Below are positions 1-36,536 of a stretch of DNA of 36,536 nt, in pieces. This stretch comes from a virus. The stretch is from the IMG/VR virus record IMGVR_UViG_3300025872_000149, positions 1 through 36,536 of that record; one strand, written 5' to 3'. A program made the position numbers and the translations under genes. The notes below the pieces were generated by a model. That model made no database searches, was not told the DNA's origin, and worked only from the letters and a program-made list of their open reading frames with translations. How positions within the stretch are numbered: the stretch's first letter is position 1; every line of letters begins with the position of its first letter.

Positions 1-478
1 CGGTAGCCTGTGACGGGTTCCAGGTAAACCAGAGTTCAGAGCCAGGCTTGCGGATTGTTGGGCGCAATAGATCAAGGCTTCGTTGTGAGAGGCTCTGTGC
101 TTCTTCGACCCAGGCGCAATCGTAGCCTTCCAGCGACTTGATCGAATCCGCGGTGTGGTTCTGCATGCCCTGGAAGATGATCGCCCCGTCGCCCTTCTTT
201 GACTTGATGCAAGCCTCTTGCACCTCGAAGTAAGCGCCCGCATTCATCTGCTCTATTTTCAGCTCTAACAGGCGCTTGACCGACTGAGCGAGCGACTTCT
301 GAACCTCACGAACGCACACGCTTCGACGTTTCTGATCAAGTAGGTGTGACTCAATCAGCATCTCTGCGAAGAAATGCGACTTGCCCGAGCCTCGTCCGCC
401 GTGTGCGCCTTTGTATCGAGCGGGATCAAGTAGCGGGACGGCCCAGGCTGGGGTCTGGAGTTGCAGAACCTTACCCAT
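1..478 (-). CDS. terL: Terminase large subunit, partial (C-terminus beyond window start)
   Basis: N-terminal 159 residues of a phage DNA-packaging ATPase. The Walker A motif GGRGSGKS lies near residue 27 and the Walker B-like stretch CAWVEEAQ near residue 120; the nuclease domain is missing because the contig begins here. The start is ATG at 478, overlapping the small terminase stop by 8 bases, the same arrangement as in the complete copy at 33814-35040. The protein is nearly the same as that copy but the DNA differs at roughly a fifth of positions, so this is a diverged homologue and not an assembly duplicate. It probably belongs to a second, related phage population. Confidence 0.9.
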   Translation of the reverse strand, partial: MGKVLQLQTPAWAVPLLDPARYKGAHGGRGSGKSHFFAEMLIESHLLDQKRRSVCVREVQKSLAQSVKRLLELKIEQMNAGAYFEVQEACIKSKKGDGAIIFQGMQNHTADSIKSLEGYDCAWVEEAQSLSQRSLDLLRPTIRKPGSELWFTWNPSQAT

Positions 479-884
479 TCTTGACGATAACCCGCTCAAT
501 CTTTGTGAACTCAAGGGGCGCACCATCGGCGCCGGTCAGCTCATGCTTTTGGGTTTCTGCCCAGCGCATCTGAGTCTTGCTCCACCAGATCATCGCTGCC
601 GTGTCGCCGCCCATTGCCTTTTGAAACAGCGTGCGACCGACGCCAGAGTTGGCCTTGGCCTTGCCAGCCACCAGCTCGGTGGCAAAGTGAGCGCGTAAAG
701 TATCCACATGAATGCCGTCTCGCACCAGGACTGCAATCTGCTCGATTGGCAAGCCATAGCCTGACATTGCCTCGACCTGTTTGCGCTCTGCGTCGGTCGG
801 CTTGAATGCTGGTCGGCCAGCACCTTCCCGAGCTCCGCCATTGCCGCCAATCTTTTTATAAGTGGGTTTTTCAGTTTTAGCCAT
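471..884 (-). CDS. terS: Terminase small subunit-like DNA-binding protein (branch copy)
   Basis: 137-residue basic protein placed immediately before the large terminase, where small terminases sit. It has a Gly/Lys-rich N-terminus, then a predicted helix-turn-helix-like segment (SGYGLPIEQIAVLV and following), a helical oligomerisation region, and a conserved end (GADGAPLEF...IERVIVK). The role inferred is recognition of the packaging site and loading of the large subunit. The start at 884 is preceded by GGAGG with good spacing and overlaps the upstream methyltransferase stop by 8 bases. The homologue at 35037-35471 shares the core but has a different N-terminal tail. The assignment rests on context plus a putative HTH. 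Confidence 0.75.
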   Translation of the reverse strand: MAKTEKPTYKKIGGNGGAREGAGRPAFKPTDAERKQVEAMSGYGLPIEQIAVLVRDGIHVDTLRAHFATELVAGKAKANSGVGRTLFQKAMGGDTAAMIWWSKTQMRWAETQKHELTGADGAPLEFTKIERVIVKNG

Positions 885-2109
885 CTTTAACCTCCGCGAA
901 AGGTTTTCCAGTTTCTGCGTGAATTGCTATTTTGCCCGTGAAGTCCTGCCAGCGCTTAATGATGACGTCGCAATACTTTGGATCAAGCTCCATGATGCGA
1001 GCAACGCGACCATTCTTCTCTGCTGCGATCAGCGTGGTTCCGGATCCGCCAAATGAATCCAAAACAATATCACCACCCTTTGTGTTGTTGAGCATCTGGT
1101 ACTCAAACAGGGCCACCGGCTTCATGGTTGGGTGCTCACCGTTGCGGGTTGGCTTTTCAAACTCCAAGATGGTGGTCTGCTTCCGGTCGGTGGCCCAGAG
1201 GTGGCCAGCGCCTTCCTTCCAGCCGTACAAGCAGGGTTCGTGCTTCCAGTGGTAATCCTGGCGGCCCATGACCATCGAGGACTTCTTCCAGATCAAACAC
1301 TGCCGCACAGTCCAGCCAGCGTCTTTGGCAGCGCCTCGGAAGTTGTAGCCTTCCAGGTCCGCGTGCCAGATGTAGAAGACCGCGCCAGGCTTCATGACTG
1401 TGTCGGCTGAAACGTAAGCATCTCGCAAGAACTGCCTAAACTTGTCATCCTCCATTGCGTCGTTTTGAATCTTCAGGGCATCTTTAGTTTTACCCTCGTA
1501 AGCAACGTTGTAAGGTGGATCGGTCAGCCACATGTCAACCAGTTGGCCATCGGTGAGCTTTTCCAGATCGCTGACACTGGTTGAGTCGCCGCACAGCAGG
1601 CGGTGCTTTCCCATGATCCAAACGTCACCGGGAACTGTGATTGAGTTTTCCTGAACTGCAGGCGCATCGTCTGGGTCCGTCAGGCCAGGCTCAATCTCCA
1701 CCGGCATCAGCGCCGCGATCTCCTCATCGGTAAACCCCACCAAGTCCAAATCAAACCCAAGATCACCCAGCTCTCCCAGCTCGAGAGCAAGCAGCTCGTT
1801 GTCCCAGCCTGCGTTCAGCGCCAGCTTGTTGTCTGCGATGACGTAGGCCCGCTTTTGTGCATCTGTCCAGCCTGTAGCAACGATCACTGGAACTTCTTTC
1901 AGCCCCAGCTTGCGAGCTGCTGCTAGTCTTCCGTGACCTGCGATGACCGAATGTTGATCGTCGATAAGAATGGGTGTAGTGAATCCCCACTCCTGAATGC
2001 TTGCTGCGATCTGAGCGACCTGAGCATCTGAGTGCGTGCGAGAGTTTTTCGCGTACGGAATGAGCTTGTCTATCGACAATGTTTGATGGTTGTCTGCCGG
2101 GTTCATCAT
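877..2109 (-). CDS. ParB-like domain fused to DNA methyltransferase (allele B)
   Basis: 410-residue fusion. Residues about 10-100 form a ParB/Srx-like domain with the IAGHGR box at 56-61. Residues about 160-405 form a beta-class amino-methyltransferase: the catalytic DPPY is at 197-200 and precedes the SAM-binding FGGSGTT at 353-359. It probably methylates adenine N6 or cytosine N4 in phage DNA, which could protect it from restriction or mark packaging sites. A sigma70-like promoter lies just upstream on the minus strand and the stop overlaps TerS. Only residues about 58-100 are identical at DNA level to the right-hand copy. The C-terminal methyltransferase part differs strongly, especially between DPPY and FGGSGTT, so target specificity may differ. 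In the circular genome the 5' part (1811-2109) also serves allele A. Confidence 0.88.
   Translation of the reverse strand: MMNPADNHQTLSIDKLIPYAKNSRTHSDAQVAQIAASIQEWGFTTPILIDDQHSVIAGHGRLAAARKLGLKEVPVIVATGWTDAQKRAYVIADNKLALNAGWDNELLALELGELGDLGFDLDLVGFTDEEIAALMPVEIEPGLTDPDDAPAVQENSITVPGDVWIMGKHRLLCGDSTSVSDLEKLTDGQLVDMWLTDPPYNVAYEGKTKDALKIQNDAMEDDKFRQFLRDAYVSADTVMKPGAVFYIWHADLEGYNFRGAAKDAGWTVRQCLIWKKSSMVMGRQDYHWKHEPCLYGWKEGAGHLWATDRKQTTILEFEKPTRNGEHPTMKPVALFEYQMLNNTKGGDIVLDSFGGSGTTLIAAEKNGRVARIMELDPKYCDVIIKRWQDFTGKIAIHAETGKPFAEVKDG
1811..1937. repeat. 127-bp direct repeat, internal copy (assembly junction)
   Basis: Identical base for base to 36410-36536, with mismatches immediately before it (bases at 1807 and 1810 differ from the corresponding ones at 36406 and 36409). 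It lies inside the ParB domain of the methyltransferase gene. A length of exactly 127 that stops at the contig end is what an assembler working at k=127 leaves at an unresolved branch. Confidence 0.95.
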
Positions 2110-2134
2110 CTGCCTCTGTAGTGGCGCAATCTTG

Positions 2135-2161
2135 ATTGTATCAACGATCTGTGCTAGTCAA
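2135..2161 (-). promoter_or_regulatory. Candidate promoter for ParB-MTase and late operon
   Basis: On the minus strand, TTGACT (2161-2156) and TACAAT (2140-2135) are separated by 15 bases, a short but usable spacing. It sits 26 bases before the first gene of the leftward block. If the genome is circular this would be the first promoter of the packaging, virion and lysis genes. No hairpin like those at the rightward promoters follows it. The spacing makes this less certain than the rightward promoters. Confidence 0.5.
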
Positions 2162-2191
2162 TAATTCTCACACTCTGCTGTGAAAAAAGTG

Positions 2192-2221
2192 TTGACACAG
2201 ACGCTAGACATACGCTACATT
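2192..2221 (+). promoter_or_regulatory. Rightward promoter P1
   Basis: TTGACA at 2192-2197 and TACATT at 2216-2221 with an 18-base spacer. The same two hexamers with the same spacer recur at 5620-5649. A stem-loop starts 8 bases after the -10 hexamer, close to the expected transcription start. Confidence 0.7.
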
Positions 2222-2228
2222 TACATCA

Positions 2229-2258
2229 CTGCGCGACACGAATGGACGGAAGGCGCAG
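2229..2258 (+). ncRNA. 5'-terminal leader hairpin, copy 1
   Basis: Stem CTGCGC (2229-2234) pairs perfectly with GCGCAG (2253-2258) around an 18-base loop, GACACGAATGGACGGAAG. It begins where transcription from P1 should start and is followed after 16 bases by the ATG at 2275. Copies 2 (5657-5685) and 3 (5928-5957) have different stem sequences that remain complementary, and related loops. This is an untranslated cis element, not a separate gene. Confidence 0.65.
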
Positions 2259-2274
2259 CAACCAAAGGAACATC

Positions 2275-2430
2275 ATGATCAAGTACACATTTCAGAAAGC
2301 ATCTTTCAACGGCCTCAAAGGCTGGATCGCCACGCGTTGGATCGACGGGGTTCACTCGGGCAAAGCATTCGGCAAGACAAAGAAAGAAGCAGTTGCACAG
2401 TTTGATGAAGCTCTCTGGGAAAACTCATGA
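2275..2430 (+). CDS. Small hypothetical protein
   Basis: 51 residues, not recognised. The sequence alternates aromatic and basic residues (YTFQK, GLKGWIATRW, AFGKTKKEAVAQF), resembling a small antiparallel-beta plus helix fold of the kind common in phage early genes. The ATG at 2275 is preferred over an in-frame ATG at 2242 because AAAGGAA lies just before it and because the upstream bases form the leader hairpin. It is the first gene after promoter P1, and its stop overlaps the next start as ATGA. Confidence 0.7.
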   Translation: MIKYTFQKASFNGLKGWIATRWIDGVHSGKAFGKTKKEAVAQFDEALWENS

Positions 2431-2519
2431 AACGCACCCACCGCCAGATCCTCGCCGATGTAGCCTTTGCAATCGTCCTCGGAGCCACCTTCGGCGTGGT
2501 CTTCGGGATCTACTTCTAA
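2427..2519 (+). CDS. 30-residue membrane peptide
   Basis: A 30-codon gene coupled to the previous one by an ATGA overlap and ended right before a terminator hairpin. After a basic start (MKRTHRQ) almost all of the rest is hydrophobic with Gly (AFAIVLGATFGVVFGIYF), a single predicted membrane helix with the basic end inside. Function is unknown; small inhibitory or membrane-signalling phage peptides look like this. Support comes from translational coupling and the fit between promoter and terminator. Confidence 0.55.
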   Translation: MKRTHRQILADVAFAIVLGATFGVVFGIYF

Positions 2520-2544
2520 AAACGGCTTAAGAGCCGTTTTTTTT
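2518..2544 (+). terminator. Rho-independent terminator
   Basis: Stem AACGGCT (2521-2527), loop TAAG, stem AGCCGTT (2532-2538), followed by a run of T to 2544 and preceded by A residues. It begins at the stop codon of the 30-residue gene and would end or attenuate the P1 transcript before the next two genes. Confidence 0.85.
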
Positions 2545-2613
2545 GGTCGATACATGTCTAGGTAGCAGACACCACAAAAAAACGCTCCTAGGCGCTTCTA
2601 ATCGATTCCTATC

Positions 2614-2745
2614 ATGAAACAGACTCGAGTTGCCCACCTGTTGTCCCTCTTGAATGATGGCTGTGGTTTCAAGGCTGCTGTACTCTTGACAGCACTGTAT
2701 TTCAAAGTTCCTGAGCATCAAATCATCCAGGAGTTCTACAGATGA
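2614..2745 (+). CDS. Small hypothetical protein coupled to zinc-ribbon gene
   Basis: 43 residues, not recognised: a helical, mildly hydrophobic protein (VAHLLSLL, FKAAVLLTALYF, HQIIQEFYR) that could be a short helix-turn-helix or dimer unit. The ribosome site is weak. Its stop overlaps the start of the zinc-ribbon gene as ATGA, which argues for real translation and coupling. A small CCTAGG-centred palindrome lies just upstream. It is placed after the terminator at 2518-2544, so it is expressed by readthrough or from a promoter not clearly seen. Confidence 0.5.
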   Translation: MKQTRVAHLLSLLNDGCGFKAAVLLTALYFKVPEHQIIQEFYR

Positions 2746-3050
2746 TCTGTCCGAAGTGTGAAGCCCCAGCAAGGGTCCTAGAGACCCGCTGGAGCCAGAA
2801 AAAAGCCTGCACCCGTCGCAGACTTGGTTGTCCATCTTGCGGTTATAGATTCTCAATATTCGGGGATATTATGATTCCACAAATAGATAATCAATTAGAT
2901 TCAGAAGGAATGCCTAAATATACAGAGACCATTCAAGTCCTTGAGGACTTGGTCAGAAGCGCCGGTGGTTGCGCCACCATCGACCAAGTTGCTGTCGTCA
3001 AGGCATGGCGTTTAATTGACCGTTATAACGCCATTATTAACGGTAAATAA
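2742..3050 (+). CDS. Zinc-ribbon protein, NrdR/Ogr-like finger
   Basis: 102 residues. The N-terminal 40 residues form a zinc ribbon with CPKC at 3-6 and CPSC near 30-33, joined by a basic stretch (KKACTRRRLG) resembling the NrdR zinc finger and the Ogr/Delta phage activator type. The rest is helical, acidic in the middle, and ends in a helix (AVVKAWRLIDRYNAIIN). It is probably a small nucleic-acid-binding regulator; an Ogr-like role in late gene activation is possible but not shown. GGAG precedes the ATG, and a strong terminator follows 25 bases after the stop. Confidence 0.65.
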   Translation: MICPKCEAPARVLETRWSQKKACTRRRLGCPSCGYRFSIFGDIMIPQIDNQLDSEGMPKYTETIQVLEDLVRSAGGCATIDQVAVVKAWRLIDRYNAIINGK

Positions 3051-3074
3051 TAAGGTCCACCATCCTCCCCATCC

Positions 3075-3101
3075 AGCCCGCCGCGTGCGGGCTTTTCTTT
3101 T
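3075..3101 (+). terminator. Rho-independent terminator
   Basis: Stem AGCCCGC (3075-3081), loop CGCGT, stem GCGGGCT (3087-3093), then TTTTCTTTT. It ends the rightward 2275-3050 operon. Confidence 0.9.
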
Positions 3102-3240
3102 ATTTCCACCACATCCGTTAAGGCTGGCACTCGATCCGGGTCAATGTGGCCAGGAAGGCCATCCCACCAGCCCGCACCCACCTCACCACCACCAACCTCA
3201 ACCAATGTCTTTTTCATCATCACCTCATCAAATTTTCCAT

Positions 3241-3378
3241 GCAACGCAACAGCCCCACAAACATAGCGCAACAACGCAACTACCCTAAAGGGTAGTAGTT
3301 GCGTTGCGTTGCGCTAAAATGTTAGTCTTGTCACAAACGCAACTAAAAAAAAGTTGCGCAACAGTTGCGTTTTGTTGC
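3241..3378. repeat. GCAAC/GTTGC iteron-like cluster with central palindrome
   Basis: Within the 348-base gene-free gap between convergent genes (3051-3397), the pentamer GCAAC or its complement GTTGC occurs 12 times in 138 bases, mostly as CGCAAC, at 3241, 3246, 3268, 3276, 3298, 3303, 3308, 3339, 3353, 3358, 3364 and 3374. The centre is a perfect palindrome, CTACCCT-AA-AGGGTAG (3280-3295). It is flanked by inverted blocks running from AGCGCAAC (from 3265) to GTTGCGCT (to 3315). The cluster lies beside the primase-helicase gene. A replication origin, partition-type site or termination locus is possible; no convincing promoter or gene is seen in it. Confidence 0.7.
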
Positions 3379-3397
3379 GCTACTTTTTACCCCACTT

Positions 3398-5404
3398 TTA
3401 TGCCCTCAAAAGCATGGCAGATGCCTGAACGGTGTCCAAAACGATCCACCCATGCTCGTACGAGTCGATGACCTGGGAGATCAAAAGCTCCCCGATTGGC
3501 TTCCCCTTGGACGACGGTCGGACGTAGATCGAAGCTGATGCTTCGGTCAATTCAAGGGTATCCATCAGATATTGGATAAGCCCCGACCGGCTCAAATACG
3601 GCTGACCGGCTCGGGTTTCTTTTCCTGCCACTTCCCAAGCATTCTGAAATAATCTTATATGTTTGGTTAATTTATTAACCCCTTTATCGGATATTGGTTT
3701 ATTGACTATTTCAATAATGGCGCTGGTGACCTGTTCATCGTCCTCGTCGATCCATCCGTTGATCTCCACGGTGCGAAGCTGGGCGTATATGTCTGGTGCT
3801 ATTTCTGAGTCCTTAGCTTTGCGCTGGACGATCTGCATCGGAGCTTCGTCTTTTGCGGGAATGATGCTTACCTCAATGTCGAGGGCTCCTCTCCATGCTG
3901 ATGACCCCCGAGCGCGATGCTGGGCTTCTTCGCTGACCCCGGTGTGATGCACTAGCAGGACTGAGCAATTGAACTCGCGCATGAGCTGGCCGCAGGCGTC
4001 TAGCATCGTTTTAGCGTCCTGAGCGCTGTTTTCATCGCCGGATAGGAATCGGTGCAGGGTGTCAATGACGATTAGGTCGGGGGGCTCGGGAAGTTGTTTC
4101 AGGTGAGTTGAGGTAGACAGATAGCCTTCTGGGGTGTTCAGGTCGCACCCCGAGCGGCTGAGCCACATCTGTAAGCTGCTGGCTTGATGATGCTGTTTCC
4201 AGGCTGCTATCCGAGCCCTCAGACCGTGATGGCCTTCGCCTGCCAGATAAACTATTCTTGCGGGCTTGACTCGATTGCCTGCCCACTCTTGCATTCCGCT
4301 GGCTAGACGTAGGCACCAATCCAGGACTACGAACGTTTTACCGCCGCCGCTAGGACCATGGATCATGATAAGAGCGTCGGACTGCAACCAGCCTTTGATG
4401 AGCCATTTGATCGGCGCAGGCTTCTGGCAATAGTCATCGGCGGGGATAAGCCAAGACTCTTGAGGAGGGTTCAGAAGCAATGAGAGGTTATGCCCAGCCT
4501 GGTGGTAATCGTTGGCATCCCCCTCGACCGAGGGCATAACGTAGCTCACACCATACTTGGCACAAGCCTGCTCGGCATGGCGCTGACCGACTCCACTTTT
4601 ATCGTGATCTGCCACAATCACAATCTTCTGGTCTGGGTAGAGCTCAAGAAGCGAGCCGGTGACGGGGATCAGATTCGAGGCACTGTACGCAACGACACAG
4701 GGGCGACCGCTTACCTCATGGATTGTTGCGGCTGTGGCGAAGCCTTCGGCCAAGTAAAGCGTTCCGGGGCTATCGACTAGACCGATGAGCCAGAATTGGC
4801 CGCCCGTTTGTCCGCCGGAGTGGTAAAGCTTGCCGCCCTCGCTGTCTATGTATTGAAGGCTGGATAGCTCCCCGTCCTCGCTGAAAAGAGGCACCATGAG
4901 CCTACCGTCGCCGGTGATTTTGGCGCCGTGTGGCTGGATGCCTTTGCGTTTGAGGTACGGATGGTCCGGACTTGCCTGGACGCCCTCGCTCCAGATGGTC
5001 TCGACTGTGCTAGCGGCCACAGAACGATCGCGCTCTATCTCTGCATCGCGCAACTTTTTGGCCGCATTGACACGGGCCACGTGGGCCATTTCTTGGGCCG
5101 GTGTCCACCTTTTCTTCCCAATGTCGGCTTTGACTGTCTGGGTGAAGTTAGCTCGCCAGCATCCGAACGTGATGCTCGGAATGCCTTCTCCGTAAGCTAC
5201 GTACCAACCCGATCTATCAAGTGTCTTGCGGCTGTTTCCGCTTCTGAATCTGTGAATCCTCCCATCAATAATTATTTGGTCGGGAACGTCTAAACCCGAC
5301 TCGGCTACTGCGTTTTTGAACTGCACCTCGACTGGCAACGGTGCAGGGCCCACATCTACCGGGGGAGACCAAGGCCCCCCCAGCACGCGGGTGAGATCGG
5401 CCAT
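3398..5404 (-). CDS. TOPRIM primase - RecA-like helicase
   Basis: 668-residue replication protein. Residues about 210-300 are a TOPRIM domain with the conserved Glu in LYLAEGF (E220) and the VADHD pair (D266/D268). Residues about 330-560 are a RepA/DnaB-type ATPase with Walker A HGPSGGGKT (349-357), Walker B LIVIDTLHRF and a sensor-like LLVHHTG. The N-terminal 120 residues resemble the DUF927/primase-associated region of phage and plasmid primases. It likely primes and unwinds phage DNA. It starts directly after the HTH gene stop in the same leftward operon. No phage DNA polymerase is present, so host polymerase III is presumably recruited. The GCAAC repeat cluster lies just past its stop. 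Confidence 0.88.
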   Translation of the reverse strand: MADLTRVLGGPWSPPVDVGPAPLPVEVQFKNAVAESGLDVPDQIIIDGRIHRFRSGNSRKTLDRSGWYVAYGEGIPSITFGCWRANFTQTVKADIGKKRWTPAQEMAHVARVNAAKKLRDAEIERDRSVAASTVETIWSEGVQASPDHPYLKRKGIQPHGAKITGDGRLMVPLFSEDGELSSLQYIDSEGGKLYHSGGQTGGQFWLIGLVDSPGTLYLAEGFATAATIHEVSGRPCVVAYSASNLIPVTGSLLELYPDQKIVIVADHDKSGVGQRHAEQACAKYGVSYVMPSVEGDANDYHQAGHNLSLLLNPPQESWLIPADDYCQKPAPIKWLIKGWLQSDALIMIHGPSGGGKTFVVLDWCLRLASGMQEWAGNRVKPARIVYLAGEGHHGLRARIAAWKQHHQASSLQMWLSRSGCDLNTPEGYLSTSTHLKQLPEPPDLIVIDTLHRFLSGDENSAQDAKTMLDACGQLMREFNCSVLLVHHTGVSEEAQHRARGSSAWRGALDIEVSIIPAKDEAPMQIVQRKAKDSEIAPDIYAQLRTVEINGWIDEDDEQVTSAIIEIVNKPISDKGVNKLTKHIRLFQNAWEVAGKETRAGQPYLSRSGLIQYLMDTLELTEASASIYVRPSSKGKPIGELLISQVIDSYEHGWIVLDTVQASAMLLRA

Positions 5405-5593
5405 TTATATTGGATTGATCATTGTCTGTTTTGTGATGTAGTCGGACAAAATCGTCAGAGTGCGTGACGACGGGTTAAGGATCTCACCTTTTTTGATCCT
5501 GTGCAGCGTATTTGCATGTAGGCCGGTTGCTGCTGCCACCGTTGAGATGCGCCGGTCTGCCAAGGCAGCCCGGACCTGATCAAGATTCAACAT
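5405..5593 (-). CDS. Small HTH (Cro/CI-like) regulator
   Basis: 62 residues from the ATG at 5593, preferred over an upstream ATG at 5626 because AAAGGGG lies just before it. The central part (RISTVAAATGLHANTLHRIKKG) is a clear Cro/XRE-type helix-turn-helix, followed by a short helix (RTLTILSDYI). It probably binds the symmetric operator at 5617-5657 between its own promoter and the rightward early promoter and so acts as a genetic switch or autoregulator. It is smaller than lambda Cro-family repressors with cleavable domains, and no integrase is present, so it need not mean a temperate life style. Confidence 0.8.
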   Translation of the reverse strand: MLNLDQVRAALADRRISTVAAATGLHANTLHRIKKGEILNPSSRTLTILSDYITKQTMINPI

Positions 5594-5619
5594 CTTTTTC
5601 CCCTTTCGTTGTTGTGGTA

Positions 5620-5649
5620 TTGACATTGTGTAGTGAGTCGGGCTACATT
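5620..5649 (+). promoter_or_regulatory. Rightward early promoter P2
   Basis: TTGACA (5620-5625), 18-base spacer, TACATT (5644-5649): the same hexamers and spacer as P1. It drives the 5703 gene, with hairpin copy 2 starting 8 bases past the -10. Confidence 0.75.
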
Positions 5650-5654
5650 GTCAA
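5625..5654 (-). promoter_or_regulatory. Leftward promoter for HTH and primase-helicase
   Basis: On the minus strand TTGACA (5654-5649), 18-base spacer, CACAAT (5630-5625). It faces and overlaps P2, so firing in the two directions should exclude each other. The -10 match is weaker than that of P2. Confidence 0.55.
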
Positions 5655-5656
5655 TA

Positions 5657-5685
5657 CTGCACGAACGGACTAGCCGAAAGTGCAG
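5657..5685 (+). ncRNA. 5'-terminal leader hairpin, copy 2
   Basis: Stem CTGCAC (5657-5662) with GTGCAG (5680-5685), loop GAACGGACTAGCCGAAA with an inner CGG/CCG pairing. It starts 8 bases after the P2 -10 hexamer and ends 17 bases before the ATG. ACAACGAAAGGG follows it and serves as the ribosome site; a near copy of that string precedes the leftward HTH gene. Confidence 0.7.
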
Positions 5686-5702
5686 ACAACGAAAGGGAAA
5701 CC

Positions 5703-5888
5703 ATGCAACTCCTGACAGAAGACAACTATTACGAAGTTTGGGCTTCTAACGTGAATGATTACATTGTTCTGTGGTCGTCAGACTATCCAACAAAAGCAAA
5801 TTTGATTTGTACGTGCGACGATATGGATGAGGCAGTGGAAATGGCTAAGCTCTATATCCACTGTAAAAACAACGAGATTGAGTTTTGA
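5703..5888 (+). CDS. Hypothetical acidic early protein
   Basis: 61 residues, not recognised. It is rich in Asp, Glu and aromatics (EDNYYEVWASNVNDYIVLW), with two Cys in ICTCDD and one near the end. It is the first gene of the P2 transcript, with a good ribosome site (GAAAGGG). A separate promoter and hairpin leader (P3) follow at once, so it forms its own short unit. Small acidic first-expressed phage proteins often bind host regulators; that is only a guess here. Confidence 0.65.
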   Translation: MQLLTEDNYYEVWASNVNDYIVLWSSDYPTKANLICTCDDMDEAVEMAKLYIHCKNNEIEF

Positions 5889-5891
5889 CTA

Positions 5892-5920
5892 TTGACGGGG
5901 CAACAGTGCCCTGTTAAATT
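5892..5920 (+). promoter_or_regulatory. Rightward early promoter P3
   Basis: TTGACG (5892-5897), 17-base spacer, TAAATT (5915-5920). Hairpin copy 3 starts at 5928, giving the same 8-base offset from the -10 as in P1 and P2. It probably drives the long rightward operon up to 14521. Confidence 0.65.
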
Positions 5921-5927
5921 GAACACA

Positions 5928-5957
5928 TCGAACGAACGGAATAGGCCGACGGTTCGA
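5928..5957 (+). ncRNA. 5'-terminal leader hairpin, copy 3
   Basis: Stem TCGAAC (5928-5933) with GTTCGA (5952-5957), loop GAACGGAATAGGCCGACG with an inner CGG/CCG pairing. It is followed after 17 bases by the ATG at 5975. The loop is nearly the same as in copy 2 while the stem sequence is different, which is compensatory change supporting an RNA structure. Confidence 0.7.
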
Positions 5958-5974
5958 CGAACAAAGAGAACGAG

Positions 5975-6253
5975 ATGAAAAACAATGATCTGATGCTGAC
6001 CCAAGCCGATCAACTGGGCCAACTGTTGGCTGAGATTGATGTGCTTACCAAGCAAGCCGACGCTATCAAAGCTTTGATGCGTGAAGCTGGCGGAGTGCAT
6101 GATGGCGTGTTGTTCCGTTCCACGGTTGTGGAGTCGAATCGGTCGGTCACCGACTGGAAGGCTCTCTGTGCTGCCCAAGGCATTGGGGCTGATGTGATTG
6201 CCGCCCACACCAAGACCACAGCGGTCTACTCGGTCAAGACCACCTCAAAATAA
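5975..6253 (+). CDS. Hypothetical helical protein
   Basis: 92 residues, not recognised. Residues 8-40 form a likely coiled coil (QADQLGQLLAEIDVLTKQ and on); the C-terminal half resembles small proteins found beside phage recombination genes (VLFRSTVVESNRSVTDWKAL). It is the first gene of the P3 transcript and sits upstream of the Sak4-like ATPase, so an accessory role in recombination or replication is possible. A weak AAAGAGAA precedes the ATG. Function unknown. Confidence 0.7.
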   Translation: MKNNDLMLTQADQLGQLLAEIDVLTKQADAIKALMREAGGVHDGVLFRSTVVESNRSVTDWKALCAAQGIGADVIAAHTKTTAVYSVKTTSK

Positions 6254-6258
6254 AGGAG

Positions 6259-6273
6259 GGGGGCCTAGCCCCC
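6259..6273 (+). promoter_or_regulatory. GC-rich hairpin at ribosome site
   Basis: GGGGGC and GCCCCC pair around a 3-base loop (CTA). The strong Shine-Dalgarno AGGAGG (6254-6259) abuts the 5' side and the ATG at 6279 lies 5 bases after the 3' side. Folding would bring a too-distant ribosome site (19 bases) to a workable distance, or could mask it. No T run follows, so it is not a good terminator. Confidence 0.5.
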
Positions 6274-6278
6274 ATCAC

Positions 6279-6398
6279 ATGGAAACCCCTCCACCGAACT
6301 GGCCGTTCCCGACGTACAAAGGGAACCCGCTTCCAAAACCACCTCCCTCACCGTTCCGTCAGGAACCCCTACCACCTGCGCCACCGGCGCCTTTTTAA
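6279..6398 (+). CDS. Proline-rich 39-residue peptide
   Basis: 39 codons ending 9 bases before the ATPase gene. About 17 of 39 residues are proline (METPPPNWPF, PLPKPPPSPF, PPAPPAPF), with three similar segments each ending in PF. Such low complexity can arise from base composition, but the strong Shine-Dalgarno upstream and exact fit between two genes favour translation. It would be an extended, unfolded peptide; a binding partner is unknown. Confidence 0.5.
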   Translation: METPPPNWPFPTYKGNPLPKPPPSPFRQEPLPPAPPAPF

Positions 6399-6407
6399 TG
6401 AAACAAC

Positions 6408-7079
6408 ATGGCTATAAATCTCAAAACCACCAAATCACTCGCGGCATCTGGCGTAAAACTTCTGGTCTACGGTCAAGCCGGGGCCGGTAAGACGACCCTG
6501 ATACCAAGCTTGCCGACGCCTGTAGTGTTGTCGGCTGAGGGCGGTCTGCTGTCGATTGCAGACGCTGACGTGCCTTTTATTGAGATAGGCACGATGGCTG
6601 CTTTGTGGGAGGCTTGGGAGTGGCTAACGAAGTCTGCGGAAGCTACCCACTTTGAAAGCGTTGCGCTAGATAGTATTAGTGAAATTGCGGAGGTCGTGTT
6701 GTCCGCTGAGAAGAAATCTAGCAAAGATCCTCGACAGGCTTACGGTGCGATGCAAGAGCAAATGGCTGACATCATCCGGGCATTCCGTGATGTGCCAGGC
6801 AAGCACGTTTACATGTCTGCAAAGCTAGAAAAGAACCAAGACGAAATGGGCCGGATACTCTACTCCCCATCAATGCCGGGCAATAAAACCGGACAAAGCC
6901 TACCCTACTTTTTCGATGAAGTGCTGGCGCTAAGAGTTGAGAAGAATGCTGAAGGCGAGACACAACGGGCACTGATGTGTGACTCTGATGGACTATGGGT
7001 TGCTAAAGATAGATCCGGAAAGCTTGAGATGTGGGAAGCCCCCGACTTAGGGGCGATCATCCGAAAAATTGAGAGTTAA
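6408..7079 (+). CDS. Sak4-like RecA-fold ATPase (recombination)
   Basis: 223 residues with Walker A GQAGAGKT (22-29), a Walker B-like SVALDSISEIAEV and no other domain, as in the AAA_24/Sak4 family of phage single-strand annealing-associated ATPases (usual length about 220-300). It would load on single-stranded DNA with a phage SSB and support recombination or replication restart. The neighbours agree: a DUF669-like protein and a RecB/Cas4-like nuclease lie just downstream. Start ATG at 6408, with ribosome site not strong. Confidence 0.82.
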   Translation: MAINLKTTKSLAASGVKLLVYGQAGAGKTTLIPSLPTPVVLSAEGGLLSIADADVPFIEIGTMAALWEAWEWLTKSAEATHFESVALDSISEIAEVVLSAEKKSSKDPRQAYGAMQEQMADIIRAFRDVPGKHVYMSAKLEKNQDEMGRILYSPSMPGNKTGQSLPYFFDEVLALRVEKNAEGETQRALMCDSDGLWVAKDRSGKLEMWEAPDLGAIIRKIES

Positions 7080-7081
7080 CT

Positions 7082-7303
7082 ATGAACGCTCACGAGATCC
7101 TTGAACTGTGGAACAACACTCGGCACAAACATGCTGGCGAATGCTGGGACAGTCTAGCCCTAACATTTGCCGGGGGGGTCGCTAGGACTGTGCAGGAAAG
7201 ATGCGCGAGAGTCTGTGACGACTATTGCATCACTGCCCCTTTCACTGCGGCTGCTGTGGCGCACGAGCTGGCCCACAGAATTAGATCCGTGAGCTTCGAT
7301 TAA
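7082..7303 (+). CDS. Hypothetical protein
   Basis: 73 residues, not recognised. Mostly helical, with three Cys in the middle (ERCARVCDDYC) and His residues that could bind metal. It starts 2 bases after the ATPase stop, so translation is coupled. It lies between the Sak4-like ATPase and other recombination genes. Small helical proteins with an RCARVCD-type string are frequent in phage early regions; no function is known. Confidence 0.65.
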   Translation: MNAHEILELWNNTRHKHAGECWDSLALTFAGGVARTVQERCARVCDDYCITAPFTAAAVAHELAHRIRSVSFD

Positions 7304-7313
7304 AAGGATAACT

Positions 7314-7700
7314 ATGAAGACGATTGAACAACTAGCCGAAGAGTGGGAGCAGATTAAAGCTGCCGAGGAACAAATTAAGACTCGTAGAAGGGAGATTGAA
7401 GACGAAATCACAGAACTTTTGAACCTGCCGAAAGACTTGGATCAGCAAAAGACCCACGACATCGGTTTTTACAAACTAAAAGTCACGGGACGAATTGACC
7501 GCAAGGTAGATGCTGATAAACTGCAAGCACTTGCCGAGGAAGCTGGACTAACAGAACACCTCGGGAGCTTGTTTCGGTGGAAGCCTGAGATCAACCTGCC
7601 CGCATGGAAGGCTGCGCACACTGACATCACAGGCCCTCTACTCGACGCAATCACGACCAAGGCCGCAAGGCCAAGCTATGCCATCACTAGAAAGGACTGA
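7314..7700 (+). CDS. Conserved phage protein with N-terminal coiled coil
   Basis: 128 residues. Residues 1-38 are a long charged helix (EEWEQIKAAEEQIKTRRREIEDEI) and the rest is a compact domain (GFYKLKVTGRIDRKVDADKL ...). Proteins of this build sit between Sak4-like ATPase and DUF669 genes in many phages and are taken as recombination accessories, similar in build to host-nuclease inhibitor families such as Gam or Gp157 but not clearly a member. AAGGATA precedes the ATG. Confidence 0.7.
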   Translation: MKTIEQLAEEWEQIKAAEEQIKTRRREIEDEITELLNLPKDLDQQKTHDIGFYKLKVTGRIDRKVDADKLQALAEEAGLTEHLGSLFRWKPEINLPAWKAAHTDITGPLLDAITTKAARPSYAITRKD

Positions 7701-7703
7701 ACC

Positions 7704-8198
7704 ATGGCACTACTCAACCAACCAATCGAACTCAACAGCATTCCAATCACTGAAAAGTCTTACGGACTGATTCCTGCTGGCTGGTACACGGCCACAATCT
7801 CAAAGTCTGAGCTTCGCATGACAAAGTCCGGAACCGGCGAGATGATCGCCTGTATGTTTACGATCAGCGGCCCGACTCACCAGGGGCGTACCTGCTGGAC
7901 AAACATCAACATTCGCAATCAGAACCCTAAGGCTGAAGAAGTCGGGCGTGAGCAGTTGGGCTACTTGATGCGAGCCACCGGAATCAGCCAGGTTGTTGAC
8001 ACGGATGTTTTGATTGGCAAGACGTGCCAGATCAAGATTGCAGTTCGAGACGACGAGCGTTACGGTGAAGGTAACGAGATCAAAGGGTTTAGGGCTGCTG
8101 AAGGTGGCTCAATGCCTCAGGGCGGCGGGTTGCCCATGCCTGCGCTGGCGTCTGCTCCAAGCCCTTCTAAAGCTGCTCCTCCGTGGGCTAAGAAGTAA
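7704..8198 (+). CDS. DUF669-like protein, probable single-strand DNA-binding partner
   Basis: 164 residues. The core (GLIPAGWYTATISKSELR ... TGEMIACMFTISGP ... REQLGYLMRATG) matches the DUF669 pattern of a beta-barrel phage protein found with Sak/Sak4 recombinases and thought to act as SSB. Residues 130-164 are a Gly/Pro/Ala/Ser-rich unfolded tail ending PPWAKK, like the disordered tail of SSBs, although lacking the acidic tip of host SSB. It starts 3 bases after the preceding stop. Confidence 0.72.
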   Translation: MALLNQPIELNSIPITEKSYGLIPAGWYTATISKSELRMTKSGTGEMIACMFTISGPTHQGRTCWTNINIRNQNPKAEEVGREQLGYLMRATGISQVVDTDVLIGKTCQIKIAVRDDERYGEGNEIKGFRAAEGGSMPQGGGLPMPALASAPSPSKAAPPWAKK

Positions 8199-8204
8199 AA
8201 GAAA

Positions 8205-8234
8205 AAGCCCCCGAGATGTGAGTCAAGGGGGCTT
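8205..8234 (+). terminator. Possible terminator or attenuator
   Basis: Perfect 8-base stem AAGCCCCC (8205-8212) with GGGGGCTT (8227-8234) and a 14-base loop. What follows (AACTTTC) is a poor T run, so it may only reduce transcription into the nuclease gene or protect the upstream mRNA end. Confidence 0.45.
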
Positions 8235-8279
8235 AACTTTCACGAGTTACACCCAACTGCGAAAGGAGACAAAGCAATT

Positions 8280-9242
8280 ATGGCACAGGTGTCTATCCCA
8301 AATCCAATTGTTGAAGCTATTGACCAGGCTTACCAAGACACCCAGGAGCCGCCACGAGGGCATTTAGGGGCCTCAATGCTTGGCCATAAGTGTGATCGTT
8401 GGCTTTGGCTGTCTTTCAGGTGGGCGGTGATAGAAAAGTTCCCCGGTCGGATCCTGCGGCTATTCCGCCGTGGCCAGGACGAAGAAGCCAGGATTGTCGG
8501 GGACCTATGCCGGATCGGTGTGCAGTTTCGAGACACCAAGGGCGAGCAGGTACGGGTTGATTTTGGCTCGCATGTGTCTGGATCGGTGGATGCAATCATT
8601 GAGTCTGGTCTGCCAGGCGCACCGAAGGCCAAACACGTAGTGGAGATGAAGACGCATTCACTAAAAAGCTTCAACGATTTATGCGCCAAGGGTGTCCAGC
8701 AGTCAAAGCCTATGCACTGGGCCCAAATGCAGGTTTATATGCATGGCTTGGGCATTCATCGAGCGTTGTATTACGCGATCTGCAAAGACGATGACAGGAT
8801 CTACACTGAACGGCTACACTATGACAATCAGGCAGCTGAGAAGCTGGTGGATAAGGGCAGACGAATTGCGCAAGCAGACCGGATGCCAGAGCCGTTGAGC
8901 AGTGACCCAACGTGGTGGGAGTGCAAGTTTTGTGCAGCGCACGAGTTTTGCCACAAAACCAAGAAGACTAGGGAAGTGAACTGTAGGACATGCGCACATT
9001 CAACGGCTAGCGTCTCTGGTCACTGGGGGTGTGCAAAATGGGGTAACGACATCCCTGAGGATTGGCAAAGAACAGGGTGTTCGTCGCACGTTGTTCACCC
9101 GGATCTAGTGCCGTGGAAGCTGAAAGGAAGCGACGGTAACGGCTGGAGAGCAATCTATTTGGTGGACGGGCGCGAGGTGGTGAACGGTGAACCTGGGCCC
9201 GGGGTGGTGTCTAGTGAGGAACTTCTGAAGGATAAGGAATGA
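8280..9242 (+). CDS. RecB/Cas4-like PD-(D/E)XK nuclease with Cys clusters
   Basis: 320 residues. The nuclease core has D104 (SGSVDAII) and E122-x-K124 (VVEMKTH). C38 together with C215, C218 and C224 (ECKFCAAHEFC) has the layout of the iron-sulfur cluster seen in Cas4 and AddB-type nucleases. A second Cys group follows (CRTC at 235-238, C251, C267), probably a separate zinc or cluster site not present in the minimal family. It probably trims double-strand ends to make single strands for the Sak4/DUF669 pair. AAAGGAG precedes the ATG; the stop overlaps the next gene as ATGA. Confidence 0.82.
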   Translation: MAQVSIPNPIVEAIDQAYQDTQEPPRGHLGASMLGHKCDRWLWLSFRWAVIEKFPGRILRLFRRGQDEEARIVGDLCRIGVQFRDTKGEQVRVDFGSHVSGSVDAIIESGLPGAPKAKHVVEMKTHSLKSFNDLCAKGVQQSKPMHWAQMQVYMHGLGIHRALYYAICKDDDRIYTERLHYDNQAAEKLVDKGRRIAQADRMPEPLSSDPTWWECKFCAAHEFCHKTKKTREVNCRTCAHSTASVSGHWGCAKWGNDIPEDWQRTGCSSHVVHPDLVPWKLKGSDGNGWRAIYLVDGREVVNGEPGPGVVSSEELLKDKE

Positions 9243-9469
9243 ACTGTACACACAGAGCGATAAGGTCATGGTCAGAGCTGAATGGCAAGCCGGTACCGAT
9301 GTGGACATGCGTTGATTGTGGCGCCATGTTTGAGCTTAGGCGCGAAATGAAACCGCTGACTGATCCTCAGATTCATGAGCTTGATTGGCCAAAAACTTGG
9401 AATTACGACGATGTGAGGGATTTTGTTATATCAGTGGAACAGGCGCATGGGATTTGGGGGAAGGTATGA
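9239..9469 (+). CDS. Small protein with zinc-knuckle and HGI tail
   Basis: 76 residues, not assigned. The first half has Cys/His spaced as a possible zinc ribbon (MNCTHR ... WTCVDCG). The second half is a short module (PLTDPQIHEL ... EQAHGI) that recurs at the end of the next gene. Both flanking junctions are ATGA overlaps. This tail module is frequent in small phage proteins, but its role is not known. Confidence 0.65.
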   Translation: MNCTHRAIRSWSELNGKPVPMWTCVDCGAMFELRREMKPLTDPQIHELDWPKTWNYDDVRDFVISVEQAHGIWGKV

Positions 9470-9828
9470 CAACACTACGATCAGCAGCAGAGATGGCGCT
9501 TGAGGCTCTTCGCGTAGCTACTACGCCGCGTTCAGAAGATCGTCAAACAGTGCTGATGGCACAAGCCGCTTTACTCATAGCACTAGCGGAGCCTGAACCG
9601 GAGCCGGTGGCGTATGGATACAGAGATGCTAGAGGAAACATCAGACTGCTCAACCATTACGAAACGAAAATGGATCGCATACCCCTTTACACATCCCCAC
9701 CCCAGCGCCAGCCGCTGACGGATGAGGAGATTGACGCGCTTGCGATTGACGAGGATGGCTTACCAAACAGCCACTTTGAATTCGCCCGCGCCATTGAGCG
9801 AGCACACGGGATAGGGAGCCAAGAATGA
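9466..9828 (+). CDS. Hypothetical protein with HGI tail
   Basis: 120 residues from ATG 9466 (ATGA overlap with the previous stop; an in-frame ATG at 9385 would overlap far into that gene). The N-terminus is helical (LRSAAEMALEALRVA). The middle (PEPVAYGYRDARGNIRLLNH) resembles the short beta segment seen in many phage early proteins, and the end (PLTDEEIDALAIDE ... AIERAHGI) is the same module as in the preceding gene. Function unknown. Confidence 0.68.
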   Translation: MTTLRSAAEMALEALRVATTPRSEDRQTVLMAQAALLIALAEPEPEPVAYGYRDARGNIRLLNHYETKMDRIPLYTSPPQRQPLTDEEIDALAIDEDGLPNSHFEFARAIERAHGIGSQE

Positions 9829-10040
9829 AAGAACAAACCACAGAACATCTGCAACAACTGGCTTGGGAGTGTGGATTCATGATTGAGCTGGATCTTCCGA
9901 GGCTCATTAAGTTTGCAGGTCTAGTACGAGCTGATGCATTCTCAGCCGGGTTTGAATCTGGAATGAACTATCAACGAACGATGAGCCTGAAGGTGTTGGA
10001 GCAGGCAGCTAGAGAGATCGGAGAACGCCGCCGTGACTAA
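9825..10040 (+). CDS. Hypothetical helical protein
   Basis: 71 residues, not recognised. Predicted all-helical and amphipathic (LQQLAWECGFMIELDL, LVRADAFSAGFESGM, LEQAAREIGERRRD). ATGA overlap at the start and an 8-base overlap with the following gene at the end suggest a tightly coupled operon. Confidence 0.62.
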   Translation: MKEQTTEHLQQLAWECGFMIELDLPRLIKFAGLVRADAFSAGFESGMNYQRTMSLKVLEQAAREIGERRRD

Positions 10041-10452
10041 TTACAACCCTGTAACTCCGAAGAATAAGGGTAGGAACTATTGCCGGGTCAATGCCATGTC
10101 TCTGGCCCAGCTAATCAAGTTCTTGTCTGAAGGGATCTATTCTTGCAAGGAACTTGCAGAAGAATCAGGTCTTCACTACGTCACTGTTCTGACCTATACC
10201 CGGGAGATGTATCGGGCAGGTGTGTTGTACATCAAGGCTTGGGAGAAGGATGTCAGAGGAACTGACCAGATAAGAATCTATGCCCTTGGAAACAAGCCCG
10301 ACGCCAAGAAACAGAAGCTAAGTTCTGTTGACAAACAGAGACGGCACCGACAGAAGAAACAGCAAATGAAGGTGATTCAGATGATTGCAGGGGACTCTAA
10401 ATTGTGCGAGCGGAAACCGAAGGCACAGCAAACACAGGAAATGGCAGCATGA
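10033..10452 (+). CDS. Winged-helix DNA-binding protein
   Basis: 139 residues starting with GTG at 10033, inside the previous gene, with GGAG upstream. Residues 22-75 form a probable winged helix (LAQLIKFLSEGIYSCKELA, then ESGLHYVTVLTYTREMYRAG as recognition helix). The C-terminal 60 residues are very basic (KQRRHRQKKQQMK). It probably binds DNA as a phage regulator or replication accessory. The position before the methyltransferase does not settle which. Confidence 0.68.
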   Translation: MTNYNPVTPKNKGRNYCRVNAMSLAQLIKFLSEGIYSCKELAEESGLHYVTVLTYTREMYRAGVLYIKAWEKDVRGTDQIRIYALGNKPDAKKQKLSSVDKQRRHRQKKQQMKVIQMIAGDSKLCERKPKAQQTQEMAA

Positions 10453-10640
10453 ACATCAAACTAATACCGCCAAAGATTGATGCTTTTGACGATGATCACA
10501 TTGCCGTTTTCACCATGGAGATGGTAGGTGAGGATATCGCCAGCATTGAGATCCGGGCTTGGATTGATAGGGATAACTGGCCGCACATTCAAAAGGCAGT
10601 TACCGATGCTTTGGAGATGATGTTTCCGGAGGGTGCATGA
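10449..10640 (+). CDS. Small hypothetical acidic protein
   Basis: 63 residues from ATG 10449 (ATGA overlap with the previous stop); an ATG at 10404 lies inside the upstream gene and is less likely. The composition is acidic with a beta-rich middle (IAVFTMEMVGEDIASIEIRAW) and a final helix. Its end carries the GGAGG ribosome site used by the two overlapping genes that follow. Function unknown. Confidence 0.6.
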   Translation: MNIKLIPPKIDAFDDDHIAVFTMEMVGEDIASIEIRAWIDRDNWPHIQKAVTDALEMMFPEGA

Positions 10641-11428
10641 ATGAGTTGGCTCTTTTCGCGGGTGCTGGTGGAGGAATTCTCGGGGGAAAACTGCTCGGAT
10701 GGAGAACAGTCTGTGCCGTCGAATGGGAGCCCTACCCCGCAAGCGTTCTTGTCCAGCGACAAAATGACGGGCTTCTCCCGCCTTTCCCGATCTGGGATGA
10801 CGTTCAAACCTTTGACGGAAAGCCGTGGAAAGGAATCGTTGACGTTGTATCTGGCGGGTTTCCATGCCAAGACATCAGTGTTGCCGGGAAAGGAGCAGGC
10901 ATTGACGGAAAACGCTCGGGAATGTGGTCACACATGGCGCGGATCATTGGCGATGTTCGACCCCGTTTCGTCTTCGTGGAAAACAGCCCAGCCATCATTA
11001 CTAGAGGACTTGGGCGAGTCCTTGGTGATTTGGCCTCGCTCGGGTATGACTGTAAATGGACAGTGCTGGGAGCTGCCGACGTTGGAGCACCGCATCAACG
11101 GGATAGATTCTGGCTTGTGGCCAACTCCAACAGTATGCGGAAATTACAACCGGAAGGGAGCCAGCAAGACAAGCGGGGATGGTCTGGCAACGGCTGTATT
11201 CAAGTGTGCAACCCCAACAGCCAGAGACTGGAAAAGCGGGAAAGCCAGCCAGGCAACAATGGAGAGGAATTCCAGACCTCTATCGGAGCAAATTGGTGGA
11301 AGTCTGAACCCACCATGGGTCGAGTGGCTTATGGGGTGGCCGGAAGGGTGGACAGACTTAAAGCCATTGGAAACGGTCAAGTTCCAGCAGTGGCAGCAAC
11401 AGCATGGAGGCTGCTAAATGCTCCGTGA
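10637..11428 (+). CDS. DNA cytosine-5 methyltransferase (Dcm-like)
   Basis: 263 residues with the C5-methyltransferase motifs in order: I (LFAGAGGG, 6-13), IV (GGFPCQ with the catalytic C77), VI (ENSP at 115-118), VIII (QRDRFW) and X (GNGQVP near 246). It transfers methyl from SAM to cytosine, presumably to shield phage DNA from host restriction. The target domain between VIII and X is short (about 80 residues), as in other phage enzymes of this type. The ATG overlaps the previous stop; GGAGG lies just upstream. Another complete reading frame, shifted by +1, covers almost all of the gene (10641-11417). No restriction enzyme is adjacent. Confidence 0.92.
   Translation: MNELALFAGAGGGILGGKLLGWRTVCAVEWEPYPASVLVQRQNDGLLPPFPIWDDVQTFDGKPWKGIVDVVSGGFPCQDISVAGKGAGIDGKRSGMWSHMARIIGDVRPRFVFVENSPAIITRGLGRVLGDLASLGYDCKWTVLGAADVGAPHQRDRFWLVANSNSMRKLQPEGSQQDKRGWSGNGCIQVCNPNSQRLEKRESQPGNNGEEFQTSIGANWWKSEPTMGRVAYGVAGRVDRLKAIGNGQVPAVAATAWRLLNAP
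10641..11417 (+). CDS. Overlapping +1-frame protein within methyltransferase gene
   Basis: 258 codons without a stop in the +1 frame, starting 4 bases after the methyltransferase ATG and using the same GGAGG. The product looks like a protein: an N-terminal part rich in Ser, Phe and Trp (MSWLFSRVLVEEFSG), two WPTPT/ATPTARDW-type repeats in the middle (LWPTPTVCGNYNRKG, CATPTARDWKSGK) and an ending WVEWLMGWPEGWTDL. From memory, proteins of this pattern are annotated as hypothetical next to phage cytosine methyltransferases. By rough estimate a random frame would stay open this long only a few times in a million. Function is unknown; action together with the methyltransferase is a guess. It could still be a codon-bias shadow. 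Confidence 0.55.
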   Translation: MSWLFSRVLVEEFSGENCSDGEQSVPSNGSPTPQAFLSSDKMTGFSRLSRSGMTFKPLTESRGKESLTLYLAGFHAKTSVLPGKEQALTENARECGHTWRGSLAMFDPVSSSWKTAQPSLLEDLGESLVIWPRSGMTVNGQCWELPTLEHRINGIDSGLWPTPTVCGNYNRKGASKTSGDGLATAVFKCATPTARDWKSGKASQATMERNSRPLSEQIGGSLNPPWVEWLMGWPEGWTDLKPLETVKFQQWQQQHGGC

Positions 11429-13016
11429 CTACCAACAGCGCGCCATCGACCAGCTTTACGAATGGTTCAGACGCGGCAATGAAGGCAACCCTTGCCTGGT
11501 TCTTCCAACAGGATCGGGCAAGAGTCACATCGTGGCGGCACTGTGCAAGGATGCTTTGCAGAACTGGCCTGAAACCCGTGTTCTGATGCTCACTCATGTG
11601 AAGGAGCTGATTGAGCAAAACGCGGAGAAAATGAGACTCCATTGGACGGGTGCGCCAATGGGTATTTATAGCGCTAGCATTGGCCGCAGGCAACTGGGCG
11701 AGCCTATAACTTTTGCCGGCATCCAGTCAATCCGCAGCAAAGCCGAGCTGATTGGGCATGTGGATCTCTGCATCATTGATGAGTGTCACCTAGTCGGACA
11801 CAAAGACGAAGGCGGCTACAGAACGTTATTGTCCGACCTGAAGCAGATCAACCCGGACATGAGAGTGATTGGTCTGACGGCTACCCCGTGGCGTTTGGGG
11901 CATGGCCTGATTACGGACGAACCGGCTATCTTCTCAGACCTGATTGAGCCTGTGTCCATTGATGAACTGGTGCGCAGGAAGTTTCTTGCGCCCCTCCGGT
12001 CAAAAGTGACGGACTCTAGGTTAGATGTCTCAGGCGTGAAGAAGCGTGGCGGAGAGTACATTGAGAGCGAGCTGCAAGCCGCCGTCAACACCGATCCACA
12101 GAACCGGGCGATCGTCTCTGAAGTCATCCAACGGGCTGGAGATCGGAAGGCTTGGTTGTTCTTTTGTGCCGGTGTTCAACATGCACAGGATGTGCGTGAC
12201 GTTCTACGAGGCTTTGGGATCGTTGCGGAATGCGTGACAGGGGATACGCCAAAAGCGGAGCGTGAACGCATTTTGACGCTCTACAAAGGTGGCGAGATCA
12301 GGGCATTGACTAACGCGAATGTGTTAACGACTGGCTTTGATTACCCCGATATTGATCTGGTGGCGATGCTCCGGCCGACGATGAGCCCGAGCCTTTATGT
12401 ACAGATGGCAGGACGAGGGATGCGCCCAAAGAGTCACACCGATCATTGCTTGGTGCTGGACTTCGCAGGCGTGGTGTCAACGCATGGGCCAATCACAGCC
12501 GTCCAGCCTCCGAAGAAATCAGGGTCTGGCAATGGCGAGGCTCCGGTGAAGGTTTGTGAAACCTGCCATGAGCTGTGCCCGATTTCTGCCAGGCGATGTC
12601 CCGCGTGTGGTACGCCGTTTCCTGAGCCAGAAAAAAAGCCGCTGCTCTTGCACAGTGACGATATCATGGGCATCGAGGGCACGAAGATGTCCGTAAGGTC
12701 TTGGATCTGGCGAAAGCACACAAGCAAGGCCTCAGGTAAACAAATGTTAGCAGTGACGTATTACGGGGCTCTAAGCGATGCTCCGGTCACAGAGTACATC
12801 GCAGTCATGCATGAAGGATATGCCGGTCAGAAAGCGATTCAGACGCTACTGACGATGGCTAGGCGATCCAGGGCCGACTTGCAATCAGCAGATGATCTGG
12901 AAGAAGCAGTCAAGGCGATGAACAGCGCAAAAGCGCCAACAGTCGTGGAGTACAGAAAAGAGGGGAAGTTTTTCCGAGTGATCAACAGAGAATGGAGAGA
13001 CGATGATAGAGCCTGA
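11418..13016 (+). CDS. Superfamily II DEAH/DECH helicase
   Basis: 532 residues. Helicase motifs: Q-like MLRDYQQRAID, I (LPTGSGKS, 29-36), II (DECH, 121-124), III (LTATP), V (NVLTTGFDYPDIDLV) and VI (QMAGRGMR). After the helicase core a zinc ribbon follows (CETC ... CPAC, about 375-395) and a C-terminal domain of 130 residues. Phage helicases of this class (UvsW/RecG-like in role) act in recombination-dependent replication or repair. It overlaps the methyltransferase stop by 11 bases and is followed by small genes and the VRR-NUC nuclease, a frequent pairing in phages. Confidence 0.88.
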   Translation: MLRDYQQRAIDQLYEWFRRGNEGNPCLVLPTGSGKSHIVAALCKDALQNWPETRVLMLTHVKELIEQNAEKMRLHWTGAPMGIYSASIGRRQLGEPITFAGIQSIRSKAELIGHVDLCIIDECHLVGHKDEGGYRTLLSDLKQINPDMRVIGLTATPWRLGHGLITDEPAIFSDLIEPVSIDELVRRKFLAPLRSKVTDSRLDVSGVKKRGGEYIESELQAAVNTDPQNRAIVSEVIQRAGDRKAWLFFCAGVQHAQDVRDVLRGFGIVAECVTGDTPKAERERILTLYKGGEIRALTNANVLTTGFDYPDIDLVAMLRPTMSPSLYVQMAGRGMRPKSHTDHCLVLDFAGVVSTHGPITAVQPPKKSGSGNGEAPVKVCETCHELCPISARRCPACGTPFPEPEKKPLLLHSDDIMGIEGTKMSVRSWIWRKHTSKASGKQMLAVTYYGALSDAPVTEYIAVMHEGYAGQKAIQTLLTMARRSRADLQSADDLEEAVKAMNSAKAPTVVEYRKEGKFFRVINREWRDDDRA

Positions 13017-13194
13017 AGTTGTCAGACTGTACCGAGAGAAGGTCAAAGAGCGCCCATACCCGCCCAAGTGCTGCTACACATGCGATCACTACTCAGACAA
13101 CAGTTATTGCACCATGTTCGATGAAACGGTTCCCAAAGATTTCGCCGAGTCATTGGATCAGTGCCCGAGCTGGTTCGAGGAGGTGCCCTTTTGA
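13003..13194 (+). CDS. Small Cys-rich (zinc or Fe-S) protein
   Basis: 63 residues overlapping the helicase end. The Cys pattern C-C-x2-C then C, then C-x2-W (CCYTCDHYSDNSYC ... QCPSW) suggests a metal site. The same motif style occurs in the virion-region protein at 24525-24932. Located between helicase and nuclease; function unknown. Confidence 0.65.
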   Translation: MIEPEVVRLYREKVKERPYPPKCCYTCDHYSDNSYCTMFDETVPKDFAESLDQCPSWFEEVPF

Positions 13195-13370
13195 CCAAGA
13201 ACGAACAACTCAAATTTGAAAGGCTTGAGCGATTGCTCGAGGCTGAAAGACAAAGAGCAGAGAAAGCCTGGGAGGCATACAGACAGACTCTTTATGAGCT
13301 GGTGGATATAAAAATGCGTCTTGAGGGTGTCCAGAGAGCACTTGATGACAAGTTTGAGGACGACAAATGA
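13191..13370 (+). CDS. Small coiled-coil protein (TTG start)
   Basis: 59 residues, most of it a single charged helix with heptad character (FERLERLLEAERQRAEKAWE, then KMRLEGVQRALDDKFEDD). The TTG at 13191 is chosen because GAGGAGG sits 9 bases before it and it overlaps the previous stop as TTGA; a GTG at 13161 has no such site. The stop overlaps the nuclease start as ATGA. A likely oligomer or adaptor of unknown role. Confidence 0.6.
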   Translation: MTKNEQLKFERLERLLEAERQRAEKAWEAYRQTLYELVDIKMRLEGVQRALDDKFEDDK

Positions 13371-13714
13371 GAACAGAACACGAAGAACAACGCGATTTTG
13401 TGAAGTGGTTCCGTCAGAGCTTCCCGGCCACTCGCATCTTTGCTATCCCGAACGGCGGCCAACGCTCTATCACCACAGCCGCCAAGCTAAAGGCAGAAGG
13501 CGTCTGTCGAGGTGTCCCGGATCTTTGCATTCCAGCCTGGGGCGTTTGGGTGGAGATGAAACGCGAAAAGGGCGGTGTCTTGAGCGAAGATCAAAAAAGC
13601 TGGATTGATTACCTCGAGGGGCACCAGTATCACTGCCTGGTGGCCAAGGGCTGCGAGGACGCAAAACAACAGATTGGTGAGTTCATCCTTGAACACATTG
13701 ACACCCAAGAGTGA
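13367..13714 (+). CDS. VRR-NUC nuclease
   Basis: 115 residues, the normal size of stand-alone phage VRR-NUC proteins. Catalytic pattern: E near residue 8 in the first helix, GVPDL with D52, and E63-x-K65 (WVEMKRE), then Q in the last helix. The family includes Holliday-junction and flap nucleases (as in FAN1), so a role in resolving recombination or packaging intermediates is likely. It is the usual partner of the upstream SF2 helicase in phage genomes. Confidence 0.88.
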   Translation: MRTEHEEQRDFVKWFRQSFPATRIFAIPNGGQRSITTAAKLKAEGVCRGVPDLCIPAWGVWVEMKREKGGVLSEDQKSWIDYLEGHQYHCLVAKGCEDAKQQIGEFILEHIDTQE

Positions 13715-13760
13715 CTCAGATAACATTCTTCTGTCTTAACAAACAACCTGAGGACTCAAA

Positions 13761-14027
13761 ATGTTTTGTTCTGTTGATGCTGATTTGAACCGTTACTTCC
13801 AGAAACTTGAAGCCGATGACAAGGCTTGGGAACTGGCGGTTGCCGACGCTCTTGATAGTGACGAGTTGGAGGAGATGTTTGACGAGGAAAACGACATCCT
13901 CAAGGCCTGCCGGGATCTTGAAGACAAGAAGATGACTTACGAGGAATTGGGTCGGTTCGTGATGAACATGCGCAATAAGTGCCTGCACAAAGTTGCTCAG
14001 GGCATCTTCGACAACATGAAATACTAA
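13761..14027 (+). CDS. Hypothetical acidic helical protein
   Basis: 88 residues, strongly acidic in the middle (ALDSDELEEMFDEENDIL) and helical throughout; no recognised family. GAGG precedes the ATG after a 46-base gap from the nuclease. The acidity could allow DNA mimicry or binding to a host nucleic-acid enzyme, but nothing in the sequence proves it. Confidence 0.65.
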   Translation: MFCSVDADLNRYFQKLEADDKAWELAVADALDSDELEEMFDEENDILKACRDLEDKKMTYEELGRFVMNMRNKCLHKVAQGIFDNMKY

Positions 14028-14033
14028 AGTTTT

Positions 14034-14079
14034 GGGGGTCGTAGTCAGGTAAGCCCGAATGAGTTCGGCGCCCCCGCCA
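14034..14079 (+). ncRNA. Structured leader before DUF6378-like gene
   Basis: GGGGG (14034-14038) pairs with CCCCC (14071-14075), enclosing a perfect hairpin, CCGAA-TGAG-TTCGG (14055-14068). The 3' strand is followed by GCCA, so the closing helix looks like a tRNA acceptor end, and GTAGTCAGG at 14040-14048 recalls a tRNA D arm. The anticodon arm is absent, so it is not a tRNA gene. It ends 15 bases before the ATG at 14095 and could act as a regulatory RNA element or terminator-like brake. Confidence 0.5.
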
Positions 14080-14094
14080 GACAACGGAGCCAAA

Positions 14095-14370
14095 ATGAGT
14101 ATTGAGAATACTTTGACAGAGCGTGGTGATCGATACGGAAAGTTCTCCGGTCACGCAACGGTCTCGCAAGATCTAAAGCTAATGATCTCTATGCATCTGC
14201 GTCACAGAGGCAAGGTTCTTGCACCGGATCAGCAAGAAGCATTAGAAATGATCTGTCACAAGATCGCCAGGATTATCAATGGCGACCCCGACTACATCGA
14301 CAGTTGGCATGACATAGCAGGTTATTCAACCCTAGTAGTACAACGACTAAAAGGAGAGGACGATGTGTGA
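14095..14370 (+). CDS. DUF6378-like phage protein
   Basis: 91 residues from the ATG at 14095 (GGAG upstream; an in-frame ATG at 14059 lies inside the leader structure). The sequence follows the pattern of a family common in tailed phages: a TERGDRYGKFSGHA start, a helical centre (HKIARIINGDPDYIDSWHDIAGY) and a short charged end. All-helical, with conserved Asp/His residues that could bind metal or nucleotide as in MazG-like folds; function unknown. The end overlaps the next gene. Confidence 0.75.
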   Translation: MSIENTLTERGDRYGKFSGHATVSQDLKLMISMHLRHRGKVLAPDQQEALEMICHKIARIINGDPDYIDSWHDIAGYSTLVVQRLKGEDDV

Positions 14371-14521
14371 TGGAAACTGCAACCAAGGCCGCGATTGCGA
14401 CTGTTTGATTGATATCTACGACTACTCTCAGAAGATGGAGGGTGTCATGTCCTTCATTGCCAACTGCCTGTTGGTTCTGATGACTGCGCTATTCTTGTTC
14501 GGGATCTTTTACCTGTTTTAA
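14363..14521 (+). CDS. Small membrane protein with Cys-rich N-terminus
   Basis: 52 residues. The N-terminus has CDGNCNQGRDCDC, a compact Cys motif seen in short phage proteins, and the C-terminal half is one hydrophobic helix (FIANCLLVLMTALFLFGIFY). The start overlaps the previous gene by 8 bases with AAAGGAGAGG upstream. It is the last rightward gene and its final 33 bases overlap the end of the leftward lysozyme gene. A membrane role near lysis is possible; it is not coded with the lysis genes. Confidence 0.6.
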   Translation: MCDGNCNQGRDCDCLIDIYDYSQKMEGVMSFIANCLLVLMTALFLFGIFYLF

Positions 14522-14989
14522 GAATAGAGCACGTTCGGCAATCCTCCGACGCTGCAAGCCGGGCAGGACTCTCCCACCTGCTCGGCAAAATTTTAAGAAC
14601 TCATCGGCTGCACCGATATAGTCTTTGCGCAAAACTTTGCGCCTCAACGTGGATCGTTGGAGAGTGCCCAAGCCACAGTTGAAAGCGAAGCTAACCAGAG
14701 CGTCAAACTGAAACTGCGTGAGGCTTCCTCCGCACAGTCGATGAACGCCAGACTCGAAAAACTTAAGATCAGTTGCAAGCAGTGCATTGATTTCATCCTC
14801 GGTGAAGGTTCTTCGATCTGACGCTAGAAGACTTATACCGACGCGACGCTCCATCGGCATCCGTATTTGCCGAGGATACAGAACATGTCCTACGCCAACC
14901 GTCCAGACCTTAGCGGGGCACAAGTAAGGCCTGTAGCGGACACCCTCAAAGTTCTTAATCAATGTGATGCCGGCTTGAGAGATCTTCAT
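14489..14989 (-). CDS. Endolysin, GH24 lysozyme
   Basis: 166 residues, the T4/P22-type muramidase length. The catalytic pattern is E15-8x-C24-5x-T30 (NFEGVRYRPYLCPAKVWT), that is Glu, Cys in place of the usual Asp, and Thr, followed by VGVGH. The Cys variant is known in some phage lysozymes. No N-terminal signal or SAR helix, so it needs the holin. It cuts the glycan chain of peptidoglycan at the end of infection. It overlaps the holin stop by 4 bases and ends the late operon. Confidence 0.92.
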   Translation of the reverse strand: MKISQAGITLIKNFEGVRYRPYLCPAKVWTVGVGHVLYPRQIRMPMERRVGISLLASDRRTFTEDEINALLATDLKFFESGVHRLCGGSLTQFQFDALVSFAFNCGLGTLQRSTLRRKVLRKDYIGAADEFLKFCRAGGRVLPGLQRRRIAERALFLKQVKDPEQE

Positions 14990-15504
14990 CGCTTGCCAAA
15001 AGCACGACCACCAAAGTGGAAAGCGATCACCGAGGCGAACAAAGCCTGAGTGTTCTCGTCCCAGAGTTGCGATGCAACATCAATGAAACTTGCTCCGACC
15101 GAAAGCCCGTAGAAGAAGATTCCGAAGTCAATCAGCACCAGCAAAATAAAAAACCCGTATGTGACTACGGGCCGGACGGACGCTCGCAGATTGATAACCC
15201 ATTGGCTTGCACCATCGCCAATGTCAACGTCGTGGCGATAGATGCTTTTCATCTCGTCAGACTGAGCGCCAATCCTAGTCTGAAGCTCCCGATGCGTCGT
15301 TTCCATCTCAAGCTGGAGGCTTCTGATTTCCTCTAGCTTGGCCTCGGCATCAAAGCCGATTTTTCTCAGCTCCAGCTCTCTCTCAATCTGCATCCTCAAA
15401 AGCTCAATCTCTTGTCTCTTGTCGCCTCGATCCTGTAGAAACTCCAAGAACTTGGGGATGCCACCGGCAAGAAACGAGAAGATTGTGCTGATGAGGGTGA
15501 GCAT
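14986..15504 (-). CDS. Holin (3TM GTA-type)
   Basis: 172 residues. Hydrophobic N-terminus (LISTIFSFLAGGIPKFLEFL), a charged helix of about 70 residues, then two membrane helices (VVTYGFFILLVLIDFGIFFY and LFASVIAFHFGGRAFG). This layout matches the three-TM holin family first named from gene transfer agents. It would form the membrane lesions that release the endolysin coded just after it. The start shares one base with the upstream stop. Confidence 0.8.
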   Translation of the reverse strand: MLTLISTIFSFLAGGIPKFLEFLQDRGDKRQEIELLRMQIERELELRKIGFDAEAKLEEIRSLQLEMETTHRELQTRIGAQSDEMKSIYRHDVDIGDGASQWVINLRASVRPVVTYGFFILLVLIDFGIFFYGLSVGASFIDVASQLWDENTQALFASVIAFHFGGRAFGKR

Positions 15505-15728
15505 TATGATTTATCCACTTTGTGGTCTAACTTATCACTGATCTTGCTCAGAAGGGATTTCACTTCATTCATATCATCACGGTAGTCATCCCGACGGACA
15601 TATCGAGTCGGCATTGATCGGACATCAGAGTCCAATCTCTCAATGGCCCTGTAAATGTTGCTAAGAATCCAGCCGCCAAAAAAGCCTGCGACGCTGACTG
15701 CAATGTTGAAGATGAATTGCGTTTCCAT
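15504..15728 (-). CDS. Single-TM lysis-region protein
   Basis: 74 residues from ATG 15728, chosen because AAGGA stands just before it (longer in-frame starts up to 15788 overlap the upstream gene). One membrane helix near the start (FIFNIAVSVAGFFGGWILS) and then a charged, partly coiled-coil tail (MNEVKSLLSKISDKLDHKV). Beside holin and lysozyme it may be an antiholin, a second holin or a spanin-like protein. No lipobox partner is seen, so the last is least supported. Confidence 0.62.
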   Translation of the reverse strand: METQFIFNIAVSVAGFFGGWILSNIYRAIERLDSDVRSMPTRYVRRDDYRDDMNEVKSLLSKISDKLDHKVDKS

Positions 15729-15774
15729 TCGAGTCCTTGACGTCAATTGCGAATTTATGGATCTGATCTTTAGA

Positions 15775-16128
15775 TCAGATTCCCTCACCAGGTGTCATAT
15801 AGACAGTTGATGCGCCAGAAGCCGCCCCAGAGAAAAACAATCCGGCGGAGAATCGCAGGATTTCAACAGCGCCAGCCACCAGCGGGATGCTAGGTGCAGG
15901 ATTGCCTGCAACGGCCGCCACAGCATTGGCTTGAGCCTCGGCTGCAGTTGCACCATAGCCCAAGTGAACGATGTTGGCGCTGGCGTTGACAATGCGCATC
16001 TGGCCTGCCACATGGTCCGAGAACTTCTGATAGACAGGAGCCTGCACGCCAAGCGGAGGTGCAACAGCAGCCGCAACGACGACGGTTTCGCCTTGAGGGT
16101 TGAATGCGATTTGGCTATTTGTGGCCAT
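15775..16128 (-). CDS. Probable small virion protein
   Basis: 117 residues rich in Ala, Gly and Val with beta-strand-like segments (GQMRIVNASANIVHLGYG), typical of small structural phage proteins such as decoration or head-tail accessory proteins; not assigned to a family. It lies between tailspike genes and the lysis cassette. GAGGAG precedes the ATG. Confidence 0.62.
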   Translation of the reverse strand: MATNSQIAFNPQGETVVVAAAVAPPLGVQAPVYQKFSDHVAGQMRIVNASANIVHLGYGATAAEAQANAVAAVAGNPAPSIPLVAGAVEILRFSAGLFFSGAASGASTVYMTPGEGI

Positions 16129-16129
16129 G

Positions 16130-16378
16130 TCAGACTCCTCGTGCAGCGCTTGCTGCTTTGTATGCCGCGATCACTTCAGGCGTGTGCGTTGCCGCACAGA
16201 TGGCTTGCACACGGGCATCCTCGCCGCTGTAGTCGTCGCCAGGTGCAACGACATGACGGTGGAAAGTCTCGCTGATGGTTTTTCCATCTTCGACGATGCG
16301 TGTAGCAGTGCGAACTTGGACTGAGCCATTCTCGACCACTTCAACACGATCCACAATGATTTGTTTTTCAAGAGACAT
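16130..16378 (-). CDS. Hypothetical late protein
   Basis: 82 residues: beta-rich, charged first half (QIIVDRVEVVENGSVQVRTA) and helical second half (VQAICAATHTPEVIAAYKA). Similar small proteins sit downstream of tail fibre genes in many phages. No enzymatic motif. The start has GAAAGGAAA upstream, and the next gene begins 2 bases after its stop. Confidence 0.65.
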   Translation of the reverse strand: MSLEKQIIVDRVEVVENGSVQVRTATRIVEDGKTISETFHRHVVAPGDDYSGEDARVQAICAATHTPEVIAAYKAASAARGV

Positions 16379-16397
16379 TTTCGTTTCCTTTCAGGTT

Positions 16398-16931
16398 TCA
16401 AGTCAGATAACTGCCACTCAAGTACAGATAAACACCACCATTTGTCAGGTTGGCGATAGGCACAAGGGCGCTCGTGGTCGGATTGTCGGAGTACAAATCC
16501 ATACTTGTTGCACCAACAAATCCAAGTCCTGTAATTGGGGCTGCTGTTGTCCAGTTGTACCAGTAAGACGCATATGCGTTGCAACTGTATCTTTCTGCAA
16601 TTGTGAATGGCAAGCCGCTGATACTCAGGGTTCCTGATCCACCTGATATTGCAAGCGTTGTCATTTCAATTGTGAAGTGAACAACCCGCCCGATTTTTGT
16701 ATACCTACCCGCTTGGGCTAAATATGTAATCGTTGGAGCCGCACCAGTTGTTTGATATGTTGCAGTGAATGTGCCTTCTTCATAATCATCGAGCAATTCA
16801 CTCGTCATTCCAGGCGCACCTGGATCGGCTGAGAAGTCGATGCCTTTTCCAGCAGTGCCAATGACAAGATTTCCTCCGACGATTGTTTGATCGCCTGTGC
16901 GAGTTGATGGGAATCCGACTGTCTTAAGCAT
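16398..16931 (-). CDS. Tail-associated beta-rich protein
   Basis: 177 residues from ATG 16931, which overlaps the tailspike stop as ATGA (a further in-frame start at 16970 is inside the tailspike gene). The central motif DDYEEGTFTATYQ followed by GRYTKIGRVVHFTIEM is a recurrent beta-sandwich signature in phage tail fibre ends and stand-alone receptor-region proteins. It probably adds to or caps the tailspike or helps host recognition. Confidence 0.7.
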   Translation of the reverse strand: MLKTVGFPSTRTGDQTIVGGNLVIGTAGKGIDFSADPGAPGMTSELLDDYEEGTFTATYQTTGAAPTITYLAQAGRYTKIGRVVHFTIEMTTLAISGGSGTLSISGLPFTIAERYSCNAYASYWYNWTTAAPITGLGFVGATSMDLYSDNPTTSALVPIANLTNGGVYLYLSGSYLT

Positions 16932-19039
16932 CACACACCTCCATTCAGTTTGCTGCGCAGATACGCGCACTCAAGAGCGAGTGCTTGCTCGTATCGAATT
17001 CCGTACTGATCACCAGCCGCCCTGATGATCTGCTTTTGCATCACTGGCTCACCAGTCTTCTCATCAAACACAAGATTGCCATTTTCGTCTTGCACTTGCT
17101 TTTCGACCTCGATGTCGTCCCACTGGTCAAAGCACAGCAGGCCGATGGCAAACGGGTCAATTCCGCGCGCTTCAAATGCTTCCTTGACACGTTGAGCAAT
17201 TAGACCGACATGCCAACGCGCAGCATTTCCCTTTTGCTGTACCGCGTCGTTGAACTTGAAGCGCATGTAATCAACATCGCCCCAGGCATCTAACCAAACC
17301 TGAGGGATGGCCTCAATCTGTTGCTTGGCACGTTCATCGGACGTGTTGATAGTGCCGTTACCGGCATAAACCTGCGACCAGCGCAATGGTGCTTCACCAA
17401 GGGACTGGGTGTTATCTGTCCCAGGCCCAAAACCAACGCCAGCGACACGAGATACCAGCACCGACCCGGTAGTGTTGTCAATGGTGTAAGGGCCGGCAAC
17501 TTCGTATGAAGAGCCAGAGGCATTAGCAAGTCCAATCCTGGTACCTGACGAATTGTTGAATTGGATGTTGCCTTCAATAGCGTAGGCAACTCCAGCGGAA
17601 CCCTTGGACGAGACGCCAGCGGCAGACGTGCCAACAGCAGCATTGGCTACGTTTATCTGGCCATTGCGGATGCGGGTCAACTTGGAGAGCACACCAGTTA
17701 CGGTGCCTGCCGTGTTGCCAACGATCAAGGCATTTATAGTGTTGGCTGTCAGCACAATGTTGCCGCCAACGTTTTGTGCGGCATGTGTACCTGTAAGGAA
17801 CAACTCACCGTTGTCGATATAGATCACGCTGCCAGTGGTGTCGCCAGGAATCATCTTGCAGCCGATGATATTCAGGTGTCGACCATTTGGACTGTCGTAG
17901 AACAGGTTATATTGACCTGGATTTGCTTCAAAGTGGCACCCGATGAAGTTCACCTCTCCAGCGTTAAAGAACTCACACACCCGAACTCCGTCGGTTGCAT
18001 TTCCTGATGGGATGTTGTTGCCTTCAATCTCGCACCCGTAGAAGTTCCACGAGCCGTAATCAAAGTTGATCGCCCGGACAGCTATTGTGTTGACAATGAT
18101 CTGGCAGTTGACAAAATGAATGTCGTTGGGAGAAAAAGACGCCGTGTCCAAAAACTCAACACCAGTCTCATTGTCGCGGATGTTTAGTTGGATGAAATTA
18201 CAAATCAACGCGCCAAACCCAAACAGACCTTTGTATGCGTTACGCAGGAGGCAGTTATTAACTTGTACGTTTGCGCCATTTACAATTTGAATACAACGAG
18301 AGCCGGTATTGGCTTTGCCTGATCCAACTACAGTGAAGTCTTGGATCAAGACGTTCAGTCGGTATTCGGGTGCAGGCGATGGCAATGAGCCATTCAGATC
18401 AAACACCGCACCGTTGTGTGATCCTGTAACGGTGGACTTGTTGCCTTTGATTGTCAGCCCATCACCGAAACCACCTTTGATTTCGATTGGTGCGTTGACT
18501 GCGTAATTACCGGTCGGGAACTCAATGCAGTGGACATTTGAGCTCGCCTTGGCGTAATCGATGGCCGCCTGAATGGCAGCAGTCGTGGCGGAAGGATTGG
18601 TGCCATCCTTAAACGCACCGAAGTCGGTGACGTAGATCGTGTTGGAGAGTTCTGCCTCGACGTTGGTCTGCATCCCACCAGTGAATGGCGGGTCATAGAC
18701 CACGTTCTGCGCATTGACGCCATTGATGACCACACCGCTGTAGCGCTCGGTGGCAGCCGGTGCACTGTAAACCATGCTGCCGTTTTTGTTCATGACACGA
18801 ATGCTGTAGTCGCTGTTAACATACAGTCGAGCAGGTGTGCCGCTATTTACTGGATAGCCGCCAGAGGTACGGATAGGCTGTCCAGCCAATTGGGTTAAAG
18901 CAGAATCCCAATAGACATTGATCGGATTGCCCTGTGGGTCAAGGTTGGCCGTTCCAATCCAGATATAACCATCCTCTAAAGGCTTCCCATCGGTATCAGT
19001 AAAGATCGGATAGCTTGGCTGGATTGAGAGTGCTGACAT
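16931..19039 (-). CDS. Tailspike with P22-like head-binding domain and S74 chaperone end
   Basis: 702 residues (P22 tailspike: 667). Residues 1-110 resemble the P22 tailspike head-binding domain (YPIFTDTDGKPLEDGYIWIG ... NPINVYW). About 130-540 is a right-handed beta-helix region starting with TDFGAFKDGT...AIQAAIDYA, the pectate-lyase-like entry, with Asn/Gly-rich turns. From Ser567 (TSDERAK) to the end is a Peptidase_S74 intramolecular chaperone that trimerises and cleaves itself off. It should bind and perhaps cleave a surface polysaccharide. No clear catalytic residues can be picked by eye. Confidence 0.85.
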   Translation of the reverse strand: MSALSIQPSYPIFTDTDGKPLEDGYIWIGTANLDPQGNPINVYWDSALTQLAGQPIRTSGGYPVNSGTPARLYVNSDYSIRVMNKNGSMVYSAPAATERYSGVVINGVNAQNVVYDPPFTGGMQTNVEAELSNTIYVTDFGAFKDGTNPSATTAAIQAAIDYAKASSNVHCIEFPTGNYAVNAPIEIKGGFGDGLTIKGNKSTVTGSHNGAVFDLNGSLPSPAPEYRLNVLIQDFTVVGSGKANTGSRCIQIVNGANVQVNNCLLRNAYKGLFGFGALICNFIQLNIRDNETGVEFLDTASFSPNDIHFVNCQIIVNTIAVRAINFDYGSWNFYGCEIEGNNIPSGNATDGVRVCEFFNAGEVNFIGCHFEANPGQYNLFYDSPNGRHLNIIGCKMIPGDTTGSVIYIDNGELFLTGTHAAQNVGGNIVLTANTINALIVGNTAGTVTGVLSKLTRIRNGQINVANAAVGTSAAGVSSKGSAGVAYAIEGNIQFNNSSGTRIGLANASGSSYEVAGPYTIDNTTGSVLVSRVAGVGFGPGTDNTQSLGEAPLRWSQVYAGNGTINTSDERAKQQIEAIPQVWLDAWGDVDYMRFKFNDAVQQKGNAARWHVGLIAQRVKEAFEARGIDPFAIGLLCFDQWDDIEVEKQVQDENGNLVFDEKTGEPVMQKQIIRAAGDQYGIRYEQALALECAYLRSKLNGGV

Positions 19040-21801
19040 TACTGGTTCTCCTGGTCGAATTGTCGTTCAGTTTGTATTGCAGATTGCAGCCATTGAACTC
19101 GAGCGTCAAGAGATTGTGGCAGTCTTGCTGCCTTTGCGAAATCCCCGAAAGCCCTACTCATTGCGGTGCGCCGCAGGGCTGCTGTGGTTGGTTCAGCCTT
19201 GGTTGCAGCCTCGACAGCCAGCTTCTGGAACTCGTCGCTGGCGAACAGCTTGCCAGCCGCCTTGACGGCATCGGCATTGCCTTTGGCCATGAAGTTGACA
19301 ATGTCCGGTGCAACCAGACCACCGCCAGGCACCATTGCTGCAGCGCCTGTGACGGCACGCTGGGCCATCGTGCTCTGCATGACATTGCCGACCAGTCCTT
19401 CGGCTTTCAAAGATTCCACCAGTGCCTGGTTGGCTTTGCCAGTGGTGAGCACCTGGGAACGTGCGTCGGTGATGCGCTTGGAGACCTCGTACAGGTCACG
19501 CATCACAGCGTCTGCGTCTTTGCCAAGCGTCTCCACCACCTGCTTGTAGACGGGAGGATTGGCGCGCAGGCCACGGTAGGTCTTGGCGAACTCCGCAAAG
19601 CCGAACGCGCCTTCCTGTGCTGCCCGGCCAGAGCTTGAGACAGAGGCCAGCGCAGTGGCAATGGTCTCCTTGCGCAACTCAGGCGGGACGACCTTTATCA
19701 GCTTGTTGAACTGCGCCGCATCGCCCTTGGCCGCCGACTTGATGGCCGACTGCATGAGGGTGGCCACGCTGCCGTCGATCTCCTTGCCGAAGGCACCGAC
19801 GATACGGTTCTCAAGCGCCTTTTTCTTGGCCGTCAGCAGGTTGGCCGCGCGCAGTTCCTGGCGCAGCGCATCGCCGCCCAGGTCGCCAACGTTTGTCAGT
19901 TGGTCGTCAGCCAAAGCAGCATACAGGCGCTTCAGATCGCCTGCCGCCATGTTGCCGTAGGGTGATTCCTTGCCAGCCATAGCCTGGCCGATCAGGTTCT
20001 TCTCGCGCAGCAGACGGCCGTAGGTGGCGGTCGGGTCGGTGGCCAACTCGTAGAGCTTCTTCTCTTGCGCCGACAGGCCTTTTTCGCCAACCTCGGCCAG
20101 CACCTCATCCAGAGTCTTGGTCAGCTTCGGAAACTGCACAGTCGACGTCTTTGGGATGGCTTCATCGACGCGCTGGTAGATTGTGCTGGCATCCTTGGCC
20201 AATTGCGACTGCGTACCTTTAAGGCTGTCCAAGATGCGCTGGGACGTCGCGCCTGGTGCTGGACGGCCTTCGATGAAGGCAGCGTCAAACTGCTGCACCA
20301 CATCGTCAGCTTTGGTGATCGCGTTGCGCACGGTGTTCACCCAGGCCGCCTCGGCCTCGCCACCAGCCACGGACCGGGTCAGGCCCACAGCAGCCCGGAC
20401 TTGCGGGTTGTCGCTGAAGACGTCAAATGGAAGGTCCATGCCAAGACGCTCGGCAGCAGCGCGAGCCTCGGTGTTCACCTGGGCCAGATCGGCCAGCCGG
20501 GCTTGAGCAGCGGCAGAGCCTGGGCCTTTGCCGGATGCCTTGCGTACTAGGTCGCCAACTTCCTCGAAGGCTTTGGTGGTAGCCTGGACGGCAGGCTGGG
20601 CAGGCATCGGTCGCAGAGTGGCCAAATCAACACCAGCTGCGCCACCAGATCCAGGAATGCTTGGGGTAGGTTTCTTGGTCGGTATTTCGATCACGTGTGC
20701 AGGTATGTAGTCTATCCCGCGCATCTCTGAAGCGAGTACACGGTGATTTCCTTGGAGTACCGTGTACTCGTCACCTGATTTCACAACATAGATTGGATCT
20801 AGTTCAGTTGGGTCGAACTCCGAAGCAATCCTGTTCACCTTCCTTGGATTGACGTTGTCTTGTGGTGAAATGATATTTTTCACCGGGACTTGTTGGACGT
20901 CAGCTCTTTCAAAATCTATCCTCGACAACCCAAGGTCCTGTTCATTAACAGCCGAAGGTTTGTAAAGTGGGTTTACCACGGCGTCGGATGACTTTGCGTT
21001 GTCGCCTGTGTATTTCGCAGCATTCAGTTTACCTTCAGCCGTCACCTGCACAGCAGGACGCGCCGCTGGGGCTGCTGCTGCCGGTGCTGCTGGCGCAGTC
21101 GCACGGTCAGTGACACGCTGCACGGTGCGCTTGACAGCCGGGACCGCTGCTTGCACGCCGCGTTGTATGACCTGACCAACTCCGCCGGCCACCCCAGAAA
21201 GTGCTACATCGCCAGCGTCAAAAGTGCCCCCCGTGGCCGCCTGAGTTGCTTCGATAGCAGCCTGAGTACCTGCTCCAGCCGCAACAGCCCCTGGGATCGT
21301 TGTAGCCCGTCCGGCAGGAGTGAACGCAAGCAACCCACCGATCACACGTGGGATGTCCCCCTTCGACAATCCTGGCGGAATGGCGTATTCACGATTGTCG
21401 ATGGATGATCGAATGATGAAGTTGCCCTTGGCATCCTGCCGGATTTGCGTTCCTGGAAAATTTGCCTGTAGAACCTTAACGGTCTCTTGTGGGCTTGATA
21501 CCAACGTTCCGAGAGCGGTCTTGAAGGATGCCAGGCTCATCTGATTGAGTTCCGGCATTGAGGTCCACTCTGGCAGCGTCTGAGTCTCAGGCGTCGCACG
21601 CTGCGAACCTGTAACAGACTCTACCAAACCCTCAAAAAACCCCATCTTTGGAGGTTCTGTCGGTGCAGCCTGGCCACCGAACTGTGTGGCCATGGTCGAG
21701 TAATCAACAGGCGTTGTAGTCGTAGCAGGCGCAGGCGTAGAGACCGGTCCTGCCGCAGCGCCGCCGAATTGTCGTGCCAATGCTTCGTAGTCGGTTGCCA
21801 T
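19039..21801 (-). CDS. Large ejection (internal virion) protein with ParB-like insert
   Basis: 920 residues, longer than P22 gp16 (609), in the gp16 position between gp20-like and tailspike. The N-terminus carries two DYxxxAxQFGG repeats (residues 4-14 and 33-43). Residues about 150-220 are Gly/Ala-rich and membrane-active-looking, and 230-255 is an Ala/Pro linker. Residues about 300-373 form a ParB/Srx-like domain with GNHRVLASEMRG. The last 500 residues are helical, as in proteins that leave the capsid with DNA and cross the cell envelope. The insert lies in a lower-GC patch (about 20680-21010). The ATG shares one base with the gp20-like stop. Confidence 0.75.
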   Translation of the reverse strand: MATDYEALARQFGGAAAGPVSTPAPATTTTPVDYSTMATQFGGQAAPTEPPKMGFFEGLVESVTGSQRATPETQTLPEWTSMPELNQMSLASFKTALGTLVSSPQETVKVLQANFPGTQIRQDAKGNFIIRSSIDNREYAIPPGLSKGDIPRVIGGLLAFTPAGRATTIPGAVAAGAGTQAAIEATQAATGGTFDAGDVALSGVAGGVGQVIQRGVQAAVPAVKRTVQRVTDRATAPAAPAAAAPAARPAVQVTAEGKLNAAKYTGDNAKSSDAVVNPLYKPSAVNEQDLGLSRIDFERADVQQVPVKNIISPQDNVNPRKVNRIASEFDPTELDPIYVVKSGDEYTVLQGNHRVLASEMRGIDYIPAHVIEIPTKKPTPSIPGSGGAAGVDLATLRPMPAQPAVQATTKAFEEVGDLVRKASGKGPGSAAAQARLADLAQVNTEARAAAERLGMDLPFDVFSDNPQVRAAVGLTRSVAGGEAEAAWVNTVRNAITKADDVVQQFDAAFIEGRPAPGATSQRILDSLKGTQSQLAKDASTIYQRVDEAIPKTSTVQFPKLTKTLDEVLAEVGEKGLSAQEKKLYELATDPTATYGRLLREKNLIGQAMAGKESPYGNMAAGDLKRLYAALADDQLTNVGDLGGDALRQELRAANLLTAKKKALENRIVGAFGKEIDGSVATLMQSAIKSAAKGDAAQFNKLIKVVPPELRKETIATALASVSSSGRAAQEGAFGFAEFAKTYRGLRANPPVYKQVVETLGKDADAVMRDLYEVSKRITDARSQVLTTGKANQALVESLKAEGLVGNVMQSTMAQRAVTGAAAMVPGGGLVAPDIVNFMAKGNADAVKAAGKLFASDEFQKLAVEAATKAEPTTAALRRTAMSRAFGDFAKAARLPQSLDARVQWLQSAIQTERQFDQENQ

Positions 21802-23147
21802 TAGCGAATCCCCGCTGCTTTCTTGAAGGCTTCAGCCGCCTGCTGATTTGGGAATGTGAGTACTTGTCCATTTGGAGCTGTAACACTCACAGGGGCCGGA
21901 GGTGGGGCACCAGGCGCAGTCGGTGCCGTTTCGGTTGGCGTGTAGAAGATGTTTTCCGTCTTCAAACCATAGCCCTTGGCGATGCGCTCAATGCCCTGGC
22001 GAACTTGGTTCTCTTGCGTCTGTGCCGTTTCGTACAATTTGCCGGCTTGACCCTTAAACGATGACCGCTGCGAAGGCGAAAGCCGTTCACCGCTAATGAT
22101 TCGGTTGTAGATGTTCTGGATTTGTACAGGCACGCCTGTCGCGTTCTGCGCCGTGGCGAATTCACCCTCGCGCACCACAGAGGCAGGGTCCAGCATCTTC
22201 ATGTATCCGAAGATCAGGGACAGGTCACCAACAGCATTGTCCTCAGATGCCAGGATGCGCCCATAGGCAGATTTGACCTCTTGGTAGCCTTTGGTCTGGT
22301 CGCTATATTCTTTGCGGAACTTTGTTTCGGCCTCTGGGCGCTTATCGGCAGGAATGATGCCGGCTGTCATCTGATTGGCTTCTGCCTGGGCACGAAGGGC
22401 TTCTGCCCCAGATTTTGCCGCAGCAGCATCAGACGCACGACGCGCCGCTTTAGACTGTTCGACTTGAGCCTTGGTGAGATTCAATTCAGCGCCGAATTTA
22501 TCAGGTGCAAATCTGGCTTCAATCTCCTTGAATATTGCGTCTGCGGTTTCTTGACGCACTTTAAAAGGTTGTAATTGCGCAGTTCGTTCTTCCGTTGCAA
22601 CCTTAACGGTCCCCTCAATCACTTTGTCCCCGCCTGGGATACCTGCAAGCATGATCCCGATGGTCTTCTGTGCTGTTTGCGGGCTGGCTTCGGCCATCTG
22701 AGCCCAGGTCTCATAGGCTTTCGCTTGCTGCTCATTGCCTGAATTTCGTTCAGCCGTAGCACGTTCACGCAAGAGTTGAATACCAATTTGAGGCTGACTT
22801 GAACCGAACGCAGACATGACCTGTCCACCAAATCGCAATTCGTTGTCTTGCTTATCTTTGGACAAAGCATCCCAATTCGCCCTCATGCTAGCCGCTTCCT
22901 TTTCAGGAAGCTGCATAGCTATGTTGGCAAAGTCTCTTGCAGTTGGATTCGGGTTTTGCATCAATGATGCAATTTGAGAGTTAAGCATTTGTCGGCGCTG
23001 TAGCTCTGCCTCTTGGGCCCTCATCTGAGCCTCTTGCGCCTGTCTCTGTGCTTGGATGTCTGCAACGGTCGCGCCGATTTTGAAGCCTGATAATGCCGCT
23101 TCAAATGGGCTCTGCACGTCAATGTTGTAATTCATCGGCTGAACCAT
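21801..23147 (-). CDS. P22 gp20-like DNA ejection protein
   Basis: 448 residues (P22 gp20: 471), in the gp20 position after the gp7-like gene. The N-terminal 60 residues have a Gln/Glu/Ala-rich coiled coil (QRQAQEAQMRAQEAELQRRQ), followed by a long helical body with Ala-rich repeats and a Pro-rich tail (PGAPPPAPVSV) before a short final domain. It probably is released into the cell with the genome. AAGGGG precedes the ATG at 23147. Assignment by order, size and composition. Confidence 0.72.
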   Translation of the reverse strand: MVQPMNYNIDVQSPFEAALSGFKIGATVADIQAQRQAQEAQMRAQEAELQRRQMLNSQIASLMQNPNPTARDFANIAMQLPEKEAASMRANWDALSKDKQDNELRFGGQVMSAFGSSQPQIGIQLLRERATAERNSGNEQQAKAYETWAQMAEASPQTAQKTIGIMLAGIPGGDKVIEGTVKVATEERTAQLQPFKVRQETADAIFKEIEARFAPDKFGAELNLTKAQVEQSKAARRASDAAAAKSGAEALRAQAEANQMTAGIIPADKRPEAETKFRKEYSDQTKGYQEVKSAYGRILASEDNAVGDLSLIFGYMKMLDPASVVREGEFATAQNATGVPVQIQNIYNRIISGERLSPSQRSSFKGQAGKLYETAQTQENQVRQGIERIAKGYGLKTENIFYTPTETAPTAPGAPPPAPVSVTAPNGQVLTFPNQQAAEAFKKAAGIR

Positions 23148-23156
23148 GTTGGCCCC

Positions 23157-23999
23157 TTATACTTTGCTGTAATCGACCGTGAGATATCCGCTGTTCTCGC
23201 CTACCGCATCAGGGTAGACGCGCCGGACTTCCTGAGCCATGAGGCCGACCTGCTTGCCACCACCCCAGATGTATTCGAACTCGTAAACACCGAGCCCGTC
23301 CGGTCTGGTGCTAAGACGCCGAATGTTCTTCTTGAGTCTAATATCGCTAAAGATCCCACTAAATCCAGGCGTCCCGACCTTAGACCCGTATTGCATAGCC
23401 AGGATTTGAGTCGGTAGATTGAGCAAGCCACCAATTGCACGCCCCTGCGCGAGTTCTGCTCCAGCTTGAGCGGCTCCGATGTCGCCATACAAACCGGCAA
23501 TGTTTGCGCCAGTCTGCATCCCAGCCGTTCCAACACCTGCCGCAGATTGTTGCCCAAGGGAAGTCAAGCCGCCAAGCTTCCCATACTGAGATTCAATTTC
23601 CTGTTGCAACATTTGAGGACGAAACTGTGAAAGAGCGGCCTGAATGTTCCCGCCGCGCAACCCGCCGGTGGCCGATGCACGTTGCAACAAAGATTCCTCT
23701 CCTTGTCGTACCCTAGCGGCGAACAATGGCGATTGTTCCAACCCAGAAATTGCGGCTCTTTGTGCTTCCGCGCCTTGCAGACCGACCAATGCTTGTTGCT
23801 GCTGCAACGCTGGTGTTCCAGCCTCAACGTAGGGCTTAAGCAATTCGCGTAGCATGTCGAACTGCCGCCGTTGTTCAGCGATCCCTTCCCTACTTGCTGC
23901 TGATTGCGCCGAGGCCGCGTCTTCAGCCGCCTCACCTTGAATAAGTCCACTCGCTAGGGTCGTTCCACCGACAACTAGGGCGCTAATCGGATCAGGCAT
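23157..23999 (-). CDS. P22 gp7-like ejection protein with S74 end
   Basis: 280 residues from ATG 23999 (AAGGAG 7 bases upstream; TTG 24005 is an alternative). The N-terminus is Ala/Gly-rich with helical repeats (AAEDAASAQSAASREGIAEQ), as in gp7-type proteins. The last 63 residues from Ser218 (SDIRLKKNI) to the end are a Peptidase_S74 chaperone module, with GLMAQEV as its conserved core. The end suggests trimer assembly and self-cleavage. The start overlaps the upstream gene by 8 bases. Confidence 0.78.
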   Translation of the reverse strand: MPDPISALVVGGTTLASGLIQGEAAEDAASAQSAASREGIAEQRRQFDMLRELLKPYVEAGTPALQQQQALVGLQGAEAQRAAISGLEQSPLFAARVRQGEESLLQRASATGGLRGGNIQAALSQFRPQMLQQEIESQYGKLGGLTSLGQQSAAGVGTAGMQTGANIAGLYGDIGAAQAGAELAQGRAIGGLLNLPTQILAMQYGSKVGTPGFSGIFSDIRLKKNIRRLSTRPDGLGVYEFEYIWGGGKQVGLMAQEVRRVYPDAVGENSGYLTVDYSKV

Positions 24000-24441
24000 T
24001 GCCAAACTCCTTCATGTAATCTTCGAATGTTTCACCGTAGAGCGACATCACTAAATGAGCGTTATCGGTTGCATATTTGGTGCCGTTGCACAGTGTTAAA
24101 ACCATTAGCACAACGTCATAGAACCCTGCACGCCATACAAAAGACTTAGCATCAGCGTTGCCTGTGCGTTCAACGTGATCGGACGCTTGCCATTTCAGGA
24201 CCATAGTCGCGATAACAGGCGCTAGGCTGTTCGAGTTGGCAATCCAGAATGGGTTTTGGTTCATTCCAACCAACGTATTCCAGATTGCAGCGTTCAAATC
24301 CTCGCGCTCAACATGGTCACCGTCTGCCACGTCATCGAAGACTTGGATAGCATTCCACAGCATCAACAACCATTCAACGGCTGGTGCGGGCAGCGCAAAA
24401 ACCTTCTCTAGGTTTTCTTTTAGCCAATCAGCACCGCTCAT
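23992..24441 (-). CDS. gp14-position virion assembly protein
   Basis: 149 residues, helical, with no clear family match. It lies directly before gp7-like, where P22 has gene 14 (172 residues, needed to assemble the ejection proteins), so a similar role is inferred from position alone. The middle has WNAIQVFDDVADGDHVE, an acidic cluster that could bind metal. The ATG overlaps the stop of a short in-frame extension of the upstream gene (24438-24527). Confidence 0.62.
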   Translation of the reverse strand: MSGADWLKENLEKVFALPAPAVEWLLMLWNAIQVFDDVADGDHVEREDLNAAIWNTLVGMNQNPFWIANSNSLAPVIATMVLKWQASDHVERTGNADAKSFVWRAGFYDVVLMVLTLCNGTKYATDNAHLVMSLYGETFEDYMKEFGNA

Positions 24442-24524
24442 TTGCGCAACCTCTCAATGGTTGGGTGAGCTGCTGGTGGCCCGATAGACTCAGCGCCACC
24501 ATTTTCCCACAATCTGTTACCCGG

Positions 24525-24932
24525 TCAATCTTCTTCAAACTCTCGTTCTTCCCATGCTTGGCATGATCTGAGATCGTGACAGATAAAATCGAACTTCTTA
24601 CAGTGACCACGGAACCCAGCATCTACGTCCCATTGGTTCCATGGGATCTTATCCATTTTTGCCTGGGTCATTACAGAATTGTCGTAGTACTCACAATTTG
24701 AGCACCGACGACGCCTAGCCTCTGCCTCATCAACCTGCATTGCCTTGCCGAGTGCCACCCAATAAGGCTTGTTTGCCCCACGTTCGTTGCTTGGCTTCTC
24801 AGGTCCGAGCATCCAATCGTCAATGACCGTCTGGGTATTCTTCTTGTTCTGTGCTGCCGTGATAAATGGTTCCTCATAAGGAATACCTTTAAATCCTGCG
24901 AACATAACCTTGGGCATTTTCGTATCTTCCAT
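24525..24932 (-). CDS. Cys-cluster protein of the virion region
   Basis: 135 residues from ATG 24932 (AAGGAG before it). A C-terminal half with CSNCEYY, HCKKF, ICHD and SCQAW makes a six-Cys cluster for zinc or iron-sulfur; the N-terminal half is basic and Lys/Asn-rich. Not recognised beyond that. After the TGA at 24527-24525 the same frame stays open for 28 more codons and then ends in an ATGA overlap with the next gene, so a read-through product is conceivable. Confidence 0.65.
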   Translation of the reverse strand: MEDTKMPKVMFAGFKGIPYEEPFITAAQNKKNTQTVIDDWMLGPEKPSNERGANKPYWVALGKAMQVDEAEARRRRCSNCEYYDNSVMTQAKMDKIPWNQWDVDAGFRGHCKKFDFICHDLRSCQAWEEREFEED

Positions 24933-24942
24933 TGCCCTCTCC

Positions 24943-25278
24943 TTAGGTGATCTCGCGGCCTGAGACACGCAACGTGAGCGCCGTTGCACTGCTAGCAATG
25001 GTGCTGATAAATGCGCCTGGATCTAGTTCATGTCCGACCAACTCGGGGCAAAGGTAGGTCTCCCCAGGAACAACAGTCCTGTCGTCGATGATCAGGTTTG
25101 AATTGCTCGGAGACCCTGCCGATTGAACGATGTTCACACTGAATGTGCGGTTCACGGTATCGGTGTTCGTCACGGTCGCCTTGTCGATCAACGCCTTGGC
25201 AGATGTCGCAGTGTATTGGGTCGTCTGGGTTGACTCCATTTGTTTAGGAGGTACTAGAGTTTTGACAGTGACGGTCAT
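24943..25278 (-). CDS. Small virion structural protein
   Basis: 111 residues with beta-sandwich-like composition (Thr, Ser, Val; RTFSVNIVQSAGSPSNSNLI, DRTVVPGETYLCPELVGH). Proteins of this type sit among head-tail and fibre genes in podophages and are taken as structural; the exact role is unknown. The start overlaps the tail needle stop as ATGA, so it is translated together with it. Confidence 0.65.
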   Translation of the reverse strand: MTVTVKTLVPPKQMESTQTTQYTATSAKALIDKATVTNTDTVNRTFSVNIVQSAGSPSNSNLIIDDRTVVPGETYLCPELVGHELDPGAFISTIASSATALTLRVSGREIT

Positions 25279-26141
25279 TGAATGCCCCCGATATTGTTTG
25301 AAACGGTCAGAATGATAGAAGGTATGCCTGGATGCGGAGCAACAGCGCCAGAGGCAAGTAATTGAACCCCTAGATTAGTAACGCTGAACATCAGTTCAAC
25401 ATAATCTCCGGCTTTTAAGTTGAAAAAGTAATTCAGAGCCACGAACACTTCAGCGTTATTCCCTTGAATCCTAACTTGACTTGCGGAATTTGCAACGTCT
25501 ACTCCGTTGAGTCTGAACCACAAATAGAACTCATCGGCAGTAGCAACAGTCGAATCCAACTGCATACTAGTTTGAAAATTGTAGATGCCTTCTGTATCAA
25601 CATATACACGCGATGATGGCGTTCCAATGTATACACCATGACTAAGATCGGTCGTGTTAAATGTGATAGCCGTAGCTGTATTGATTACAGCAGCCGTTTG
25701 TGTGGTCGTATCATAAAACGATCCGTATCTGCTGCGCTTAAACTCACGTTTAGGCGGCTGCATTTGCAAGCCTTCTACAGCATCATTCAACTTATAAAGA
25801 AGTGCCAGCGCCTGATTCGCCTTATTTTCTGCTGATGCAACACTTGCCGCTGTCTCCTGCGCAAGAATGGAAATCTGATCTAGTGCTTCTGTGGCCTTGA
25901 CATCACTTGTCGAACAACAAACGGCGACTTCTTGTGCCAATTGAGCAATCATGCCCAATGCCTGCACAGCGGTTGATTGCGCTATGCCCGCATCAATCTT
26001 TATCTCATTGACAACATCGGGGGCGATGGTGTCGGCCACCGAGAACAGATTCTCGAATTGCTTAATCTGTTCATGGTCCTTCAGGAATGTAGCGAGCTGA
26101 TCCCGGGTAAGACCAAGTTTGATGCGTGGATTGGTTGCCAT
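25275..26141 (-). CDS. Tail needle, Sf6 gp26-like with C1q-like knob
   Basis: 288 residues (Sf6 needle 282, P22 gp26 233), in the gene-26 position right after gp10-like. Residues 60-130 form a long helix with heptad repeats (AQSTAVQALGMIAQLAQEVA and AVASAENKANQALALLYKL-type segments), expected to be a trimeric coiled coil. Residues about 150-288 form a jelly-roll like C1q/TNF (GSFYDTTTQ ... GIYNFQTSMQLDS ... LKAGDYVELMF), as in the Sf6 knob. It closes the portal channel and first contacts the membrane. The N-terminus does not resemble P22's. Confidence 0.68.
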   Translation of the reverse strand: MATNPRIKLGLTRDQLATFLKDHEQIKQFENLFSVADTIAPDVVNEIKIDAGIAQSTAVQALGMIAQLAQEVAVCCSTSDVKATEALDQISILAQETAASVASAENKANQALALLYKLNDAVEGLQMQPPKREFKRSRYGSFYDTTTQTAAVINTATAITFNTTDLSHGVYIGTPSSRVYVDTEGIYNFQTSMQLDSTVATADEFYLWFRLNGVDVANSASQVRIQGNNAEVFVALNYFFNLKAGDYVELMFSVTNLGVQLLASGAVAPHPGIPSIILTVSNNIGGIQ

Positions 26142-27544
26142 TAGTAAGCCAATCCTTCAATTTGTGCCTCAAGCCTGGCGAATGACAGATGCGCGTCACT
26201 GTCGCCACGGAACCGCTGAATACGCCAGTTGCGCATTCCGCCTTGCTGGAACCATGCTATGCGCTTCTTGGTGTTCCCAGTCGTACCGGCACGCAATGGC
26301 CTGTCCTGGCTCCACGAACTACCGTCTAGGCTGTAACTTGTGGTGATGATCGGATCAACTCCGAGCGCCACGCGACCCGTCAGGCTGACCAACTCAATCT
26401 CATGGAACAGCGCACCATTACCCTCGTTGTAGGCGATCAATGTCCCGAATTCCCATCGGACTTTCTGCCCCCAATGGGTTCCGATGGTGTCCACAAGATA
26501 GCCTATATTGCTTGATTGTGGATCTCCGACAAGCCATTTGTCGTAGGCCCAAACTAGGTTACGCGCACGGTACTGTGCAAAGCCTACGACCGTACTTGTC
26601 AACGTGAACCAGACAAGATCACCCAATGCTTCAGATGCTGCCCCGTCATAAACAATTGTCCTATCAGGTAGGTGAATGTACAGATGTTGGTGGGCCTTAT
26701 CGTTACGGGCTTCTAATTTCACCGTTGCGAGTTGTGCCTCAGTGTATCCCAGCAAAATCTCATCAATCTCTTGGGTGCTGATCTTCTGAGCCGTTGCATT
26801 TGCACCCATGTAGACACCTGGGGCCTCGTTCCGACCACTACCCAAGAAAGCGACGGTTTCCATAAAGACACAGCAAGCAAAGGTGCCAATGGCTCCCTTT
26901 TGAATCTGTGCGCCGTCAATACGCTGGAATGGGAAGAACTCGCCACCCACGTTATCGAACACCTCGATAGTGTTGCGGTTCAATGCATAGACTTCATTGC
27001 GCAGCCTGAGCAGTGCCACCACCGGATCTGGATCTACCTCGCTGGAACCGTACTTGAGCGGGTTAACTTGAGTCGGATCAGATAATTCAGTGACAACAAG
27101 GCTTGTGCCGTCTGTGGTCATGAAGTAACCATCAACCCAACAGAAATCTAAAACCACTCCAAGATCCGGGTCGGTGACTTGTGTAAGAACACCATTCCAG
27201 TAATACAGTCTCCCTCCGGATGCGATGGCTAGACGGTCGAAGCTGTAATCAAACGTTACCAACGTATCAACAGGACCTCCGACATCACCCAGAACAGTCA
27301 CGGCTCCATTACTGTCCACCGTCACAAGCTTGGTGCCCATGACTCTGTAACAAGTGCCGTTCCAACTGACACCACCACGGTCTACACCTGGACCGATACC
27401 ATTGGAAACGATTCCATCACCAGGCCGCAGATATCCTGAACTGATGCCGCTGTTTTTTGGCACCGGCACCATGTTTACAGGGTAGGACGTACGGAAATCA
27501 GGGCCGTTGTCGGTGTAAATGCCATTCAAAATTGGGATTTGCAT
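26141..27544 (-). CDS. P22 gp10-like packaged-DNA stabilisation protein
   Basis: 467 residues (P22 gp10: 472), following gp4-like and two small genes. The N-terminus (IPILNGIYTDNGPDFRTSYP) and beta-propeller-like repeats with GRLYYWNG, FCWVDGYFMTTDG and FLGSGRNEAPGVYMG match the gp10 family. It forms the hexameric tail ring that holds the genome in and carries the needle and tailspikes. The stop shares one base with the needle start. Confidence 0.88.
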   Translation of the reverse strand: MQIPILNGIYTDNGPDFRTSYPVNMVPVPKNSGISSGYLRPGDGIVSNGIGPGVDRGGVSWNGTCYRVMGTKLVTVDSNGAVTVLGDVGGPVDTLVTFDYSFDRLAIASGGRLYYWNGVLTQVTDPDLGVVLDFCWVDGYFMTTDGTSLVVTELSDPTQVNPLKYGSSEVDPDPVVALLRLRNEVYALNRNTIEVFDNVGGEFFPFQRIDGAQIQKGAIGTFACCVFMETVAFLGSGRNEAPGVYMGANATAQKISTQEIDEILLGYTEAQLATVKLEARNDKAHQHLYIHLPDRTIVYDGAASEALGDLVWFTLTSTVVGFAQYRARNLVWAYDKWLVGDPQSSNIGYLVDTIGTHWGQKVRWEFGTLIAYNEGNGALFHEIELVSLTGRVALGVDPIITTSYSLDGSSWSQDRPLRAGTTGNTKKRIAWFQQGGMRNWRIQRFRGDSDAHLSFARLEAQIEGLAY

Positions 27545-27549
27545 TTAGG

Positions 27550-27837
27550 TCACCACTTAACCTTGGAACTCCACCAGGCCGCACTCATCTTGCCCTTGGA
27601 AATGTTCTCAGCGTGTCGAGCTTTGAAAGACTCTCGACGCGCTTTATCTGCCTTTGATTCGCCCTCGCGTTTGGGAGACCCGGACACGCCCTGCTGACCA
27701 AAACGGATGGTCTTGACCTGGTCGCCATCCTTGGCCACCACGACATGGGATTTGGTCGGATGCGACGGTGTGCGCTTGGGCTTGTTGAAGCCCTCCACAC
27801 CGACGCGAACCAGACGCGGGTCTTTTTTTGTGGCCAT
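27550..27837 (-). CDS. Small basic conserved phage protein
   Basis: 95 residues, very basic (many Lys/Arg) with a conserved-looking end (RRESFKARHAENISKGKMS then AAWWSSKVKW). The same C-terminal motif is common in a podophage family located near tail completion genes; function unknown, nucleic acid binding inside the capsid is plausible. The ATG shares one base with the previous stop. Confidence 0.7.
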   Translation of the reverse strand: MATKKDPRLVRVGVEGFNKPKRTPSHPTKSHVVVAKDGDQVKTIRFGQQGVSGSPKREGESKADKARRESFKARHAENISKGKMSAAWWSSKVKW

Positions 27838-28292
27838 CAGGCGATCCTGTACCAGCTGTTCAGAGACTGCACGAACCGAACGCGGAAAAATGCATTTGCA
27901 GCGAGCGTCGTCGGTGCGCCAAATGCTGCGGTTGCGCCGTTAAGCGCCAACGTAAACGTGGTGATGATTTGAGTAGTTGTCACCAATACCTCGGTGCCAT
28001 CTGGCGTTTGTGTGTTCAGAGGCAGGGTCACTGTGCCAGTGGCCAGCGTGCCAGCGGGTTGCAAGAGCATCCACAATTGCTGGCTGACCGGGGTCGGCAC
28101 GGTGATGTTGAAGCCGGTGCCGGGTGTCGAGATGCTGGTGGAAAGCGTCGGAGCTGCGAAGGTCTGCTGAAAGTAAGTCAGCAACGCACTAATCGGCAGC
28201 CGTCGTGCGTCGCCGTTGTTCGGGGTGTAGACGGGAATCTGGTCGCCAGGCGATGCCTGAAGCAACAACGGCAATTGGTTGATTTGTGGCAT
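27837..28292 (-). CDS. Probable virion structural protein
   Basis: 151 residues. The start (PQINQLPLL ... SPGDQIPVYTPNNGDARRLP) is typical of phage tail-tip or fibre-adaptor proteins, in which a short helix precedes beta domains. The rest is Thr-rich and beta-like (GTVTLPLNTQTPDGTEVLV). Exact role unknown. Good GAGGA before the ATG. Confidence 0.68.
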   Translation of the reverse strand: MPQINQLPLLLQASPGDQIPVYTPNNGDARRLPISALLTYFQQTFAAPTLSTSISTPGTGFNITVPTPVSQQLWMLLQPAGTLATGTVTLPLNTQTPDGTEVLVTTTQIITTFTLALNGATAAFGAPTTLAANAFFRVRFVQSLNSWYRIA

Positions 28293-28301
28293 GGTTTGTC
28301 C

Positions 28302-28784
28302 TCAGTTGTACTCAATGACGCCGTCTGGGCCTGCGGTGATCGGATCGACCGGAGGACGCAAGAACGGGTTATCGTACACGCGCCATGGCTTATTACCGGC
28401 CCCAGATGGCATTGTGTCAGGCAATTGCTGCTCAATCGGTGCTGTGGCACGCTGTAGCAGAGTGTTATAGCTGTCCTTAGCCACGGCCTTGGTTTCTGGC
28501 ATCACCGTCTTTCCGTAGCCTGGTGCAATGCGAATAGCCAAATTGGTGATAATGGCCTGATTAGCCGAATCAGGAACCAGTGTCGGTTCATCAAGATCGC
28601 TGTCCTGTGGGCTACCTGGAAGTGGGTAGCCTAGACGTATTCCTTTGCCGTTCCAGTCGGCCATCATGGCATCAAGGCGACGTAAAGCGGATTGAAGCTG
28701 ATCGGGGTGCAAATCGAAAATATAGGATGCAAGGCCGATTTCCTCAAATGCGGCTGCAACGAACTGGCGCTTGCTGTAGCCCAT
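28302..28784 (-). CDS. P22 gp4-like tail accessory (adaptor) protein
   Basis: 160 residues (P22 gp4: 166). The start MGYSKRQFVAAAFEEIGLAS ... LQSALRRLDAMMADWNGKG fits the family of portal-to-tail ring proteins. Twelve copies would sit under the portal and form the base for gp10-like. Order (coat, small genes, gp4, gp10) agrees with P22. The P22 protein also has weak muramidase activity; nothing here shows that by eye. Confidence 0.85.
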   Translation of the reverse strand: MGYSKRQFVAAAFEEIGLASYIFDLHPDQLQSALRRLDAMMADWNGKGIRLGYPLPGSPQDSDLDEPTLVPDSANQAIITNLAIRIAPGYGKTVMPETKAVAKDSYNTLLQRATAPIEQQLPDTMPSGAGNKPWRVYDNPFLRPPVDPITAGPDGVIEYN

Positions 28785-28785
28785 G

Positions 28786-29079
28786 TCAGACCCCCTGCTT
28801 ACTGATTGCTTCGGTGATCATGGCCAGCAACTTATCGTCGCTGGTGCGCTTTGTGAACGTCAGGCCGAGTTCTTTAGCCTTCTCGATCAGCTCGATGCGT
28901 GTTGGAGCTGCGTTGTCATCTGGCACGATCAAGACATCGACTGCGACTTCCTGCATAACCTTGGTGACCTGCTCGGCCATCAAGCGGTGATTGATGCCAT
29001 CAATGGGGCGCGATGGCTTGCGCACCTTCACGGGCTTTTTCTTTTTTAGATATTTCGGGGTGAGGATATTTTCTTCCAT
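28786..29079 (-). CDS. Small protein with HeH/LEM-like C-terminus
   Basis: 97 residues from ATG 29079 (TGATG overlap with the previous stop; a GTG at 29082 is possible). The N-terminus is very basic (KYLKKKKPVKVRKPSRP). The C-terminus (TRIELIEKAKELGLTFTKRT, then DDKLLAMITEAIS) is a HeH/LEM-like helix-extended loop-helix fold often found in phage structural neighbours and binding nucleic acid. Located between two small basic genes and gp4; role unknown. Confidence 0.7.
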   Translation of the reverse strand: MEENILTPKYLKKKKPVKVRKPSRPIDGINHRLMAEQVTKVMQEVAVDVLIVPDDNAAPTRIELIEKAKELGLTFTKRTSDDKLLAMITEAISKQGV

Positions 29080-29243
29080 CACTTAACCTTTTTACTGGTC
29101 TTAGATGCGGCCTTGAAAGCAGCAGCAGTTGGCGCACCATTTGTGCCTGGCTTGCGCATACGCTCAGGCGTCTTGCCTGCTGCCTTTTGACGCTCAATGC
29201 GCTTACGCTTGGCGTGAATGTTGGCGTACAGGCCAGACTTCAT
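29079..29243 (-). CDS. Short basic protein (KSGLYANIHAKR type)
   Basis: 54 residues, almost entirely basic and unstructured, beginning KSGLYANIHAKRKRIER and containing PERMRKPGTNGAPTAAAF. This pattern recurs in podophages next to the coat gene. Overlap with both neighbours (ATGA upstream, TGATG downstream) shows one translational unit. Possibly a DNA-binding or minor capsid component. Confidence 0.72.
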   Translation of the reverse strand: MKSGLYANIHAKRKRIERQKAAGKTPERMRKPGTNGAPTAAAFKAASKTSKKVK

Positions 29244-29410
29244 TTCTTGACCTTCTTGGGCGCTTTGCCGGGCTTGCCAGCAGCCTTGGCCGCCTTAGTG
29301 GCGACGTTCAAAGCGATGGCCACAGCCTGCTTTTGCGGCTTGCCAGACTTCATTTCCTTCGAGATGTTCTTCCCGATGGTCTTGCTTGAGTAACCTTTAG
29401 TCATTGGCAT
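29240..29410 (-). CDS. DUF6496-like small basic protein
   Basis: 56 residues: MTKGYSSKTIGKNISKEM, GKPQKQAVAIALNVA, then a Lys/Ala/Pro-rich tail. The SKEMKxGKPQKQAVAIAL helix is the signature of small DUF6496-type proteins frequent in phage head regions. AGGAG lies 6 bases before the ATG; the stop overlaps the next start. Function unknown. Confidence 0.75.
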   Translation of the reverse strand: MPMTKGYSSKTIGKNISKEMKSGKPQKQAVAIALNVATKAAKAAGKPGKAPKKVKK

Positions 29411-29430
29411 TTTGAACTCCTATGCAGAAA

Positions 29431-29448
29431 GGGGGGCCGGAGCCCCCC
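29431..29448 (-). terminator. Hairpin after coat gene (partial terminator)
   Basis: A 7-base GC stem (GGGGGGC/GCCCCCC) with a tetraloop, 13 bases past the coat stop, with only TTTC after it on the minus strand. It probably lowers expression of downstream genes relative to coat or protects the coat message from decay. Confidence 0.5.
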
Positions 29449-29461
29449 AGTCTTTCCAGGT

Positions 29462-30748
29462 TTACTGGTTGAACAACAAGATGCCGGACATCTCGGGGTT
29501 CTTGTTCACAACTCCGAACAGCGTGTCCATGCGGTACTTGATGGTCATGCTATCAATGTCGTAGAACTTCTGCATCACCAGCTCAATACCTTGGTCGGTG
29601 GTGGCTCGCATCACTGCGACGCCAGCATCGGAAGGCACGGCATAACGACCAGGCAGGATTTCCAGAGCATCACGCTGCCAGAACACGTTCACCTGTGCGG
29701 TGTTCACGTTAAGGAAGGTGATGGCAGCAGTGTTCGAAGCGGTGGAGACTTCCACGTTCTTGTATTGCTTCTGGGCATCGGTCGGGGCCACGCCTTGTGC
29801 GCCGATGATCGGGGGGGTGATCACCAGGGTGGTGCCGCCCGCAGGCACGCTCACGACGCGGAAGGTCTTAAGTTGTCCGGTGGACTGCTTGGTAATGTGA
29901 TGCACAGCGAACACACCATCAATGGTGAATGCATCGCCAGCAGCAACACCAACCGAGGAACTAACGGTCACGGTCTGGAAGCGGTTGTCCACGTTGATCT
30001 GGCCACCGACCGAGGTCGAGGTGGCCTGGGGCGTGTAGTTGGCCTGAGTGCCTGCGCCATCGGTATCGATGGTGATAGCACCGCCACCACCAGCAGCGAG
30101 CTGACGGTTTGCGTAGTCCATCTTGTAGGTCTCGAAGCCAGCGACCATGCCGACGTAAGAGCGCTCATAAGCCTTGTCAGACTTCTGATTGCCGAACGAA
30201 CGGGCAGAGCCGACCAGGTTGCCAGCCAGACCGTTGTAGTCGCGGCTGGACAGGGCCATGAAGCGGTCGTAGTCGGGCACGCCTTGCTCGTTCATGATTG
30301 CGTCGCACAGGGCAACGTCGTCATAGTCACCTGCAGCAGCGGCAATCGGCACCACCAGCGAGCCAAGGCTTGCGGCCGAGTTCATGATGGCGATATTGAT
30401 GTCGCTGGCCAGCTTTTGTTTTGCAGAGTCGCCCAAGCGGCCTTCTTGCAAGGCATCGCGCAATTCGAGGGAGGTCATTTCCCATGGCACGGTCTTGCTG
30501 AAACCCAAAGTCGCAGGCACGGCCAGCTGCGTCATGCCCTGGTAGCCGGAGATCGGCGTGCCGGGGGTGCTGCTGATCGACTGAGCGATATAGGGCTGAG
30601 GACGCCAGATCGTGTTATTGGCACGTTCCATCATCGTCTGATCGGTCTGGTAGATCGAGACGTTACGGGACAGCACAAGTGCGTCCTGGAAACCTTCGAG
30701 CAAGTCTTCAAATGCGACGCGCTCTTCTTTGGAAAAACTATTTGCCAT
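29462..30748 (-). CDS. Major capsid protein, P22 coat family
   Basis: 428 residues (P22 coat: 430). The sequence follows the P22 coat pattern: N-terminal helix, ALVLSRNVSIYQTD, GDTIWRP-like WRPQPY, SGYQGM, then VPATLGFSKTVPWEMTSLELRDA, an inserted beta domain, and a C-terminal FGVVNKNPEMSGILLFNQ end. HK97-type fold with I-domain expected. It forms the shell together with the scaffold coded upstream. Codon use is more GC-ending than elsewhere, as for highly expressed genes, which creates a long false antisense frame. Confidence 0.92.
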   Translation of the reverse strand: MANSFSKEERVAFEDLLEGFQDALVLSRNVSIYQTDQTMMERANNTIWRPQPYIAQSISSTPGTPISGYQGMTQLAVPATLGFSKTVPWEMTSLELRDALQEGRLGDSAKQKLASDINIAIMNSAASLGSLVVPIAAAAGDYDDVALCDAIMNEQGVPDYDRFMALSSRDYNGLAGNLVGSARSFGNQKSDKAYERSYVGMVAGFETYKMDYANRQLAAGGGGAITIDTDGAGTQANYTPQATSTSVGGQINVDNRFQTVTVSSSVGVAAGDAFTIDGVFAVHHITKQSTGQLKTFRVVSVPAGGTTLVITPPIIGAQGVAPTDAQKQYKNVEVSTASNTAAITFLNVNTAQVNVFWQRDALEILPGRYAVPSDAGVAVMRATTDQGIELVMQKFYDIDSMTIKYRMDTLFGVVNKNPEMSGILLFNQ

Positions 30749-30768
30749 GATTGGCTCCTATAGAAAAA

Positions 30769-31674
30769 TCAGTTTCTGCTGGATGCCGCACGTTTCTGCG
30801 CCTTGTACTGAATGACCTTGGTCATGTTGCCAGTACGCGCCGCTTCTTCGCGCAGCCGTTCAAGTGTTGAGTCAACCGCCCCAGATGTTCTACCGGTACC
30901 TTGAATAACACGTTCTGGTGCGGGCGCTGCCTTACGATTAGTGACTTTCAATTCCTTCTCCAGTCTCGCAACCGCAAAGGCAAACTTCACGGGGTCTGTA
31001 ACTTTTGAGAGTTCCGCCGCTTTCTTGGGATTTTTACCGAGTGCATATACGACTAACGCAGGGTTTTCAGCCCCTTGCAGAATCACGCCTTGCTGAGTGA
31101 CGCTAAAGACTTCCTGAGCGATAGCCTCGGCGTCTTCATAGTCTCGGACCTTCAGCTCGGCTTTAGCCTTGCTGTAGCCTTCTAGTTTGGCTTGCCATGC
31201 TTGCTGCTGTGCTTGCTCAGCCTGACGGGCCTTCTCGGCCTCAATATCGTGCTGTCGCTTGCGTTCATGCCATGCGTCTAATGCTTGCTCGAACTTCTCA
31301 GCGTCGTAATCGTGATCCTCTAGCTTTGGCTTAGCTCCCAGTTGCACTGGCTTGGTCTCAGGTGCAGCGGTAGCAAGTTTGGCCTCAAGTTCTCGAATAC
31401 GTCGCTCTTTCTCCCTGTTTGCTTTGCGTAGCTCTCGCACCCATTCGGGTGCTTTCGGTTCCTCGGCGGGTGGCGCTTCCTCGCCAATAGAGACAACAAC
31501 TTCGTCGGATTCTTCCTCTTGCTTATTTTCCAAGTTCGCGGATTGTTGGTCGTCGGTGGAATCATCCTCACCAACTTCGATCTCAACATTCTGCTGCCCG
31601 TCATCAAGCATTGCGGATTCGTCTTCGATCTCGTTATCTCCTGCTTCTGCCTTTTGATTCATTATTGACCCCAT
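30769..31674 (-). CDS. Scaffolding protein
   Basis: 301 residues (P22 scaffold: 303) between portal and coat, as in P22. It is acidic in the first 80 residues, then has long charged helices (EWVRELRKANREKERRIREL and EAEKARQAEQAQQQAW), ending in a basic tail (IQYKAQKRAASSRN) suited to binding coat. It would guide procapsid assembly and then leave. The ATG at 31674 has GGTGAG upstream; GTG 31683 or ATG 31662 are alternatives. Confidence 0.82.
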   Translation of the reverse strand: MGSIMNQKAEAGDNEIEDESAMLDDGQQNVEIEVGEDDSTDDQQSANLENKQEEESDEVVVSIGEEAPPAEEPKAPEWVRELRKANREKERRIRELEAKLATAAPETKPVQLGAKPKLEDHDYDAEKFEQALDAWHERKRQHDIEAEKARQAEQAQQQAWQAKLEGYSKAKAELKVRDYEDAEAIAQEVFSVTQQGVILQGAENPALVVYALGKNPKKAAELSKVTDPVKFAFAVARLEKELKVTNRKAAPAPERVIQGTGRTSGAVDSTLERLREEAARTGNMTKVIQYKAQKRAASSRN

Positions 31675-31735
31675 CAAACTCACCCAATTTGAACGGCTGG
31701 GCGGGTGCCGTTTATTACATTCTAACTAATGATAA

Positions 31736-33790
31736 TCATCTGACAATGGGTTGCACTTCTTGACCCATAACAGCCTGCTGAGTTGCCTCCATAGCTGTCA
31801 GTGCCATGTTCTGCTCCTGCACCCCGGTCTTGGCGAGTGTTTCGGCGGTTCGTGCGCGAGACAATTCAGCATCTGCAACGGTTTTGACGGTATCTGCGCG
31901 GGCCTTGGCTGCCTTGGCAATGGCTTCCTCCGCTGCGGCCTGCAAGAAGATCTCGTTCGGGTCTTGTTTCTGGCCTTGCATCTCGACCATCATCTGTTCT
32001 TGCTCTTGCTCGGTTGGTTTGACAACGCCCATACGCACCAGTTTCTTTCTAGCGTGCGCGCTCAGTTCGGACAAGCCTTCGCCTTCAATGTTCATCATAG
32101 CGGTGGCGATCAAGACTTGAGCAGTCTCTGGGTCTGTTGTCATTTGCAAGAGACCAGTGATAGCGCGAACAGTAGCCGCACGCTTGCTTGAACTTGATGG
32201 CCCAACATCAACGTTCACGTCAAACTTGGCATTGCTGAGATCGTTCTCCATGACGATTTCGCCAGTTTCGCTGACCATTGGCCGCATAAGCTCAATCATT
32301 TGAACTTGCTCATCAGAGCCGATTGACTTCATTTTGCGGCCTTCATCAACGTACACATCACGCGCCATTGATAGCCAAATCTCGCCGCACCGCTTCATTC
32401 CCTTAGCGAAGTTCGACATGTAGATGAAGGTCTGCATGTCGATTCGGGTCTGAATCATCTCAACGGCCTTGCCGGAAATGTTGCTGACCATCTTGTCAGC
32501 CTGCTGCGAGCTGCCGAGGATATCCTGCATATCCTGTTCGGTTACCTGAAGCAATGCGGCCATCGCGGGGGGGATCTGTGGGCTCTTTGTGTATGCGACA
32601 GGCCCCGAGACTTGCTGACTGCCATCTGGGCCAGTGATCGGATTCACCAGAAGATAAGGGTAGTTGCGGAGATTATCGTCCGCCCACATGACCTGATGGC
32701 CGGCCACTTGCTCAGGCAAGAGAATCGGCTTCTCAACACTGGACAATGCGCTGATCTCCCCGAGTTTGGAGAGCTGCATGTTCTTCAGGCGCTGCGCATC
32801 TTTGGCCAGGCGTACATGGCCCATGCAACGTTCCACGTTATCCACAAACCAGCGTTTACCGTAGACCGGGACGATTGGGATGCACTTGCCTGCAATGTAC
32901 CCAGCATCCTCGAGGATCCGGCCACCGCTCAGAATGTACTTATGAACACGTCTTGACTTGATTTTGCGCTGACGGACTTCCTGACTTCCGATAGCTGCAA
33001 GCGTGTCCTCTAGTGCCGGGTCGGCGTCGAAGTCAGACTTACGATACCTTTCTTCTGTGCCATCAATCGCCCTGAAGATCCGAATGGTTTCTGTAACGTC
33101 TTCGACTTTGTAGTACTCAGCCACGTAAACAACGTCAGGCGTACACCAGTCGAATTCGTACTGGTGGATGATCTTCGGCCAATCGGTAGGATCGTCGCCC
33201 CATTCTTCTTTGTAACTTGCGCGGGTCATCGAGGTGACCACGAAGCAATAGCGGGCGTCTGACTTGTCCTGACGCTTTGAATTTAGATCGAAGAAAACAG
33301 AACTATCAGCGTCGAAAATGGGTTCAATACGAATGCGCTGTTTTTCGTTGTCTTCGTCTTCTTCGTCTTCATAAACCGTCCGCAGGCGCCAGGCTCCAAA
33401 ACCACCCCCGACGGCTTCCTCAAAGGCATTGTCGTAGGCTTCGTCTGCAACGCTGTCTTGCTCATCAGCACGATAAAGCCCGTCGCATGTCTCGGCTAGT
33501 TTGTCGTCGCCATCTTCTTTGCTGACGAAATCGACAGTGATACGGTTGTTGCGATACTCGTTGATGATGCGAATCACTGAGAGGTGAATCTTGTTCACCT
33601 CAAAACGAGGTTTGTTCTCGTAGACATCAAGGAGTGGGCCCTCCCACTGACTGCCAGCCAAGCTGTAGAACCGACGATCTTGCAAGCATTGCAGGCGCTC
33701 ATCACGCAAAGCGGTCTGAATATCATTGAACTGGGCCAATGCATCAGAGTGGAGATTTGACAGATATTGCTCTTTTGAAACGCGTGCCAT
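31736..33790 (-). CDS. Portal protein, P22 gp1-like
   Basis: 684 residues from ATG 33790 (AAAGGGG upstream; a longer start to 33820 overlaps TerL). P22 portal is 725. Sequence features of the family: RDERLQCLQDRRFY, SQWEG, PRFEVNKIHL-IRIINEYRNNRITVDF near the N-terminus. The C-terminal 100 residues are helical and Gln/Ala-rich, as for the barrel region. It forms the 12-fold DNA entry ring and headful sensor. Followed by scaffold and coat. Confidence 0.9.
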   Translation of the reverse strand: MARVSKEQYLSNLHSDALAQFNDIQTALRDERLQCLQDRRFYSLAGSQWEGPLLDVYENKPRFEVNKIHLSVIRIINEYRNNRITVDFVSKEDGDDKLAETCDGLYRADEQDSVADEAYDNAFEEAVGGGFGAWRLRTVYEDEEDEDNEKQRIRIEPIFDADSSVFFDLNSKRQDKSDARYCFVVTSMTRASYKEEWGDDPTDWPKIIHQYEFDWCTPDVVYVAEYYKVEDVTETIRIFRAIDGTEERYRKSDFDADPALEDTLAAIGSQEVRQRKIKSRRVHKYILSGGRILEDAGYIAGKCIPIVPVYGKRWFVDNVERCMGHVRLAKDAQRLKNMQLSKLGEISALSSVEKPILLPEQVAGHQVMWADDNLRNYPYLLVNPITGPDGSQQVSGPVAYTKSPQIPPAMAALLQVTEQDMQDILGSSQQADKMVSNISGKAVEMIQTRIDMQTFIYMSNFAKGMKRCGEIWLSMARDVYVDEGRKMKSIGSDEQVQMIELMRPMVSETGEIVMENDLSNAKFDVNVDVGPSSSSKRAATVRAITGLLQMTTDPETAQVLIATAMMNIEGEGLSELSAHARKKLVRMGVVKPTEQEQEQMMVEMQGQKQDPNEIFLQAAAEEAIAKAAKARADTVKTVADAELSRARTAETLAKTGVQEQNMALTAMEATQQAVMGQEVQPIVR

Positions 33791-33813
33791 AAGTCGCCCC
33801 TTTTGGCAATAGT

Positions 33814-35040
33814 CTACCACTTGTTCACAACCGGCAACGGCTTAAAGTTGGTCGTCTTATTGACAGCCGAGGCACGTCTAACGCCTTCACACGCATATCT
33901 CAACGCATCAATGACGTGGTTCTGATTGTCTTGCAGAATCGGCAGAACTTTGCCAGTCAGCGGGTCTGTCTTGTAACTGTAAAACGTCAACTCATCAATT
34001 GTGTGAGTGCAGCGTGGATGCACAACGATGTCATAAGACTTCATCCACTCGACGCCTTCAGCCACCGAGTCTTTGCCCTTGACAGCCGGCATGATCTTTG
34101 GGAACCCGTTCTTGCGCATGTGGCTGATCGTCTCCGGCCTGGATGAGTCAGCCACCATAGGCCACTTCTCAGCCTCTGGCACAGTCATGAATAAGTCAGG
34201 CGTGTCCATGATCTCGCAGCCGATCATATACGCCTCATGATCAATGTAGAGCGTGCGACCGACGATGTGGCAACGAACCAAGACGGTCGGGTCAGACGCA
34301 AAGCCCCAGTCGGCACCGAGCCGATGGATAGCGTCCTTTGGTGCCTCGAACTCCTCAACTCGCCAATTGCGGAACACCCGCGAGGTGCTGTTCGTTAGAT
34401 ATCCGCCGCGCCAGACGTGAGCATATTTGTCCGGGTCGCGTGCTTTGTCGTACTCCATTTCCTCGCGGAGCACGTTCGGGAACCAGGGGTTATCTGTGAA
34501 GTTGACCTCGAGCACCACCGCACCAGGTGGCGGCTTGTCGCCACGCAACAGCATGTCAACCGGGTCGGTTGATTGGCTGGGGTTCCAAGTGAACCATAGC
34601 TCCGAGCCTGGCTTGCGAATCGTTGGCCGAAGAAGATCTAGGCTGCGCTGGCTCAGGCTCTGAGCTTCCTCGACCCACGCGCAATCGTAGCCCTCAAGCG
34701 ACTTAATCGAGTCAGCAGTGTGATTCTGCATCCCCTGGAAGATGATCATCCCATCGCCGCGCTTTGACTTGATGACAGCTTCCTGAACCTCAAAGTAAGC
34801 GCCCGCATTCATCTGCTCGATCTTCAGTTCTAGCAGGCGCTTGACAGACTGCGCCAGAGACTTCTGCACTTCCCGCACGCACACGCTACGCCGCTTCTGA
34901 TCTATGAGGTGCGCCTCAATCAGCATCTCAGCGAAGAAATGAGACTTACCAGACCCCCGGCCACCATGAGCGCCTTTGTAGCGTGCTGGCTCAAGCAATG
35001 GTAGAGCCCATTGTGGGGTTTGGATCTGTAGAACCGTCAT
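33814..35040 (-). CDS. terL: Terminase large subunit
   Basis: 408 residues, full length. ATPase motifs GGRGSGKS and CAWVEEAQ in the first 125 residues; nuclease motifs RLGADWGFASDPT (first Asp), MVADSS, and NHVIDALRYA (last Asp) follow. Packages DNA into the procapsid and cuts it. The stop lies past the portal start region. Strongly similar in protein to the partial copy at 1-478. Confidence 0.95.
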   Translation of the reverse strand: MTVLQIQTPQWALPLLEPARYKGAHGGRGSGKSHFFAEMLIEAHLIDQKRRSVCVREVQKSLAQSVKRLLELKIEQMNAGAYFEVQEAVIKSKRGDGMIIFQGMQNHTADSIKSLEGYDCAWVEEAQSLSQRSLDLLRPTIRKPGSELWFTWNPSQSTDPVDMLLRGDKPPPGAVVLEVNFTDNPWFPNVLREEMEYDKARDPDKYAHVWRGGYLTNSTSRVFRNWRVEEFEAPKDAIHRLGADWGFASDPTVLVRCHIVGRTLYIDHEAYMIGCEIMDTPDLFMTVPEAEKWPMVADSSRPETISHMRKNGFPKIMPAVKGKDSVAEGVEWMKSYDIVVHPRCTHTIDELTFYSYKTDPLTGKVLPILQDNQNHVIDALRYACEGVRRASAVNKTTNFKPLPVVNKW

Positions 35041-35471
35041 TTGACGATGACGCGCTCAATGCGGCGGAATTCAATCGGAGCCCCGTCTGCGCCGGTGATC
35101 TCGTGCTGCTGCACTTCCTTCCAGCGCATCTGGGTCTTGGACCACCAGATAGCCGCCGTGGTGTCGCCTGCCATGACCTTCTGAAATAGGGTTTTCCCTA
35201 CCTGCCCGTTTGCCTTGGCCTTGCCCGAGATCAGTTCCTGGGCAAAGTGCTTGCGCAGGGTGTCGGTGTCGATGCCGTCGCGCACCAGGACTGCGATCTG
35301 CTCGATGGGCAGGCCGTAGCCGGACAGGGCTTCGACCTGTTTTCGCTCGGGATCGGTGGGCACAAAAGCCGGTCGGCCAGCGCCTGGCATGGCACCTCCA
35401 GTGCCCGGCCTAGCACCGCCGCGCTTTTTTGGAACCGATTTTTCTTCAACCTTGGGTTTCTTCGTTGCCAT
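35037..35471 (-). CDS. terS: Terminase small subunit-like DNA-binding protein
   Basis: 144 residues from ATG 35471 (GGAGG upstream; a longer frame to 35555 runs into the methyltransferase end). Lys-rich, Gly/Pro-rich N-terminus of about 45 residues, then the same core as the 471-884 copy (SGYGLPIEQIAVLVRDGI, IWWSKTQMRW, GADGAPIEF). It likely recognises pac. The ATG of TerL overlaps its stop. Confidence 0.78.
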   Translation of the reverse strand: MATKKPKVEEKSVPKKRGGARPGTGGAMPGAGRPAFVPTDPERKQVEALSGYGLPIEQIAVLVRDGIDTDTLRKHFAQELISGKAKANGQVGKTLFQKVMAGDTTAAIWWSKTQMRWKEVQQHEITGADGAPIEFRRIERVIVK

Positions 35472-36536
35472 TTTTAACCTCCGCGAAAGGTTTTCCAGTT
35501 TCTGCGTGTGTTGCCTGCTTGCCGGTGAACTCCTGCCAGCGCTTGACGATGACATCGCAATACTTGGGGTCCAGCTCCATCAGGCGGGCGTGGCGGCTTG
35601 TCTTTTCGCAGGCGATCAGGGTGCTGCCACTGCCGCCGAATAGGTCCAGAACAATCTGGCCATTTTTGCTGCTGTTGTTGATGGCGCGCTCTGGAAGCTC
35701 GACCGGCTTCTGAGTGGGGTGGTAATCGTTGCGGGCTTCTTTTTTCAGCTCCCAAACGGTCTTTTCGTCGGTCGGGCCAAACCACTGCGGGCTGCTGCCT
35801 GCCTTGAACGCATAGATGCAGGGTTCGCAGTTGCGGATGTATTGGGACATGAATGCCCCAAGTCCAGATCGAACTTTATACCACTGGATGATGGCGCGAA
35901 GTTTCAGCGGAAGATCTGAAAACGCTGCGAATGTTTCCACGCTTTTACCCGACGCATACCAGACATAAAACGCGGCATGGTCATGGGTCACAGTCACAGC
36001 GACTGACAGCGCACCATAAAACAGGCCGGTTAGGTTTTCGCCCTCCAAAGCATCGTTCTTGATCTGCTGACGCTTCTTAGCGTTGTGCCCACCTTCATAG
36101 GCCACGCCATATGGTGGGTCGGTGAACACCATGTCGGCCTTGTTCCCATCCATCAATTGCTCAACCGCGCTGATGCTTGTGCTATCCCCACACATCAGCC
36201 GGTGCTTGCCCATGACCCAGACGTCACCAGGCACAGTGACCGGGTTTTCCTGCACGGCCGGGGCATCGTCCGGATCGGTCAGACCTTCGGTCACTTCCAC
36301 CGGCATCAGAGCTTTGATCTCTTCGTCTGAGAAGCCTGTCAGTTCAACGTCAAAGCCCAGACCATCAAGTTCGGCCAACTCCAGCGCCAGCAACTCGTTG
36401 TCCCATCCAGCGTTCAGCGCCAGCTTGTTGTCTGCGATGACGTAGGCCCGCTTTTGTGCATCTGTCCAGCCTGTAGCAACGATCACTGGAACTTCTTTCA
36501 GCCCCAGCTTGCGAGCTGCTGCTAGTCTTCCGTGAC
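35446..36536 (-). CDS. ParB-DNA methyltransferase fusion (allele A), 5' end at 1938-2109 after circle closure
   Basis: Visible part: 363 codons running off the right edge. On joining 36536 to 1938 the frame continues to the ATG at 2109, giving 420 residues (299 + 964 bases = 421 codons). The MTase has DPPY and FGGSGST, beta-class order as in allele B, but the segment between them differs greatly from allele B (for example HHDHAAFYVWYASGKS-like versus FYIWHADLEGYNF regions), implying another DNA target. The C-terminus is 6 residues longer (NGNEETQG). It overlaps TerS by 26 bases. Role: methylation of phage DNA. Confidence 0.88.
   Translation of the reverse strand, partial: HGRLAAARKLGLKEVPVIVATGWTDAQKRAYVIADNKLALNAGWDNELLALELAELDGLGFDVELTGFSDEEIKALMPVEVTEGLTDPDDAPAVQENPVTVPGDVWVMGKHRLMCGDSTSISAVEQLMDGNKADMVFTDPPYGVAYEGGHNAKKRQQIKNDALEGENLTGLFYGALSVAVTVTHDHAAFYVWYASGKSVETFAAFSDLPLKLRAIIQWYKVRSGLGAFMSQYIRNCEPCIYAFKAGSSPQWFGPTDEKTVWELKKEARNDYHPTQKPVELPERAINNSSKNGQIVLDLFGGSGSTLIACEKTSRHARLMELDPKYCDVIVKRWQEFTGKQATHAETGKPFAEVKNGNEETQG
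36410..36536. repeat. 127-bp direct repeat, terminal copy
   Basis: Same bases as 1811-1937 and reaching exactly the last base of the window. Marks where the contig loops back into its own start region. Confidence 0.95.

Follow-up and report, generated by a model that had tools for sequence, protein, structure and literature searches.

RESULTS

Gene content of the window

The record IMGVR_UViG_3300025872_000149 is a single viral contig, classed as linear. We analyzed its full 36,536 bases, and refer to this whole stretch as the window. Profile searches identify a P22-type portal (PF16510, 1e-162), a P22-type coat protein (PF11651, 1.1e-85) and a scaffold protein (phrog_648), and the genes run in the order TerS–TerL–portal–scaffold–coat. 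Judged by its predicted head and packaging genes, the record encodes a P22-like phage. It also encodes head closure, a lysozyme-type endolysin, primase, a Sak4-like protein, an SSB-like protein, a Cas4-type exonuclease, a C5-MTase and a RadD-like helicase, and no tRNA gene was found in the window. The features are collected in Table 1, in which A and B denote two related phages and S a tract that is common to both. Related contigs are given L numbers.

Table 1. Coordinates of the features of the window, with their assignment to phage A, phage B or the common tract S
Feature	Position	Strand	Evidence
Branch A: cassette of a second phage (MTase C-terminal part, TerS, N-terminal TerL)	1–1810		74% DNA identity to the window's own cassette; extends left in L084 and L099
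k-mer overlap with the right end of sister contig L099 (3300025872_000523)	1–127		L099 16549–16675 equals window 1–127 and ends there
TerL of phage A, N-terminal 175 aa, cut by contig start	2–526	-	PF04466, 8.4e-26; 94% aa to TerL B over 156 aa
TerS of phage A	471–884	-	phrog_309, 6.1e-12; 75% aa to TerS B
ParB-MTase, phage A version, 410 aa; aa 1 to ~100 in the shared tract	877–2109	-	PF02195, aa 10–79; PF01555, aa 191–384
Junction 127-mer, left copy, first k-mer common to phages A and B	1811–1937		Exact repeat; also in L087, L088 and L100, each with A flank
Tract S, without difference between phages A and B, 17,256 bp: ParB domain, primase, recombination genes, C5-MTase, RadD-like helicase, endolysin, tailspike	1811–19066		L100 equals window 1140–19066; S joined to B genes in L101 and L200
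Tailspike gene, 702 aa, entirely within S	16931–19039	-	phrog_1171 tail spike, 4.1e-58; Peptidase_S74
Phage B specific half: ejection/structural genes, head completion, coat, scaffold, portal, TerL, TerS, MTase C-terminal part	19067–36409		PF16510 portal, PF11651 coat; L101 equals window 17832–36444
TerL of phage B, 408 aa	33814–35040	-	PF04466, PF17288, TIGR01547
TerS of phage B	35037–35555	-	phrog_309, 2.6e-14
MTase of phage B, N-terminus cut by contig end; 420 codons if continued from 36536 to 1938	35446–36534	-	PF01555, 3.6e-25; joined frame
Junction 127-mer, right copy, contig end	36410–36536		Exact repeat

An exact repeat of 127 bases at the contig end

A repeat search of the window shows that bases 1811–1937 and 36410–36536 are identical over exactly 127 bases, the right copy terminating at the last base of the record. 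The identity has zero extension to the left, and the 50 bases preceding the two copies are 74% identical. The only other exact repeats of at least 20 bases are 228–253/34793–34818 (26 bases) and 886–921/35473–35508 (36 bases), and both pair the left-end cassette with that at the right end. The excerpts of PMC10604447 give the metaSPAdes values k = 33, 55, 77, 99 and 127 for a JGI project, so that 127 is the largest k of those settings. According to the excerpts of PMC10914622 (COBRA), breaks in metaSPAdes and MEGAHIT assemblies lead to contig-end sequences of length maxK. Those of PMC9302107, PMC11237453 and PMC11460016 do not give the k set. The repeat is exact, anchored at the contig end and equal in length to a k-mer size used in a JGI assembly, and thus is not due to chance. 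The sequence-only reading had taken the end of the window to be a k = 127 graph junction, and this is borne out by the exact repeat, by its differing flanks and by a sister contig, L099, that itself ends in the first 127 bases of the window. Among the other loci (numbered to L179, many partial and some overlapping) end repeats of at least 20 bases were found in none except the rejoined 3300020048_000373, with 55 bases.

When position 36536 is continued into 1938 a single open ParB-MTase frame results, of 436 codons from stop to stop and 420 from the start MMNPADNH. The joined translation confirms the restored 420-codon protein that had been proposed, and the length of the proposed circular phage, 34,599 bp, is reproduced after the join. 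Closure of the phage B circle through the junction would follow from the 127-mer, the restored frame and the relatives described below. On the B side L101 stops 35 bases into the 127-mer, and an IMG/VR pattern search found no contig other than the window that carries the B cassette past the junction into S.

The left end continues in other contigs

The cassettes at the two ends of the window are 74% identical in DNA over 15–1148, and the A and B MTases are 61% identical in amino acid sequence. A search of IMG/VR with the pattern of window 1–40 finds two contigs, L084 and L085 (of which L099 is the full contig). The match of L099 to the window is 127 bases long and halts at the contig end. L084 holds window 1–385 and then runs leftward through base 1 into a sister structural module that is 73% identical to the window's own. 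The two contigs overlap exactly over 4,001 bp. Encoded on L099 are proteins for ejection, head, coat, scaffold and portal as well as the C-terminal part of TerL, at 40–85% amino acid identity to those of the window. Since L099 ends in window 1–127 and L084 crosses base 1 into a diverged structural module, the data support the assignment of 1–1810 to a second P22-like phage, A. The end of L099 lies exactly k bases into the window, which suggests a common origin of the two in one assembly, 3300025872.

It had been suggested that the left end encodes second, diverged versions of MTase, TerS and TerL belonging on a related genome, and that a contig continuing TerL to the left of base 1 should be sought. 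Both L084 and L099 are such contigs, leading into the sister structural module, and the identities of 61, 75 and 94% for the three proteins agree with the suggestion. The same reading held the 1.8-kb branch to be foreign to the rest. It does belong to a second phage, but it is joined to the same body in L087, L088 and L100.

A tract of 17,256 bp common to both phages

A pattern inside the 127-mer is found in four contigs, L086, L087, L088 and L089 (full contig L100, 3300025732_000360). L086 is a more distant relative that lacks the full 127-mer; the other three contain the whole of it, preceded on the left by the A flank and followed by the body. L087 equals window 1726–11437, and L088 differs from window 143–8974 at 4 of 8,832 bases. 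L100 equals window 1140–19066, 17,927 bases with zero differences, and beyond 19067 drops abruptly to ~74% and has a 1,547-bp exact overlap with L099. On the other side L101 matches the window as given in Table 1, and L200 equals window 9002–23164 over the 14,163 bases compared. Thus L087, L088 and L100 join A to S, and the link from S to B is seen in L101 and L200. Five contigs contain the last 40 bases of S, of which three lead to B (L200, L201 and L101, also numbered L202) and two to A (L100, also L203, and L099, also L204). The assemblies are possibly re-assemblies of the same reads, and these counts of contigs and assemblies do not equate to independent samples. Because A-linked L100 and B-linked L101 and L200 all match the window where they overlap this tract, 1811–19066 is common to A and B. 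The part 1938–19066 would then be expected to have a coverage equal to that of the two phages added together.

The tract includes a cluster of genes for a Sak4-like protein, an SSB-like DUF669 protein and a Cas4-type exonuclease at 6408–9242, likely a recombination module. A C5-cytosine methylase ORF and a second long ORF of the same strand, in another frame, occupy the same stretch (10637–11428 and 10641–11417).

Divergence is abrupt at both edges of S. The tract is 100% identical over 17,256 bp, falling to 69–80% within 300 bp past its right edge and to 69–74% within 200 bp past its left edge. Taken per 100 bases, A and B are 47–86% identical over 1–1800 and 98–100% past 1800, while the window and L099 are 100% identical up to 19044 and 47–82% beyond. 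The left edge lies near MTase codon 100, between ParB_N (aa 10–79) and the methylase domain (aa 191–384). L086 is 92–100% alike to the window from 1701 to 1950, and the ParB part is therefore conserved enough for recombination to act there. On the right, the edge is 27 bases past the tailspike gene's first codon, within the last codons of a 920-aa gene at 19039–21801.

A contig from another assembly, L201 (3300017780_001945), is 100% identical to B over 19001–19900 but departs from it inside the tailspike gene; its identity to the window over 5975–9243 is 69.6%. The tailspike-start region is thus broken in other phages too. Set beside window 18744–20911, L201 retains the B sequence to the right of the tailspike start but has another tailspike, and its early region is at 70%, marking the start of the tailspike gene as a repeated exchange point.

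Two contig ends do not fit a plain fork between A and B. The left end of L099 (1–122) has 122 bases in common with the end of S (window 18945–19066), five short of k, and is therefore not a plain A/B fork; a further variant probably forks there. At the end of L100 (19344–19470) the A MTase turns into exactly 127 bases of the B MTase (window 35609–35735), suggesting either a third, recombinant MTase or another k = 127 fork in the assembly of L100.

Relatives carry the cassette once

MW202867.1 is a circular genome of 34,522 bp in which MTase, TerS, TerL, portal, scaffold and coat occur once each, in the same order. In a near-identity search of a phage collection with window 1–24000 it was the sole record found, over 10% of the query. 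The ends of 3300020048_000373 repeat exactly 55 bases; it has one MTase, and TerL is split across its ends. On its sequence this is a 35,076-bp circle closed at another k. A search of 15 records with TerL B gave a match in six, none of which has two whole copies, the other nine being uninformative on copy number. Searching the same records with the A MTase gave a match in 14; in two of these the match is in two pieces, each from a different part of the protein.

MTase and terminase reassort in other phages, as in L006 (3300036770_000363), where TerL is 89% identical to that of B and the MTase 82% to that of A. Relatives of TerL are also encoded in bacterial contigs, at 70% in L183 (Pandoraea eparura) and 84% over 114 aa in L198 (a Burkholderiales MAG). 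These two give a weak hint of a Burkholderiales host; other TerL relatives come from Desulfomicrobium and other groups.

DISCUSSION

The record is very probably an assembler path that fuses two related P22-like phages sharing an identical half genome. A de Bruijn graph with k = 127 would hold two co-occurring phages, both containing S. The left end of S would be entered from two sides, from the A cassette (1–1810) and from the B cassette (ending at 36409), with 1811–1937 as the first common 127-mer; the right end would exit either into the structural genes of B (19067 on) or into those of A (L099). The assembler may then have walked from the A cassette through S and the B half back to the 127-mer, and halted there, S having been used before. 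This walk would account for what is seen directly in the contigs, namely the exact 127-mers, the sister contig ends and an S that is identical in contigs linked to A and in contigs linked to B. Phage B would be a circular map of 34,599 bp, and phage A would consist of S, L099 and 1–1810, for which the summed contig overlaps give ~35,492 bp.

At face value the record adds a two-terminase phage to the public catalogue. A single phage might truly carry two diverged MTase–TerS–TerL cassettes, with the 127-base repeat as a true duplication edge, and the deposited record does read in this way with all its ORFs open. Yet the second TerL is truncated at base 1, and L084 and L099 extend it into an entirely different set of structural genes, the length of the repeat is exactly an assembler k, and the complete relatives MW202867.1 and 3300020048_000373 have one cassette each. 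We consider a true double cassette highly improbable, and reject it on the continuation and the single-copy relatives. Because the A TerL continues in L084 and L099 and each circular relative has one TerL, the doubled cassette is an artefact and not a real feature. Neither phage has two terminases, and the earlier warning against counting two in one phage was well founded. Could the repeat instead be the true terminal redundancy, or direct terminal repeat, of a linear virion genome? Terminal redundancy is a feature of P22-type headful phages. However, the left copy lies at 1811–1937 and not at the left end, preceded by 1,810 bases of another phage, and again the length is exactly k. The same sequence does not stand at both ends, and a direct terminal repeat, which we find barely conceivable here, is rejected.

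Two further arrangements retain the order of the record. The A cassette, S and the B structural half might be a real third phage, in which an A-type MTase–TerS–TerL start sits on a B body and is closed by recombination inside TerL, leaving the B cassette as a stray branch. In assembly 3300025585 L088 (143–8974) and L200 (9002–23164 and on) together follow this path, and the reassortment of MTase and TerL in 3300036770_000363 is in keeping with it. Against this, both contigs that contain window 1–40 (L084 and L085/L099) lead into the structural genes of A and none into those of B, and both L101 and the window run from the B structural genes directly into the B cassette; a third phage of this kind is improbable. 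A 70-kb cointegrate S–A–S–B with both halves on one molecule would be compatible with adjacency alone, S being longer than short reads. But it would be double the size of the circular relatives (34,522 and 35,076 bp) and would carry two sets of structural genes, and its likelihood is negligible.

With two phages sharing S, the real biology here is a recent half-genome exchange, clear but ordinary phage mosaicism. The A/B pair would have arisen by homologous recombination, with one end inside the ParB-coding part of the MTase gene and the other where the tailspike gene starts. The chances are about even that a P22-like pair of one habitat has just swapped a whole half of the genome as one block, setting 17.3 kb of identical DNA, with the genes for tailspike, lysis, replication and recombination, beside packaging and virion halves that differ between the two. 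With one edge between the ParB and methyltransferase domains of a single gene and the other within 28 bp of the start of the tailspike gene, host recognition would then move together with the early genes, and the target part of the methyltransferase with the terminase. The block's own Sak4-like, SSB and Cas4-like exonuclease genes may drive the exchange. The fork in the assembly also records a recent half-genome exchange, with edges that can be placed to the base. As an error in the catalogue it is of an already known kind, and it exposes a blind spot, since a closed circle that lies behind an end-to-interior k-mer repeat is classed as linear.

How does this compare with known systems? The situation resembles the maxK end overlaps described in the excerpts of PMC10914622 (COBRA) in having a 127-base overlap at the contig end, differing in-branches and a sister contig with the same 127 bases at its end. 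It differs in that the overlap runs from the end to the interior, so that end-repeat tests miss the closed circle. In COBRA, joins are decided by coverage and read pairs (same excerpts). Caudoviricetes sp. MW202867.1 (Manatee Spring) shares the order primase, MTase, TerS, TerL, portal, scaffold, coat ... tail, lysis, helicase, exonuclease, and the amino acid identities are 64–65% (coat), 70% (portal) and 81% (TerL). In contrast it has a single cassette and no match to the C5-MTase, and its tailspike is alike over the first 107 aa only. Mosaic P22-like phages are described in the excerpts of PMC8022706, where phage L is compared with P22. There as here blocks of near-identical DNA with sharp edges stand beside diverged blocks; the present pair differs in having a single 17.3-kb block without difference, in uncultivated phages that occur together.

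Follow-up and report, generated by a model that had tools for sequence, protein, structure and literature searches.

A promoter-locked RNA hairpin family in the leaders of early genes of freshwater phages

Three hairpins in the genome of an environmental phage, each placed at a fixed distance behind an early promoter, belong to a genuine family of phage RNA leaders that is not in Rfam. The same element was found in dozens of related IMG/VR phages and in one complete GenBank genome. The family is well supported as a structured RNA, and the environmental (freshwater) phages that carry it form a large group. By its position the leader appears most like a 5'-terminal stabilising hairpin combined with a recognition motif, and it can be regarded as a portable expression module attached to early promoters.

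Three leaders and their setting in the window

The window is an IMG/VR virus record (IMGVR_UViG_3300025872_000149, positions 1 to 36,536). Its late genes, including those for terminase and the major head protein, lie on the minus strand, and its early genes include primase/helicase, a Cro-like regulator, a Sak4-like annealing ATPase, an exonuclease and others. The initial annotation had placed hairpins at 2229, 5657 and 5928, and all three were recovered from the sequence and by RNA folding, with coordinates and pairing as described (Table 1). The stems and loops that it listed exist, the loops being given in an order that does not match the stems, and the inner CGG/CCG that it noted in two loops is found in H2 and H3. 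The fixed spacing also held: 7 bases separate the -10 hexamer from the stem in H1, H2 and H3 alike, and 16 (H1) or 17 (H2 and H3) bases separate the hairpin from the ATG.

Table 1. Features of the window that bear on the leaders (coordinates in the window; scores are those of the covariance model)
Feature	Position	Strand	Description
Promoter of H1	2192..2221	+	sigma70-type, TTGACA-18-TACATT; arrangement repeated in relatives
Leader H1	2228..2259	+	predicted +1 A; stem CTGCGC/GCGCAG (2229-2234 with 2253-2258), internal loop, short inner helix; hairpin 2229-2258, CTGCGC-GACACGAATGGACGGAAG-GCGCAG; ATG at 2275; 37.2 bits, E 3.5e-7
51-aa ORF behind H1	2275..2430	+	gene at the same place differs in most relatives
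Intrinsic terminator 3' of H1	2522..2544	+	ACGGCTTAAGAGCCGT then U-run; internal terminator in a minority of relatives
Cro/CI-type HTH gene	5405..5626	-	divergent from H2
Promoter of H2	5620..5649	+	TTGACA-18-TACATT; faces promoter of the minus-strand HTH gene
Leader H2	5656..5686	+	stem CTGCAC/GTGCAG, internal loop GAA/AAA, inner helix CGG/CCG; hairpin 5657-5685, CTGCAC-GAACGGACTAGCCGAAA-GTGCAG; ATG at 5703; 38.5 bits, E 1.7e-7
61-aa ORF behind H2	5703..5888	+	
Promoter of H3	5892..5920	+	TTGACG-17-TAAATT
Leader H3	5927..5958	+	stem TCGAAC/GTTCGA, internal loop GAA/ACG, inner helix CGG/CCG; hairpin 5928-5957, TCGAAC-GAACGGAATAGGCCGACG-GTTCGA; ATG at 5975; 39.5 bits, E 9e-8
92-aa gene behind H3	5975..6253	+	first gene of the operon
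Sak4-like ATPase gene	6408..7079	+	in many relatives itself the first gene behind the leader

The minimum-energy fold of each RNA is the structure described, with z-scores of -2.3 (H1), -5.2 (H2) and -2.3 (H3). When the three leaders were folded up to the ATG, the stretch behind the hairpin was essentially unstructured and the SD region essentially open, the hairpin lying upstream of the ribosome site without sequestering it; the same stretch is A/G-rich in relatives. Perfect seeds (6-bp stem, 14-20-nt loop) occur 98 times in the 36.5-kb window, or about 0.003 per position, and three of three at one fixed offset are therefore not a product of chance. A fourth candidate in the window, at 10401-10429 and scoring 21.5 bits, falls within ORF 10033-10452, in coding sequence and with no fitting promoter, and was treated as chance. 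No leader-type hairpin is present at the predicted transcript start of the minus-strand HTH gene.

Two further features of the region were observed. A proline-rich small ORF (METPPPNWPFPTYKGNPLPKPPPSPFRQEPLPPAPPAPF, 6279-6398) lies immediately 5' of Sak4; its GC-rich end, although terminator-like, is coding sequence, and several relatives have similar DNA 5' of Sak4. The 3' end of the primase gene is adjoined by 11 CGCAAC/GTTGCG hexamers in 170 nt (3230-3400), a cluster that could be an iteron-like replication origin; such clusters, at 10-11 hexamers per 200 nt, are also found in the related phages L008, L012 and L023 and are absent from several others.

Recurrence and covariation in related phages

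Homologues of the 92-aa gene and of Sak4 were taken from IMG/VR, and their upstream regions were picked by gene, not by hairpin. The hairpin is present in 22 of the 22 distinct regions upstream of 92-aa gene homologues (at least 82% identity), compared with 1.2 expected from shuffles. It is present in 36 of 51 distinct regions upstream of Sak4 homologues, compared with 10.2 expected in the same loose test, and several Sak4 phages without an adjacent hairpin have the leader farther upstream, at the operon start. The initial annotation had called for a covariance model and for further members with paired changes; the model (R1), run on related phages, found one to three strong copies per genome in most relatives, all on the early-gene strand, and the search for paired changes was strongly positive. 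Stems in relatives include TCGAAC/GTTCGA, TCGAGC/GCTCGA, TCGCAC/GTGCGA, CTGCGC/GCGCAG, CACCAC/GTGGTG, CACCTC/GAGGTG and TGCCCC/GGGGCA. A scan with the 14-nt 5' half of the hairpin gave 112 new viral matches, 40 with a complementary 3' arm, and in all but two of these 40 a promoter-like sequence is rightly placed.

The complete GenBank genome MW202867 (Manatee Spring, with P22-like head genes) carries the leader and is 95% identical over the region. An annotated 30-codon minus-strand CDS, UOF82827.1, covers the leader there (MW202867.1 12246-12335; L485 19918-20007) and is probably spurious. In Idiomarinaceae phage 1N2-2 and Salicola phage CGphi29, Sak4 is preceded by divergent forms with the internal loop AAC/ACC, and a hairpin judged by eye is also found upstream of Sak4 in Alteromonas phages PB15 and XX1924.

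In 862 kb of unrelated contigs there was no covariance model match below E 0.05, and among at least 117 matches listed for the 14-nt 5' half in cellular genomes, four had a complementary 3' arm, all four chance-like and without a promoter. One hairpin match in a related phage (L150, at 6177) has no visible promoter and was set aside as probably chance. Rfam 15 gave no match in the window at the curated (gathering) score, and lax searches gave none over the leaders examined, in line with the earlier statement that no named RNA family has this form; a full-text search of the open-licence literature found no description of the element, which is weak evidence of novelty.

The covariance model also found no leader in distant homologues of the 92-aa gene (L041-L059, 47-59% identity). 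Several of these have other short hairpins near the leader start, judged by eye; in L044-L059, CTGC-N6-GCAG, CGGTC-N6-GACCG and similar forms start about 6-7 nt after a -10-like hexamer. Distant relatives may thus have a second, simpler class of 5'-terminal hairpin.

At H1-type loci the leader stays while the small genes behind it vary widely between phages. These variable genes (window 2275-2520; L006-L036) are usually closed by the same terminator, GCCCGCCGCGTGCGGGC followed by a T run, and the locus resembles a cassette for variable early genes, possibly of anti-host or anti-defence function.

The consensus consists of an A, a 6-bp stem, R-A-M, a 3-bp helix C-N-G / C-N-G, a 5-6-nt loop starting with A, and A-M-N before the closing stem strand, so that the internal loop is 3x3 (RAM/AMN). 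The inner helix alternates between CGG/CCG, CAG/CTG, CTG/CAG and CCG/CGG. Among 27 diverse sequences, standard pairs make up 98.4% of pair cells, a figure biased upwards because this set, unlike the gene-anchored sets, was picked for paired outer stems; two-sided changes are seen in 7 of 9 pairs, and the covariation score is 0.707, compared with 0.175 for shuffled and at most 0.072 for slid sequences. Parsimony on the trees of two downstream genes gave 13 and 21 compensatory events (~34 in all), counts that may be too high if leaders have recombined with one another; a single change that broke a pair of the outer stem was seen on neither tree. Pairing is thus kept while the letters change, as had been proposed from the three hairpins of the window.

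In alignment A1, little or no variation is seen at the unpaired A9 and A23, at the closing pair G13-C20 or at A14 in the loop, whereas promoter spacers are near random; for A9 and A23 the evidence is this alignment and the gene-anchored list, both A's having been a selection criterion in the set of 72 representatives. In that set a C-A dinucleotide stands 5' of the stem (C in 60 of 72, A in 63 of 72), as expected of a transcription start. When the best -10 was sought over 0-25 nt, without bias as to position, its distance to the stem was 7 nt in 45 of the 56 gene-anchored leaders and 8 or 9 nt in 10 others, whereas the distance from hairpin to start codon ranged over 11-29. A promoter distance that is near-fixed while the start-codon distance varies ties the element to the predicted RNA 5' end, in agreement with the earlier proposal of an RNA element at that place.

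Candidate functions

The presence of three different palindromes in one phage, the covariation inside the loop and the restriction to one strand show that the element acts as RNA. We propose, with about even confidence, that it is a 5'-terminal structured leader of early (lytic) mRNAs that would protect them against 5'-end-dependent decay, with an internal loop recognised by a factor. Host RNA polymerase would start at the A directly before the stem, and each transcript would begin with pppA, followed at once by the 6-bp stem, the 3x3 internal loop, the 3-bp inner stem and the A-starting loop. In a host with these enzymes, the lone unpaired 5' nucleotide would deny access to the RNA pyrophosphohydrolase RppH and to the 5' sensor of RNase E, the unstructured A/G-rich stretch past the hairpin would keep the ribosome site open, and early messages would become long-lived whichever gene comes next. 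Both RppH and RNase E depend on a single-stranded 5' end, and mRNAs are stabilised by structure there (PMC3997798); the B. subtilis RppH requires at least two unpaired 5' nucleotides (PMC3997798). Since the stem begins 9-10 nt after the -10 in the divergent forms L130 and CGphi29, a single unpaired 5' nucleotide may not hold for all members.

The genes behind H1-type leaders differ while the leader stays, and the leader can be found at the operon start when Sak4 is not first, which together suggest a function independent of cargo; this fits a general expression module. Protection alone cannot account for the whole function, since a plain physical barrier needs no conserved unpaired nucleotides. 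Their near-invariance, set against the near-random promoter spacers, implies recognition, and a host or phage factor that would reinforce or time the protection probably touches the conserved internal loop and the G-A...C closure at the apex.

Were recognition the main role, the leader would be the site of a phage- or host-encoded RNA-binding protein that jointly represses or activates translation of the early operons as an RNA regulon, with 5'-end protection incidental. We regard this as possible though rather unlikely: hairpins that bind proteins typically combine fixed unpaired nucleotides with stems of variable sequence, and the presence of different early genes behind the one to three copies in a genome would suit a regulon, but the spacing is the opposite of that expected of a translational operator, the hairpin lies upstream of the ribosome site without sequestering it, and none of the early proteins examined had a recognised RNA-binding domain. 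Such a site was the second of three functions offered by the initial annotation, and it may coexist with 5'-end protection, the first of them and the one that fits best. The remaining suggestion, a put-like RNA whose hairpin, as it emerges, would bind in cis to the host RNA polymerase and render it resistant to pausing or termination, has been weakened and now seems improbable. It would account for a directly promoter-proximal place on early transcripts, for several copies per genome and for the terminator that separates H1 from the genes at 2613-3050, a stretch in which no promoter is obvious. An internal terminator behind H1 is missing in most relatives, however; no intrinsic terminator was found in 5960-14480, and 16 of 18 relatives had none within the few kb downstream that were examined, so that put-type antitermination would have few such sites to overcome in the main early operon, and a single 31-nt hairpin contrasts with the two stem-loops of put. 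We consider doubtful a looser form, in which a single minimal hairpin would act in cis by docking on host RNA polymerase, or on some other host factor, at the promoter exit and would privilege early phage transcription or messages without a phage protein.

A reading in which a phage repressor would bind the palindromes at the start site as operators in double-stranded DNA, the RNA hairpin being incidental, is very improbable. A Cro/CI-type HTH gene adjoins H2 and an imperfect palindrome overlaps the H2 promoter, but this palindrome is a separate feature that stops before the stem. The three palindromes (CTGCGC, CTGCAC, TCGAAC) differ within one phage while their loops are related, which rules out one shared DNA operator, the inner 3-bp helices within the loop covary too, and the element is on one strand only, with conserved asymmetric unpaired positions. 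Two other candidates were rejected. A CsrA/RsmA site requires ANGGA unpaired in the loop, whereas the GG here is paired in the inner helix and replaced in many relatives (GAACAGATT...CTG, GAACTGATT...CAG); the 28-nt repeats of phage YuA, annotated as 'putative sigma70 promoter requiring phage-encoded cofactor', are unrelated in sequence and have no such hairpin.

With this family two questions become testable: by what means the first phage mRNAs survive amid an intact host decay machinery, and which factor reads the conserved internal loop. The element is a possible short, gene-independent mRNA-stabilising leader for expression in proteobacteria, and its covariance model is a means to locate early promoters in phages of the same lineage. 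If the docking reading were true, the leader would represent a smaller, new class of put-like or host-factor-recruiting leader in a widespread freshwater phage lineage.

Comparison with known systems

The closest likeness is to the 5'-terminal stabilising stem-loops of the ompA/papA type (Emory 1992; Bricker and Belasco 1999, as cited in PMC3997798), in which a stem at or beside the mRNA 5' end is followed by an open ribosome site and the stem letters are free if paired. In the phage leaders the stem would likewise lie within a few nucleotides of the predicted start, as the 7-nt spacing from the -10 and the C-A before the stem indicate, and the ribosome site is unpaired in the folds of the three leaders. 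Unlike that type, the phage leader is a phage-borne family with a conserved internal loop and conserved apical nucleotides, at up to three promoters per genome, and the likeness drawn here is one of position.

With HK022 put, which consists of two adjacent stem-loops, the leader shares a promoter-proximal RNA structure on early phage transcripts and more than one copy per genome. It differs from put in being one short hairpin, and in that the main early operon has no intrinsic terminators, although one stands behind H1. Phage translational operator hairpins, such as the MS2/R17 coat-protein operator and the T4 RegA or gp43 sites, overlap the ribosome site. The phage leader resembles them in having variable stems around a few fixed unpaired purines; unlike them, it is locked to the predicted transcription start, not placed at the ribosome site.

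Follow-up and report, generated by a model that had tools for sequence, protein, structure and literature searches.

A phage cytosine-5 methyltransferase locus with two overlapping reading frames that probably encode the two chains of one enzyme

Introduction

Motif IX of known C5 methyltransferases belongs to the small domain and adjoins the target recognition region. In M.EcoHK31I the gene for the large chain also contains, in a different frame, the coding sequence of the small chain. Motifs I to VIII, motif X and the predicted target recognition domain of this enzyme (YGGCCR) are located on the large chain while motif IX is located on the small chain (PMC3404938). M.AquI (CYCGRG) is split after motif VIII, and its small chain comprises part of the variable region together with motifs IX and X (PMC3404938). 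A second protein of a different kind is known from phage methylases, namely the out-of-frame HNH endonuclease of the ShiLan type, an inserted mobile element read in the third frame (PMC11855218). With respect to translation, two close-set starts that share a ribosome site can both work in E. coli, depending on their spacing (AUGUG, GUGUG; PMC9841429).

The locus described here lies in a window of 36,536 nucleotides (the whole stretch of DNA that was analysed), which is part of a tailed phage with genes for portal, head closure, tail fibre and primase-helicase. Compared by motif description, its two frames, alpha and beta, resemble M.EcoHK31I in that motifs I-VIII and X are found on one chain and, most likely, motif IX on the other. 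They differ from it in that the recognition domain of M.EcoHK31I is assigned to the large chain, whereas the window has a region of PTP repeats in that place, on the small chain. Moreover, the two frames of the window overlap almost entirely, their starts being separated by 4 nt, and the arrangement occurs in phages. Given the overlap known from M.EcoHK31I, the pair is therefore not a new category. The division seen in M.AquI recurs in related loci (L215, L223, L403, L407 and others; type B below), where, in contrast to M.AquI as described, two frames overlap along motifs I-VIII; in the window itself motif X stays on alpha, in frame 0. As in ShiLan, a phage methylase gene harbours a second protein in another frame, but the window contains no insertion, the overlap spans the whole gene, and neither an HNH nor any other Pfam match was found in beta. 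The overlap and a role in providing motif IX are absent from the descriptions of the three families that match beta (phrog_1008, phrog_26627 and phrog_35493), and among the papers searched none describes a phage alpha/beta overlap.

Results

The following features were assigned in the window:

10628-10633 (+), single Shine-Dalgarno-like sequence GGAGGG ahead of both starts
10637-10643 (+), double start ATGAATG, with the alpha ATG at 10637 and the beta ATG at 10641
10637-11428 (+), alpha, C5 DNA methyltransferase of 263 aa with motifs I-VIII and X and no motif IX (PF00145)
10641-11417 (+), beta, +1-frame protein of 258 aa with PTP repeats and, most likely, motif IX (assigned from the ORF, homologues and stop counts)
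10646-10675 (+), motif I of alpha, LALFAGAGGG (PF00145)
10853-10879 (+), motif IV of alpha with the catalytic PCQ, GGFPCQDIS (PF00145)
10956-11069 (+), conserved block of beta, FDPVSSSWKT...WPRSGMTVNGQCW, overlapping motifs of alpha
11084-11122 (+), motif VIII of alpha, GAPHQRDRFWLVA
11118-11153 (+), PTP repeat 1 of beta, WPTPTVCGNYNR
11208-11240 (+), PTP repeat 2 of beta, ATPTARDWKSG
11304-11360 (+), candidate motif IX of beta, LNPPWVEWLMGWPEGWTDL, in the +1 frame immediately 5' of motif X
11360-11416 (+), motif X of alpha, KAIGNGQVPAVAATAWRLL, in frame 0

This layout agrees with an earlier note on the same DNA, in which two open frames with a common ribosome site had been described: the beta ATG lies 4 nt downstream of the alpha ATG, and beta stops 11 nt ahead of alpha. 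The repeated PTP motif and the WLMGWPEGWTDL ending mentioned there are likewise present, the former twice. The spacing from GGAGG is 4 nt to the alpha ATG and 8 nt to the beta ATG. The stop codon TGA of the upstream gene (10638-10640) directly abuts the beta ATG, and the stop codon TAA of beta (11415-11417) directly abuts the start codon ATG of the helicase gene that follows.

An antisense ORF of 134 aa (10461-10865, minus strand) overlaps the start of the alpha/beta pair. Genes for a Sak4-like annealing protein (6408-7079, +) and a Cas4-domain exonuclease (8280-9242, +) are located upstream of the pair, and the minus strand carries, at 877-2109, another methyltransferase gene, whose N-terminal part is ParB-like (phrog_498, phrog_620).

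Alpha matched PF00145 with an E value of 2e-33 over residues 4-172 only (positions 4-174 of 324 in the profile), the match ending at motif VIII, and has motifs I-VIII including PCQ. Motif IX was not found in alpha; the best window for a motif IX matrix lay elsewhere and was poor. Motif X was recognised by sequence, and in profile comparison it took the correct position without reaching significance. In the region between motifs VIII and X the PTP repeats are read in the +1 frame, opposite a poorly conserved sequence in frame 0.

Beta did not match any model in Pfam or NCBIfam. Among PHROG families, phrog_1008 (E 4e-29; labelled DNA methyltransferase), phrog_26627 (E 2e-15) and phrog_35493 (E 5e-8) were retrieved. 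The N-terminal part of beta is conserved in the +1 frame opposite motifs I-VIII of alpha, and no known relatives of the N-terminal half were found. A profile of the C-terminal half matched, in hmmsearch, the single chains of types D and C described below with E values down to 2e-14; this similarity makes the C-terminal half of beta a homologue of the stretch that links motifs VIII and X in single-chain C5 methyltransferases. In the DNA, LNPPWVEWLMGWPEGWTDL stands just before motif X of alpha, which is the expected place of motif IX, and this conserved motif of the enzyme is most likely supplied by beta. A motif IX matrix built from seven canonical enzymes had its best window at this site in 108 of 227 beta proteins, with scores no better than those of shuffled sequences; as its absolute score was too weak, the matrix was rejected as a detector. 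When nine canonical enzymes were compared profile to profile, the catalytic part was recovered and nothing was obtained for beta, and an AlphaFold model of beta alone was poor (pLDDT 57) and had no fold matches.

The similar database proteins beside phage methyltransferases that the earlier note mentions are explained: each of the 243 homologues retrieved by similarity to beta overlaps a methyltransferase, always in this relative frame, and a stand-alone beta gene was sought among them and not found.

The motifs are distributed over the two frames in four ways; counts of these were obtained by pattern matching, with some loci unparsed and samples chosen by different queries, so that they are not frequencies. 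In type A, to which the window and most loci belong, alpha has motifs I-VIII and X, and beta has the PTP repeats and motif IX. In type B, represented by at least 12 loci (L215, L223, L361/L366, L369, L371, L376, L378, L392, L403, L407, L420 and L435), alpha has motifs I-VIII and ends there, and the beta frame unites the PTP repeats with motifs IX and X. Type C (L355, L448, L451 and 11 actinophage ORFs) has motifs I-VIII, IX and X in alpha, the PTP repeats being left in the +1 frame. In type D (18 actinophage ORFs, e.g. L472 and L450) motifs I-VIII, the PTP repeats, IX and X are united in one chain. L355 matched PF00145 end to end (profile positions 3-322), through LNPDWVEWLMGYPISWTD and motif X. 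The IX-X part of L472 aligned with a structurally characterised plant DRM methyltransferase (LEPDEVEMLLGFP...RYKSLGN; E 3e-4 for the whole query). In the AlphaFold model of L472 the catalytic part was confident and IX-X had pLDDT values of 87-97, the PTP region was not confident and was predicted to be disordered, and the best Foldseek match was M.HhaI (E 7e-13). As judged from these motif assignments, the frame of motifs IX and X differs from lineage to lineage, and the complete set of motifs is retained.

L365 was considered as a fusion and rejected, since an indel shifts both frames there; L220 looks like another indel of this kind. In L125 the third frame contains an HNH-like ORF (3309-3686) between motifs IX and X of a related pair, which recalls the hidden HNH of ShiLan; for this reason its same-frame motif X was left uncounted. 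In L378, too, a similarly long stretch separates IX from X.

The canonical order of motifs I-VIII, PTP, IX and X in the DNA, together with the single chains of actinophages, would also suit one polypeptide made by ribosomal frameshifting, from frame 0 to +1 between motif VIII and the PTP region and back before motif X, the +1 frame not being translated as such. We consider this improbable: the arrangement of the window would require two shifts, beta has a conserved ATG of its own, and the conserved +1 N-terminal part opposite motifs I-VIII would be absent from the frameshift product. A similarly low probability is given to beta as a separate regulator, inhibitor or protector outside the catalytic unit, a role with which its constant overlap with a methyltransferase and the lack of known relatives of its N-terminal half would agree. 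Such a protein would not be expected to carry motif IX or, in type B, motif X as well, which is then missing from alpha. The earlier note had proposed a partner or protector of the enzyme; motif IX on beta speaks for the partner, and the protector is without support of any kind.

Evidence for coding in the +1 frame was sought in stops, starts and site variation. When the alpha protein and its codon set were kept fixed, 1.5% of synonymous permutations of the window gene stayed open in the +1 frame (P ~0.015). The chance of a few in a million given in the earlier note was thus too strong, and the openness of this one gene, taken alone, is mildly unusual and weak evidence. Because choice by the +1 frame was to be avoided, 80 loci were gathered by similarity to the methyltransferase frame alone. 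Stops in the +1 frame of homologues, which had been named as a possible refutation, were practically absent: in 79 of the 80 loci the frame ran without a stop to a point 1-3 codons short of the end. The exception, L276 (2505-3371), has an interior +1 stop after 143 codons, both pieces being otherwise intact. Among 69 non-redundant genes no +1 stop was observed, as compared to 353 ± 13.5 expected, and the +2 frame contained 1090 stops versus 891 ± 21 expected, i.e., no avoidance; these counts come from related sequences and are not independent events, and the contrast between +1 and +2 is unaffected by kinship. Stops in the reverse frames of the same genes were near expectation, with little or no avoidance.

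The start of beta is conserved as well. Asparagine at codon 2 of alpha is encoded by AAT, the codon that creates the beta ATG, in 66 of 66 cases, compared to 231 of 616 asparagine codons (37%) elsewhere in the same genes. Across 74 loci the beta ATG is conserved in 73, whereas the codon at the alpha start position is ATG, GTG, TTG, TTA or CTT and is a non-start codon in 12 cases. The score of a beta HMM was 293, versus 143 ± 15 for synonymous permutations.

Synonymous constraint among homologues, one of the checks proposed earlier, was seen too. At fourfold sites the difference was 0.36-0.38, as compared to 0.645 in neighbouring genes with similar protein identity, a comparison made on beta-chosen loci and repeated on alpha-chosen loci. 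Where alpha faces the end of beta (residues 221-240), third positions vary least (p3 0.11 vs p1 0.26). Amino-acid identity over codon permutation was rejected as a test, since it was likewise raised in the +2 frame and did not discriminate; stop counts were used instead. Avoidance of +1 stops and conservation of the start exceed what the alpha frame imposes, and by this evolutionary record the beta frame is a real, maintained coding frame. An even longer +1 ORF of the same kind (364 aa) is present in L366. That the +1 similarity is a by-product which merely mirrors protein conservation and codon usage of the methyltransferase, as the modest P value for the single gene and the raised +2 identity might suggest, is extremely improbable in view of the missing +1 stops without +2 avoidance in a sample chosen by the methyltransferase frame only, the invariant AAT at codon 2, and, around motif IX, third positions of alpha that are less variable than first positions.

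Discussion

We regard it as very likely, from the motifs read in the two frames, that the locus encodes one C5 methyltransferase made as two polypeptides which associate. Because elsewhere the other frame holds motif IX, or motifs IX and X, and the whole set is found in one chain in actinophages, a single heterodimeric enzyme comparable to M.EcoHK31I and M.AquI is proposed. We infer that alpha and beta are both translated and bind each other. Alpha would supply AdoMet binding, catalysis (motifs I-VIII) and motif X; beta, begun 4 nt later behind the common ribosome site, would supply motif IX, the PTP repeats and its conserved N-terminal part. Association of the two as a heterodimer would yield the complete enzyme, both chains being needed for activity, and the heterodimer would methylate cytosines in phage (or host) DNA. 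The PTP region possibly takes part in target recognition, which is a guess because this region is predicted to be disordered in the single chain. Methylation would protect the phage DNA from restriction, as is usually assumed for phage methyltransferases.

A further idea, which is tentative and on balance rather doubtful, is that of a frame-modular enzyme: the PTP region, motif IX and motif X might shift between the two overlapping frames via indels, the second frame's own start rescuing each rearrangement so that the displaced part becomes a subunit. If this were true, phages could exchange target-recognition parts.

Beta matches were obtained in at least 94 phage records and in several hundred viral contigs and prophages. 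A beta homologue with 43% identity (H61) is encoded on a Leptospira interrogans plasmid (NZ_CP043879.1, 51888-52667). Most of the records looked at annotate one frame only, and annotators have deposited either frame or both. In Paenibacillus phage Diva the second frame (gp50; L010, 1639-2343) was deposited as 'g49 internal gene', without a function.

An annotation of a single frame overlooks the other chain. An enzyme cloned from such an annotation and altered or recoded in the other frame would probably look inactive, and codon-optimising alpha would destroy beta. As a same-strand overlap the locus is long and strongly backed by evolutionary evidence, and what its frames encode appears to be one enzyme in two halves and not a pair of unrelated proteins. 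The four arrangements of the same motifs may serve as a natural series for the origins of overlapping genes and split enzymes.
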